Shown piece after piece: positions 1 through 64,000 of a stretch of DNA of 64,000 nt (position 1 is the first letter of the stretch; each line of letters opens with the position of its first letter). The translations under genes were made by a program, and so were the position numbers. Source of the stretch: Paraescarpia echinospica (taxonomy: Eukaryota; Annelida; Polychaeta; Sabellida; Siboglinidae); assembly GCA_020002185.1 (NCBI GenBank), contig CM034533.1, forward strand, positions 45,460,562-45,524,561. The letters run 5' to 3'. The notes below the pieces were generated by a model. That model ran no database searches, was not told the DNA's origin, and saw only the letters and a program-made list of their open reading frames with translations.

Positions 1-1731
1 GTGGTATGTTTGCACAAACAGTAACTGATAATGAGTGGAGCGGTATGTTTGCACTAACAGTAACTGATAATGAGTGGAGCTTTATGTTTGTACTAACAGT
101 AACTGATAATGAGTGGAGTGGTATATTTGTACCAACAGTAACTGATAATGAGTGGAGTGGTATGTTTGTACTAACAGTAACTGATAATGAATGGAGTGGT
201 ATATTTGTACCAACAGTAACTGATAATGAGTGGAGTGGTATGTTTGTACCAACAGTAACTGATAATGAGTGGAGTGGTATATTTGTACCAACAGTAACTG
301 ATAATGAGTGGAGTGGTATATTTGTACTAACAGTAACTGATAATGAGTGGAGTGGTATATTTGTACCAACAGTAACTGGTAATGAGTGGAGTGGTGTGTT
401 TGTACTAACAGTAACTGATAATGAGTGGAGTGGTATATTTGTACCAACAGTAACTGATAATGAGTGGAGTGGTATGTTTGTACTAACAGTAACTGATAAT
501 GAGTGGAGTGGTATATTTGTACCAACAGTAACTGATAATGAGTGGAGTGGTATATTTGTACTAACAGTAACTGATAATGAGTGGACGGTATGTTTGTACT
601 AACAGTAACTGATAATGAGTGGAGTGGTATATTTGTACCAACAGTAACTGATAATGAGTGGAGTGGTATGTTTGTACTAACAGTAACTGATAATGAGTGG
701 AGTGGTATATTTGTACCAACAGTAACTGATAATGAGTGGAGTGGTATGTTTGTACTAAGAGTAACTGATAATGAGTGGAGTGGTATATTTGTACCAACAG
801 TAACTGATAATGAGTGGAGTGGTATATTTGTACTAACAGTAACTGATAATGAGTGGACGGTATGTTTGTACTAACAGTAACTGATAATGAGTGGAAGGGT
901 ATCTTTGCACTAACAGTAACTGATATTGAGGAGTGGTATGTTTGTACCAACAGTAACTGATAATGAGTGGAGTGGTATGTTTGTACTAACAGTAACTGAT
1001 AATGGGTGGAGCGGTATGTTTGTACCAACAGTAACTGATAATGAGTGGAGCGGCATGTTTGTACTAACAGTAACTGATAATGAGTGGACGGTATGTTTGT
1101 ACTAACAGTAACTGATAATGAGTGGAGTGGTATGTTTGTACTAATAGTAACTGATAATGAGTGGAGTGGTATGTTTGTACTAATATTAACTGATAATGAG
1201 TGGACGGTATGTTTGTACTAACAGTAACTGATACTGACTGGAGTGATATATTTGTACTAACAGTAACTGATAATGAGTGGAGCGATATGTTTGTACCAAC
1301 AGTAACTGATAATGAGTGGAGTGGTATATTTGTACTAACAGTAACTGATAATGAGTGGACGGTATGTTTGTACTAACAGTAACTGATAATGAGTGGAGTG
1401 GTATGTTTGTACCAACAGTAACTGATAATGAGTGGAGTGGTATGTTTGTACCAACAGTAACTGATAATGAGTGGAGCGGTATGTTTGTACTAACAGTAAC
1501 TGATAATGAGTGGAGTGGTATGTTTGTACCAACAGTAACTGATAATGAGTGGAGTGGTATGTTTGTACTAACAGTAACTGATAATGAGTGGAGTGGTATG
1601 TTTGTACCAACAGTAACTGATAATGAGTGGAGTGGTATGTTTGTACCAACAGTAACTGATAATGAGTGGAGTGGTATGTTTGTACCAACAGTAACTGATA
1701 ATGAGTGGAGCGGTATGTTTGCAGGAATTTG
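1..1731. repeat. 39-bp minisatellite (about 44 copies)
   Basis: Tandem copies of a 39-bp unit with core TTTGTACTAACAGTAACTGA followed by TAATGAGTGGAGTGG. Because 39 is a multiple of 3, long open frames run through it on both strands (13-residue period, e.g. MFVLTVTDNEWSG); they are not genes. Occasional 38-bp units (GTGGACGG instead of GTGGAGTGG) break the frames. C/T and G/A variants alternate between units, suggesting higher-order amplification. The array is cut by the left window edge. Confidence 0.95.
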
Positions 1732-2170
1732 GATATATGGAAATATAATTGACATTCCTTTCTGGTACAATGCGGCAATACCATGATTTTCTCATGGTGA
1801 CAATATTGACCAGGTAAGCAGTATGTACATTCCTAATTACCTGTAATATATACACAAGTGAATTACATAAGTCTTATCTCTAATTGTGAAGTCTCACAAA
1901 CAAAACACTAACTAGTTATGAAGGTTAGGATGGCCGTCAGGAAGATGCTGCCGGGTGATTATCTAGAGTGGCAAGAGTGGCATGAGTGGCAAGAGTGGCA
2001 ATAGTGGCAGGGTATTTTATAAGTTGACTCGGGTTTAATTCTCATGTGTCAAGGAACCAAAATAAAGCACCACTTACAAATGCTGTTAGATGTATCGTTT
2101 TAAAAAGTTTTCTTTTTTGTTTAGTTCATACTGCTATAAACTCAGCCTTGCTGAAAATAATATAATATTT
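1710..2170 (+). repeat. Dispersed block duplicated at about 14930-15410
   Basis: This block runs from GGTATGTTTGCAGGAATTTGG through CAATGCGGCAATACCATG and a short GAGTGGCAA decamer tract (about 1967-2018) to a poly-T/TTTTTTGTTTAG stretch. It recurs in the same order near 14930-15410. The start looks like a splice acceptor and GACCAG/GTAAGC like a donor, but all three frames between them have a stop in this copy or the other, so I do not call an exon. It is part of the unit I rearrangement. Confidence 0.6.
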
Positions 2171-2189
2171 CTAGAAATGTGCCTCCAAT

Positions 2190-2255
2190 TATCTGGATGA
2201 ATGAGTACCTGGCTGTAGATAGTGGTTATTTATGCATGTTTGTGCAGTAATTGCA
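2190..2255 (+). repeat. SINE-like 3' segment, start of the unit I/unit II homology
   Basis: CTGGATGAATGAGTACCTGGCTGTAG resembles the 3' body common in tRNA-derived SINEs ('aaatgggtacctggc' type). The same sequence sits at 22780-22825, where the tRNA-like head is still present upstream. From here to about 5235 the sequence is collinear with 22780-27690. Confidence 0.5.
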
Positions 2256-2377
2256 ACATGGCTGAATGCTTCTCAGAGAAATCAAGATGTTCAAACAGAT
2301 CTCTCAGGGGTGAAGTATAAAACATCCTATGGATTAGATACCGCACTAAAAAGTCTATATCCTTTTGTTAAATCCAG

Positions 2378-2450
2378 GCAGCACAAAGAGAAACCTGTTT
2401 ACCAATTCATCTCTGGATATGAGCAGTTTGTGCCGATAAGTGATCAGTTT
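2378..2450 (+). pseudogene. Broken copy of a tyrosine-motif tail exon (unit I)
   Basis: Homologous to 22968-23048. The acceptor TTAAATCCAG is kept and the motif PVYQFISGYEQF is still readable. Two defects are visible. An 8-nt deletion after GCAGCACAAAGAGA puts the motif out of frame with a phase-0 entry. The donor position reads TTTGCAATAC where the other copy has TTTGTAATAC, losing the GT. The motif aligns with QPVYTVNPGYEQL in the exon at 28180, so it is a paralogous exon. The rest of 2255-3255 is intron-like with nothing else visible. Confidence 0.6.
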
Positions 2451-3257
2451 GCAATACAGAATACTTCTGTCGTATCTACCTAGAGGTCTTGAGCAACATT
2501 TCACAGTTCAATGAAACTTACAATTTAAAAAAAGAACTAATTTGTTTTGGAGGAGGCTTTTTGACAGCAATAATGTGTAGACAGATGTGTTACTACACAA
2601 TAGTATTTAAATTAATAGCTTGATTTATCTTATTCTTTCAACAAGATAACTCTTTGCAATGCTGATTGACAACAATTAGTTAGGTTGTTTGAAATGGTCG
2701 ACTGACAACTGAATACATTTATTATCATGTTAATTAGGCATTGTATGTCTTTCTTTACTACCATTTGGAACCGGCCAATCCTTCTTTGTGGCATGTTCGC
2801 TATGAACAGTTATTAATCTGAACGGAATGGTGCATGGTTGAATACTTCCCAGATATGCCACAACAGTGCAATTGTGTGTAAAGGAATTAGAAGTTTGCCT
2901 GAGTATAAGGTGTAGCATTTAATAATCAATGTTATCATTATGTGACTGTTCTACATATTTGCCTTCTATAAAGCACTACTTGACTAGTCAATCTGGGTCA
3001 TCTATACATAGAGTACCTGCATAAGGCACAAATGACTAAGTTAAAGAAACTAGTAATTGCAGATGTGAAATCGTCCAGGTGTGACAGCTGTTGATGTATG
3101 AGTCCATGTACTTGTGTCTACATGTACACTTTATCTGTCTAGGCACCTGGGGTAAATCGTTTTATACACTGTAGATCTATGTCTTTATGTTTAGCTAAAA
3201 TGCAGTTTCACAATTTTCCCCCTTCTAAAAAGACCAAAAAATAAAACATGACTGAGG

Positions 3258-4338
3258 ATTCAGGGGTTGTGGTGGTGATATCGTGATTATGATGTTAGTG
3301 GTGCGGTGGTGGTGCTATTGTTGGTTGTGAGGGTTGTTGTGGATGTATTGTTGTTGTTGGTTGTGATGGTTGTGGAGGTGTTGCTATTGTTGGTTGTGTT
3401 GTTTGTGGTTGTAGAGGTATTGTTTTGTTGATTGTGATGGTTGTGGAGGTGTTGCTATTGTTGTTCGTGATGGTTGTGGTTTTGGAGGTGTTGTTGTTGA
3501 TTGTGATGGTTGGTGTTGTGTTGTTGTTGTTGTTGTGATGGTTGTGGTTATAGATGTATTGCTGTTGTTGATTGTGATGGTTGTGGTGGTGTTGTGTTTT
3601 TTTTTTGTGGTCATGGAAGTGTTCTTATTGTTGGTTGTGATTGTTGTGGTTGTAGAGGTGTTGTGGAGATGTTGTTATTGTTGTTGGTTATGATGGTTGT
3701 GGAAATGTCTTATTATGTTGGTTGTGATGGTTGTGGTTGTGGAGGTGTTCTTGTTAACTATGATGGTTGTGGAGTTGTTCTTGTTATTGACTGTGATAGT
3801 TGTGGTTGTGGAGGTGTTGTTCTTCTTGATTGTGATGGTTTTGGTTGTGTTATTCTTGTTATTGATTGTGATGGTTGTGGTTGTAGCGGTGTTGTTGTTG
3901 GTGGTTGTGATGGTTGTGGTTGTGGAGGTGTTCTTGTTATTGATTGTGATAGTTGTGGAGGTGTTGTTGTTGGTTTTGATGGTTATGGAGGTGTTGTTCT
4001 TATTGATTGTGATAGTTGTGGTTGTGGAGGTGTTGTTCTTCTTGATTGTGATGGTTGTGGTTGTGATGTTCTTGTTATTGATTGTGATGGTTGTGGTTGT
4101 AGCGATATTGTTGTTGGTGGTTGTGATGGTTGTGGAGGTGTTCTTGATTGTGATAGTTGTGGAGGTGTTGTTGTTGTTGGTTTTGATGGTTGTGGAGGTG
4201 TTGTTTTTATTGATTGTGATAGTTGTGGTTTTGGAGGTGTTGTTCTTGTTATTGATTGTGATGGTTGTGGTTGTAGAGGTATTGTTGTTGGTGGTTGAGA
4301 TGGTTGTGGAGGTGTTGTTCTTGTTATTGTTGGTTGCT
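3258..4338. repeat. G/T-rich low-complexity array (unit I copy)
   Basis: Irregular tandem tract of TTGTGATGGTTGTGGTTGT-type units (3n long), almost free of C on the plus strand. The codon-length period leaves long frames open on both strands (Cys/Gly/Asp/Val-rich on plus, Asn/Thr-rich on minus). These are composition artefacts with no domain. It matches the array at 23905-25243 and sits at the same place in the duplicated segment. The flank GTAGTCCATGGTAGGGTGAA is shared with 25777 onward. Confidence 0.9.
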
Positions 4339-4699
4339 ACCAGTAGTCCATGGTAGGGTGAACAGCCAAAGAAAGCCATTTTTAAAGCCTATTTCCATGT
4401 GGACCATTTCAAGATGTCTGTGATGCCATTAAATACAAAATTATCTTAATCTCATGTTTGATAATATTAAAGTTTGTAATTGCATATGCTGATTCTAAAC
4501 CTGAATGTTCTCTTTTCGTGTATCATGCACTGATTTGTGTAGAAATGCAGCCATATAAAAAAATGATGTGATGAGTATGAGGCTTGAATATTTCTAAACA
4601 ATTCTGGAAATGTTTGTAGTGTTTTTTTATTTACACTTGCCTGTTAAACACGAATTTAAACACAGAACTATGTGTGCATTTGTGTGTGGGTGTGCATGT

Positions 4700-5235
4700 C
4701 TATACAGTCGAACAGTGCTTAATGGTCACCTTGGCAATACAGTCACTAACGTCACACTGGTCAACCCTAGGACAGTCAAAAATAATAGTAAAGTATAGCC
4801 AACTACTCCTGCATATACAATCACCTCACAACTAAGGTGACACTGGTCACCCTAGGACAGTCCCAAATAATAGTAAAGTACAGGCACCTACTCCTGCATA
4901 TACAGTCACCTCACAACTAAGGTCAAACTGGTCACCCTAGGACAGTCCCAAATAACAGTAAAGTTTAGGCATCTAATCCTGCATACACAGTCACCTCACA
5001 ACTAAGGTCACTAGTCACCCTAGGACAGTCCCAAATAATAGTAAATTATAGACAACTACTCCTGCATATACAGTCACCTCACAACTAAGGTCACTGGTCA
5101 CCCTAGGACAGTCCCAAATAACAGTACAGTATAGGCAACTACTCCTGCATATACAGTCACCTCACAAGTAAGGTCTGGTCACCCTAGGACACTCCCAAAT
5201 AATAGTAAAGTATAGGCAACTACTCCTACATATAC
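4700..5235. repeat. About 85-bp minisatellite, short allele
   Basis: Roughly six copies of a unit containing GGTCACCCTAGGACAGTCCC, AAATAACAGTAAAGTATAGG and CAACTACTCCTGCATATACA. The paralogous array at 26105-27690 has about three times as many copies. No coding potential. Confidence 0.9.
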
Positions 5236-5520
5236 AGTTACCTCGATAGTCATGTTACATATAGCCAGGGTAATGTTATTTAGTTAATAGTGTCATTATA
5301 TATTATATGATACACAGATCTGTGTCGAGAGTAGGGCTACGTTGATATCAGATACGAGTGTAGCTAAAAGGTAAGGTCTTAAAAGGTAAAGGTAAGGTCT
5401 TATATAACATGGTATCTAGTCCTTACAGGACGCTCAAAAAAACTTTACACTTTACTCCCTGGCAGACCTGTTCAATCAAACAACATCTTGACTTCTTTGG
5501 GAAGCTATTTCCTGGTTATT

Positions 5521-5570
<50 letters not shown>

Positions 5571-5720
5571 GTTGTTTATTCATCCAATTGTACAATATGG
5601 TATAACAGTTACAGTAACAATGTGGTATTTCAAGTGGGTGTCATATTGAATGTACAACTTGGATATGGGAGACTCCTATTAAGACTAAAAATAAGTCGCT
5701 CTCATAGGAGCCAACCTGGT
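5521..5720 (-). mobile_element. (GACA)n tract and LINE-like 3' end fragment
   Basis: 12.5 perfect GACA repeats (5521-5570) are followed by GTTGTTTATTCATCCAATTG and, about 100 bp on, GGAGACTCCTATTAAGACT and CTCATAGGAGCCAACC. A related sequence lies at 21525-21655 (GGAGGCTCCCATTAAGACA and CATGGGAGCCACCC). Read on the minus strand both look like the 3' terminus of a non-LTR element with a (TGTC)n-type tail; the family is not identified. Confidence 0.45.
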
Positions 5721-6776
5721 ATAGGATCAATTATTTTATTTAACGTCTATTTCAGCTTGTGTAAATAATTATTTCACTATACAGTAATTGTGTTCCGTTT
5801 GCGCACCAGAGTTCAACCAATGTCTGGGTGTGTCTATATGTATATTTATATGTAAAAGAAGAGATCGTTATTCATAATGCATTCTTTTGTGTGTTTTCGG
5901 TGGAGACGCAATCGTCTATTCCGCGTCTCAACCACATCTCCTTGGCATGAGGGGTCCTCGAGATGCCTTAAGACCATCTTGAGGTGTCTTGAGCACATCT
6001 CGAGGGAGTCTTGAGTGAATTTAGAGGATCTAGCATGTTTGATAGTTTGGGAGCATCTCGACAAGTCATTCTGACCTACGGGGGTTTAACGTTGAGATGC
6101 CAATTTACTAGTAAAATATAATAATGACTGAAAATCATAATCTAAGTGCCAAAAAAATGCACATTTTCAAATGTTTTATTCAAGAAACCTGGGTGAAAGA
6201 GGAGGTACACTCTCCAGCCCAATCCCCATGGCGTTTCGTTTTTGACCAATACACTTTTTTGTTTATAACTTAAATATACATTACTTGGCTAAACACACAG
6301 ATTTTCTAACATTACAGATTTTCTAGAATTCGGTGTAAAAATAACGGCTGGAAAGTGGCACCCCCACCCAACAATGTTTTCTATTTTGTTCAGCAAATGG
6401 TGGATTTACAAATAAAATATATATAACTTGGCTGAAAAAAACGTTTTTGATGTCACAAACGGGCATATTTTGAAGTGTTTTGCCTAAAAAATCAATGAAA
6501 TAACTCTGTTTACAATGGAAAATTGCCAAAACAATCTGGTTGTGTAGTGTCATTCCTTTATCGGCTCTTCATTTTGTATCGCCTATTGTCTATGTTCGTG
6601 CAACCTAAGGAGAACATAGCGTTGTTTCTGGGACTAGGTTATTTTACCGTGTTCTTCCAAAATGAGCAAGAAAAACCCTGCCATTTTAGTTTGCATTTGC
6701 CGTATGGACGCGTGCATCGACTCATCTTGCCCCGAGACGCATTTGTGTCTCCTTGTTTTGCGGGCACATCACCTCA
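5721..6776. other. No gene recognised
   Basis: AT-rich DNA. One GAGAC/CTCGAG-rich patch at 5900-6060 (TCTTGAGGTGTCTTGAGCAC and similar words) looks like decayed repeat. The short open frames lack domains, splice context or repeats to support them. Confidence 0.5.
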
Positions 6777-7811
6777 CAGGCCTTGACAGTAAGATTTTGT
6801 ACCCACTGGCCCAGGGGGCCAGTAGATTTGAAAGGTTACTGGCCCGCCCAAAAACGTTACTGGCCCGGATTTGATTAAAAAATATGTTGATACCAAGGTG
6901 CCTGTTGGTTGCATCACAATAAGTCCACGATGCAAAGTTAAATTAAGATTTTTAATCATTGTATCAATGTAGTCTGCTATTAATGCAAACTCTCAGACAT
7001 CACCGTCCTATTTTCAGCTCGAGGCTTGATACTTTTGCTGGCTGTCCTCAACACATCAAAAGCATTTCTTGGTTTTGGCTGTGCCCGAGGCTCAATGCGA
7101 AGGCCGGTATTGCCAGGATCAGGCACATTATACCATGATAAATGTGCATCTGAACGCTGATACCATGTGTATCACGTTATAATTATGATGACCCATGCTG
7201 ATGTAAACAACGCGTTGGTGTGCGACAATGTGAACGCTGTCCAGAGTTCTGTCCTTGCTCTCTTTCCTCCCAAGGCACAGCTGTATTACAAGATTCACCA
7301 GTGCAGCCATGGTCTTTAACAATTCTATCAAATGTTTGACAGTATAAAACATTTTCTTGATGCCTTTCCATTATGGAATATTATATGCACTTGCGTTTTA
7401 TCATGCACAGTTGAGATTGTCTGCCATCCGTAGCCAATGCGTAACAAGACCGCTTAATTGGGTGAATGATTAATAACCCTAGCCAATCGCCAATCACGCG
7501 GGCGGATACAAAAGAGTTTGGCAGTGCATACATGTCATTGTATGTATGCACAGCTGAGTTTTAGTTGCCGTTATTTAATTAGTTATAACAAAAATGTAAC
7601 AAAACAAACATTAATCTAAATATCAAATAAAAAGATTAGACTTTACGGTTGTCCTATTTTTCTAGGTAGGACCGGGTTACAGGAAAAAACGATGGTGATT
7701 AATCAGATTGAAACCAGTGGCCCGGTGGGCCAGTAAAATATAAAAACTGGTGGCCCGAACTGGCCCGACAGCCTCAAAAAGGCGGCGGGCCAGTGTTAAT
7801 GTCGAGGCCTG
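6777..7811. mobile_element. DNA transposon remnant with CAGGCCT inverted ends
   Basis: Left end CAGGCCTTGACAGTAA (6777-6792) and the reverse complement of the right end, CAGGCCTCGACATTAA (7796-7811), match at 14 of 16 positions. Both sub-terminal zones carry repeated ACTGGCCCG words (6806-6870 and 7710-7795), as hAT-type ends often do. The interior has no transposase frame, so it is non-autonomous or gutted. I see no convincing target duplication next to the ends. Confidence 0.6.
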
Positions 7812-8370
7812 CCGCAGGACTGGCTGGAGACTCGCTCGAGATGTGGTCGAGACGAGATTCCTTGGTGTGCGGTCCACTTCATTGTTAGAATGTGGCCTTG
7901 GCAAATAGAAGTTCTAAATCTAAAATGGTGTCAGCAATAATGTATGAGCGAAGTCAGCAAAAAATGAAACACTTACGTAAAAATTAGGAGTGAAAAATTT
8001 GCTTGACCAATACATTTTCCCCCATATAATGTTGTGATATATACTATTAAGATGATAAGTAGAAGATAACTTATTGCCTGCTGTTTATTATAAGCGATGA
8101 TAAAATAGATCATTCACATTTTTGTGTCACAACAAATTCTTCAATGATAATTCTTTTTTTGCTCGTAAAGATGTATTGTGTTGGTACACAACAGACAAAA
8201 ATAAAAGTATTAGGTATTCCATCGAGATGGTCATTTTAAATAAAGGGGTGAGACTGGCTGTAATCCATTTATCACTGTCTGCAGTCTTTTCTCTCCACCT
8301 GCCATCCCTATATGCCTTCCTCACATCCCTCTTGATTCAGTTTACCATCTTAATTGTGGTTTGCCACAAT
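7812..8370. other. No gene recognised
   Basis: AT-rich sequence between the CAGGCCT element and a minisatellite. Its open frames are short and without recognisable motifs. Confidence 0.5.
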
Positions 8371-8376
8371 TTTTGT

Positions 8377-8605
8377 GACCTAAGTGTTCACCATTTTTGT
8401 GACCTAAGTGTCCACATTTTTGTGACCCGAGTGTCCACCATTTTGTGACCTAAGTGTACACCATTTTGTGACCTGCGCATCCACCATTTTTGTGACCTAA
8501 GTGGTCACCATTGTGTGACACGTGTGTCCGCCATTTTTGTGACCTGAGTGTCCACCATTTTTGTGACTTAAGTGTTCACCATTTTTTTGACCTAAGTGTT
8601 TCACT
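8377..8605. repeat. 24-25-bp minisatellite
   Basis: About nine or ten diverged copies of TTTTTGTGACCTAAGTGTCC ACCA. Units vary at the CTAAGTG/CTGAGTG and poly-T positions. Non-coding. Confidence 0.85.
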
Positions 8606-8750
8606 GCCTCTCTTCTCTTTGGTAGTCACTAGTTCCACTAAACGGAACTCTTTCCTCAGTAGGGTTATGCACCCCAGCCTATGGCTCTGATATTTAGGGT
8701 CGTATTTATGACCACTATCTTAGAAAATGATGTTAATTCAAGCATGAAGT

Positions 8751-8894
8751 GGGGAGCGGTGGTCGCGTGTTAGAGCACCGGACTGTCGATCGAGGGGACA
8801 GTGGTTTGATTTCACACGCCGCCGTTTCGAAACTTTTTTGTTCACCTCATGTTGCCTGTGTCTTTGGGGAGAGACACTAAACGGCAAATGCTGT
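8751..8894 (+). mobile_element. tRNA-derived SINE
   Basis: A tRNA-like head (GGGGAGCGGTGGTCGCG, TTAGAGCACCGGACTGTCGA, then GTGGTTTGATTTC as a degenerate B box) has an anticodon-loop-like CTGTCGA, resembling tRNA-Asp(GTC). It is followed by a body with TGTGTCTTTGGGGAGAGACA, common in animal tRNA-SINEs. The acceptor stem is not closed and the B box is degenerate, so it is not a functional tRNA gene. It abuts the CR1 fragment at 8895. Confidence 0.65.
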
Positions 8895-9700
8895 TGAATT
8901 TTGGGAAATGTAAATGCCTCCACGCAGGACATGGGAACGAAGAGGTAGAATATACAATGGGGGTACTGTACTAAGTACTACTGTAAAAGAAAATGACTTA
9001 GGTTTAACCATTAGTGCTGATATGAAGGTTTCAGAGCAGTGCGGAATTGCAGCTTCAAAGGGAAATCAAATCCTTAGATTAATTAGGCGAAACATAACGT
9101 ATAAGGAAAAAGAGCTAATAATACCGCTGAACAAAACAACAATTAGGCCTCGTTTAGAATATTGTATTCAAGCGTGGAGGCCATATCACAGGAAGGACAT
9201 AGATAAGCTAGAAAGAGTGCAGAGGAGAGCAACTAAAATGATACCAAAACTGACGGATCTTAGTTACGAAATACGCCTACAAAATGCGGCTTAACAAAAC
9301 AATAGACCAGGAGATTGAGAGGAGATCAGATAGAAATGTTAAAAATAATGAATGGTTATGAAAATATTGATAGAAATATTTTTTTCTCAGTTAAGAAAGA
9401 TAGAAGGACTAGAGGACGTGAAGTTACATTAGCAAAGGAGCAGTGTAGATTAGATATAAGAACGTTCTCATTTTCACAAAGGACTGTAAATGAATGGAAC
9501 AGATTATCTGCTGATTGTGTGGGTGCTAGTAGCGTGAATATGTTTAAAAATAAAATCAACATATACCTCAGAAGGGCGGGATACATATAGATAAAAGGGT
9601 CGGACTCTCGATAAGCCAAAGGGCTTCCTTGTCCACCTGCCACCTAGAGTTAATTCTCTGGGTGGCAATCTTGTTAAATTTTGTTAAATCTGTTTACGAG
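8895..9700 (+). mobile_element. 5'-truncated CR1-like LINE, 3' end of ORF2
   Basis: Two overlapping frames (8914-9294 and 9315-9590) encode the C-terminal region downstream of the reverse transcriptase. Signature stretches are ISADMKVSEQCGIAASK, RPRLEYCIQAWRPY, LERVQRRATKMI and FSFSQRTVNEWNRLSADCV. The catalytic RT motifs are absent because the copy begins downstream of them. The frame breaks near 9290. It is closely related to 36958-37704, the 3' end of a nearly full element, so both belong to one family. The stretch after 9590 is the 3' UTR. Confidence 0.85.
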
Positions 9701-9714
9701 GTTACCCAAACAAA

Positions 9715-10150
9715 AAAAAGATAGAACTTTCAACCAATGAAGTTCATCCCAAATTCAACTGAAACTCAGTTGAGTTTCAACTATGGGGAGTTGAAAATTT
9801 CACATGCAAATGAGCTCGCTTTCAACTGTTGAATCTCAGTTGAGCTTCAACTATATATTTTATACAAAAAGAAAGTTGAAAATTTATCATGCAAATTAGT
9901 TCAGTTTCAACTAGTGTTGAACTTGGGTTGAGCTTCAACCCACGTTCAACTATTAAATCTCAGTTGAGTTTCAACCCGCGTTCAACTGTTGACTCTCATT
10001 TGAGTTTCAACCCGCGTTCAACTGTTGAATCTCGGTTGAGTTTCAACTCACGTTCAACTGTTGAATCTCAGTTGAGTTTCAACCCGCATTCAACTGTTGA
10101 ATCTCAGTTGAGTTTCAGCTCTCCTTCAACTGATGAATTTCTGATGATGT
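9715..10150. repeat. 36-bp self-complementary minisatellite (TTCAACTGTTGAA)
   Basis: Units of GTTGAATCTCAGTTGAGTTT CAACCCGCGTTCAACT contain the palindrome TTCAACTGTTGAA and the near-palindrome GTTGA..TTTCAAC, so each unit can fold. The 36-bp period leaves an open frame (SFNPRSTVESQL repeated) that is an artefact. The same GTTGAA/TTCAAC words return at 12560-12860, as if bracketing a larger mobile unit (see findings). Confidence 0.85.
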
Positions 10151-10570
10151 GAGCTGGCTTTCCATTTACACAGCTGCATGTGTCAAATAGTGAAGCATAT
10201 GCATCATCTGTAGGAACATAGGCGTGCATGCAAGTCCTGAAATTCACAAAGCATCACAACAATAAAGATTCCATTCTTTTATTTTTATTTTCTTCAACCA
10301 TTCGTTTTAAATGTCCATTCCCTCCAAACGTCTCAGGATTCTTCGGGCATGGAATACCATTTCGTTCATCGCTTATGCAAACTCAGTGCCAGAGAGCATG
10401 AGCCTGCTTGTCGCATACACTGAAAATATACAGAAACATGTCATTTAATACAAATAAGCAGGCACGCAAGGCTGTACAATATTAGCATAACAAGGTTTCA
10501 ACTACATTTTGTGTTGAAATATGCAAATTGAGATTGATTTAATAAAACATTTGCATGGGTGCCTGATCGA
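10150..10570. other. No gene recognised
   Basis: AT-rich spacer without usable open frames; nothing recognised. Confidence 0.5.
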
Positions 10571-10842
10571 GTGCATACACACACATGCGCACACACTTAT
10601 TTTATACACACATGTACACATATATTATATATAAATTATTTACATACATACACTCACAGACACACACCATCCACATAGCCAGTCACTATATATACAAGAA
10701 CTCCCAATGTAGGGTGCATGTCACTCTGTTCTGGTATGTATTGTTTATGTACCAATGCATATAAAAAACATATGCATACACATGTAAATATTCAACCACA
10801 CACACGCACGCACGCACACACACACGCATATATATATATATG
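10570..10842. repeat. CA/TA microsatellite-rich tract
   Basis: Interrupted ACACAC, ACGCACGC and TATATATA runs, ending directly against the palindrome at 10843. Confidence 0.85.
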
Positions 10843-10898
10843 CTAACTAGATTTGACTGTATATGTATATATATACATATACAGTCAAATCTAGTTAG
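10843..10898. repeat. 56-bp perfect palindrome
   Basis: Two 28-nt arms with no spacer. The left arm begins CTAACTAGATTTGACTGTAT and the right arm ends with its exact complement, ATACAGTCAAATCTAGTTAG. A perfect cruciform-capable sequence next to TA/CA microsatellite; it may be a small fold-back element or a replication-derived inversion. Confidence 0.95.
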
Positions 10899-11574
10899 TC
10901 TAAATACTTTGGTGGCCAGTGAATATGTCTGCATTATTTTTTTTAGATAGATATTATAAATCATACACATTAAAGGTATTTATATGGGACAAGGCTCCTT
11001 GGTAATGTAATGGAGTTATGACTAGGAATCGTGACTAGTTTTGCTGTTAAGTAACAAGGCAGGTAAGAGTTTGTAAAAGAGCTTTGTATTCAGCCAACAC
11101 ATTTTTAGCTAATTCATATAATACATATATATATATACAATGTGTAAATGATGTGAATTAGCCTATATAATTATAATCCATAATACAACCTCAACAGCAA
11201 AAGGTGGGGGGAACCAACCACACTCGGCCAGAATGGCCCCTTCCCCACCTCAGGATTCTGTATTTATGTTTAGAATTTCAATTTGTATAGTATGTGTAGA
11301 TGCTGAGGCGTGCAGGTTTCATTACTGGCATTTGGATTAACGTGGTTCAACTGATTATGTGCTTATGTTACAAACATACTAATATGTATAGGGTAACGAT
11401 TGCATGTTTTGTTGTACCAGCTGGAAGTCAATACTGAAAATGTTATACCAACTCACATTCCAGAGCCTTGATCAAGTAATGTTTTGACTGATGGCAACTG
11501 TGTACAGCTAGAGAATGTTAGTCCATTGTCTATCCTTGAAGTTAAACATATACTATTATTAATATGATTGCAAC
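10899..11574. other. No gene recognised
   Basis: Unique-looking AT-rich sequence. Short frames without domain or splice support. Confidence 0.5.
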
Positions 11575-11590
11575 CTGCATGAGGATATCC

Positions 11591-11626
<36 letters not shown>

Positions 11627-11635
11627 ATATTTTTC
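11575..11635. repeat. (AT)n microsatellite
   Basis: Two (AT)n runs separated by TTT. Open frames through it are Ile/Tyr repeats without meaning. Confidence 0.9.
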
Positions 11636-11789
11636 ATTAATAAGTCAAAATTCTTCTGCATGGTATTATCGTCAATGGAATTATGTCTTTTTATGTTTTT
11701 TCGAGACAGAAAAGTTAATAATTCTTTTGTTTGCCATAATTGTGGTGTCAATATCAAGTACATCTAAGAGATTTCAATTCTCCAAAAGC

Positions 11790-12240
11790 AATGTTTAAGT
11801 AAATAGAAAGATGTCTAAAATATGTCTATTCACCAGCGTGATTTAGATGTCAATAGAAAGACATCTAATAGACGTCTTTTTACGACATTCTGAGATGGAA
11901 AAGGTTCTTTGTTCAACATCATTTTCTTGTCAATAAAACTGCATCCAATAGATGTCAATTCTCCAACGTGATTTATATGTCAGTAGAAAGACATCTAGTA
12001 AACGTAATTTTTACGTCATTCTAAAACGGTAAAAGTTCTATGTTCAACGTGGTTTTCATGTTAATAAAACTGCATCTTATAGATGTCAATTATCCAGCAT
12101 GATCTTTATGTCAATAGAAAGATATCTAATAGATGTCAAACCGTTGGCGTGAATTAGATATCAGCAGAAAATCATCTAATAGATGTCGTTTTGACATAAT
12201 TTTGAGACGTCGTCCGCTTGACCAAAAATTGACTACTAAA
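11790..12240. repeat. About 130-bp imperfect tandem repeat
   Basis: Three to four diverged copies containing GTGATTTAGATGTCAATAGA, AAGACATCTAATAGACGTC and GTTCTTTGTTCAACATC. The corresponding GTGATTTA words start at 11838 and 11968, with a third copy near 12098, giving a 130-bp spacing. Each unit has inverted GACATCTA/TAGATGTC words. Non-coding. Confidence 0.75.
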
Positions 12241-12559
12241 AGACATTGTGTGCACACTGGGATCCCTCCATTTTGTCATATCTAAAGCACATCGCTGTTG
12301 TTAACAGCGGGAGTCCAGTGTCAAGTTTTATTTGGTTGTTCCAACTTTTCTGCGGTCTTCCTGTTTTTCTTTATCAAATTGAATAATTCCAATTCATTTT
12401 TGAATTGACCCCAGCCCTGCTACTGAAATATTATTTTAAAATGTCAGTAACCTCAGTTATAACTGTGAATGAATTTGTGTAAATACGTAAGAGTAAATTT
12501 GTGTTGACAATCAGGATGCATTCTTTAAACTGAAAAATGCATGCATTACTTGTATTCAA

Positions 12560-12876
12560 CACAAGTTTTTTAGGAATGACCAAATCACTGCATTCAACTT
12601 GTGTTCAAATTGAAAACTACAAAGTCCCTGCTTTCAACCTGTGTTCAACTACAATGAATTCTTGAAAATTACTAAGTCTCTGCTTTCAACTTGCGTTCAA
12701 CTGCTGTTGAAGTCTAAGTGCCCGCTTTCATCTTGCGTTCAACTTCAAGTTCACATTCAACTTGCATTCAACTGTTGAATGCAGGTTGAAAAGCAGTTGA
12801 AACCAACTTCCAACAGTTGAAATTCAAATATTCATATAGAATCAGTTGAATTTAAACTGAAACTCACTTTTTATTT
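12560..12876. repeat. TTCAAC/GTTGAA repeat, right-hand block
   Basis: Alternating CTTGCGTTCAACTGTTGAA-type words in both orientations. Homology of the unit I segment to unit II (29092 onward) resumes right after it, at TTTAGTTTGTA, so the block ends at a junction and 9715-12876 may be a single insertion. Confidence 0.6.
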
Positions 12877-13689
12877 TAGTTTGTATTGCCAAATTTGTTT
12901 GGGCACTGTAACTACTAAAAATGTCGCATTTGCATGATGCAATGTATGACATTATAGCAGTTGTTATAAATGTCAGGGTCAAAGAAGTTCCAGGTGCTTA
13001 TTGCATCGGGGGCATGTCTCAATAGCTCTAGGTGCTTATTGGTCAAGCACTAGGAGGGTGTCTCAATATGTTAACCACCGGGAACATTAAAGATTTCACT
13101 AGAATCTCCCACTTAGAAAAGAAATTCGGAGTACACTGTAAACCACAGGCCTTGATTTGCTGCTCCATGTAAGCTAGTAAAATATGTGCATTAAAAATCT
13201 AACTTTAATCGACCTAGCATTATTATATATCTTAACGTTTCCCTATTAGACGGCTTGAACCTTGAGCGCCAAACTTTCAGGTATTAATCAACGACTCCTA
13301 GATTAGGATGTAATACCAGTCTTTTCAAAATACCCCATATATGTCAAGACACCTTCATGGGGTAAATAAGTTTGTTCCTTAACGGTTATGAACTTAAAAT
13401 GTAATGTGCACGTAATACGTAAAACGTACCATAACAATCGCAGGAACCATGCACGCATGGCAAAAACATCGGGAAAAAAGCTCTTGTGTCACAGACTTGG
13501 CATCATGGAGCAGACACAGACACAATAATGCTTACGTCTACCCTCAAGCCAATAGCACAGCAATACGAATATTATTTGACAGTTCTACACTGTCACGACT
13601 AGGGCCTATTGATGGATGTGAACTTCACATTCTCTTTGACCTTTGTCATTTTGAGCGCGTTATGGTGTTTATGTACTGAAGCTGTGTTT
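12877..13689 (+). other. Unit I duplicate of the intron before the transmembrane exon
   Basis: Collinear with 29092-29960: shared words include GTAACTACTAAAAATGTCGC, ATTTCACTAGAATC and AACTTTCAGGTATTAATCAA. The open frames in it are not conserved between the copies, so it is intron, not coding. Confidence 0.7.
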
Positions 13690-13874
13690 GAACCCCATGG
13701 TCAGTCTTCTGTTCAGAATCAGTCCACTGACCGACCATCTGTCTCGACTAAAACGTCAAGCACACAAGAGGGGAGAATGTCAAAGCCTCGTCATCGTCGC
13801 TGCTGCATCTGTGTGGCTGTGACTGTTTGCAGCGATCATTGCAACCGTTATCGTTATTAAAGTCGTCCTTTCTG
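13690..13874 (+). pseudogene. Broken copy of the transmembrane exon (unit I)
   Basis: Aligns with the 3' two thirds of exon 30081-30348 (shared CAGTCCACTG, CGACCATCTGTCT, CACAAGAG and the whole membrane stretch) and keeps the donor TTTCTG/GTAAGAAACTG. Three losses are visible. The 5' part of the exon and its acceptor are missing. Two bases are lost inside the membrane segment (GACTGTTTGCAGCG against GACTGTGTTCGCAGCG), shifting the frame. The shifted frame meets a stop at ATTAA shortly after. RHRRCCICVAVTV is still readable before the shift. Non-functional as a membrane anchor. Confidence 0.75.
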
Positions 13875-13924
13875 GTAAGAAACTGTGATTCATTAATGTT
13901 GTTTCGATTAATCAGTTTTGGCGA

Positions 13925-14450
13925 TGACAAGTTGATTCATACTTCTAATCAATTAATCGATCACAATCTTGTTTGATTGATGATCGTTTTGATTATATAA
14001 AAATTAGTTTTGCGTGAAATATGTACGATTGCCAAATGACCAAGACCGTTTGGGTTTTATGATAAAACTCACTGACATTGTTCAAAACTGCTACGTTTAC
14101 AGCTTGTTCGGAAACCTCATATTATGGGAAGACACAGCGTGTTAGATGTATAAACATTGCTGCGTCGTTCGATAAATTTTCTGTTATGATATTTACAAAC
14201 AGATGTGCATACATTTTTGTTAGATATATTGTATGTTTACATCAACTGCCACCGATGTGTTGTTCTAGTACTGCCATCTAGTGGGCAAACTTTTCCAAGA
14301 ATAGCCGCTCACATGGATTTATATAATCAATCATCAATCGGTTTGGCCAAATCAATGGTCATTTATTAAAATCAAGCCGTTTCTTCACTGTCAGCATTGT
14401 GTACTATCCTATCTGGCTGTACATTTCCTATCATCGAGTCACAAGGGCAA
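13925..14450 (+). repeat. Dispersed segment shared with 37704-38230
   Basis: Near-collinear with 37704-38230 (AAGTTGATTCATACTTCTAA, TGTACGATTGCCAA, ACCGATGTGTTGTTCTAGTA). In unit I it directly follows the transmembrane-exon copy, whereas in unit II a 7.3-kb LINE is inserted at this point. Non-coding. Confidence 0.7.
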
Positions 14451-14875
14451 CCCAGGAACACTTTTTTACTGCCCTGGCATTAGCTGCATAATTTGTTTAA
14501 CAGAGAGGACACTGCCTGTTCGTGTTCGACTCCAGGACAAGAAACAACACGGGAGATGGTAGTAACCGGTTATAAGCCTAACACTGGATTGGCGCAGAGC
14601 ATGGTGCCAGGGATCATCTCTGACAGTGGAAGAGACTTTTGTCTCATGGTTAGTATCCGCCCGCTCCAAACTGAGCAGCCCACAGTCTGAAGGCCTGCCT
14701 GGGTGTACAGACCTAATATCAGACTGCAACATTCACACCTGCAAAATGACAATGAAAACTGCTTCGGCACGTGGAATGTACGGACAATGATCCCTGGAAT
14801 GTCCCCGGATTACGATTTCATTAACGAACTAAGAAAGAGTGCAGTAATTGACCGATAATTGGCCAACAATGTCCT
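14450..14875 (+). pseudogene. LINE fragment: 5' part of an endonuclease ORF
   Basis: Homologous to 38220-38640, reaching only the first residues of the endonuclease (GTGGAATGTACGGACAATGA, readable as TWNVRTM, then DYDFINELRKSA). Frames are interrupted. The copy ends at 14875 where unrelated sequence, and then the 14930-15410 duplicate block, begins. Confidence 0.65.
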
Positions 14876-14929
14876 GCATATGCCACAATGATGATTTGAT
14901 AATTTTAAATTTAAGATGAAAGAGTCAGT

Positions 14930-15410
14930 GTACTGGTATGTTTGCAGGAATTTGGATGCATGGAAATATAATCAGAAATTCCTTTCAGGTACAATGCGGC
15001 AATACCATGATTTTCTCATGGTGACAATATTGACCAGGTAAGCAATATTTACGTACCTTTCTAATTAATTGTAATACAAAAAATTAGTCACTTATAAGTC
15101 TTACCTCTAGTAATTCTGAAGTCTCACACACACAACACTAATTACAGCATGTATAAAGGTTATGTGTTGATGCTGCCGGGTGATTACCTTGAGTGGCAAG
15201 AGTGGCATGATTGGCAAGAGTGGCAAGAGTGGCAGGGTATTTTTTAAGTCCACTGTTGGAGTCACAATCAAGGAACCAAAATAAATAACCACTTACAAAG
15301 GCTGTTAGATGTATCTTTTTAAAAAAAAGGTTTTCCTTTTTGTTTAGTTGATACTGCTATAAACTCGGCCTTGTTGAAAATAATATAACATTTTTAGAAA
15401 TTATGCCTCC
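14930..15410 (+). repeat. Second copy of the 1710-2170 block
   Basis: Matches 1710-2170 in order, including the single end unit of the 39-bp repeat (ACTGGTATGTTTGCAGG), CAATGCGGCAATACCATG and the GAGTGGCAA decamers (15191-15235). The 39-bp minisatellite itself is not amplified here. Confidence 0.75.
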
Positions 15411-15484
15411 AACTCTGGGGTGCTCTCGTGAATTTGCAAAGTCAAAACACATATCTAATCTTTACTACTTGGTATTGGTTTGAA

Positions 15485-16126
15485 CCACCACACACCCACT
15501 TGATATGTGTGGGGGACCTTAGATATTGAACCACCACACACCCACTTGATATGTGTGGGGGACCTTAGATATTGAAGCACCACACACCCACTTGATATGT
15601 GTGGGGGACCTTAGATATTGAAGCACCACACACCCACTTGATATGTGTGGGGGACCTTAGATATTGAAGCACCACACACCTACTTGATATGTGTGGGGGA
15701 CCTTAGATATTGAACCACCACACACCCACTTGATATGTGTGGGGGACCTTAGATATTGAACCACCACACACCCACTTGATATGTGTGGGGGACCTTACAT
15801 ATTGAACCACCACACACCCACTTGATATGTGTGGGGGACCTTAGATATTGAACCACCACACACCCACTTGATATGTGTGGGGGACCTTAGCTATTGAACC
15901 ACCACACACCCTCTTGATATGTGTGGGGGACCTTAGATATTGAACCACCACACACCCTCTTGATATGTGTGGGGGACCTTAGATATTGAACCACCACACA
16001 CCCACTTGATATGTGTGGGGGACCTTAGATATTGAACCACCACACACCCTCTTGATATGTGTGGGGGACCTTAGATATTGAACCACCACACACCCACTTG
16101 ATATGTGTGGGGGACCTTAGATATTG
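15485..16126. repeat. 46-bp minisatellite, 14 copies
   Basis: Very homogeneous units: CCACCACACACCCACTTGAT then ATGTGTGGGGGACCTTAG then ATATTGAA. CCACACA and TGTGTGG flank an 11-nt loop, so each unit forms a hairpin. Variants (CCCACT/CCCTCT, AACCACC/AAGCACC) cluster in neighbouring units, indicating recent local amplification. Confidence 0.95.
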
Positions 16127-16181
16127 TGCATAATTTTATTATTGTCAATTAAAAATAGACAACTTGAGATGCTTTAATTAA

Positions 16182-19100
16182 AGGGATTCTTTGTAAGCTA
16201 ATATTCATTTGAGGTGTACCGTATCATAACGTATTAATTTCCCATAAGTACTTTCTCTGCTACTTATGTCTTGCATGTTTATGCATAATTTGGGTGATAT
16301 CTGCGCAAAAAGCCGATAAACATGTGTGTTTACACGAATCATTTTTAGCTTGTTGCCACATGGATGATTAATCCTGCAGCCCGAGTATAATGAATATTCC
16401 TGCACGCGCAGTAACCACATAAAGACCGTTGACGTCACACACACAGTTAACATGTCAGATTCCAAGGTGAGTTGATGTAAGCAATGGCATTGTAAATAAG
16501 ATATTTGTAGACATATGTATATTGACAACTGTTGTTATATGTGTAGGAAGCGTATGCATCGTTTATTTCCCAATGCCGTCAGCCGAGTAACGTTTCGATT
16601 AAATAGAATTATAAAGTCCGCCGACGCGGACGTCTGCAGTCGGTGTCGGCTGCCGCTGGGACTGTCACTGACTGAGTCTGTCAAGCCTCTACTACAGTAA
16701 ATAACATAGCCTTAGGCAAGGGTCTCGCCTTTCTAGTTAGTAAAACTGCATTGTCCGGTATTTGACATGCAGTGAACGAAAATGCACACTAAAATATTAG
16801 TATATGCAACCATAGTAAGAGGATTAACCTGGTCGTGGATGTAATTTTTTGCCTAAATCTGGGATTTGGGTATGTGTGTCTACAGGCCTTGCCTTTCCAA
16901 ATTCCAGTCAGCCATTTTTGAAAAGTCCCCGTTTCCCCACTTATTTGAACCGAAACATAAAAAAGTGAGATTCGTACATTCACAGACTGTTTTTAGTGCT
17001 ACAGCTACGATTGTTAGTAAACCTGGCTGGCATGTCATCATTCAATGTAAACGTTATAGGTTTGTTAAAAAGTACACAATACCATGTTGCCACAGAATTT
17101 TGCGATGCACGAATTTTGGACACCAGCAGATCTGCACTCTAGCGTACATAAGTTTATTTTTGACATGTTACTTTACCGTTACTGTACACTTTTCACGAGA
17201 ATATCCCATATGTATAATTATATACAAAATAAATTATTAGAGCAAAAATAAAGGTAACTATACAGTGCACTCTGGATAAAGTCGAACTTCCAGGGACCCA
17301 TGACAATACTGATAAGTGGAATTTCTGATAACTAGAAAGTTATCAGAAGGTCCCCTTATTGGGACCTTTGCCCTGGACTGAGGAAAAGATTGACTTAACT
17401 TAGCGAAAATTAATTTATGTGAGTTTGAGTTATCTGGAATGCACTGTATATGACCAATGCATACAGGTGATTATGTAGAAGCAAATTAAAAGTTGGCCAA
17501 AGTAATGGATTGGGATTTTAGTCTGACTGAATCAACATAACAAGGTTCTCTTGTATTTCTTTTCCATTTAGCCAGCTGTACACTTGGTGATAAGTCCCAT
17601 AATCCAATATCTAAACTGAATTAATCTGCACAGTGTTAAGTTAAGTAACTCGTATTTGGGCTCAGTTTCCTAAATTCAACTTTGTTTATTTGCAGGAACA
17701 TTGGAAATAACTGAGCTGATGGAAAGAGGAAATTGAAGAGCTCTACTTAACAGTGCCATTAATTGGACAATGGGTCACCTGACATAAGATGATGCCTGAC
17801 TTTGTTCTGCCCCATTCTGTTCTGTGCGTCATCTACTGGGAAGTTGTATCTCACTTCGAGTTTCAAATGGATGTGTGCATCCGATAGCTTTGTGTATCAA
17901 AATGCATAGCAGTGCTATTAATAGGACAATATGTTAACTGACACAGTAGTGAAGAAGATGTTTGACTTTGTTCTGCCACATTAGTTCGGTGTGGCTGCTG
18001 CTGGGAATATGTACATCACTACGTTTCAAATGGATTTGTGCAATCGATCGATTTGTGCATCCAAATGCACATCATCCTGCCATTATGTTGCAAAGTAGGA
18101 GTACATAATAAAATGTATGCTTTCTTATGCTCATCATGTTTGGATTGTGTTCTACAGCATATTCTTCAAAATTTGTTGAAACAAGTTTGTGTTATGTGAA
18201 CTATACTGGGAGTAGTGTATAAAAAGGTGTCGACAAAGTTGCTTTACAATAATTTTGAAAATTAATAAAATATAAATGTTCCACAACATTCAAAATGTTT
18301 TAGGGATCTTCTTGAGCTAAATACACCAGTGATGACTGAAAACAGTGTTTTAAGATATGCGTTACTTTTAAAGTTTTGTAATTTTATAACTTTATTTCCA
18401 TCGTACAATGGCCATTTTATTTGTTATCGAAACAGGTGTTCGACAGAAACAAATCCAATATCCTTTACTCTAAATGATGAGCAGAAGTACAAAACAAAAT
18501 AGTTTTTACACTGATGCAATATATTTTAATATTTTGTCAACAATAATGTTACGCTCTTTATAGATCTACCTTTTTCGAACTAAAATTAAACCTTATGTAG
18601 ATAGGAAAGTACGTAACCACCTATCCTATTTTAATACCGTAAATAGCTTCGGTGATGTATAATGTATTTATATTGCTTACGGAAATAGCAGCTGGATTTA
18701 TGGTGCAAATAAAATGGTTTCATTATTGAATGTTTCTCGGCTTCAGTAAGTTTCTGTTATCTAAACGTTTCATTAAAACTTCACTTCAAAATGTATAGCC
18801 AGATGTACCTAGTGTAAAAGGAACATGATAATATCATAGTTTTTATATTCCAACAAAAACAATGCCAATCATTCAATATGACATCGTGTCATCGGCATCC
18901 TTCGACTTCGTGCAAGGAGAGGTGGCGTTTTTTTCTTTTAAATCAATCCGTCTGTCATGAACTGTCGCTATGTTCATTCTCCGTTTATTCCATATATTTT
19001 CCTTCTTTTCTTTGCTGAATCTGTGACATAAACAGCAGCTGGTCCACGTTTCATTTTGATTTTTTTATCGGTCAGGATTCATTCGCATGGCGGTGGCTAA

Positions 19101-19403
19101 TCCATAAACACACATGTTGATGACGTATTTCTTGCATCTATTAACTCGGCGTAGCTAATCGAAGTCTGAATGACAGTCCCGAATATTCATGAGCATGCCT
19201 TATACGGATCGTGAAGGTGGGCCCAAAGTAGAAACTCTGCATACGCGGAGTTATTTTTTCGATATATTGTCAGGATCATTAGTGCTTAATAAAACATAAT
19301 TCTAATGAAATAAAGGCGTAGAATTACATGAAATAATCATATTAACAGGATTACCTAATAATTGCGTGCATTACAAAGAGATTAAAATTCTCAAAGAATC
19401 CCT
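16182..19403. mobile_element. TTAA-flanked DNA transposon (Kolobok- or piggyBac-like ends)
   Basis: AGGGATTCTTTG at 16182 is the inverted match of CAAAGAATCCCT ending at 19403, and both ends are directly flanked by TTAA (16178-16181 and 19404-19407). TTAA duplications are known for Kolobok and piggyBac families, and AGGG-type ends favour Kolobok. No transposase is recognisable: the interior is AT-rich, has a roughly 160-bp tandem duplication (about 17745-18070) and a nested MITE. Candidate mini-exons at 16452-16466 and 16547-16606 have good splice borders but encode only 24 residues, so I do not call a gene. Non-autonomous or strongly decayed. Confidence 0.55.
17263..17446. mobile_element. 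Tc1/mariner-pogo-type MITE
   Basis: Ends CAGTGCACTCTGGATAAAGT and, in reverse complement, CAGTGCATTCCAGATAACTC are inverted repeats flanked by TA on both sides (17261-17262 and 17447-17448). The 184-bp body includes TCGAACTTCCAGGGACCC and GATAACTAGAAAGTTATC, typical of pogo/Tigger-like non-autonomous elements. It lies inside the larger TTAA element. Confidence 0.8.
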
Positions 19404-19485
19404 TTAACTGACGTGACATAGATATCCCATAACACTGCCAGGTTCTGATGTCCGCATTACTGTAAATGTATATTTGTAACAGTTC

Positions 19486-21468
19486 AGTCATTAGATGGCA
19501 CCACTGGAGTGATACATTGACGGCCAGCAGACCAACCACCAGTACATAATGCTGTACCTTTATGTATTAATACCAGTTTCAGTCATTAGATGGCACCACT
19601 GGAGCGATACATTGACGGCCAACCAACCAACCACCAGTACATAATGCTGTACCTTTATGTATTAATACCAGTTTCAGTCATTAGATGGCACCACTGGAGT
19701 GATACATTGATGACCAACCGACCAACCACCAGTACATAATGCTGTACCTTTATGTATTAATACCAGTTTCAGTCATTAGATGGCACCACTGGAGTGATAC
19801 ATTGATGACCAACCGACCAACCACCAGTACATAATGCTGTACCTTTATGTATTAATACAAGTTTCAGTCATTAGATGGCACCACTGGAGTGATACATTGA
19901 TGACCAACCGACCAACCACCAGTACACAATGCTGTACCTTTATGTATTAATACCAATTTCAGTCATTAGATGGCACCACTGGAGTGATACATTGATGACC
20001 AACCGACCAACCACCAGTACATAATGCTGTACCTTTATGTATTAATACCAGTTTCAGTCATTAGATGGCACCACTGGAGTGATACATTGATGACCAACCG
20101 ACCAACCACCAGTACATAATGCTGTACCTGTGTGTATTAATACCAGTTTCAGTCATTAGATGGCACCACTGGAGTGATACATTGATGACCAACCGACCAA
20201 CCACCAGTACATAATGCTGTACCTTTAGGTATTAATACAAGTTTCAGTCATTTGATGGCACCACTGGAGTGATACATTGATGACCAACCGACCAACCACC
20301 AGTACATAATGCTGTACCTTTATGTACTAATACCAGTTTCAGTCATTAGATGGCACCACTGGAGTGATACATTGATGACCAACCGACCAACCACGAGTAC
20401 ATAATGCTGTACCTTTATGTACTAATACCAGTTTCAGTCATTAGATGGCACCACTGGAGTGATACATTGATGACCAACCGACCAACCACCAGTACATAAT
20501 GCAGTACATTTATGTATTAATACCAGTTTCAGTCATTAGATGGCACCACTGGAGTGATACATTGACGGCCAACCAACCAACCACCAGTACATAATGCTGT
20601 ACCTTTATGTATTAATACCAGTTTCAGTCATTAGATGGCACCACTGGAGTGATACATTGACGGCCAGCCGACCAACCACCAGTACATAATGCTGTACCTT
20701 TATGTATTAATACCAGTTTCAGTCATTAGATGGCACCACTGGAGCGATACATTGATGGCCAACCAACCAACCACCAGTACATAAAGCTGTACCTTTATGT
20801 ATTAATACCAGTTTCAGTCATTAGATGGCACCACTGGAGTGACACATCGACGGCCAACCGACCAACCACCAGTACATAATGCTGTACCTTTATGTATTAA
20901 TACCAGTTTCAGTCATTAGATGGCACCACTGGAGTGATACATTGACGGCCAACCGACCAACCACCAGTACATAATGCTGTACCTTTATGTATTAATACCA
21001 GTTTCAGTCATTAGATGGCACCACTGGAGTGATACATTGACGGCCAGCCGACCAACCACCAGTACATAATGCTGTACCTTTATGTATTAATACCAGTTTC
21101 AGTCATTAGATGGCACCACTGGAGTGATACATTGACGGCCAACCGACCAACCACCAGTACATAATGCTGTACCTTTATGTATTAATACAAGTTTCAGTCA
21201 TTAGATGGCACCACTGGAGTGATACATTGACGGCCAGCCGACCAACCACGAGTACATAATTATGTACCTTTATGTATTAATACCAGTTTCAGTCATTAGA
21301 TGGCACCACTGGAGTGATACATTGACGGCCAACCGACCAACCACCAGTACATAATGCTGTACCTTTATGTATTAATACCAGTTTCAGTCATTAGATGGCA
21401 CCACTGGAGTGAAACATTGACGGCCAACCGACCAATCACCAACACATAATGTTGTACCTTTATGGGGA
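19486..21468. repeat. 95-bp satellite-like array, about 21 copies
   Basis: Units start AGTCATTAGATGGCACCACT and contain CCAACCGACCAACCACCAGT, ACATAATGCTGTACC and TTTATGTATTAATACCAGTT. Copy starts at 19486, 19581, 19676 and 19771 give an exact 95-bp period. Blocks of units share TGATGACC or TGACGGCC variants. It begins just outside the TTAA element. Non-coding. Confidence 0.95.
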
Positions 21469-21524
21469 CTTTGCAAACTCTGGCAGCCACCCCTCACATG
21501 GTATCTAGTTTGTGAGAAAAGTCT

Positions 21525-21655
21525 TGAGGACAGACATACAGTATTTATTTTGATCATCATAAGTACATAAACTACAATATAATATTCATTGTAAGGTCAG
21601 GGAGGCTCCCATTAAGACAATTATATGCCGCTATCATGGGAGCCACCCTACTGAT
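21525..21655 (-). mobile_element. LINE-like 3' end fragment
   Basis: Relative of 5521-5720: ACAGACATACAGTATTTATT, then GGGAGGCTCCCATTAAGACA and ATCATGGGAGCCACCC. Family unassigned. Confidence 0.4.
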
Positions 21656-22265
21656 GTAACATAATTATATGATTATCACGTTATCAACTATATGTGCATA
21701 CATGTATGTGTATACATAGTATATACAGTATGATGACATTGGTGTTACCCTTTCCTTCCGACCCACTCTAACTCCCCAATTGTGACTCGACATGAATGAT
21801 AGATTGAATTATTCATAGCTGCTGTGCACTTGTGTTCTGCATGAATGATCTTTAGTAATACCACAGATCTTATCATTCCAAAGGCCTATGAATGCATTAT
21901 AATTCACTGAAATACTTTTGCAACCTGCAGAAAATATTGCAATATGTTTTCAGTGATTCTTGTAAGTTGTTCTTGAACCATTCAAATGGTGATTTGCAGA
22001 AGCATTTCTTAAACCTATATGTGCACGGCAAAAGTTTAAAACGTTTCACACAAAAGATATGACAACAAAGGAGCATTCAGTGTACCAGTATGAACTACTA
22101 GCCAACCAGGAAGTTCATTATATATTTTAGTCAAGTGGTAGCTTGTTATTGAACCGCTCTGTTGGGGAATGGGGCAGTAGCGTTCAGGCTGAAAAGTGAG
22201 CTAGTGGAGCAAAGTTTTAGTTGTGTCACACTTACTTTAATCTGATAGTTTGTACAAGACCACTG
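21656..22265 (+). other. Upstream region of the receptor-like gene
   Basis: No repeat or frame of note. It holds whatever promoter and 5' UTR belong to the start exon at 22266. No convincing TATA box or initiator can be singled out, so the transcription start is unknown. Confidence 0.4.
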
Positions 22266-22337
22266 ATGGCAAATACACCACAAGTACAACAGGGCAGTAC
22301 CCATGAACTGAATGAGATGACCTACGAACAGTTACAG
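22266..22337 (+). CDS. Exon 1 (start exon) of a modular type II membrane receptor-like gene
   Basis: ATG in the context ACCACTGATGG opens 24 codons ending exactly in phase 0 at CAG/GTATGT. The peptide starts MANTPQVQQGSTHELNEM and ends TYEQLQ. That ending repeats in later exons as GYEQLAQ, which is why I assign it to the same gene. There is no signal peptide: residues are polar throughout, consistent with a cytoplasmic N-terminus. TYEQL is a YxxL motif (possible phosphotyrosine or sorting signal; inference). The start is chosen because no other in-frame ATG lies nearby and the donor is strong. The first exon could still be longer, or the gene could have an upstream non-coding exon. Next exon candidates are 22968 and 28180, both phase 0. 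Confidence 0.65.
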
Positions 22338-22648
22338 GTATGTTATTAACTGTATCTAGCTTACACCCACCTGTGATTCAAAACAAACCAAATGCACCAG
22401 TTATCACTGGTCACATTACAGAATTTTGATCATAAACTCATTCACAGTGGCACCATCTGGAGAGTTGCCTGCTACTCAGTTTGCACAGATTTGGGTTAAA
22501 CAATAATATAACTTGCCTTATGCCAGCATTTTATACAAGACGTTCGTTTCTTTGCTCATGTGTTCTATGACTGCTACAGGCCTTTGTCCACAAACTGGTA
22601 TTCTGTTGACACTGTCATGCTTACAGTAGGATAAATATATGAATGCGT

Positions 22649-22822
22649 CCCATGAGGCATGACATCGTAGGTGTTAGAGCTTCAGTTTCTCAATCAAGAG
22701 AATCTGGCTTCAAATCCTCTTGCTGGTGTTTTGAAGTTTGGAAATTTAGTTCACTCCGCATTGTCTCTGTTCACTCAACTGGATGAATGAGTACATGGCT
22801 ATAGATAGTGGTTATTTATGCA
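22649..22822 (+). mobile_element. tRNA-derived SINE in intron 1
   Basis: GTAGGTGTTAGAGCTTCAGT and GGCTTCAAATCCTCTTGCTG look like A- and B-box regions of a tRNA-like head (about 22649-22740). They are followed by CACTCCGCATTGTCTCTG and CTGGATGAATGAGTACATGG. Only its 3' part survives in unit I (2190-2255). Confidence 0.6.
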
Positions 22823-22967
22823 TGTTTGTGCAGTAATTGCAACATGGCTGAATGCTTCTCAGAGAAATCAAGATGTTGAAATAAACAGATCTGTCAGGGA
22901 TGAAGTATAAAACATCCTATGGATTAGATACCGCACTAAAAAGTCTTTATACTTTTGTTAAATCCAG

Positions 22968-23048
22968 GCAGCACAAAGAGACAGAAGACAACCAGTTTAC
23001 CAATTCATCTCTGGATATGAGCAGTTTGTGCCGATATGTGATCAGTTT
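22968..23048 (+). CDS. Candidate optional exon with PVYQF...GYEQF tail motif
   Basis: 27 codons between acceptor TTAAATCCAG and donor TTT/GTAATAC, phase 0 at both ends and open. The core QPVYQFISGYEQF aligns residue by residue with QPVYTVNPGYEQL at 28180, and the donor GTAATAC is identical to that exon's donor. The exon therefore arose by duplication. The exonic -1 base is T rather than G, so the donor is weak; the exon may be alternative or skipped. The unit I copy (2378-2450) is broken, which argues that this copy is the better preserved. Residues RDRR upstream of the motif are basic, as in a cytoplasmic tail. Confidence 0.45.
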
Positions 23049-23049
23049 G

Positions 23050-23904
23050 TAATACAGAATACTTCTGTCGTATTTACCTAGAAGTCTTGAGCAACATTTC
23101 ACAGTTCAATGAAACTTACAATTTATTTTTAACAAAACTAATCGGTTTTGGAGGAGGCTTTTTGGCAGCAATAATGTGTAGACAGATTTGTTATTACACA
23201 AACAGTATTTAAACTAATAACTTGATTTATCTTATTCTTTCAACAAGATAACTCTGCAATGCTGATTGACAACAATCAGTTAGGTTGTTTGAAATGGTCG
23301 ACTGACAACTGAATACATTTATTATCATGTTAATTAGGCATTGTGTCTTTCTTTACTACCATTTGGAACCTGCCAATCCTTCTTTGTGGCAAGTTCGCTA
23401 TGAACAGTTATTAATCTCTGCAGAATGGTGCATGGTTGAATACTTCCCAGATATGTCACAACAGTGCTATTGTGTGGACAGGAATTATAAGTTTGCCTGA
23501 GTATGAGGTGCAACATTTAATAATCAATATGTTATCATTATGTGACTGTTCTACATATTTGCCTTCTATAAAGCACTATTTGACTAGTCAATCTGGGTCG
23601 TCTATACATAGAGTACCTGCATAAGGCACAAATGACTATGTTAAAGAAACTGGTAATTGCAGGTGTTACAAAATCATCCAGGTGTGACAGCTGTTGATGT
23701 ATGAGTCCAGGTACTTGTGTCTACCTGTACACATTATCTGTCTAGGCATCTGGAGTAAATTGAGAAATATGGTGTGGGTTCCGTGCTGCTACTGATCTAC
23801 TGCTGTGTCAGGGATACGTTTTATAGATCTGTGTCTTTAGCTAAAATGCATAGTTTCAAAATTTTCCCCCTCTAAAAACACCAAAAAATAAAACATGACT
23901 AAGG
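23050..23904 (+). other. Intron, homologous to 2452-3257
   Basis: Collinear with unit I. Open frames on either strand (e.g. around 23334-23516) are not preserved between the two copies. A 60-bp stretch near 23765-23815 is present only here. No exon seen. Confidence 0.6.
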
Positions 23905-25243
23905 ATTCAGGGGTTGTGGTGGTGATGTTAGTGGTGATATTGTTGGTTGTGATGGCTGTGGTTGTGGAGATGATGTTGTTAGTTGTGATGGTTGTGGAGG
24001 TGTTGTTCTTGTTGATTCTGATTGTTGTGGTTGAGGTGGTATTGTTCTTGTTGGTTGTGATGGTCGTGGTTATGATGTTGGGGTGCTATTGTTGGTTGTG
24101 ATGGATTTGGTTTTGGAGGTGTTGTTATTGTTGTGGTTGTAGAGGTATTGTTGTTGTTGGGGGGTTGTTCAGGGGTTGTGGTGGTGATGTTAGTGGTGCT
24201 ATTGTTGGTTGTGATGGCTGTGGTTGTGGAGATGTTGTTGGTTGTGATGGTTGTGATTGTGGAAGTGTTGTTCTTGTTGGTGGTTGTGGTTGTGGAAGTG
24301 TTGTTCTTGTTGATTGTGATGACTGTGGTTTAAGAGGTATTGTTGTTGTTGGTTGTGATGGTTGGGGTTGTGGAGGTGTTGTTCTTATTCATTGTGATGG
24401 TTGTGGAGGTGTTGTTCTAGTTATTGATTGTGATGGTTGTGGTTGTAGAGGTTTTGTTGTTGTTGGTTGTGATGGTTGTGGTTGTAGAGGTTTAGTTGTT
24501 GTTGGTTGTGATGGTTGTGTTGTTCTTGTTGATTGTGATGGTTGTGGAGGTTTTGTTTTTATACATTGTGATGGTTGTGGAGGTGTTATTCTTGTTATTG
24601 ATTGTGATGATTGTGGTTGTAGAGGTTTTGTTGTTGTTGGTTGTGATGGTTGTGGTTGTGGAGGTGTTGTTCGTATTGATTGTGATGATTGTGAAGGTGT
24701 TGTTCTTGTTATTGATTGTGATGGTTGTGGTTGTAGAGGTTTTGTTGTTGTTGGTTGTGATGGTTGTGGTTGTGGAGGTGTTGTTCGTATTCATTGTGAT
24801 GGTTGTGAAGGTGTTGTTCTTGTTATTGATTGTGGTTGTAGAGGTTTTGTTGTTGTTGGTTGTGATGGTTGTGGTTGTGTCGATCTTGTTGATTGTGATG
24901 GTTGTGGTTGTAGAGGTATTCTTGTTGTTGGATATAATGGTTGTGGTTGTAGATGTGTTGTTTTTGTTGATTGTGATGGTTGTGGAGATGTTCTTGTTAT
25001 TGATTGTGATGGTTGTGGTTGTATTCTTGTTGTTGGTTGTGATGGTTATGGTTGTGGATGTGTTGTTTTTATTTATTGTGATGGTTGTGGTTGTGATGGT
25101 GTTGTTATTGTTGATTGTAATGGTAGTGGTTGTGGAGGTGTTCTTGTTATTGATTGTGATGGTTGTAGTTGTAGAGGTATTGTTGTTGGTTGTGATGGTT
25201 GTGGAGGTTTTGTTCTTATGGTCAGTGGTGGTTGTGGTGACTA
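23905..25243. repeat. G/T-rich low-complexity array (unit II copy)
   Basis: Same TTGTGATGGTTGTGGTTGT-type units as 3258-4338, longer and internally re-amplified. Its 359-codon Cys/Gly/Asp/Val frame on the plus strand and an Asn/Thr frame on the minus strand reflect the 3n period only. Strong strand asymmetry (G and T on plus). It lies within the predicted intron between 23048 and 28180. Confidence 0.9.
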
Positions 25244-26104
25244 GTGGTTATTCATCTATTATGTTTTTGATAGTTTTGCCTTAGGGATAATATCATCTTT
25301 AATAGGTGCATCTCTAAATATAAATTGCAATTTAATATACCTTCAAAGATTACAAATCAGTAATTTGAAGAAACGTTTTATTAATAAGCTTGAAAATTAA
25401 ATATTATACTTTATAATTCTCTTACTCCATTTGTACATGTATGAATAAAACTGAGCCTTGACTTATAATAGTTATATTATAGGGGCGCCATTATAAAGCA
25501 TGGCCAATTTTACCGTGTACTTTATCTTAGCTTCCAAGGCACATTGTATAGTTGCCAGGGCATGGCTGCAAGGTCACCACAAGATTTGACACCAGTAGAT
25601 GTTGTACAGAGCCTGCTATCAAGTACATAAATACAGGTGCAAAACACATTCAAACGCCATGGAAAGTTATCTCCTCATCTACAAGAGGAAGTAATTTGTG
25701 TCCTGAGGCTCTAGCCCTACAAACCAAACAATCAATCAGATCTACTAGCACTGTGTTGGCCATCTGGTGGTCGGTTGCTACCAGTAGTCCATGGTAGGGT
25801 GAACAGCCAAAGACAGCCATTTTTATTTCCATGTGGACCATTTCAAGATGTCTGCGATGCTATTAAATATGTAATTGTGTTAATCTCATATTTCATAATA
25901 TTAAAGTTTTTTTATATCATGTATTGATTTGTGTTGAAATGCAGCCATATAAAAAATGTCAAATTGCTGAGTGTTGTGATGAGTATGAGACTTGAATATT
26001 TCAAAAAAATTCTAGAAATGTTTGTGTTGTTTACAATTTACACTTGCCTGTTGGACATGAATTTTAAAAAGGACTATATGCATATGTGTGGCACTGTGTG
26101 CGTG
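25244..26104. other. No gene recognised (intron)
   Basis: 25777-26104 matches 4337-4700 of unit I. 25244-25776 is absent there, so it was either deleted from unit I or inserted here. No exon or domain found. Confidence 0.5.
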
Positions 26105-27690
26105 TGTGTACAGTTAACCGTGCTTAATGGTCAACTTGGCAATACAGCCACTTCACAATTAAGGTCACACTTGTCATCCTAGGACTGTGCCAAATAACAG
26201 TAAACTATTGGCAACTACTCCTGCATATAGTCACCTCACCATTAAGGTCACACTGGTCACCGTAGGACAGTCCCAAATAACAGTAAAGTATAGGCAACTA
26301 CTCCTGCATATACGTTCACCTCACAACTTAGGTCACACTGGTCACCCTAGGACAGTCCCAAATAACAGGAACGTATAGGCAACTACTCCCGCATATACAG
26401 TCACCTCACAACTAAGGTCACACTAGTTACCCTAGGACAGTCCCAAATAACAGTAAAGTATAGGCAACTACTCCTGCATTTACAGTCACCTCACAATTAA
26501 GGTCACACTGGTCACCCTAGGACAGTCCCAAATAACAATAACGTATAGGCAACTACTCCTCCATATACAGTCACCTCACAACTAAGGTCACACTGGACAC
26601 CCTAGGACACTCCCAAATAACACTAAAGTATAGGCAACTACTCCTGCATATATATTCACCTCACAATTAAGGTCACACTGATCACCCTAGGACACTCCCA
26701 AATAACAGTAAAGTATAGGCAAATACTCCAGCATATACATTCATTTCACAATTAAGGTCACACTGGTCACCCTAGGATACTCCCAAATAACAGTAAAGTA
26801 TAGACAACTACTCCTGCATATATATTCACCTCACAATTAAGGTCGCACTGGTCACCCTAGGACAGTCCCCAAAAACAGGGAAGTATAGGCGACTACTCCT
26901 GCATATACAATCACCTCACAATTAAGGTCACACTGGTCACCCTAGGACACTCCCAAATAACAGGAAAGTATAGGCAACTACTCCTCCATATACAGTCACC
27001 TCACAACTAAGGTCACACTGGTCACCCTAGGACACTCCCAAATAACAGTAAAGTATGGGCAACTACTCCCGCATATAAAATCACCTCACAACTAAGTTCA
27101 CACTGGTCACCCTAGGACCTAGGACAGTCCCAAATAACAGGAAAGTATAGGCAACTACTCTTGCATATACAGTCACCTCACAACTAAGGTCACACTGGTC
27201 TCCCTAGGACAGTCCCAAATAACAGGAAAGTATAGGCAACTACTCCTGCATATACAGTCACCTCACAAGTAAAGTCACACTGGTCACCCTAGGACACTCC
27301 CAAATAACAGTAAAGTATGGGCAATTACTCCTGTGTATACATTCACCTCACAATTAAGGCCACACTGGTCACCCTAGGACAGTCCCAAATAACAGGAAAA
27401 TTTAGGCGACTACACCTGAATATACATTCACCTCACAATTAAGGTCACACTAGTCACCCTAGGACAATCCCAAATAACAGGAAAGTATAGGCGACTACAC
27501 CTGAATATACGTTTACCTCACAATTAAGGTCACACTGGTCACCCTAGGACAGTCCCAAATAACAGGAAAGTGTAGGCAACTACACCTGAATATACATTCA
27601 CCTCACAATTAAGGTCACACTGGTCACCATAGGACAGTCCCAAATAAGAGTAAAGTATAGGCGACTACTCCTGCATATACAGTCACCTAA
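26105..27690. repeat. About 86-bp minisatellite, long allele (about 18 copies)
   Basis: Same unit as 4700-5235 (GGTCACACTGGTCACCCTAG, GACAGTCCCAAATAACAGTA, CAACTACTCCTGCATATACA). Copy-number contrast with unit I is roughly threefold. Non-coding, intronic. Confidence 0.95.
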
Positions 27691-28179
27691 CAGTTGGTCC
27701 CTTCTGTCTGGTGTCTACGGTAGGGGAAGTAGAATATCCCACACAGGGGATAAATGTGTAACCTGTCGTGGACTCACTGAGTGGTGGTCTCTATCTCTAA
27801 CCCACAATTGCTCCTAGCGGCTGGAGTTACTTCCAGGTCGGGTGCGTGAGAAACGCCGAACAGGCAGCATATACACTGTGTCATTGGACCACCTGGATCC
27901 TATATGAATGTACATACATTCAAACATACCATAGATAGTAACACCACTGACTGATGTGAATCAAGCTAATGAAGTAGCAAGTCTACATTTTTATCTCCTT
28001 CACAATTTTAGAACCTTTAATGCTTGTTTTAGTGATGTAATATGTTTTCATAATAACAAGGAGCAGGCATCGATACACAGAGCTCAAGGATGTTGGTCGT
28101 ACAATAAAATTAAGCGACATAATAAGTGTAGTTGCACTAACTGTAGAATGACTATAATGCATCTCTTCTTAACCAACAG

Positions 28180-28242
28180 ACACAAGTGAACAAACAACAG
28201 CCTGTGTATACAGTCAATCCTGGATATGAACAACTGGCACAG
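28180..28242 (+). CDS. Tail exon with NPGY and YEQL motifs
   Basis: 21 codons between acceptor TTAACCAACAG and donor CAG/GTAATACC, phase 0 both sides: TQVNKQQPVYTVNPGYEQL then AQ. Within 12 residues it carries VYTV (YxxV, also YTVN of the pYxN type), an NPGY tetrapeptide (NPxY class, recognised by PTB-domain adaptors in other receptors) and YEQL (YxxL). No other domain. The identical phase and length class with 22968 and 28830, and shared PGY/F-x-Q residues, mark it as one of a set of serially duplicated micro-exons. Motif function is inferred from known linear-motif classes; the exon itself is well supported by splice borders and paralogy. Confidence 0.7.
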
Positions 28243-28829
28243 GTAATACCAAACTGCTATAACACACGTGTTTGTCTGTGTGGAAGATTGTAAGGTTTAC
28301 CATCGTGTGGTTACCACAAAGTTCCGTTGGATCATCCAGCCCACGAATTATATATGTTTATCATTTTTCTTTTAATATAGAAAAGCAAACTGAAAATTGT
28401 TGCATCACTTTGTATTTCTATAATCTAATGAGCTTTATTAGCAATATTATCAAATGATCATAATTTGGACGTTTTTGTCATAATACTACTGTACACCCTC
28501 TATTATATCCTTTGGATAGCCATTTTGTTAAGTTTAATTTTTCTTGACCAATTTTTTCCCCCAGCCAAATTGACAAAAAGTATTCCATATATTTAGCTAA
28601 TCTAAATATTCTTAGCTGTTAACTAGATGACAAGTTAATGATTTATGACAGAAAACCAAACAGATTTAACAATAGTTCATCATTATTAGCCAGGCAATAG
28701 AAATTACCATTCACTAATATTTTATTCACAGTTCTTTTCTATGAATAAATGAGCCATGATTCACCAGCTAGTATGAATTCAGATTACTCTGCGAACATAG
28801 TAAACTGAAACATATCTCTTCTTCACCAG

Positions 28830-28895
28830 CGAAAACAAACGGACATACAACCATCTGTTGACAAAGTTATCCCTGGATTTCAGCAGGCTGTACAG
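28830..28895 (+). CDS. Tail exon with diverged VIPGFQQA motif
   Basis: 22 codons, acceptor CTTCTTCACCAG, strong donor CAG/GTAAGT, phase 0 both ends: RKQTDIQPSVDKVIPGFQQA then VQ. It aligns with the preceding exon (QPVYTVNPGYEQLAQ), but both tyrosines are replaced (D and F). If expressed it is a tyrosine-free version of the repeat. The partial duplicate at 44638 still has Y at the first position (PSVYKVIPGF), suggesting that tyrosine was lost in this exon. It follows exon 28180 by 587 bp and precedes the membrane exon by 1.2 kb. Confidence 0.7.
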
Positions 28896-30080
28896 GTAAG
28901 TGATTAATTTGTTATGGAGAATTACCAACTGCCATTACCAACTACAATCAAGAATAATAGCCCAGCAATTTACTAGAATAATCTTGTTAAAAACACGTAA
29001 TTTAAATTGCCAGGACACCGCTATTGTGATAGAAAGCATGATGTCACCAATGGCTATTCTTTCCACTTTACCAGTCACCAGATGGAGAATGTTGCTTTAG
29101 TTTGTACCGCCAAATTTGTCTTGGCATGTAACTACTAAAATGTCGCATTCGCATGATGCATGTTTGACATTATAGCAGTTGTTATAAGTATCATGGTCAA
29201 AGAAGTTGTAGGTGCTTATTGGTCAAGCATTGGGGGTGTGATATGTTGGCCATCGGGAACTGTAAAATTTCACTAGAATCTGCCACTTAGAAAAGAAATT
29301 CGGAGTAAACCAGAGGCATGGTTGTAGTTGCAAATGGTTGGATTGTATTAACTCTTTGGTGTAGAGGCCCACATAATTGCCTTTTGTTTCCCTTTAATGA
29401 AGACTAAGATAGCGATGTAGAGTTATTAACTTATGGTTTTGCAATATGCTTTTCTCCCTATAGGAGTTATGTATTTAAACAGACTAACAGAGAGCACCAA
29501 TGTTGTAGCTTTACGACAAAAAGGGCAACAACAGAAGTGAAATGGAAATGATTCTAATGTAAGAATATAATAATTGTGATAACAGCTGGTCTTGGTTTGC
29601 TGCGCCATGTAAGCTAGTAAAATATGTGCATTAAAAATCTAAATATTATTGACCTAGCATCATTATACATCTTAACGTTCCTCTCTTAGACGGTTTGTAA
29701 CTTCGAGCGCCAAACTTTCAGGTATTAATCAATAACTCCTAGAATAGGATGTAATACCTGTCTTTTCAAAATACCCTATATATGTCAAGATACCTTAATG
29801 GGATAAATAAGTTCGTTCCTTAACGGTTATGAATTTAATACATAATGTGCACATAATACATACTTCACATTCTCTCCAACCTTCGTTATTTTGAATAAAC
29901 AACGAGTATCTGCGGCAAACACGTTATGGTGTTGATGTGACGATGCTGTGTTTTCTAGCATTTGGTAAATATTAGTTTCAAGACTCTTCTACCAAGGCAT
30001 CCCGTCAGGTGATGGACATTTGAGCTAGTACATATAAAAATATGTTGTTATGATGTGAAGTTTAATTCTACTGTTGTTAG
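28896..30080 (+). other. Intron between tail and transmembrane exons
   Basis: Part of the triplicated segment (12877-13689; 44870-45110). Contains no conserved frame. Confidence 0.6.
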
Positions 30081-30348
30081 ACGACCCGATCACAGAATCA
30101 TGGCCGCAAACAGCACAATCACAGGTCAGCGGAACAGCATCAGGTTGGACACCACGGTCAGTTTTCTGTCCGGTGTCAGTCCACTGTCCGACCATCTGTC
30201 TTGATCGTTCCATCAAGTGTGCCAGAAACACCAAGCTCACAAGAGCAGAGAAAGTTGAAGTCTCGTCTTCGTAGCTACTGCATCTGTGTAACAGTGACTG
30301 TGTTCGCAGCGATCATTGCAACCGTTGTTATCGCAGTCGTCCTTTCTG
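30081..30348 (+). CDS. Transmembrane (signal-anchor) exon
   Basis: Acceptor CTGTTGTTAG, donor TTTCTG/GTAAGA; 89 codons plus one base, entering phase 0 and leaving phase 1, with no stop. Residues 1-60 are polar and Ser/Gln/His/Pro-rich. KLKSRLRS is a basic cluster directly before a hydrophobic run (about residues 66-89: YCICVTVTVFAAIIATVVIA then VVLS). Positive charge on the N-side of a single membrane span, with no upstream signal peptide, predicts N-terminus inside and C-terminus outside. The phase change from 0 to 1 fits exactly the phase-1 EGF exons downstream: the split codon becomes G+AG (Glu) with exon 46213. A broken copy exists at 13690-13874. The join to 46213 spans a 15.9-kb intron and is inferred. 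Confidence 0.7.
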
Positions 30349-31433
30349 GTAAGAAACTGATTCATTAATGTTGTTTCGATTAATCATTGTTGTCAGTGAC
30401 AAATTTCGAGGCTATATTTGGCGGCGATAGATCGTAGAAATTGGTGGTGATTAAAAGTTGATAAACAAGTGAAATTACTGATTGATAAGTATTATTCTTG
30501 CCTTAATATCATTCATAAAGTAGCAGTAAACATATAGTGAGTAGCAGTTGTGCTTAAAGTTAATTAGACAAAATATTTTTGAACACTTTGGACTAGTGAG
30601 TGATAATAGGGTAAATAAGCCTACGATAAGTTTGTAAACAAGATTTAACAAACCTCATTATGTGGTAGAATATACAGGTGATAAAGTAACAAACATAAAA
30701 CTACGTACATAAGATGATATATGTGTAAGCCAGTACCTGCTAGACATTTTGATTAGGTAGCTTTGTTGTTAAAATTAAGCATTTGCGATAACCGGGCGAA
30801 CTAAGTTTTTATAGCTAGTGTCCCATGTATTCACTAGGGCACGATATAACCTAAATAGCGTAAAGTAATTGATTGTATTTAAATTAGGTAACTACCGGTA
30901 ACGTTAGCATTTCTGAGGCTGATAGGATAGATAGTCAGCTGTGACTATAACCAAAAACTGTAACCGAAGTAAGCATGGCAATCTTACATAAAGTGTAACA
31001 TTTGTGCACAGTAAACAGTCTTCTTAAATACTGCATAGACAGTGAATAGTATAAACACAGTTGACTAAACCATTTTAAATAGCTAATTAGATTATTATTA
31101 TTAAATAAATTCTGAGGGAGGGGAAGAAATTGTAGGATCGACGGCAGGAAATGTGACAGGCGTGAAGGTGACAGGGGAGAAAGTGACCGTAGAGAAAGAG
31201 GTAGGAGGGAAAAAGAGACGGGAAAGGAGAGAAGGAAATGCAATGGGAGAAAAGATGACGGGAAGAAAGGAAGTGAGAGTAAATGTGACAGAAGAGTAGT
31301 TGACAGGGACGACTACAGGAGGAAAGGTGACAAGAGAAACAGCATCAGGAAAGAATGGAATGGACGAGATTGTGACAGGAGAGCAGAAGACAGGGGAAAA
31401 AGACTACAACCAGACAGATGCAAACCAGAGAGT

Positions 31434-31952
31434 GTGTTTATGGGCGACTCTATTCTGAGAAAGACAGATAAGACACTAAGCGAAGGGGAGGACGTCGTTG
31501 TTTGTTTGTCGGGGGCTAGAATAGAACATGTGACTGGAAGGGTAGAGAAGGTATTAATGCATGTCAGGGGAGGGTCTATACTAGTACACGTAGGGACAAA
31601 AATGCGGATAGGGAGGGAACAATTTAACAACTGGGATAGTACAGAAGCACAGTTAGTGAGGAAGTTAAAGAAGACAAGAGTTGAACAGATTATTCTGTCA
31701 GGAATTTTGCCAGTAATGGGAGGAAAGGGGCCAACATATATAAACTGCAAGAGGATGGCGATCAACGCACTAGTTAAGCAGATGTGTAAAGAAGAGGGGT
31801 TGGGATTAGTAGACTTATGGGGATACTCTGTTGGGAGGGAAGATATGTACATGAGAGATGGCCTCCATTTAAGTGGAAAGGGGCCAGCAGTTTTCTCAGG
31901 GAACATGCTGCAATATGTTGACAGTGGGACAGGCTGCATCTGTTTAAACTAG
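31434..31952 (+). CDS. CR1 ORF1 with SGNH/GDSL-esterase-like domain
   Basis: Open for 172 codons in the retained frame. It has a GDSIL block I near the start (MGDSILRKTDKTL), the block III region VHVGTKMRIG (GTK where active enzymes have GxN), and DGLHLSGKGPAVFSGN with the Asp-x-x-His pair of block V. Upstream (31108-31430) the same DNA is purine-rich and encodes Arg/Glu/Asp/Lys-rich sequence in a broken frame, probably the N-terminal part of ORF1. Esterase-type ORF1 proteins are known from CR1-group LINEs and are thought to aid membrane or RNP association. The ATG is only the first in the surviving frame, not necessarily the true start. Confidence 0.7.
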   Translation: MFMGDSILRKTDKTLSEGEDVVVCLSGARIEHVTGRVEKVLMHVRGGSILVHVGTKMRIGREQFNNWDSTEAQLVRKLKKTRVEQIILSGILPVMGGKGPTYINCKRMAINALVKQMCKEEGLGLVDLWGYSVGREDMYMRDGLHLSGKGPAVFSGNMLQYVDSGTGCICLN

Positions 31953-32039
31953 ATTCGTAGAGGGGATTCACAGAGAAGCCTGAAACTGGAGGCATAAAGA
32001 CACCAGAAATAAATCAGCAAAGAACAGCCTGGAAAACTG

Positions 32040-33757
32040 TTCTGAATCAGGATATATATGCATTTGTTTAAATGCAAGGAGCATAGTAAACAAAAGAAGT
32101 GAACTAAACATTACGGTAGAAGATATTGACCCTCACATAATAGGTTTAACAAGATTTAACAAGATTGCCGAAATTGTTTTGTTTAACCGAATCATGGGCC
32201 ACCACTGATATATCAGATGCCGAATTGGGACTAACAGGCTATGTAATGTTCAGGAAAGATAGAATAGGAAGAAGGGGAGGTGGAGTTATTTTACATGTTA
32301 AAGAATCTATCCAGGCTTATGAAATAAAATTAGAAAGAGAAGCAGATTGCGAAGAAGCTGTTTGGTGTAACATATTTACAGGAATAGTTACAGGAAACTC
32401 AACGTTAACGGTGGGGTTAGTTGAAGTCCAAACATAAGCATAGAAGAGAACGAGAAAGTACAAAGCGCTATAAGGGAAGTTAGCAAACGGGACTGTATTA
32501 TTATGGGATATTTTAACCATGGTCATATACAATGGAAATCTCTACAGAGTACAGGGAGTGAGGACCACAAGTTTTTAGTCCTAATATAAGAGTTTCCTTA
32601 CTCAATATGTGCTAGAGCCAACCAGGGGTGAGAATGTGTTAGACATAGTTTTGTCCTCGCATAATGAATTAGTTGACAATGTCAAATTATGTGAGCCATT
32701 GGGAAGTAGTGATTACAACCAGATATATTTTACCATCAAAGTAAAATCAGAAAGAAATAATAAAAAGCAGTTCAGGGGAAATTTCCACGAAGAAAGATAT
32801 CAGGAAATATTTAGCGAACATAGACTGGAACAACACACTGAACAATAAGACAGCAATAGAATGCTGGAATATCTTAAGAGTGAAATAAAGTGCATCATCG
32901 ATACATTTGTTCCTTTGAAAAAACAAGGGAAACGGTCCAGAAAGAAATACTTCTCGAAAGAATCCATTAGAACAATTAAGCACAAAGTAATGATGTGGAA
33001 GTCATATAGACGTACTGGAAATAACGACGACTACAACATTTATAAAGAAGCACTAAACCAAGCTACAACTGAAATTAGAAGAGAAGCTACGAAAAAAAAT
33101 TAGCTTGTACTATAAAACAAGACAGCAAGAGTTTGTATGCATATGTTCGGAGCAAACAGAAAGTTCAGGTTAAGGTCGGTCCTCTAGAAGATTTTGCTGA
33201 AAATATAATAGCAGAGGGATTCTTAATGGCAGAAGACCTAAATGAGTATTTTAGTTAAGTGTTTTCCCGGGAAGATATTAGTTCACTGCCAGTACCAGAG
33301 ACTAAGTTCAAGGGGGCAGAATCAGACTATTTAGGACAGTTAATTGTAACCCCGGAAATGGTAGCTAAGAAATTTAGGGCTACGAAGGATAACAAATCAC
33401 CTGGAGTGGATGGAATTCCGCCCAAACTACTTTTGGAAATTGTAGAACAAATTAGCATACCACTTGCAACAGTTTTCAAATTGTCATTAGAAGAAAAATG
33501 GCTGATTGACAGAAGACAACGGGTAGTTGTTGATGGGGAGGGTTCAAACAGGAAATCAGTTTTGAGTGGGGTACCACAGGTATCAGTACTGGGACATATA
33601 TTATTCTTAATATATAAACGAGTTGGACGATGATATAACAAGCAAGGTGGTGACATTTGCGGATGACACAACATTTTTTAGAAGGATTAAACGTGATGGA
33701 GATAGACAGCATTTACAAGATGATCTTGACAAGTTGATCAAATGGTTTGAAAAATGG
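32040..33757 (+). pseudogene. CR1 ORF2: endonuclease and partial reverse transcriptase
   Basis: Broken into several frames. The N-terminal endonuclease region is readable (TESWATTDISDAELGLTGY, RKDRIGRRGGGVILHVKESI, an FNHGHIQW block where GDFN is expected, and GSSDYNQIYFTIK near SDH). The linker follows (KYFSKESIRTIKHKVMMWKS), then RT fingers (KDNKSPGVDGIPPKLL). RT then jumps from LSLEE to KWLIDRRQRVVV and SVLSGVPQVSVLGHILF, so roughly a hundred residues including the first catalytic Asp motif are deleted. VVTFADDTTFF (catalytic box) is present near 33650. It ends at WFEKW, where the inserted element starts, and resumes at 36958. Confidence 0.8.
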
Positions 33758-34681
33758 GCCAAGAGGCCCTAAAGTCCTTTGGACTAATCAGGCATGTGAG
33801 AGCAGGAAAGTCATTTCCGAGGAACATTTGCACGCGGCACGGTGCGGCAAACTGGGGAAGAAGGGGGGGTCTGGATTGGAACTCAGATTTTTTTTAAAGA
33901 CATCATTGTGATGCAATCTAGTGTACTTTCACACTGTTTTTGTCTAATCCTGTAACTTCCATTTTATATAAAATCACAAACATAATGCATAGAAACACTA
34001 CATTTGGGATTTTATTAATCAAAAGTGCAAGCATACAGTTCCCTGCACATAATTGTAAAAGCACATACTTTTCATATCACACAAAAAACCAGAAGCAGTG
34101 TATACTACATTATCAAAACTACAACATTACACAAGTGGTCAATGTAAAAAAATACACAAAAATGCTTTAAATAACCATGGTTTATTAAAATGATAATTAT
34201 AATGTACAGTACACTGAAATTCACACACAAATGTCCACATCTACTAGTGTTCATTGAAACCGTAAACTTTACAAGTGTTCATTGTGGACATGTGACTTCA
34301 CTTGTTTTCTTGCCTGTGCTTGATCCTGGCACACACAGCTTTCTTTCTCTTCTCTGCCTGAGCAAGGACTGGGGATTGGAGGTTGACAGATTTCAGTCTT
34401 TTTGAGTTTGACACTTTGCCTCTTGGGAAACCTGTTCAGCTGCTTTTCTCTTGCTTCTTCAAATTCAACTCGTCCCCTCTCTGTACAACATCCTTCTTGG
34501 TGCACGCCATATCCCCTAAACATGTTCATATTAACAACATCAGGATAAATTTAATTCTAATTGTTATTTAATTAATAATAACCTAAACCATACGTTAAAG
34601 TGAACAGCCGTACTTTGTTAACATATTATCGCCCATCCAAGAAAACTTACTAAGTTTTGGCATATACTTATTTTTATCCAA

Positions 34682-34722
34682 AATAATTTATAAACCCATC
34701 TAGGATGGGTTTATAAATTATT
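34682..34722. repeat. 41-bp perfect hairpin
   Basis: AATAATTTATAAACCCATC and its exact reverse complement are separated by TAG. It lies inside the 3.2-kb insertion. Confidence 0.95.
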
Positions 34723-35701
34723 GCCAAAACTCTGCTTATTATTCGCATTTACATATCGTTAACGGTGCTGTATTATGCCATGACCCATAACGCCAGCGAC
34801 GTGAGCATACGCCGGCGCCGTAATGTAAGCCCCATGGCATAGCCATAGCCTAGGCCATTACAACGCCTCGCGTGGCAGGCTAAACGATCTAATATTTATT
34901 GAAACTACGATCTTAAAACCACTCGACTGCTACGTTCATTCCGATAATTCTGTAATTGACTCATACAAGAATGTTTGAAATAAGAGCGGACAACTTACTG
35001 TAAACCGTAGCTCATGCTTCGTTCGACTGAACGTAACTGTGAACTTCGAAAACAAACTTACAGCCGCAACTTATTTGCCGCCCAAACTTATGCACGGATT
35101 GTAAGCTGGGCCGTGATTCGCAGTTTCTGGCCATTCAGAATGCGGCTTGCTTTTAAAAAAGGACGACGATCACGAAATTTAATTTTTTTATTGTCGATGT
35201 TTGCCAAGTCACAACCCCCCTATATTTAAAAAAATCGGATTTGGACAAATCACAGAAACGGCCAAATCGAGTTCATGAACCGCGGAAATCCGCGTTTTCG
35301 CGGAAGAATCTCATGCCTGATTAATATGTGACCCCCGGCTGACCAAAATGAGTGATAAGTCAGACAATTTTAACATTGTTTTCTTTCATCCTTGTAAAGG
35401 TTCGGTAGAGTGCTTTACACGGTTTAAAAAATTATGACTGCTACAAAAATTGGCGAAGTTATGGAGCATTGAACATGGTAGGGGTCAAAATGTGAAATTT
35501 TTTTTGTGTGTGTGGGGTCTTTATACAGATTTCTTGTGTACAGTGACACTACCACATGAAATGTATATGCAAAATTAGATCAAACGTTGCTGAACAGTTT
35601 AAAAAAAGGCAAAATGTATTTTTTTTGGAAGTTTTGGGGTCCTTGGAGGCCCTAGGGAGCGCTTAGAACGATTCAATCAAATACAGATTTCTCGTGCATA
35701 G

Positions 35702-36062
35702 TTGCAGTGCCCTAAGATATGTCTATGCAAAATTAGAGGGAAAAAACATGTACACAAATGTAAATCATGTATAAAACAGGGCCAGGTTGTGTCAGCCTTC
35801 TTCTCATGTGATGTAGAGGTACAGCAAGGAGAAAACTTGTCTCCTTTGTTATTTGCTATTTACCTGAATAATTTTGAACACTGTTACTCATAATTATAAG
35901 GGACTTGACATGGCAGCTGGTGAAATTTACAACAACCTTAGTGATGATGATGATGTAGACATTTTCTTGAAAATGTATGTTCTACTATATGCTGATGACA
36001 CTAGAATGATTAAATCAAATACAGATTTCTTGTCTATAGCGGAACTATGTCAACTCTTCTAA
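35702..36062 (+). pseudogene. Reverse transcriptase fragment of another LINE
   Basis: Two frames together give VEVQQGENLSPLLFAIYLNN (the QG-x-x-LSPLLF box) and MYVLLYADDTRMI (catalytic YADD), with an unusual Asp-rich segment between. Nothing upstream or downstream of the palm is preserved. Distinct from the CR1 copies in this window. Confidence 0.65.
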
Positions 36063-36957
36063 TTGTTGACATCTGGTTGTTTCAGGTGTCAACTATATTG
36101 TGAATCTGTAATTATAGTCTATACTGATACAATTGATTTACATAGTACCATGTCTACACAAGGCATGGCAAGTGTAAACAGAACAGTAGAATGCATTTGA
36201 TATCAATAAAGTGTAGGATATTTCACTCTATAGTTATCCAGAATATTAATTTTCTATGTTTGTCACTGACAGGTGACAATACATCTTTAACCAATAGACA
36301 TCACAGTCACACCATTTTATAATAATTAAATGAACATCAAAATAAACACAACTGGCAATTATAGAAAATCAATAGTTTTAAAGATACAGTTTAAAAGCTG
36401 CAGGCAACTGAGTTTAACATGGGTCAAATGTGTCTGCTCTGCCTGTGACCAATTAAAGATTAGTCAAGGTCTCAATGGAACAATAGCACTAGGCTGCAGG
36501 GTGGAGTGAGGATGCTGGCACATTACACAAAATCTACTGTTGGGGGTGGTCTCAAGGGCCCTTCTCAAAACCACATCACTAGATAATGTAAAACTTTTGC
36601 ACTTTGGTGGCCCCTTAGAATGATTCAATCAAATACAGATTTCTTGTGTATAGTGGCAGCACCATACGACACATCTATGCAAAATTAGAAAAAAGTTGCT
36701 GAACAGTTTTTGAAAAAAATAGGCAAAATGTGACAAATTACCAGCTTTTTGGGCCCTTGGGGGCCCTACGGGGTCCTTAGAGTGATTCAATCAATTACAG
36801 ATTTCTCGTGCATAGTAGCAATACCGTAAGATACGTCTATGCAAATTAGAAAAAAAGTTGCTGAACAGTTTCTGAGATATGGCAGCTAACGGCGGACGGC
36901 GGACACAGAATGATGGCAATAGTCCCTTGGACCTTCGGCCCAAAGGAATAAAAATGG

Positions 36958-37704
36958 CAAATGTTCAATTTTGGGAAATGTAAATGCCTCCACACAGGAC
37001 ATGGGAACGAAGATGTACAATATACAATGGGAGATTCTGTACTAAGTACTACAGTATAAGAAAAGGACTTAGGGTTAACCATTAGTGCTGATATGAAGGT
37101 TTCAGAGCAGTGCGGTATTGCCGCTTCAAAGGAAAATCAAATCCTTGGATTAATTAGGCGAAACATAACGTATAAGGAAAAAAAGCTAATAATACCGCTG
37201 TACAAAACAATAGTTAGGCCTCATTTAGAATATTATTTTCAAGCATGGAGGCCATATCGCAGGAAGGACATAGATATATTAGAAAGAGTACAGAGGAGAG
37301 CAACTAAAATGATACAAAAACTGAGGGATCTTAGTTACGAAATACACTTAAACGAATGTGGATAGAAGTGTTTAAAATATTGAATGATTATGAAAATATT
37401 GATAGAAATATTTTTTTTCTCAGTTAACAAAGATAGAAGGACCAGAGGACATGAAGTTACATTAGCAAAGGAGCAGTGTAGATTAAGTATAAGAAAGTTC
37501 TCAATCTCACAAAGGACTGAAAATTAATGGAACACATTATTTCCTGATTGTGTTGGTGCTAGTAGCATGAATATGTTTAAAAATAAAATCGACACATACC
37601 TTAAAAGGGTGGGATACACAAAGATAAAAAGTATTGGATTCTCAATAAGCCAAAAGGTCCATCTGCCATCTAGAGTTAATTTTTTGGATGGCTATCGTGT
37701 TAAG
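36958..37704 (+). pseudogene. CR1 ORF2 C-terminal part and 3' UTR (continuation after insertion)
   Basis: Continues the frame cut at 33757, then ISADMKVSEQCGIAASKENQ, RPHLEYYFQAWRPYRRKDID, LERVQRRATKMIQKL and, after frame breaks, SVNMF-like MNMFKNKIDTYLKRVGYTKI. Same family as 8895-9700. A TAA replaces a codon within the conserved WNRL box (AAAATTAATGGAAC). The element's 3' end is placed at the junction with sequence shared with 13925. Confidence 0.8.
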
Positions 37705-38219
37705 TTGATTCATGCTTCTAACCAACTAATCGATCGCAATCTTGTTTGATTAGTGATCGTTTTGCTTATATAAAAATTAGTTATGAGTGAAATATGTACG
37801 ATTACCAATTGACCAAGACCCGTTTGGGTTTATGATAAACGTCACTGACATCGTTCGAAACTGCTACGTTTACAGCTTGTTCGGAAACCTCATATTATGG
37901 GAAGACACAGCGTATTAAATGTATCAACATTGCTGCGCCGTTCGATAAATGTCCTGGTGTGATATTTATAAACATGTGCGTATATTTTCGTTAAATATAT
38001 TGTATGTTTATGTCAACTGCCACCGATGTGTTGTTCTAGTAGTGCCACCTAGTGGTCACACTTTTTCTAGAATATCCGCTCACATGGATTTATATAATCA
38101 ATTGCTTTGGCCAGATCAATGGTCGTTTGTTAAAATCAAGCCATTTCTTCACTGTCAACATTGTATACTGTCTTATCCTATCTGGCTGTAAATCTCCTAA
38201 CATCAAGTAACAAGGACAC

Positions 38220-38926
38220 ATCAAGAACACTTTTTTACTGCCGTTGCATTAGCTGTATCATTCTTTGACACTCTGCCTGTTTGAGTTCGACTCCAGGACA
38301 AGAAACAACACGAGAGATGGTAGTAACCAGTTATAAGCCTAACGCTTGATTGGCGCAGAGCATGGTGCCAGGGATCATCTCTGACAGTGGGACGGAATTT
38401 TGTTAGTACCCGCCCGCTCCAAACTAGGCAGCCCCCAGTCAATAGGGATTTAACTTGCCACAGTCTGAAGGCCTGCCTGGGTGTGCGTAGCAAATATCGG
38501 ACTACAACCCTCACACCTGCAAAACGACAACGAATACTGTGCTTCAGCACGTGGAATGTACGGACAATGACCCCCGAAATGTCCGCAGATTACGTTTTCA
38601 TTAATGATCTAAGAAAGAGTGCAGGAATCGAATTGGCCAAGCCCAAGAGGTCGGTTGACATTGCAGCACTGCAAGAAACAAGACTACTTGGGACAAGCTC
38701 CATCAGACAGTCTGAATACACAATGTACTGGTCAGGCAAACCAACTGGCTCCAACCGTCACCATGGAGTTGGACTTGCTGTTAAGAATATCTTGTGCAGC
38801 AAGTTAGAGGGGCCACACGCAATCTCTGATTGTATTATGACAGCATGCCTCTCTCTGGAGAAAGGTCATGCCACAGTTATCTCTGCTGCCTATGGCATGC
38901 ACCCACTTTGATAGCACAGTCAGAGT
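38220..38926 (+). pseudogene. LINE endonuclease, N-terminal half
   Basis: Open mainly at 38387-38911. APE-type endonuclease motifs: STWNVRTM (first metal-site region), DIAALQETRLLGTSS (catalytic Glu in QET), and RHHGVGLAVKN, then ATVISAAYGMHP. One frameshift occurs right after (the next codons read HFDSTVR in another frame). The ORF is then interrupted by a 4.8-kb element and resumes at 43758 with SEVKDIFYAALAH. The family is an RTE-like or related APE-LINE; the RT part is not in this copy. A shorter copy is at 14450-14875. Confidence 0.75.
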
Positions 38927-39129
38927 CAGCCCTCTAAATTGCGACTGAATTGGTTGCATATGCGACTGTTTTTCTGTTTGGCAACTGACACATTATGTAC
39001 GGTCGCCCGCTGGCGCTGGTGACCGCGACGAGTCTGTAATACTGTTACTAGTCTAATAACAAACATATCTTACCTTAATAAATAATCCATAGATTCCCAG
39101 AAGGGTCAACACATGGATGATATATGAGA

Positions 39130-40845
39130 GGCAATACATTCAGGGTAGCGCCTCTAGCCTACTCCGAAATGATGTACTGGAGCAGGCCGCAAGAATATTG
39201 CTGGATAATTTATTCCAATCTGATATAGTTCTTAAAATTACAGATTTAGACAAAATGGTTTTATTACAACTAGATCTACTTAATTTATGATTAAATAAAA
39301 TATTCCCATTTTGACACATCGATGATCTTACCCGTGTAGCTCTATTAACCATTCGCACACCAAAGTCTGAACATTTGATTGACAATTCATCATTATTTAT
39401 TTTATAAAACAGAGTTAAATGCATAATACGTCTCCGATCTGTTAATTGTGCCCAATTTAAGTCTTTTAACAATTCTGTCACGCTTATTTCATATTAATAT
39501 TTAGATTTGGTCCATCTTGCTGCACGTCTTTGAATTACTTCAAGGCTGTTAATTTCTTTCATTAAGAATGGATCCCAGATTGTTGCAGCATATTCCATTC
39601 CAGCTCTTACTAATGAAATATATGCAATTGTTTTACATTTTTGTGAACAGCCCCTAACATTTCTACATAACAATCCAAGTTTTTGATTACCTTTCTTAAC
39701 CACTCCAGCAATGTGCTTAGACCAAGTTAAATCATTTTATATAATAATCCCCAAATATTTTGCATCATTGACCTCTTTCAAAATTTGCCCGCCCATGTGA
39801 TAAAAACGATGTAAATGAAGACCAGAAGTTGTGCTCATTATATTGCATTAAGAAATATTAAATTTCATGCCCCAATCAACACTCCACTTAACAAGGCTGT
39901 CTAAATCTTGTTGCAATATTAGTTGATCTTGTAAAGACTGAACTGGTCTATAAATCAAACAATCATCAGCAAAGTCTCACTCTTGTACCTGGAGAAATAA
40001 CACCTGGAAAATCATTACAGTATAATAAAAACAATAGTGGTTCCATTACTGTACCCTGAGGAACACCGGATGATACTTCTTCATCATAATAAAATTCACC
40101 ATTTACCAATACCCGTTGAGTTCAACCCATTAAGAATGACTTAATGCAATTTTGAACATTTCCATTTATACCAAAATATATCAACTTATTTAACAGTCTG
40201 TTGTCTGGTACAACATAAAAAGCTTTACAAAAATCGAGAATAGCAATATCCACTTGTAGATTCTGATCATGTAATTTTGTAATGTCATTTGTTGTTAGTA
40301 ACAGTTGAGTTTCACAAAAATGTTTCTTTCTAAAACCATGCTGAAAGGGAGATAGAATAATGTGGCCATCTAGATGTTGACGAATATGGGAACAAATCAC
40401 ATGTTCCATTATTTTTGAAACAATACATGTTAGTGATACAGGCCTGTAATTGCTTGGATCACATTTTACACCTTTCTTAAATATTGGTGTGATCCACTGC
40501 TTACACCATTCAGCTGGTACTTCCCCAGATTGCAACGATTTTCTGAACAAAAATGGTAAAAAAGGAGCTAGCTCAGAAGCAAATTCTTTCAATATTCTAC
40601 CTGGAATCTTATCTGGCCCACTTGATTTACTAGGGTTTATATCCCTTAGTAACTTCTCAATACCCACCACATTAAATATGAGAGTATCAATATCTGGAAA
40701 ATTAGGACCATCAAGTTTCATATTTCTATTAGGACAATCGGTGTCTTTAGTGAAAACTGATTTGAATTGCCTAGATAAAGTGGAGGCTTTACTGCTAGAA
40801 TCAGAATAAAGTTGACCACCAATTTTTTTGAAACCACGCGTTGTC
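39130..40845 (-). pseudogene. Jockey/CR1-group LINE, reverse transcriptase and C-terminus
   Basis: Reading the minus strand from 40721: LLRDINPSKSSGPDKIPGRI (fingers), WITPIFKKGVKCDPSNYRPV (NYRPVSL box), ILSPFQHGFRKKHFCETQLL, VDIAILDFCKAFYVVPDNRL (AFD motif with AFY in place of AFD), then after a stop VSSGVPQGTVMEPLLFLLY, ADDCLIYRPV (catalytic ADD), and in further frames YAATIWDPFLMKEINSLEVI, QRRAARW and LTDRRRIMHLTLFYKINN. The 5' half including endonuclease is missing, and there are at least three frame disruptions. The copy is antisense to the surrounding elements and nested in the hAT-like insertion. Confidence 0.85.
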
Positions 40846-41596
40846 GTTTTTCGGAAACACCGTAAACGATACTGACTTTATTGGCGATATTTTGAAACAA
40901 ACATGATTATTCTGCAACGGTATTCGTTTATTTTGGTGGATTTATAACACAGGATTTTTAAAACGTGCAAAGCAAATTGCTACGAAGTGTCATGGCGCCC
41001 GTGGTACCTCGCATCAACCGACGTAAACAGGGACGCGAACGGTAGACGCTAACGTAAACCGCTTCGCGATCGTTGTCTGGCTGTCTGCTAAGCGCATTGA
41101 AGACATGTTGCTAATTAAATGTAGCTGTCACATCATTAGAACACACATACGTGTACATATTCCGGTTTCGAATACAAAACTCGAAGGAATAACAACACCG
41201 TAGGTTACGCTGGCTTAAAGTCTGCGTTTCGTAGTTCTTACAAATTCTGTTCGATGACGTCATAATAATTGAACAAAATTGTCAGTGAAACAGCATCAGT
41301 GATTTAAACATTCATAGCTATTAATATGACTGCTTGTCTAATTTACTTTTGTTAACTTATATATTAAGCACTGCTGCATTAGAAACAACCAGTCATTAAA
41401 GGAAATAAAAACAAGGCATTAGCTAAAATCCGTTTTCCATGTGTACAGAAAGTTTAATATTGCATGTAACATTCGAGAACATTACAAAAATATAGAAAAA
41501 TACATTTGTAGCATAAATTCGATTTTAAACCCGTCTGTGTAGCGATTCCTGCGGAAAATAAAATTTTAATGAGCTAGGCGATCACGTGGTATCTTA
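40846..41596. other. No gene recognised
   Basis: Interior of the 4.8-kb insertion with a small CpG-containing patch (40980-41080). No domain or frame of note. Confidence 0.5.
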
Positions 41597-42905
41597 ACGT
41601 CACACATGACTCATACTCGCAGCAGGCCGACCCTTTCTATGCATTCAGAGCATGTTTACATGGATAATGTTGGGGTCGAAACGAGCGTCAGAATGAGTTG
41701 TTATGCAATAATCCGATGTAATACAAACACTAGTCACCATAGAGGAACAAGCAGTTATCTTACGGTTACACATGAATTCAATTTTATTCAAAACAATGAA
41801 TGCGAATGAGCCTACAACTTGTAGTACAAGTCGACTAGGTTTCGCCGAGCTTGGGCTCGTTTTCCGAATAATTATATCGAATGCAACCAACGGGAGATAA
41901 TGTACACCAATATACATACATAGCAAACATATATCGTATCCAGCTACATAAAGTAACGTGTCAAATCTCATAATATCACTAGAATATTGATGTATGAAGG
42001 AGGAGTTGTACAAGTTATCATAACAACTGAAATCAGTCAGCGAATTTCTGCCGGCCCCGATAGCTCACTTGGTAAACGCGTTGGATTATTGGCGTTTGTT
42101 TTACAATCGGGCGACGCCGGTTCAATCCTGACAGCATGCAAACTATTGATTTTCTTTACACCTTTTTCGTTTATGTTTTCACGAAGTAATATAAACCAAA
42201 TCATTTAGTATACTATGATGCACTGTTTGTAAATATTTTTATTATTTTTGTAGTAATTATTTATTCGCCACAAATGAAAATATGGTCATTATATATAACG
42301 ATGTTTCTAAATTGTATTGATCCAGACAGATCACAATCTTTTTCACATATAGAATTACAATATATTACTGTACAATATATTTACAATTAATAAATTATAT
42401 ATCCATTACATTATATTTGTTTGGATAAATAAAATTTAGAAACATCGTTATATAATGACCATATTTTCATTTTTGTGGCGAATAAATAATTACTACAAAA
42501 ATAAAAAGTATTTACAAACAGTGCATCATATTATACTAAATGATTTGGTTTATATTACTTCGTGAAAACATAAACAAAAAAAGTGTAAAGAAAATCAATA
42601 GTTTGCATGCTGACAGGATTGAACCGGCGTCGCCCGATTGTAAAATAAACGACAAGTAACCAACGCGCCTACCGACTTGTAGGCACATTCGCATTCATTG
42701 TTTTGAATAAAATTCGATTCATGTGGAACGGTAAGATAACTGCTTGTTCCTCTATGGTGACTAGTGTTTGTATTTCATCAGAATATTGCACAATAACTAA
42801 TTCTGACGCTCGTTTCGACCCAAAAGCTATACTTGTAAACATGCTCTGAATGCATGGAAAGGGTCGGCCTGATGCGAGTGTGGGTCATAAGTGACGTCAC
42901 ATCTC
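41597..42905. mobile_element. Fold-back element with tRNA-like sequence in each arm
   Basis: The left arm (41597 to about 42325) and right arm (about 42416 to 42905) are inverted copies, sharing for example CAGGCCGACCCTTTC, GCATTCAGAGCATGTTTACA, CACTAGTCACCATAGAGGAA and GTTTTCACGAAGTAATATAA. Each arm contains tRNA-like DNA: the left has TAGCTCACTTGGTAAACGCG (A-box-like) and GGCGACGCCGGTTCAATCCT (B box), and the right has the same B box with the head shortened by deletion. The left arm has about 230 extra bp (41821-42052). The unit may be two head-to-head SINEs or a fold-back transposon that captured one. Confidence 0.75.
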
Positions 42906-43740
42906 GGCATCCCGAAAAGCGCGCCAAAAATATGCATATTCGAAAATGTCCGGATGTACAGCATTAAATGTGGAATTTCTAATTCATAGATTTTTTTGAT
43001 TGTTTTTGGCTTGGTGGACATGGAAATAGATAGCAGGATGTAATATAACATGAATTCAAGCCATAGATGTTTTTATTCCCTTTAATGTTATTGTGTGAGA
43101 GGAATTATTTTATTATCTAAATTGATTATGTACAGTTGTTACTGTGTTGCAAATATTACACAAATAAATATTGTTAGTAAAGTTAACCACACAGTAAAAC
43201 AGTATTATATAGATGCATAGATCATAACATTGTGATATTTTAAATATTTGACAGAATGTATTATTACTGAAAGTTAAATTTGAAATAAAATATTAGTTTT
43301 CTGAACAGAAATGGGCGTCTTTTTAACTTAAAACAGGAAATGCGTCATTTGACAATGAATTTGCCTTTTTCTGAAACAGAAAATACATCTTTTGAAAAAG
43401 AATTTGCCTTTTTTTGAAACATAATTTTGAAACAGCATTGAGACGGAATTGGCCTTTTTGAAACAGAAAATCAGTGTACCTATACATTCATGTATATTTA
43501 TTATAATATTTAATTTACCAGTGTACCGTGTTATAATACATAAAGTTAGTATCTGGCCACATATTCATACATGTTTTAAATTTATTCATATTTCAAACGG
43601 ACGTCTGTGGTCAATTTGGAATAAATTTGTACTGAAAACACAATTACACACATACACACACACAATTACTTGGCTCCTACTTTTTAAATTTGGCTCCTAA
43701 AAAAATGTAGGTAGGAGCCACTTGGCTCCTAGACAAAAAA
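42906..43740. other. No gene recognised
   Basis: AT-rich interior of the 4.8-kb insertion. Repeats of TTTGCCTTTTTCTGAAACAG (43365-43470) and GGCTCCTA words near the end. The open frame at 43449-43700 has no recognisable motif. Confidence 0.5.
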
Positions 43741-43757
43741 GTTAACCTAGTGGGCTG

Positions 43758-44255
43758 AGTCAGAAGTCAAAGATATCTTCTATGCAGCACTGGCACATGT
43801 AGTTGAGCCTGTGCCTACTTTGGACAAGTTAATCCTACTTGGGGATTTCAATGCTCGAGTGGGGAATGACAAAGAATCCTGGCCTGATGCTATAGATACT
43901 TTTGGCATTGGGAAAATAAATGACAATGGATAACGTCTCCTAGAGCTTAGTGCTAAATTCCAACTATGTGTCGCTAACATCTACACACAATGTACAGCTA
44001 ATCTCAAGGTATCCTGGATGCACCCAAGATCTAAGACATGGCATCAACTAGACCTTCTACTTGTTCGACGATGCAACTTAAACGGTGTCACCAAAACTAG
44101 ATCATACCTCAGTGCAGACTGCGACATGGGTCATAGTCTTGTCATCTGAAATATGAAACTACTGCCGAAGTCCTTCCACAGTGGAAAAAAACATGGTCAA
44201 CCAAGGGTTGATATAACCAAAACTTGTATCCAGCAACTGTCACTTGGCAGTGTTA
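43758..44255 (+). pseudogene. LINE endonuclease, C-terminal half
   Basis: Resumes the ORF cut at 38926: DKLILLGDFNARVGND (catalytic GDFN block), WPDAIDTFGIGKINDNG, a stop where Gln/Arg is expected, then LLELSAKFQLCVANIYTQ, WMHPRSKTWHQLDLLLVRR (HQLDL block) and YLSADCDMGHSLVI (D-x-GH in place of SDH). It ends abruptly at 44255 where the third copy of the receptor-gene segment starts, so the two are fused by rearrangement. Confidence 0.8.
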
Positions 44256-45115
44256 TCAAATTATAATAATTTGGACATTTTTGTAATAATACTACTGTAC
44301 ACCCTCTATTATATCTTTTGGATAGCCATTTTGTAAAAGTTAAATTTTTCTTTACCAATTTTTATCCCAGCCAAATTGACAAAAAGTCTCCCATATATTT
44401 AGCTAATCTAAATATTCTTAGCTGCTAACTAGATGACAAATCAATGGTTTATGGAAGAAAACAGAACAGATTTAACAATAGTCATTATTAGCCAGGCAAT
44501 AGAATTTACCATTCACCAATATTTTATTAACGGTTATTTTCTATGAATAAATGAGCCATAAATCATCAGCTAGTATGAATTCAGATTACACTGCGAACAT
44601 AGTCAACTGAAACATATTTAAATCTCTTCTTCACCAGCGAAAACAAACGGACATACAACCATCTGTTTACAAGGTTATCCCTGGATTTCAGCAGGCTGTA
44701 CATGTGATTAATTTGTTATGGAGAATTACCAACTGCCATTACCAACTACAATCAAGAATAATATCCCAGCAATTTATTAGAATAATCTTGTTAAAGACAC
44801 ATAATTTAAATTGCATGCACACCGCTATTGTGATAGAAAGCATGATGTCACTAATGCCTATTCTTTTCACTTTACCAGTCACCAAATGGAGAATGTTGCT
44901 TTAGTTTGTATCGCCAAATTTGTTTTGCCACTGTAACTACTAAAAATGTCGCATTCGCATGATGCACTGTACAACATTATAGCAGTTGTTATAAGCATCA
45001 GGGCTGTAGGTGCTTATTGGTCAAGCACTGGGGGCATGTCTCAAAATGTCAGCCATCGGGAACTAAGATTTCACTGGAATCTGGCACTTAGAAAAGAAAT
45101 TCGGAGTAAACCAGA
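44256..45115 (+). repeat. Third partial copy of the receptor-gene segment (like 28450-29310)
   Basis: Collinear with 28450-29310: shared GTACACCCTCTATTATATC, CATATATTTAGCTAATCTAA, the tail exon, and CCAGTCACCA.ATGGAGAATG. It includes a copy of exon 28830. It ends at the Penelope-like relic, whereas unit II continues to the membrane exon. Confidence 0.85.
44638..44703 (+). pseudogene. Duplicate of tail exon 28830, donor lost
   Basis: Acceptor CTTCTTCACCAG is intact and the frame is open (RKQTDIQPSVYKVIPGFQQA then V). The strong donor CAG/GTAAGT has become CATGTGATT by a small deletion, leaving at best a weak GTGATT. It keeps a tyrosine (SVYKV) where the unit II exon has Asp. As placed, downstream of the membrane exon, it could not be in the tail of the modelled gene without reordering, so I treat it as a relic. 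Spliced use elsewhere cannot be excluded. Confidence 0.6.
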
Positions 45116-45960
45116 AAAGCAGAGAATTTGCAACAAAACATGAGCACTGTTGACCAACGGGCAGCATCATTTTCACAAGAGAAGACGAACAGAACAACAG
45201 CATACCCTTCCTTGATACTACATTCACCACATAGGAAGATGGCAGCATGAAGTCAACAGTGTGTTGGAAGAAGACACACACTGACCAATACCTGAACTTT
45301 GCATCCCACCACCTCAAACACCAAAAGTTACGAGTACTCAGAACTCTAATGAACCGGTTGACATGATAACTTCGAATAGTGGGGACAAGAAGGAAGAGGA
45401 GAAACGCCTTAGAGGAGCCCTGAAAGTCTATGGCTATCTGTCTGGGGCCTTTAAAAAGGTGACGGATAGCAACAAGAACAACAATACTGAAAAAAGGACA
45501 AGACCTACAGAAAACAAGTAGTCATCCCATATGTGGAGGGAGTCTTGGAAAGAGTACATCTGAAGATGTAGGGGTAACAACAGCCATGCGTTCCCACACC
45601 ACCCTCAGGTACCTGTTGGTACATCCTAAAGACAAAGTGGTGCCAGAAGAACAGGGCAAACTGGTGTACCAAAAACCATGCAAGAACTGTTGAATATATT
45701 GAGGAGACGGGAAGATTGTTCAAAACGAGACTTGAAGAACTCGGAAAGGATGTTGACAGCACAACAAAAGAGAAATACACGAGGAGCAGGAAAAACAGAT
45801 TAATGTCGACCATCAATAAGTCCGCCCTCACAGACCACTCAACTACACAAAATCATATCATAGACTGAGAGTGAGCGAAAATAGTGGACAAGGAAGTCAA
45901 CAAAAGAACACGACAAATAAAAGAAGCCATATGGATCAGAAAGGTCAGGTCGTGTGATCT
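45116..45960 (+). pseudogene. Penelope-like retroelement: RT C-terminus and GIY-YIG nuclease remnant
   Basis: Not evident as one open frame but readable across stops. FLDTTF, then [20 protein letters not shown] followed by [19 protein letters not shown] correspond to the conserved end of Penelope-like reverse transcriptases (D-G-S-x-x-T-x-V-Y-x-K-x-T-H-T-D-Q-Y-L). About 400 bp further, KLVYQKPCKNC, IEETGRLFKTRLEELGKDV and ALTDHSTTQNHIID match the GIY-YIG-type endonuclease region (Y-I-G-E-T-G-R motif, here EETGR). Several stops and shifts make it inactive. It directly follows the third receptor-segment copy. I infer the family from these motif strings only. Confidence 0.75.
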
Positions 45961-46118
45961 ATGTTGCTAATGTATTGCTGATGTTGAATAATTACAAACC
46001 ACCAAGTTTTACCCAGGGTTCCTAATCTTGTTATTGTATGTACAATGTATTCAAAGGTATTTTGAATATATTGTTGGTGTAAACATGATGTATGCATGAT
46101 TATTAGTAAATAACCAAA

Positions 46119-46140
46119 CATGCACACACGCACACGCGTG

Positions 46141-46171
<31 letters not shown>

Positions 46172-46175
46172 CCAC
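46119..46175. repeat. CA/CG microsatellite
   Basis: ACACGCACACGCGTGCACGC followed by an uninterrupted (AC)n run, 40 bp upstream of the first EGF exon. Confidence 0.9.
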
Positions 46176-46212
46176 ATTTATACATGTATGGTATATCTCT
46201 CCTGGGTTACAG

Positions 46213-46320
46213 AGTTGTGTGCTGATGGCATGTGTGTAAACGGTGGGACATGTGAAGATACCATGGGTGGTGTCAAGTGCCACTGTAAACTTGGCTATGA
46301 CGGACTGACCTGTGAAAATG
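46213..46320 (+). CDS. EGF-like exon a1 (first, distinct copy)
   Basis: 36 codons, acceptor CTGGGTTACAG, donor AAATG/GTGAGT, phase 1 at both ends. Six cysteines in the order C-x4-C-x5-C-x8-C-x-C-x8-C: CADGMCVNGGTC, then EDTMGGVKCHC and KLGYDGLTC. There is no DxNE-type calcium-binding start. It differs from a2-a5 (shorter first loop, KLGYDG for KDGYNG), so it is the oldest or terminal member. The split codon joins exon 30081-30348 (Glu) and exon 47603 (Asp). Predicted extracellular, nearest the membrane. Confidence 0.8.
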
Positions 46321-47602
46321 GTGAGTAGTTTAGATAATTTGTTGATACTATAATTTTTATTAACTATTCGAGTTATGAACAATATGTGGAATACATTTTG
46401 CCTAATCAATTTTGTAAGACTCGGGAGCGTAGTCGGCTGAAGAGCTTACTGAAGCCATTCAGGTCATTGGCAATTTTTTGATAGCTGCATCTGGTTTATA
46501 TTCAGAATGAGATAGTCATGATCCTTTAAATACAATTCTCAGTCCTTCCAATACATATCCTAGTCATATTGTTTGACCCATGGTGTGAATGATGCAGTGG
46601 TTCTTACCTTAGCTTTTCAGCGATTATTTTAAAACACTATTTTAATGTTCCCACCCAGTGGACAAAATGACATTGAAATTACATTGTTTCAGGTAACAAT
46701 GTTTAACGAAGTTGGAAACTAGTTGGATTTGAAATTTCAATCTACACCAGGTTTCCACATTGTTTCGACGTCAGATTTAAATGCAGAGGCAATTTTGAAT
46801 ATTGGTTGGATTTAAAAGTTTTATCAACATCATGTTTTATTGATGTTTCAATGTCAGGTTTCAGTGTCGCAACAATGTTGAAAATGGGAAATATTTGAAA
46901 AATTGCACCAACGTCGTGTTTCTACATTGTTTCTACATCAGATACACATGCAGGCACGCACACACGCATGCACGCACGCACACACGCACACTTTTATCCA
47001 TACGTCTCTCAAAAACACCCTATGTCCCTCCCATGTCCATCAGCTGACCCACCTCTGACACCAGCCCACCAACCCAGCTGCCTGCACCACCAGCACAAAT
47101 TTCTATTTCTGTATTTCTCTCCTTCTGTAGACAGTTCTCCTTGTTCCTTCTTCCTTTTGTTTCCCTGCATCCATCTGTCTCTCATTCCTGTGTCAGTGTT
47201 GCTCCATGTGTGTCTAGTTTAGTCAGTCAGTCTTGTCATAATAAACAATAATGGAACAATATCTTAAATTTATTTTAAGACCAAAACCAGCATTTTAGGA
47301 CCATTAGAGCCAAAGTTATGTCTACATGTGTGTTACAAGGTAACGCAAACTATTTGCCTTCTTTTATCGTTAACATGCAATAACTCAACAAATATTTCAT
47401 TCAAAGGTTTGAAATTTGGCAATTGAAAATTGAAATGGGTCAAGAATATTTTATGAATACTATTTAGCTATGGAAGTCACTCAGGATTCATGCAGATATT
47501 TGGAATACATTGATGTAAAATTGGTGCTATGTAAAAACAACATGCACAAATAGACATTAAGACTATAGTATATGCATGTATGGCATCTCTCCTGGGTTAC
47601 AG
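46321..47602 (+). other. Intron; cassette remnant without EGF-b and CBM14
   Basis: Intron DNA is related to the other cassettes (AGCGTAGTCGGCTGAAGAGC, the CA-rich/Pro-rich stretch at 46950-47220, GACCAAAACCAGCATTTTAG), but the EGF-b and chitin-binding exons are missing. The cassette is 1.39 kb instead of about 3.3 kb. Confidence 0.6.
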
Positions 47603-47719
47603 ATGTTACGATGTGTAGTGGTGACGTCACGTGTGCTAACGGTGGGACATGTGAAGATACCATGAGTGGCTTCAAGTGCCACTGTAAAGATGGCTACAAT
47701 GGACTGACGTGTGAAAATA
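47603..47719 (+). CDS. EGF-like exon a2
   Basis: 39 codons, acceptor CTGGGTTACAG, donor AAATA/GTGAGT, phase 1-1. [17 protein letters not shown] then [11 protein letters not shown] and [10 protein letters not shown]-x5-C-x5-C-x8-C-x-C-x8-C, a canonical EGF-like module. First member of cassette 1; its end codon splits as A+GA with EGF-b. Confidence 0.85.
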
Positions 47720-49428
47720 GTGAGTAGTGTACAGAATTTATAAATACTATATTAACTATTTGACTTATGAACAATGTGTGGAATACATGTTGTGTAATCA
47801 CTTTTATAAGACTGAGGAGCGTAGTCGGCGGAAGAGCTTACTGAAGCCATTCAGGTCTTTCGCAATTTTTTGATAGCTGCATCTGGTTTATATTCAGAAT
47901 GAGATAGTCATGATCCTTTTAAATACAATTCTCAGTCCTTCCAATACACATGCAAGTCAAATTGTTTGGCCCATGGTGTGAATGATGGAACGGTTCTTGA
48001 AACAGATTTTCAGTGATTATTTTAATCACACTATTTTAATGTTCCCACCCAATGGACAAAATGACGATGATATTACATTGTTTCAGTGTCAGGTACTAAT
48101 GTTGTAACGATGTTGGAAACTATAGATGGATGTGTAATTTTAATGAACATTAGGTTTTCACATTGTTTCGACGTCAGGTTTCAACGCAGAGGCAATTTTA
48201 AATATTGGTTGGATTTGAAAGTTTGATCAATATCATGTTTTATTAATGTTTCGACGTCTGGTTTCAGTGTCGCAACAATGTTGAAAATGAGATGTATTTG
48301 AAAATTGCACCAACGTTGTGTTTCTACATTGTTTCTACATCAGATGCACACGCAGGCTTGCACGCACGCACGCATACACACTCACTCACAGACACGCACA
48401 CACGCTCACTTTTATCCATGCGTCTCTCACAAACACCCTATGTCCCTCCCATGTCCATCAGCTGACCCTCTCCCACCCCCGACACCAGTCCACCCACCCA
48501 GCTGCCTGCACCACCAGCACAAATTTCTACTTCTGTATTTCTCTCCTTCTGTAGACAGTTCTCCTTGTTCTTTCTTCCCTTTGTCTCTCATTCCTGTGTC
48601 AGTGTTGCTGCATGTGTGTCTAGTTTAGTCAGTCATTCAGTCTTCTCATAATCTTGTAGAACCAACAACCTGTTCTGAGGTCACCTGACAGCTTGTCGAT
48701 GCATATACCCCAAAGAAAGCCTATTGTTTCCCGTTAAGGATTCATACATCAATATTGCTAGAGATTAAATTTGATCGGAATCGGATTTTACTCAATTTGT
48801 GTATACCAAGGTCAAAGTCACTGACCATGACTCCAAAATAGTATTCAACAACTATTGCATACATATGAATAGAACAATATCTTAGCTTTATCTTAAGGCG
48901 AACATTAGCATTTTAGCACCATACCTGCCAACGTTATATCAATTTATATATTATGAGGTAACATGAAATTGCGTAAACATGACCCAAAATGCACCTAAAA
49001 TTACTCTCTAACTCAAGATCTTGTCAAGTCGTACTCTAATTTTTTGCAAGCAAGGTGTTGATATAAAGACCTGCCTAGAGATCAAATTTGATCAAAATCG
49101 GGATTTATTTATTTTTGGGTATATAATGTCAATGTCAATGACCTTTAAAACAAAATATTATTAAATTGTCATGTGAAATATATATATATTTGTGGATAGA
49201 ACATTCTTAACATTATTTTAAGACCAAAACCAGCACTTTTGGACCACTAGACCCACAGTTATGTTTACATGTACAGGTAGCAAACTATTTGCCTTCTTTT
49301 ATCATTAACATGCAATAATTAAAAAAATTATTGACTCAAATTTCATAAACATTTTAATGGGTCAACATTTTGTTGGCCTTTTCTTGCTTGATTTCATATG
49401 GAATGACCCAATTTGCTCTTTTGTGCAG
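47720..49428 (+). other. Intron between EGF-a2 and EGF-b1
   Basis: Highly conserved in all cassettes. It holds a CA/CG stretch and a C/T-rich stretch at 48350-48600 (CCTCCCATGTCCATCAG, CACCCCCGACACCAGTCCAC) that keeps a 107-codon open frame. See rejected items. No splice donor makes it an exon. Confidence 0.6.
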
Positions 49429-49566
49429 GATATTCGTTCTGCTGGAGTGAGATGCCGTGTAAAAACGGTGGTACATGTATGGACCTACCCAATGATGAAT
49501 ACATGTGCATATGTCTAGAGATGTGTGGATGCTCAACAGAGAAGCCTTTCGGCAATTGTACAATAG
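49429..49566 (+). CDS. EGF-like exon b1
   Basis: 46 codons, acceptor CTCTTTTGTGCAG, donor ATAG/GTGTGT, phase 1-1. YSFCWSEMPCKNGGTCMDL, NDEYMCICLEMCGCST and EKPFGNC give eight cysteines: an EGF-like core with an extra C-G-C pair before the last cysteine. Distinct from EGF-a. Followed by CBM14-like exon 49931. Confidence 0.8.
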
Positions 49567-49930
49567 GTGTGTCAATATATTCTTTTTCATCATGGAAGCA
49601 TAATGGTATTAAATGTGGTTCTCCTTAGATGTGTGTTAATGTATCTAAGACTAGCACATTGAATTGATCTGCTGTTGTATTACTTTACTAAATTAGATTG
49701 ATTCACCTTGTGGTAGTGACGTACTACATTAGGTGTTGTGTGCTTTGTAAGATAATTTAATCAGCTAGTTCGTCCTTACAGACAACACAACATATATGTT
49801 TGTACACATATATAATATGTGTACAAACGTTATAATAATAATGTCTGCTTCTGTTGTTATCATTTATAATGGAGAATTACTACTAATTGAGGTCATAATG
49901 GAAAAAAAGTTACAAATATTTTGCTTCCAG

Positions 49931-50137
49931 ATGAAGCCAACATCTGTAAGCCTGAGAATATGAAGCTTCATCACGTTGCTCATCCATATGACTGCTCAAA
50001 GTACATTGACTGCAGTGGTCCGGGCGACACGTTTGTCAAAGAGGATTACGTCTGGCATTACGAGGAAAGGCTCGTGTATAATCCTGCGAATGGTTTGTCC
50101 GCAGAGCTGGGGGATGTCGGATGCGCTGCACTAGTTG
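49931..50137 (+). CDS. CBM14/peritrophin-A-like exon 1
   Basis: 69 codons, acceptor TTTTGCTTCCAG, donor GTTG/GTAAGT, phase 1-1. ICKPENMKLHHVAHPYDC, SKYIDC, and later WHYEERLVYNPANGLSAELG then DVGC. C-x15-C-x5-C and the G/R-L-V-Y-N-P signature fit chitin-binding peritrophin-A modules. But only four cysteines are present: the fourth and fifth family cysteines are missing (WHYEE in place of the C-P-x-G part). The fold is likely retained, chitin binding unproven. This copy has EERLVY where the others have EEGLVY. Confidence 0.75.
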
Positions 50138-50869
50138 GTAAGTTGAAACTGACACTGTTCCATATAGGCTAGATATGACCATAAGTGTGGTTTTATGTCA
50201 AAATTAAATATCACATACATCCTTTCAAGCCCTGTATGTAAATTGCATGGAGCTGTCACTAATCGTGTACGTATTCTATGGAAGAGATGCTAAAGTTCTA
50301 CTTAATAATATTATTAGCAGCTGGTAGTTGATAATAGTTATTTACCGTTGAACCATTAAATATTTGAAGACTTTGACTTTAAGCCTGTGAAACATCATAC
50401 TGTCTTGATCATGTCTCAGTATTTACATCAAGTGGCAACAATTACCGCAAATTCAAGTAATGCCCTTGGTTCAGCAGAATTGTACAGCTCAGTGAATATA
50501 ATAGACGGTTAGGAGAAGTCAGATTTAGTTGTCATAAAATGTTGTCATGTACGCACACAGCAAGCAATGACATGTATATATTTAAAACTGTAAACATTCC
50601 ATTACTAAACAAATTTGACTGGTAGTTCCTGATTTAGAGGTAACGAATACTTAAAATGATGTAATTTACGTCCTTATTTATTAATTTATTTTGCAAAATG
50701 ATCATATGTTAATGAATCATTGCAAACCACTTAGCTATGGAAGTCATCCAGGATTCATGCAGATAGTTGGAATACATTGATGTAAAATTAGTGCTATGTA
50801 AAAACAACATCCACAAATAGACATTAAGACTATAGTATATGCATGTATGGTATCTCTCCTGGATTACAG
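50138..50869 (+). other. Intron between CBM14 and EGF-a
   Basis: About 730 bp, conserved between all cassettes, with no further exon. Confidence 0.6.
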
Positions 50870-50986
50870 ATGTTATGATGTGTAGTGGTAGTGTCACGTG
50901 TGCTAACGGTGGGACATGTGAAGATACCATGAGTGGCTTCAAGTGCCACTGTAAAGATGGCTACAATGGACTGACCTGTGAAAATA
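50870..50986 (+). CDS. EGF-like exon a3
   Basis: 39 codons, phase 1-1, as a2 but [11 protein letters not shown] (Ser for Asp in the first loop). Starts cassette 2. Confidence 0.85.
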
Positions 50987-52743
50987 GTGAGTAGTGTACA
51001 GAATTTATGAATATTATATTAACTATTTGACTTATGAACAATATGTGGAATACATGTTGTGTAATCACTTTTATAAGACTGAGGAGCATAGTCGGCGGAA
51101 GAGCTTACTGAAGCCATTCAGGTCTTTCGCAATTTTTTGATAGATGCATCTGGTTTATATTCAGAATGAGATAGTCATGATCCTTTTAAATACAATTCTC
51201 AGTCCTTCCAGTACACATGCTAGTCAAATTGTTTGGCCCATGGTGTGAATGATGGAACGGTTCTTGAAACAGATTTTCAGTGATTATTTTAATCACACTA
51301 TTTTAATGTTCAAAATGACGATGATATTACATTGTTTCAGTGTCAGGTACTAATGTTGTACAAAATGGACAAAATGACGATGATATTACATTGTTTCAGT
51401 GTCAGGTACAAATGTTGTAACGATGTTGGAAACTATAGATGGATGTGTAATTTTAATCAACATTAGGTTTTCACATTGTTTCGACGTCAGGTTTCAATGC
51501 AGAGGCAATTTTAAATACTGGTTGGATTTGAAAGTTTGATCAATATCATGTTTTATTAATGTTTCGACGTCTGGTTTCAGTGTCGCAACAATGTTGAAAA
51601 TGGGATGTATTTGAAAATTGCACCAACGTTGTGTTTCTACATTGCTTCTACATCAGATATACACGCAGGCTTGCACGCACGCACGCATGCACACTCACTC
51701 ACAGACACGCACACACGCTCACTTTTATTCCTGCGTCTCTCACAAACACCCTATGTCCCTCCCATGTCCATCAGCTGACCCACTCCCACCCCCGACACCA
51801 GTCCACCCACCCAGCTGCCTGCACCACCAGCACAAATTTCTACTTCTGTATTTCTCTCCTTCTGTAGACAGTTCTCCTTGTTCTTTCTTCCCTTTGTCTC
51901 TCATTCCTGTGTCAGTGTTGCTGCATGTGTGTCTAGTTTAGTCAGTCTTTCAGTCTTCTCATAATCTTGTAGAACCAACAACCTGTTCTGAGGTCACCTG
52001 ACAGCATGTCGATGCATATACCCCAAAGAAAGCCTATTGTTTCCCGTTAAGGATTCATACATCAATATTGCTAGTGATTAAATTTGATCGGAATCGGAGT
52101 TTACTCAATTTGTGTATACCAAGGTCAAAGTCAGTGACCATGACTCCAAAATAGTATTCAACTGCTATTGCATACATATGAATAGAACAATATCTTAGCT
52201 TTATCTTAAGACGAACAGTAGCATTTTAGCACCATACCTGCCAACGTTATATCAATTTATATATTATGAGGTAACATGAAATTGCGTAAACATGACCCAA
52301 AATGCACCTAAAATTTCTCTCTAACTCAAGATCTTGTCAAGTCGTACTCTAATTTTTTGTAAGCAAGGTGTTGATATAAAGACCTGCCTAGAGATCAAAT
52401 TTGATCAAAATCGGGATTTATTTATTTTTGGGTATATAATGTCAATGTTAATGACCTTTAAAACAAAATATTATTAAATTGTCATGTGAAATATATATAT
52501 ATTTGTGGATAGAACATTGTCTTAACATTATTTTAAGACCAAAACCAGCACTTTAGGACCACTAGACCCACAGTTATGTTTACATGTACAGGTAGCAAAC
52601 TATTTGCCTTCTTTTATCATTAACATGCAATAATTCAAAAAATAATTGACTCAAATTTCATAAAAATTTGAATGGGTCAACATTTTGTTGGCCTTTTCTT
52701 GCTTGATTTCATATGGAATGACCCAATTTGCTCTTTTGTGCAG

Positions 52744-52881
52744 GATATTCGTTCTGCTGTAATGAGATGCCGTGTAAAAACGGTGGTACATGTATGGACC
52801 TACCGAATGATGAATACATGTGCATATGTCTAGAGATGTGTGGATGCTCAACAGAGAAGCCTTTCGGCAATTGTACAATAG
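52744..52881 (+). CDS. EGF-like exon b2, with an extra cysteine
   Basis: As b1, but the second residue after the first cysteine is Asn and Trp is replaced by Cys (SFCCNEMPC), giving nine cysteines, an odd number. This may leave a free thiol or allow an intermolecular disulfide, or it may signal relaxed constraint on this copy. Confidence 0.8.
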
Positions 52882-53002
52882 GTGTGTCAATATATTCTTT
52901 TTCATCATGGAAGCATAATGGTATTAAATGTGGTCCTCCTTAGATGTGTGTTAATGTATCTAAGACTAGCACATTGAATTGATCTGCTGTTGTATTACTT
53001 TA

Positions 53003-54185
53003 AACCACTCCTAATTAATTTGGCTTTTAGCCTAAACATGGAACGGAGTTATGCGTGTTTGCATTTAAGGAATTATTAAGGTTCTACACTGAACATGGTT
53101 CAGCTATGCACGTCGCGTTTTTAGATGCATCAAAGGCGTTTGATCGTGTCAACCGATATAAACTTTTAACGAAACTAGAACAACGAAATGTACCGAACTA
53201 TATCTTAAGAGTACTCAGCAATTAATTCAATAATCAATGTGTATGCTTACGATGGGGAAATACCTACTCGGACTTCTTCTCGGTAGGCAATGGTGTTAAG
53301 CAAGGTGGGAAGTTATCCCCTTTGCTTTTTAACATTTATATGGATAATCTGAGTATACAACTGCACAAAAAACAAATCGGTTGTAGTCTTGGTAACATGG
53401 TTGTTAATCACCTTTTATACGCCGATGATCTACTTCAGTTTGCACCTTCTGCTAAAGGACTACAAACACTACTTGACATGTGTTACTCATATGGATGTGA
53501 GCATGACGTGCAATACAATGCGGGTAAATCCCTGGTCATGTACTTTGAATCTAGAATATCAAATCTGTCTAAAGAAATGACATTAGGAGGAAAGAAGCTA
53601 AACTTTGCCACCTCCTGTAAATATCTTGGACATGTCATTTCTAATAACTTGTCTGATGAGTCTGACATGCAAGCCAAAGTGAGACTTTTGTATGCCAAGA
53701 GTAATATGTGACGTCAAAAGTTCCACTTTTGTTCAACTGCTGTAAAAAAATAAGCTATTTACAGCGTATTTTGGTAATATCTATATGTGTCCGTTATGGG
53801 TGAACTTTAGAAAAGTTAATTTTCAGCAATTAGTTGTTGCATATAATAACTCTTTCAGAATATTGAACAATTTGCCCATGAGATGTAGAGCTAGCCACAT
53901 GTTTGCTACAGCTAATGTCAGCTCGGGTAAATGTGTAATCAGAAAGGCTATTTTTAGTTTAATGAATAGGATTGACATGTCTTTGAATCCCATTATTTAT
54001 AGCATTAAAACTAGCGACGTTTATTGTACTTCGAAACTGCGGCACCAGTGGGTCCGGGATTTATATAATTTTTAAACATATTGTTCTTATCGATGTATTT
54101 TTATATTTATTTACATACTTTTATTGATGTACTTGTATATATGGACATGATGATTGTCTGAAATAAATACATTATTATTATTATT
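53003..54185 (+). mobile_element. 5'-truncated LINE, cassette 2 copy
   Basis: 1183-bp insertion, absent from cassette 1, between 9-bp duplications ATTACTTTA (52994-53002 and 54186-54194), ending in AATAAATACATTATTATTA. RT motifs: AMHVAFLDASKAFDRVN (first catalytic Asp), GVKQGGKLSPLLFNIYMDNL, LLYADDLLQFAPSAKG (catalytic YADD), YNAGKSLVMYF, and a C-terminal LNNLPMRCRASHMFATANV part. Stops interrupt it (SN-stop-FNNQ; TGA after SNM; AAAAAAATAA slip). LINE clade not assigned; TAA-type tails are known in I-group and related elements. Confidence 0.85.
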
Positions 54186-54437
54186 ATTACTTTACTAAAT
54201 TAGATTGATTCACCTTGTGGTAGTGACGTACTACATTAGGTGTTGTGTGCTTTGTAAGATAATTTAATCAGCTAGTTCGTCCTTACAGACAACACAACAT
54301 ATATGTTTGTACACATATATAATATGTGTACTAACGTTATAATAATAATGTCTGCTTCTGTTGTTATCGTTTATAATGGAGAATTACCACTAATTGAGGT
54401 CATAATGGTAAAAAAGTTACAAATATTTTGCTTCCAG

Positions 54438-54644
54438 ATGAAGCCAACATCTGTAAGCCTGAGAATATGAAGCTTCATCGCGTTGCTAATCCATATGACT
54501 GCTCAAAGTACATTGACTGCAGTGGTCCGGGCGACACGTTTGTCAAAGAGGATTACGTCTGGCATTACGAGGAAGGGCTCGTGTATAATCCTGCGAATGG
54601 TTTGTCCGCAGAGCTGGGGGATGTCGGATGCGCTGCACTAGTTG
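54438..54644 (+). CDS. CBM14/peritrophin-A-like exon 2
   Basis: 69 codons, phase 1-1, as exon 1 but LHRVANPYDC (Asn for His) and EEGLVYNP. Lies 253 bp after the LINE insertion, so the insertion enlarged the intron without touching splice sites. Confidence 0.75.
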
Positions 54645-55376
54645 GTAAGTTCAAACCGACATTGTTCCATATAGGCTAGATATGACCATAAGTGTGGTTT
54701 TATGTCAAAATTAAATATCACATACATCCTTTCAAGCCCTGTATGTAAATTGCATGGAGCTGTCACTAATCGTGTACGTATTCTATGGAAGAGATGCTAA
54801 AGTTCTACTTAATAATATTATTAGCAGCTGGTAGTTAATAATAGTTATTTATCGTTGAACCATTAAATATTTGAAGACTTTGACTTTAAGCCTATGAAAC
54901 ATCATACTGTCTTGATCATGTCTCAGTATTTACATCAAGTGGCATCTATTACCGCAAATTCAAGTAATGCCATTGGTTCAGCAGAATGGTACAGCTCAGT
55001 GAATACAATAGATGGATAGGAGAAGTCAGATTTAGTTGTCATAAAATGTTGTCATGTACGCACACAGCAAGCAGTGACATGTATATATTTAAAACTGTAA
55101 ACATTCCATTACTAAACAAATTTGACTGGTACTTCCTGATTTAAAGGTAACGAATACTTAAAATTATGTAATTTACGTCCTGATTTATTAATTTATTTTG
55201 CAAAATGATCATATGTTGATGAATAATTGCAAACCACTTAGCTATGGAAGTCATCCAGGATACATGCAGATAGTTGGAATACATTCATGTAAAATTAGTG
55301 CTATGTAAAAACAACATCCACAAATAGACATTAAGACTATAGTATATGCATGTATGGTATCTCTCCTGGATTACAG

Positions 55377-55493
55377 ATGTTATGATGTGTAGTGGTGACG
55401 TCACGTGTGCTAACGGTGGGACATGTAAAGATACTATGAGTGGCTTCAAGTGCCACTGTAAAGATGGCTACAATGGACTGACCTGTGAAAATA
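55377..55493 (+). CDS. EGF-like exon a4
   Basis: 39 codons, phase 1-1; [12 protein letters not shown] (Lys for Glu after the third cysteine). Starts cassette 3. Confidence 0.85.
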
Positions 55494-57204
55494 GTGAGTA
55501 GTGTACAGAATTGATGAATACTATATTAACTATTTGACTTATGAACAATGTGTGGAATACATGTTGTGTAATCACTTTTATAAGACTGAGGAGCGTAGTC
55601 GGCGGAAGAGCTTACTGAAGCCATTCAGGTCTTTCGCAATTTTTTGATAGCTGCATCTGGTTTATATTCAGAATGAGATAGTCATGATCCTTTTAAATAC
55701 AATTCTCAGTCCTTCCAATACACATGCAAGTCAAATTGTTTGGCCCATGGTGTGAATGATGGAACGGTTCTTGAAACAGATTTTCAGTGATTATTTTAAT
55801 CACACTATTTTAATGTTCCCACCCAATGGACAAAATGACGATGATATTACATTGTTTCAGTGTCAGGTACTAATGTTGTAACGATGTTGGAAACTATAGA
55901 TGGATGTGTAATTTTAATGAACATTAGGTTTTCACATTGTTTCGACGTCAGGTTTCAACGCAGAGGCAATTTTAAATATTGGTTGGATTTGAAAGTTTGA
56001 TCAATATCATGTTTTATTAATGTTTCGACGTCTGGTTTCAGTGTCGCAACAATGTTGAAAATGGGATGTATTTGAAAATTGCACCAACGTTGTGTTTCTA
56101 CATTGTTTCTACATCAGATACACACGCAGGCTTGCACGCACGCACGCATGCACACTCACTCACAGACACGCACACACGCTCACTTTTATCCATGCGTCTC
56201 TCACAAACACCCTATGTCCCTCCCATGTCCATCAGCTGACCCTCTCCCACCCCCGACAACAGTCCACCTACCCAGCTGCCTGCACCACCAGCACACGTTT
56301 CTACTTCTGTATTTCTCTCCTTCTGTAGACAGTTCTCCTTGTTCTTTCTTCCCTTTGTCTCTCACTCCTGTGTCAGTGTTGCTGCATGTGTGTCTAGTTT
56401 AGTCAGTCATTCAGTCTTCTCATAATCTTGTAGAACCAACAACCTGTTCTGAGGTCACCTGACAGCATGTCGATGCATATACACCAAAGAAAGCCTATTG
56501 TTTCCCGTTAAGGATTCATACATCAATATTGCTAGAGATTAAATTTGATCGGAATCGGAGTTTAATCAATTTGTGTATACCAAGGTCAAAGTCAGTGACC
56601 ATGACTCCAAAATAGTATTCAACTGCTATTGCATACATATGAATAGAACAATATCTTAGCTTTATCTTAAGACGAACATTAGCATTTTAGCACCATACCT
56701 GCCAACGTTATATCAATTTATATATTATGAGGTAACATGAAATTGCGTAAACATGACCCAAAATGCACCTAAAATTACTCTCTAACTCAAGATCTTGTCA
56801 AGTCGTACTCTAATTTTTTTTAAGCAAGGTGTTGATATAAAGACCTGCCTAGAGATCAAATTTGATCAAAATCGGGATTTATTTATTTTTGGGTATATAA
56901 TGTCAATGTCAATGACCTTTAAAACAAAATATTATTAAATTGTCATGTGAAATATATATATATTTGTGGATAGAACATTGTCTTAACATTATTTTAAGAC
57001 CAAAACCAGCACTTTAGGACCACTAGACCCACAGTTATGTTTACATGTACAGGTAGCAAACTATTTGCCTTCTTTTATCATTAACATGCAATAATTCAAA
57101 AAATAATTGACTCAAATTTCATAAAAATTTGAATGGGTCAACATTTTGTTGGCCTTTTCTTGCTTGATTTCATATGGAATGACCCAATTTGCTCTTTTGT
57201 GCAG

Positions 57205-57342
57205 GATATTCGTTCTGCTGGAATGAGATGCCGTGTAAAAACGGTGGTACATGTATGGACCTACCCAATGATGAATACATGTGCATATGTCTAGAGATGT
57301 GTGGATGCTCAACAGAGAAGCCTTTCGGCAATTGTACAATAG
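57205..57342 (+). CDS. EGF-like exon b3
   Basis: 46 codons, phase 1-1; SFCWNEMPC. Eight cysteines as b1. Confidence 0.8.
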
Positions 57343-57463
57343 GTGTGTCAATATATTCTTTTTCATCATGGAAGCATAATGGTATTAAATGTGGTTCTCC
57401 TTAGATGTGTGTTAATGTATCTAAGACTAGCACATTGAATTGATCTGCTGTTGTATTACTTTA

Positions 57464-58646
57464 AACCACTCCTAATCAATTTGGCTTTTAGCCTAAACAT
57501 GGAACGGAGTTATGCGTGTTTGCATTTAAGGAATTATTAAGGTTCTACACTGAACATGGTTCAGCTATGCACGTCGCGTTTTTAGATGCATCAAAGGCGT
57601 TTGATCGTGTCAACCGATATAAACTTTTAACGAAACTAGAACAACGAAATGTACCGAACTATATCTTAAGAGTACTCAGCAATTAATTCAATAATCAATG
57701 TGTATGCTTACGATGGGGAAATACCTACTCGGACTTCTTCTCGGTAGGCAATGGTGTTAAGCAAGGTGGGAAGTTATCCCCTTTGCTTTTTAACATTTAT
57801 ATGGATAATCTGAGTATACAACTGCACAAAAAACAAATCGGTTGTAGTCTTGGTAACATGGTTGTTAATCACCTTATATACGCCGATGATCTACTTCAGT
57901 TTGCACCTTCTGCTAAAGGACTACAAACACTACTTGACTTGTGTTACTCATATGGATGTGAGCATGACGTGCAATACAATGCGGGTAAATCCCTGGTCAT
58001 GTACTTTGAATCTAGAATATCAAATCTGTCTAAAGAAATGACATTAGGAGGAAAGAAGCTAAACTTTGCCACCTCCTGTAAATATCTTGGACATGTCATT
58101 TCTAATAACTTGTCTGATGAGTCTGACATGCAAGCCAAAGTGAGACTTTTGTATGCCAAGAGTAATATGTGACGTCAAAAGTTCCACTTTTGTTCAACTG
58201 CTGTAAAAAAATAAGCTATTTACAGCGTATTTTGGTAATATCTATATGTGTCCGTTATGGGTGAACTTTAGAAAAGTTAATTTTCAGCAATTCGTTGTTG
58301 CATATAATAACTCTTTCAAAATATTGAACAATTTGCCCATGAGATGTAGCGCTAGCCACATGTTTGCTACAGCTAATGTCAGCTCGGGTAAATGTGTAAT
58401 CAGAAAGGCTATTTTTAGTTTAATGAATAGGATTGACATGTCTTTGAATCCCATTATTTATAGCATTAAAACTAGCGACGTTTATTGTACTTCGAAACTG
58501 CGGCACCAGTGGGTCCGGGATTTATATAATTTTTAAACATATTGTTCTTATCGATGTATTTTTATATTTATTTACATACTTTTATTGATGTACTTGTATA
58601 TATGGACATGATGATTGTCTGAAATAAATACATTATTATTATTATT
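57464..58646 (+). mobile_element. 5'-truncated LINE, cassette 3 copy
   Basis: Same insertion, boundaries, ATTACTTTA duplications and length (1183 bp) as the cassette 2 copy, with the same TGA after SNM and the same AAAAAAATAA slip. It therefore descends from the same insertion by cassette duplication and not from a second retrotransposition. Confidence 0.9.
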
Positions 58647-58898
58647 ATTACTTTACTAAATTAGATTGATTCACCTTGTGGTAGTGACGTACTACATTAG
58701 GTGTTGTGTGCTTTGTAAGATAATTTAATCAGCTAGTTCGTCCTTACAGACAACACAACATATATGTTTGTACACATATATAATATGTGTACTAACGTTA
58801 TAATAATAATGTCTGCTTCTGTTGTTATCGTTTATAATGGAGAATTACCACTAATTGAGGTCATAATGGTAAAAAAGTTACAAATATTTTGCTTCCAG

Positions 58899-59105
58899 AT
58901 GAAGCCAACATCTGTAAGCCTGAGAATATGAAGCTTCATCGCGTTGCTCATCCATATGACTGCTCAAAGTACATTGACTGCAGTGGTCCGGGCGACACGT
59001 TTGTCAAAGAGGATTACGTCTGGCATTACGAGGAAGGGCTCGTGTATAATCCTGCGAATGGTTTGTCCGCAGAGCTGGGGGATGTCGGATGCGCTGCACT
59101 AGTTG
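58899..59105 (+). CDS. CBM14/peritrophin-A-like exon 3
   Basis: 69 codons, phase 1-1; LHRVAHPYDC and EEGLVYNP. Four cysteines as in the other copies. Confidence 0.75.
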
Positions 59106-59837
59106 GTAAGTTCAAACCGACATTGTTCCATATAGGCTAGATATGACCATAAGTGTGGTTTTATGTCAAAATTAAATATCACATACATCCTTTCAAGCCC
59201 TGTATGTAAATTGCATGGAGCTGTCACTAATCGTGTACGTATTCTATGGAAGAGATGCTAAAGTTCTACTTAATAATATTATTAGCAGCTGGTAGTTAAT
59301 AATAGTTATTTATCGTTGAACCATTAAATATTTGAAGACTTTGACTTTAAGCCTGTGAAACATCATGCTGTCTTGATCATGTCTCAGTATTTACATCAAG
59401 TGGCATCTATTACCGCAAATTCAAGTAATGCCATTGGTTCAGCAGAATGGTACAGCTCAGTGAATACAATAGATGGATAGGAGAAGTCAGATTTAGTTGT
59501 CATAAAATGTTGTCATGTACGCACACAGCAAGCAGTGACATGTATATATTTAAAACTGTAAACATTCCATTACTAAACAAATTTGACTGGTAGTTCCTGA
59601 TTTAGAGGTAACGAATACTTAAAATGATGTAATTTACGTCCTTATTTATTAATTTATTTTGCAAAATGATCATATGTTGATGAATAATTGCAAACCACTT
59701 AGCTATGGAAGTCATCCAGGATACATGCAGATAGTTGGAATACATTGATGTAAAATTAGTGCAATGTAAAAACAACATCCACAAATATACATTAAGACTA
59801 TAGTATATGCATGTATGGTATTTCTCCTGGGTTACAG

Positions 59838-59954
59838 ATGTTATGATGTGTAGTGGTGACGTCACGTGTGCTAACGGTGGGACATGTGAAGATACCATGA
59901 GTGGCTTCAAGTGCCACTGTAAAGATGGCTACAATGGACTGACCTGTGAAAATA
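59838..59954 (+). CDS. EGF-like exon a5
   Basis: 39 codons, phase 1-1; [28 protein letters not shown]. Starts cassette 4. Confidence 0.85.
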
Positions 59955-61667
59955 GTGAGTAGTGTACAGAATTGATGAATAGTATATTAACTATTTGACT
60001 TATGAACAATGTGTGGAATACATGTTGTCTAATCACTTTTATAAGACTGAGGAGCGTAGTCGGCGGAAGAGCTTACTGAAGCCATTCAGGTCTTTCGCAA
60101 TTTTTTGATAGCTGCATCTGGTTTATATTCAGAATGAGATAGTCATGATCCTTTTAAATACAATTCTCAGTCCTTCCAATACACATGCAAGTCAAATTGT
60201 TTGGCCCATGGTGTGAATGATGGAACGGTTCTTGAAACAGATTTTCAGTGATTATTTTAATCACACTATTTTAATGTTCCCACCCAATGGACAAAATGAC
60301 GATGATATTACATTGTTTCAGTGTCAGGTACTAATGTTGTAACGATGTTGGAAACTATAGATGGATGTGTAATTTTAATCAACATTAGGTTTTCACATTG
60401 TTTCGACGTCAGGTTTCAATGCAGAGGCAATTTTAAATACTGGTTGGATTTGAAAGTTTGATCAATATCATGTTTTATTAATGTTTCGACGTCTGGTTTC
60501 AGTGTCGCAACAATGTTGAAAATGGGATGTATTTGAAAATTGCACCAACGTTGTGTTTCTACATTGTTTCTACATCAGATACACATGCAGGCTTGCACGC
60601 ACGCACGCGTGCACACTCACTCACAGACACGCACACACGCTCACTTTTATTCATGCGTCTCTCACAAACACCCTATGTCCCTCCCATGTCCATCAGCTGA
60701 CCCTCTCCCACCCCCGACACCAGTCCACCCACCCAGCTGCCTGCACCACCAGCACAAATTTCTACTTCTGTATTTCTCTCCTTCTGTAGACAGTTCTCCT
60801 TGTTCTTTCTTCCCTTTGTCTCTCATTCCTGTGTCAGTGTTGCTGCATGTGTGTCTAGTTTAGTCAGTCATTCAGTCTTCTCATAATCTTGTAGAACCAA
60901 CAACCTGTTCTGAGGTCACCTGACAGCATGTCGATGCATATACCCCAAAGAAAGCCTATTGTTTCCCGTTAAGGATTCATACATCAATATTGCTAGAGAT
61001 TAAATTTGATCGGAATCGGAGTTTAATCAATTTGTGTATACCAAGGTCAAAGTCAGTGACCATGACTCCAAAATAGTATTCAACTGCTATTGCATACATA
61101 TGAATAGAACAATATCTTAGCTTTATCTTAAGACGAACATTAGCATTTTAGCACCATACCTGCCAACGTTATATCAATTTATATATTATGAGGTAACATG
61201 AAATTGCGTAAACATGACCCAAAATGCACCTAAAATTACTCTCTAACTCAAGATCTTGTCAAGTCGTACTCTAATTTTTTGCAAGCAAGGTGTTGATATA
61301 AGGACCTGCCTAGAGATCAAATTTGATCAAAATCGGGATTTATTTATTTTTGGGTATATTATGTCAATGTCAATGACCTTTAAAACAAAATATTATTAAA
61401 TTGTCATGTGAAATATATATATATATTTGTGGATAGAACATTGTCTTAAAATTATTTTAAGACCAAAACCAGCACTTTAGGACCACTAGACCCACAGTTA
61501 TGTTTACATGTACAGGTAGCAAACTATTTGCCTTCTTTTATCATTAACATGCAATAATTCAAAAAATAATTGACTCAAATTTCATAAAAATTTGAATGGG
61601 TCAACATTTTGTTGGCCTTTTCTTGCTTGATTTCATATGGAATGACCCAATTTGCTCTTTTGTGCAG

Positions 61668-61805
61668 GATATTCGTTCTGCTGGAGTGAGATGCCGTGTA
61701 AAAACGGTGGTACATGTATGGACCTACCCAATGATGAATACATGTGCATATGTCTAGAGATGTGTGGATGCTCAACAGAGAAGCCTTTCGGCAATTGTAC
61801 AATAG
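61668..61805 (+). CDS. EGF-like exon b4
   Basis: 46 codons, phase 1-1, identical in readable sequence to b1 (SFCWSEMPC), unlike b2 and b3. Confidence 0.8.
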
Positions 61806-61926
61806 GTGTGTCAATATATTCTTTTTCATCATGGAAGCATAATGGTATTAAATGTGGTTCTCCTTAGATGTGTGTTAATGTATCTAAGACTAGCACATTG
61901 AATTGATCTGCTGTTGTATTACTTTA

Positions 61927-63108
61927 AACCACTCCTAATCAATTTGGCTTTAAGCCTAAACATGGAACGGAGTTATGCGTGTTTGCATTTAAGGAATTAT
62001 TAAGGTTCTACACTGAACATGGTTCAGCTATGCACGTCGCGTTTTTAGATGCATCAAAGGCGTTTGATCGTGTCAACCGATATAAACTTTTAACGAAACT
62101 AGAACAACGAAATGTACCGAACTATATCTTAAGAGTACTCAGCAATTAATTCAATAATCAATGTGTATGCTTACGATGGGGAAATACCTACTCGGACTTC
62201 TTCTCGGTAGGCAATGGTGTTAAGCAAGGTGGGAAGTTATCCCCTTTGCTTTTTAACATTTATATGGATAATCTGAGTATACAACTGCACAAAAAACAAA
62301 TCGGTTGTAGTCTTGGTAACATGGTTGTTAATCACCTTATATACGCCGATGATCTACTTCTGTTTGCACCTTCTGCTAAAGGACTACAAACACTACTTGA
62401 CATGTGTTACTCATATGGATGTGAGCATGACGTGCAATACAATGCGGGTAAATCCCTGGTCATGTACTTTGAATCTAGAATGTCAAATCTGTCTAAAGAA
62501 ATGACATTAGGAGGAAAGAAGCTAAACTTTGCCACCTCCTGTAAATATCTTGGACATGTCATTTCTAATAACTTGTCTGATGAGTCTGACATGCAAGCCA
62601 AAGTGAGACTTTTGTATGCCAAGAGTAATATGTTACGTCAAAAGTTCCACTTTTGTTCAACTGCTGTAAAAAATAAGCTATTTACAGCGTATTTTGGTAA
62701 TATCTATATGTGTGCGTTATGGGTGAACTTCAGAAAAGTTAATTTTTAGCAATTCGTTGTTGCATATAATTACTCTTTCAGAATATTGAACAATTTGCCC
62801 ATGAGATGTAGCGCTAGCCACATGTTTGCTACAGCTAATGTCAGCTCGGGTAAATGTGTAATCAGAAAGGCTATTTTTAGTTTAATGAATAGGATTGACA
62901 TGTCTTTGAATCCCATTATTTATAGCATTAAAACTAGCGACGTTTATTGTACTTCGAAACTGCGGCACCAGTGGGTCCGGGATTTATATAATTTTTAAAC
63001 ATATTGTTCTTATCGATGTATTTTTATATTTATTTACATACTTTTATTGATGTACTTGTATATATGGACATGATGATTGTCTGAAATAAATAAATTATTA
63101 TTATTATT
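61927..63108 (+). mobile_element. 5'-truncated LINE, cassette 4 copy (least decayed)
   Basis: Same insertion point and ATTACTTTA duplications. This copy has FGFKPKHGTELC uninterrupted at its 5' end, TTA in place of the TGA after SNM, and no A-slip, so its RT frame (62246-62749) runs on through LRQKFHFCSTAVKNKLFTAY. It has a private stop shortly after (AATTTTTAGC for AATTTTCAGC). The premature stop before FNNQ is shared by all copies. Confidence 0.9.
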
Positions 63109-63360
63109 ATTACTTTACTAAATTAGATTGATTCACCTTGTGGTAGTGACGTACTACATTAGGTGTTGTGTGCTTTGTAAGATAATTTAATCAGCTAGTT
63201 CGTCCTTACAGACAACACAACATATATGTTTGTACACATATATAATATGTGTACGAACGTTATAATAATAATGTCTGCTTCTGTTGTTATCATTTATAAT
63301 GGAGAATTACCACTAATTGAGGTCATAATGGTAACAAAGTTACAAATATTTTGCTTCCAG

Positions 63361-63567
63361 ATGAAGCCAACATCTGTAAGCCTGAGAATATGAAGCTTCA
63401 TCACGTTGCTCATCCATATGACTGCTCAAAGTACATTGACTGCAGTGGTCCGGGCGACACGTTTGTCAAAGAGGATTACGTCTGGCATTACGAGGAAGGG
63501 CTCGTGTATAATCCTGCGAATGGTTTGTCCGCAGAGCTGGGGGATGTCGGATGCGCTGCACTAGTTG
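63361..63567 (+). CDS. CBM14/peritrophin-A-like exon 4
   Basis: 69 codons, phase 1-1; LHHVAHPYDC, EEGLVYNP, donor GTAAGTTGAAAC as in exon 1. The last exon in the window. The intron continues to 64000 with normal cassette sequence, so further cassettes or a terminal exon are expected beyond the window. Confidence 0.75.
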
Positions 63568-64000
63568 GTAAGTTGAAACTGACACTGTTCCATATAGGCT
63601 AGATATGACCATAAGTGTGGTTTTATGTCAAAATTAAATATCACATACATCCTTTCAAGCCCTGTATGTAAATTGCATGGAGCTGTCACTAATCGTGTAC
63701 GTATTCTATGGAAGAGATGCTAAAGTTCTACTTAATAATATTATTAGCAGCTGGTAGTTGATAATAGTTATTTACCGTTGAACCATTAAATATTTGAAGA
63801 CTTTGACTTGAAGCCTGTGAAACATCATACTGTCTTGATCATGTCTCAGTATTTACACCAAGTGGCAACTATTACCGCAAATTCAAGTAATGCCATTGGT
63901 TCAGCAGAATGGTACAGCTCAGTGAATACAATAGATGGATAGGAGAAGTCAGATTTAGTTGTCATAAAATGTTGTCATGTACGCACACAGCAAGCAGTGA

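Follow-up and report, generated by a model that had tools for sequence, protein, structure and literature searches.

A tubeworm locus that looks like a gene for a type II membrane protein with a tyrosine-motif tail and EGF/CBM14-like cassettes

The window, a 64,000-nucleotide stretch of the Paraescarpia echinospica genome (contig CM034533.1), contains the front part of an apparently genuine gene whose product would sit at the cell surface. Seventeen plus-strand exons lie between 22266 and 63567: three phase-0 tail exons, one membrane exon passing from phase 0 to phase 1, and thirteen phase 1-1 ectodomain exons. An earlier note on this DNA, made from the letters alone, had described eighteen exons in one frame on one strand with GT/AG borders throughout. 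Seventeen lie where it placed them and the eighteenth was not found; AG precedes and GT follows 17/17, and the joined frame has no stop. The window holds roughly the front 42 kb of a gene of about 79 kb; the array and the gene appear to run some 37 kb past the window and to end near window coordinate 101,331. Rfam at gathering scores gives no matches within the window.

All seventeen exons are called on AG/GT borders and frame, with further support given in their lines. Alignments and scores refer to P0121 (LSAT2_024802), a hypothetical protein of Lamellibrachia satsuma that combines tail repeats, a membrane exon, and EGF and CBM14-like modules in one gene model.

22266..22337, +, tail exon T1: first ATG (MANTPQ...MTYEQLQ), ends in phase 0; the P0121 alignment starts at its YEQL
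28180..28242, +, tail exon T2 (...PVYTVNPGYEQLAQ): phase 0-0; 29.7 bits to the P0121 tail repeats
28830..28895, +, tail exon T3 (RKQTDIQPSVDKVIPGFQQAVQ): phase 0-0, without tyrosine; 14.6 bits to the P0121 tail repeats
30081..30348, +, membrane exon TM: linker with a basic cluster, then a single hydrophobic span; enters in phase 0 and leaves in phase 1; 38.3 bits to the P0121 membrane exon
46213..46320, +, EGF exon A0: phase 1-1; Pfam
47603..47719, +, EGF exon A1; Pfam
49429..49566, +, EGF-B exon B1, an eight-cysteine EGF variant; Pfam
49931..50137, +, CBM14-like exon C1, four cysteines; Pfam and profile comparison
50870..50986, +, EGF exon A2
52744..52881, +, EGF-B exon B2
54438..54644, +, CBM14-like exon C2
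55377..55493, +, EGF exon A3
57205..57342, +, EGF-B exon B3
58899..59105, +, CBM14-like exon C3
59838..59954, +, EGF exon A4
61668..61805, +, EGF-B exon B4
63361..63567, +, CBM14-like exon C4; the array goes on past the window
2376..2440, +, relic tail exon belonging to an upstream copy that has decayed: reading frame lost past the acceptor; found by the P0121 tail profile
13688..13875, +, decayed membrane-exon copy: frame broken; 76.7% identity over 266 bases, some intron included
22962..23030, +, relic tail exon (AAQRDRRQPVYQFISGYEQF) with a weak donor; 45.5 bits to the P0121 tail repeats
44244..45115, +, second T3 copy with flanking intron: 88.9% identity over 892 bases; exon copy at 44638-44703, donor altered

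The spliced tail and membrane exons align with residues 19-147 of P0121 in one gapped alignment that crosses three splice junctions (47.6% identity, pairwise E 3e-28). A profile of the three P0121 tail repeats finds five window sites (T2, T3, the T3 copy and both relic tail exons), which score 14.6-45.5 bits, against a best score of 13.0 bits in 20 dinucleotide shuffles of the window; T3 alone, at 14.6 bits, is barely over that best shuffle. T3 has a counterpart with the same borders on contig C206 of the same genome, reading SVYDVIPGFEQ. The membrane exon is 65% identical to its C206 paralogue, with the same splice sites, and its 38.3 bits to the P0121 segment compare with at most 10.5 in shuffles (n=20). 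A tail-only protein search scored none of 202 candidates; these ran up to 1.75 x 500 aa, a range that excludes P0121 (936 aa), so the null does not show the tail to be unique.

The tail motifs read less simply than first described. YEQL and NPGY both occur in the tail exons, as claimed, but T3 has no tyrosine, and the supposed repeated NPxY comes down to a single NPGY in T2. NPxY is not conserved in the family tails (none in P0121, one NPDY in P0200), and a receptor working through NPxY and PTB proteins was rejected on that ground. The repeat in P0121 is PVYxVIxxYE, a unit with two tyrosines there. The P0121 tail carries five YxxPhi motifs, a count reached in 0.1% of 5000 letter shuffles; the window tail carries two, which 17% of its letter shuffles reach or exceed. 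Binding of these YxxPhi motifs by an adaptor mu subunit is putative. An ITAM consists of two YxxL/I with 6-12 residues between them. The two YEQL of the window sit in different exons, 16 residues apart, and the YxxPhi pairs in 2/3 P0121 repeats are two residues apart, outside ITAM spacing; an ITAM receptor was therefore rejected.

In the ectodomain, the Pfam EGF domain (PF00008) scores above cut-off in three stretches of the spliced protein (52.1 bits; EGF-B alone 31.4 bits). The CBM14 (peritrophin-A) domain has six cysteines. Exon C1 keeps four of the six as aligned, as do C2-C4, and reaches 16.3 bits (E 0.011) against PF01607, under the 22.1-bit cut-off. The exons first called chitin-binding (CBM14) are for this reason named CBM14-like here. 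Relatives do pass that cut-off (P0001 24.2, P0200 31.0), and a profile of 12 CBM14-like domains, six-cysteine ones among them, matches solved chitin-binding proteins. The run A0-A1-B1-C1-A2 is 54% identical to P0121 (E 9e-88), and alignments to P0001 and P0121 span the A/B, B/C and C/A junctions. An AlphaFold model of P0006 built from 8 sequences has a mean pLDDT of 56, and its structural look-up returns mainly the EGF part (residues 109-228), with no CBM14 fold listed.

A 4.46-kb unit has recently been duplicated in tandem, giving the repeated exon cassettes. Beyond the window the array reaches 97777 (window coordinates), followed by an EGF-like exon and a last exon, 101111-101331, of the six-cysteine CBM14-like kind. 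This last exon has a stop near 101331 and resembles the C-termini of P0001 and P0004.

By sequence, the locus is one member of an unnamed multi-gene tubeworm family of predicted type II membrane proteins rather than a singleton. The earlier note knew of no named family of this kind, and literature searches found none either. We group five L. satsuma models by an N-terminal tail and single span before EGF (and CBM14-like) modules, similar to P0121; the window gene has this arrangement. P0121 and the window gene have in common tail repeats, membrane exon sequence, EGF-B and CBM14-like modules. LSAT2_013529, LSAT2_031011, LSAT2_024675 and LSAT2_001202 (P0004, P0160, P0165 and P0200) likewise place tail and single span before EGF modules. 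Between span and EGFs, all five carry a Thr-rich stalk (by eye) and 3/5 a SEA domain, whereas the ten-cassette array is in none as modelled. A CBM14-like module is missing from some models as modelled, and P0160 stops before one. The end of P0121 itself is retrotransposon sequence, so this model is automatic and imperfect; searching the genome with the whole protein was swamped by that end.

The order of the parts is retained in paralogues within this genome. Contig C206 has a tail exon, a membrane exon, SEA pieces and a Thr-rich stalk in order, and contig C542 has ordered membrane, SEA, EGF, EGF-B and CBM14-like matches within 10 kb. The layout first proposed, with N-terminal tyrosine-motif tail, type II anchor and EGF/EGF/CBM14-like cassettes, thus has its parts in one gene model and its order in paralogues. 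Span/SEA-type and then CBM14-like matches follow one another on one strand at nine genome places (combined by eye; single matches up to E 2.3). Some of the nine may be haplotype duplicates.

The reading that we favour, with somewhat better than even confidence, is a type II membrane protein with a cytoplasmic tyrosine tail, basic linker, signal-anchor span and EGF-A/EGF-B/CBM14-like ectodomain that binds chitin or a GlcNAc-rich glycan and is taken up through its tail. The N-terminal tail, encoded by small phase-0 exons akin to the repeat PVYxVIxxYE(Q/H)L, would lie in the cytoplasm, followed by the basic linker and the single predicted span. Outside the cell, the cassettes, closed by the six-cysteine CBM14-like domain, might form rods that bind chitin or another GlcNAc-rich glycan, with many copies lending avidity. 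The YxxPhi and GYxxL motifs of the tail could then recruit clathrin adaptors or SH2 proteins, and bound material would be internalised and delivered to lysosomes.

Parts of this plan are familiar. Class A scavenger receptors and the asialoglycoprotein receptor are endocytic receptors of type II whose N-terminal tail carries the signals, as proposed here, but their ectodomains are collagen/SRCR or C-type lectin, without EGF or CBM14. A collagen-like region is a feature of class A scavenger receptors; the 346-residue spliced protein has no collagen-like Pfam match, and that assignment was rejected. The Nimrod, Eater and Draper phagocytic receptors share a repeated EGF-like ectodomain and phagocytosis as a possible job, but are type I, with a C-terminal tail and without CBM14. 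Peritrophins and obstructor proteins bind chitin through CBM14 repeats, but are secreted, without anchor or signalling tail. By hydropathy, P0005 of Lingula anatina (named fibropellin-1) and P0023 of Amphiura filiformis combine an N-terminal tail, single span and EGF array, as here. The Lingula tail contains YANV and YESL, whereas the Amphiura tail has no tyrosine; their listed Pfam end domains are SRCR and F5/8 type C, respectively, with CBM14 in neither.

The same protein might instead be a membrane tether, part of a mucin-like glycocalyx that links secretory cells or the epidermis to the cuticle or to the chitin tube, its tail only sorting it to the right membrane. SEA domains and Thr-rich stalks are typical of cell-surface mucins, and their occurrence among the five type II models, together with the chitin tubes that vestimentiferans build, speaks for a tether. 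Two publications report expanded EGF-domain and chitin-binding families in vestimentiferans (PMC8476170, PMC9921365). The repeated tyrosine units of P0121, with its five YxxPhi, exceed what a plain tether needs, though the window copy has fewer. We consider the tether possible but on the unlikely side.

The favoured type II receptor needs the membrane exon to be spliced to the array. Of the five junctions singled out earlier, P0121 and P0001 alignments support 22337/28180, 28242/28830, 28895/30081 and 47719/49429. A Thr-rich stalk and SEA are common in relatives and neither is found here, so 30348/46213 is unproven; a direct membrane-to-EGF join is seen in no relative examined. A SEA profile from four relatives gives nothing significant in the window or the 244 kb around it, and the plus strand of 30349-46212 has no T/S/P-rich 30-residue stretch. 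The stretch 45584-45862 resembles P0165 (21% identity) but was rejected as SEA, scoring 3.8 bits with that profile. Stalk and SEA have apparently been lost in the window gene.

Their absence after the membrane exon, the several decayed copies of the 5' part and the 15.9-kb intron before A0, with retroelement ORFs (by eye), would also suit two transcription units, with a decaying type II 5' fragment (T1-TM) that happens to lie ahead of an independent EGF/CBM14 gene. Yet T1-T3 and TM are intact with every splice site present, and order and strand match the family (P0121, C206, C542). The search upstream of A0 for a signal exon found none that has a consensus donor: a lower-stringency scan of 30349-46212 for signal-peptide first exons gives none with a GT[AG]AG donor and four starts when any GT[AG] donor is allowed. 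A strict scan gives none in the target and none in 20 control slices, and so says little on a signal exon. Two units seem doubtful, and we infer that one transcript joins the membrane exon to the array.

Outside the window, one of the ten CBM14-like exons (75550-75756) has an in-frame stop and the frame of the last EGF-like exon looks broken; this copy may therefore be in decay or wrongly assembled. Among the cassettes, pN/pS, from few differences, is 0.57 for A (14/14), 1.2 for B (10/10) and 2.3 for C (9/10, a shorter exon excluded), with no clear purifying selection. Against the C206 copies, dN/dS is 0.60 for the membrane exon (z about 1.6) and 1.19 for T3, resting on five changes. These decay signs and the weak selection signal could mean that the entire locus is a pseudogene cluster, but this is improbable: all 17 window exons are open, a stop-bearing symmetric 1-1 exon can be skipped, and the published genome, if the same, is built on ONT and Illumina reads, making base errors in long repeats plausible.

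The family could serve the tubeworm in holding on to chitin, or in recognising particles or microbes and taking them up. A wider proposal, speculative and unlikely, makes it a vestimentiferan-specific, fast birth-and-death family of pattern-recognition receptors of type II. Their tails would carry tyrosine repeats and their EGF/CBM14 arrays would vary in length; through such receptors the gutless tubeworms would recognise and engulf bacterial symbionts or microbes, or the GlcNAc polymers of these, and deliver them to lysosomes. As far as we know, short of a full census, the surface receptors described for symbiont uptake and control in vestimentiferans, or for holding the chitin tube, are few. 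The family supplies mapped loci whose tails and ligand domains can be tested, and duplication of the 4.46-kb unit would make the ectodomain rod differ in length from gene to gene, perhaps also among individuals.

Seventeen exons on the + strand of the window share one reading frame, and all 17 have AG/GT borders. The earlier note had counted eighteen; the eighteenth was looked for in the window and not found, but the common frame and splice borders are borne out, and Pfam confirms the EGF modules.

Exons of the gene model within the window
22266-22337, +, tail exon T1, phase 0
28180-28242, +, tail exon T2, phase 0
28830-28895, +, tail exon T3, phase 0
30081-30348, +, membrane exon TM, phase 0 to 1
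46213-46320, +, EGF exon A0
After A0, the last ending at 63567, +, four cassettes of EGF-A, EGF-B and CBM14-like exons, phase 1-1

The first protein search places Lamellibrachia satsuma models P0001-P0004 at the top and Ridgeia piscesae P0024 and P0031 lower down. A profile search recovers L. satsuma P0121 (LSAT2_024802, 936 aa), which comprises, in order, three tail repeats, the TTRSQHHGRKQ...span, SEA, a Thr-rich stalk, and EGF and CBM14-like modules. The spliced window tail and membrane exon align to about residues 20-157 of P0121 (47.6% identity, pairwise E 3e-28), spanning the proposed junctions 22337/28180, 28242/28830 and 28895/30081. On the ectodomain side, A0-A1-B1-C1-A2 aligns to P0121 at 54% identity, spanning junction 47719/49429, which an alignment to P0001 also spans. 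A tail-repeat profile finds five places in the window, scoring 14.6-45.5 bits where the best of 20 shuffles reaches 13.0, and the membrane segment matches at 38.3 bits versus 10.5 in shuffles. Between the aligned blocks P0121 carries about 290 residues (SEA, stalk and one EGF/CBM14-like set) that have no counterpart in the window model.

Junction 30348/46213 is the weakest claim of the gene model, because no relative seen joins a membrane exon straight to EGF, neither the window nor the surrounding 244 kb gives a significant match to a SEA profile from four relatives, and no T/S/P-rich stretch was found on the + strand of 30349-46212. A search for a signal-peptide exon with a consensus donor as an alternative start found none. 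Possibly SEA and stalk were lost from the window copy; alternatively, the tail/membrane half and the array half may be separate. Within the 15.9-kb intron, other ORFs resemble retroelement remnants by eye (31116-33633 and 40122-40877).

P0121 is an automatic gene model with a retrotransposon end, so support was sought in the same genome, 1,083,790,144 bases on 3111 contigs, where the window is C3:45460562-45524561; the published Paraescarpia echinospica assembly comprises 1.09 Gb and 14 pseudochromosomes (PMC8476170). About residues 811-936 of P0121 are retrotransposon-like, and its best genome matches are dispersed copies of that end. Contig C206 carries, in succession, a tail exon, a membrane exon, SEA pieces and a Thr-rich stalk; its membrane exon, six bases shorter than that of the window, is 65% identical to it, shares its acceptor and donor and keeps an open frame. 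On C542, match positions alone place the P0004 membrane segment, two SEA pieces, EGF, EGF-B and CBM14-like matches in order within 10 kb. At nine places in the genome, combined by eye, span/SEA-type matches are followed by CBM14-like ones on the same strand; individual SEA matches in this count are weak, reaching E 2.3, and the unplaced contigs among them may represent duplicate haplotypes. Candidate SEA/CBM14 type II genes other than the window locus thus lie near it, at C3:45.70-46.60 Mb, and on the unplaced contigs C206 and C542.

In the 120 kb read past the window, further cassettes follow. The array at 46213-97777 holds A0 and 14 EGF-A, 10 EGF-B and 10 CBM14-like exons, all 35 with AG/GT borders; some EGF-A exons stand alone, without B and C. 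It is followed by an EGF-like exon and a six-Cys CBM14-like exon that ends in a stop, which is how P0001 and P0004 end as well. An in-frame stop inside the CBM14-like exon 75550-75756 and an apparently broken frame, relative to P0001, in the last EGF-like exon count against an intact gene. The window locus has more cassettes of this close type than any other locus or model seen here, with 10 of 41 matches, each at no less than 94%. The cassette multiplied as a 4.46-kb unit; introns of the neighbouring units compared are 98.3% and 99.0% identical, later units less so. Units 2-4, but not unit 1, carry a reverse-transcriptase fragment in the intron between EGF-B and CBM14, so its insertion predates those duplications. 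The 5' part of the gene was also duplicated several times; upstream of the window lies a copy in inverted orientation (96.6%), which covers 11001-14866 at least.

Other features of the locus (window coordinates)
2376, relic tail exon
13688-13875, frame-broken copy of the membrane exon
22962, relic tail exon
44244-45115, copy of T3
53226-54075, 57687-58536 and 62150-62749, reverse-transcriptase fragment copies
near 100480-100613, EGF-like exon after the array
stop near 101331, six-Cys CBM14-like exon

Similar minisatellites adjoin both copies of the 5' part (3306-4330 and 23989-25204; 4745-5244 and 26142-27692), which fits an old regional duplication. Long tandem satellites occupy 1-1721 (39-base unit), 15480-16126 (46), 19483-21464 (95) and 26142-27692 (85).

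The locus gives no strong sign of purifying selection. Between cassettes, pN/pS, on few changes, is 0.57 for EGF-A (14), 1.2 for EGF-B (10) and 2.3 for CBM14-like exons (9 of 10); dN/dS against C206 is 0.60 for the membrane exon and 1.19 for T3.

The CBM14-like exon of the window scores 16.3 bits, below the Pfam cut-off of 22.1, and its domains keep four of the six CBM14 cysteines, but relatives P0001 (24.2) and P0200 (31.0) pass, and a profile of 12 domains, including six-Cys ones from relatives, matches solved chitin-binding proteins: a 25 kDa polyphenol-binding protein at E 1.9e-10 and chitin binding beak protein 3 at E 1.3e-6. CBM14 is abundant genome-wide: scoring 150 of the 675 first-look candidates gave at least 139 matches, many of them in clusters on C5 and C9.

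Adaptors are known to recognise GYxxPhi and YxxPhi as signals. The P0121 tail, with repeat unit PVYxVIxxYE, has five YxxPhi motifs; of 5000 letter shuffles, 0.1% attain that number. The window tail has two, a count that 17% of its shuffles equal or exceed. The repeated NPxY tail once proposed is not confirmed, with one NPxY in the window copy and none in P0121. The tails of other type II members carry YDEI and YKTI (P0165) and NPDY (P0200). Given these tyrosine motifs in P0121, the window copy and other members, uptake is favoured: the protein would take up chitin-like or GlcNAc-rich material, a reading that is somewhat probable as a whole and less sure for the uptake step by itself. The main rival is a membrane tether to chitin. 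The one-gene layout is common to both, so their odds overlap and do not sum to one.

Papers on Paraescarpia echinospica and R. piscesae, in the parts consulted, report broadly that EGF-domain and chitin-binding families have expanded (PMC8476170, PMC9921365). In line with the earlier note, no named family with such a layout appears in the open-licence papers found, and Lingula and Amphiura have type II EGF proteins too, but with different end domains; this is therefore an unnamed tubeworm family of known parts in an unusual layout.
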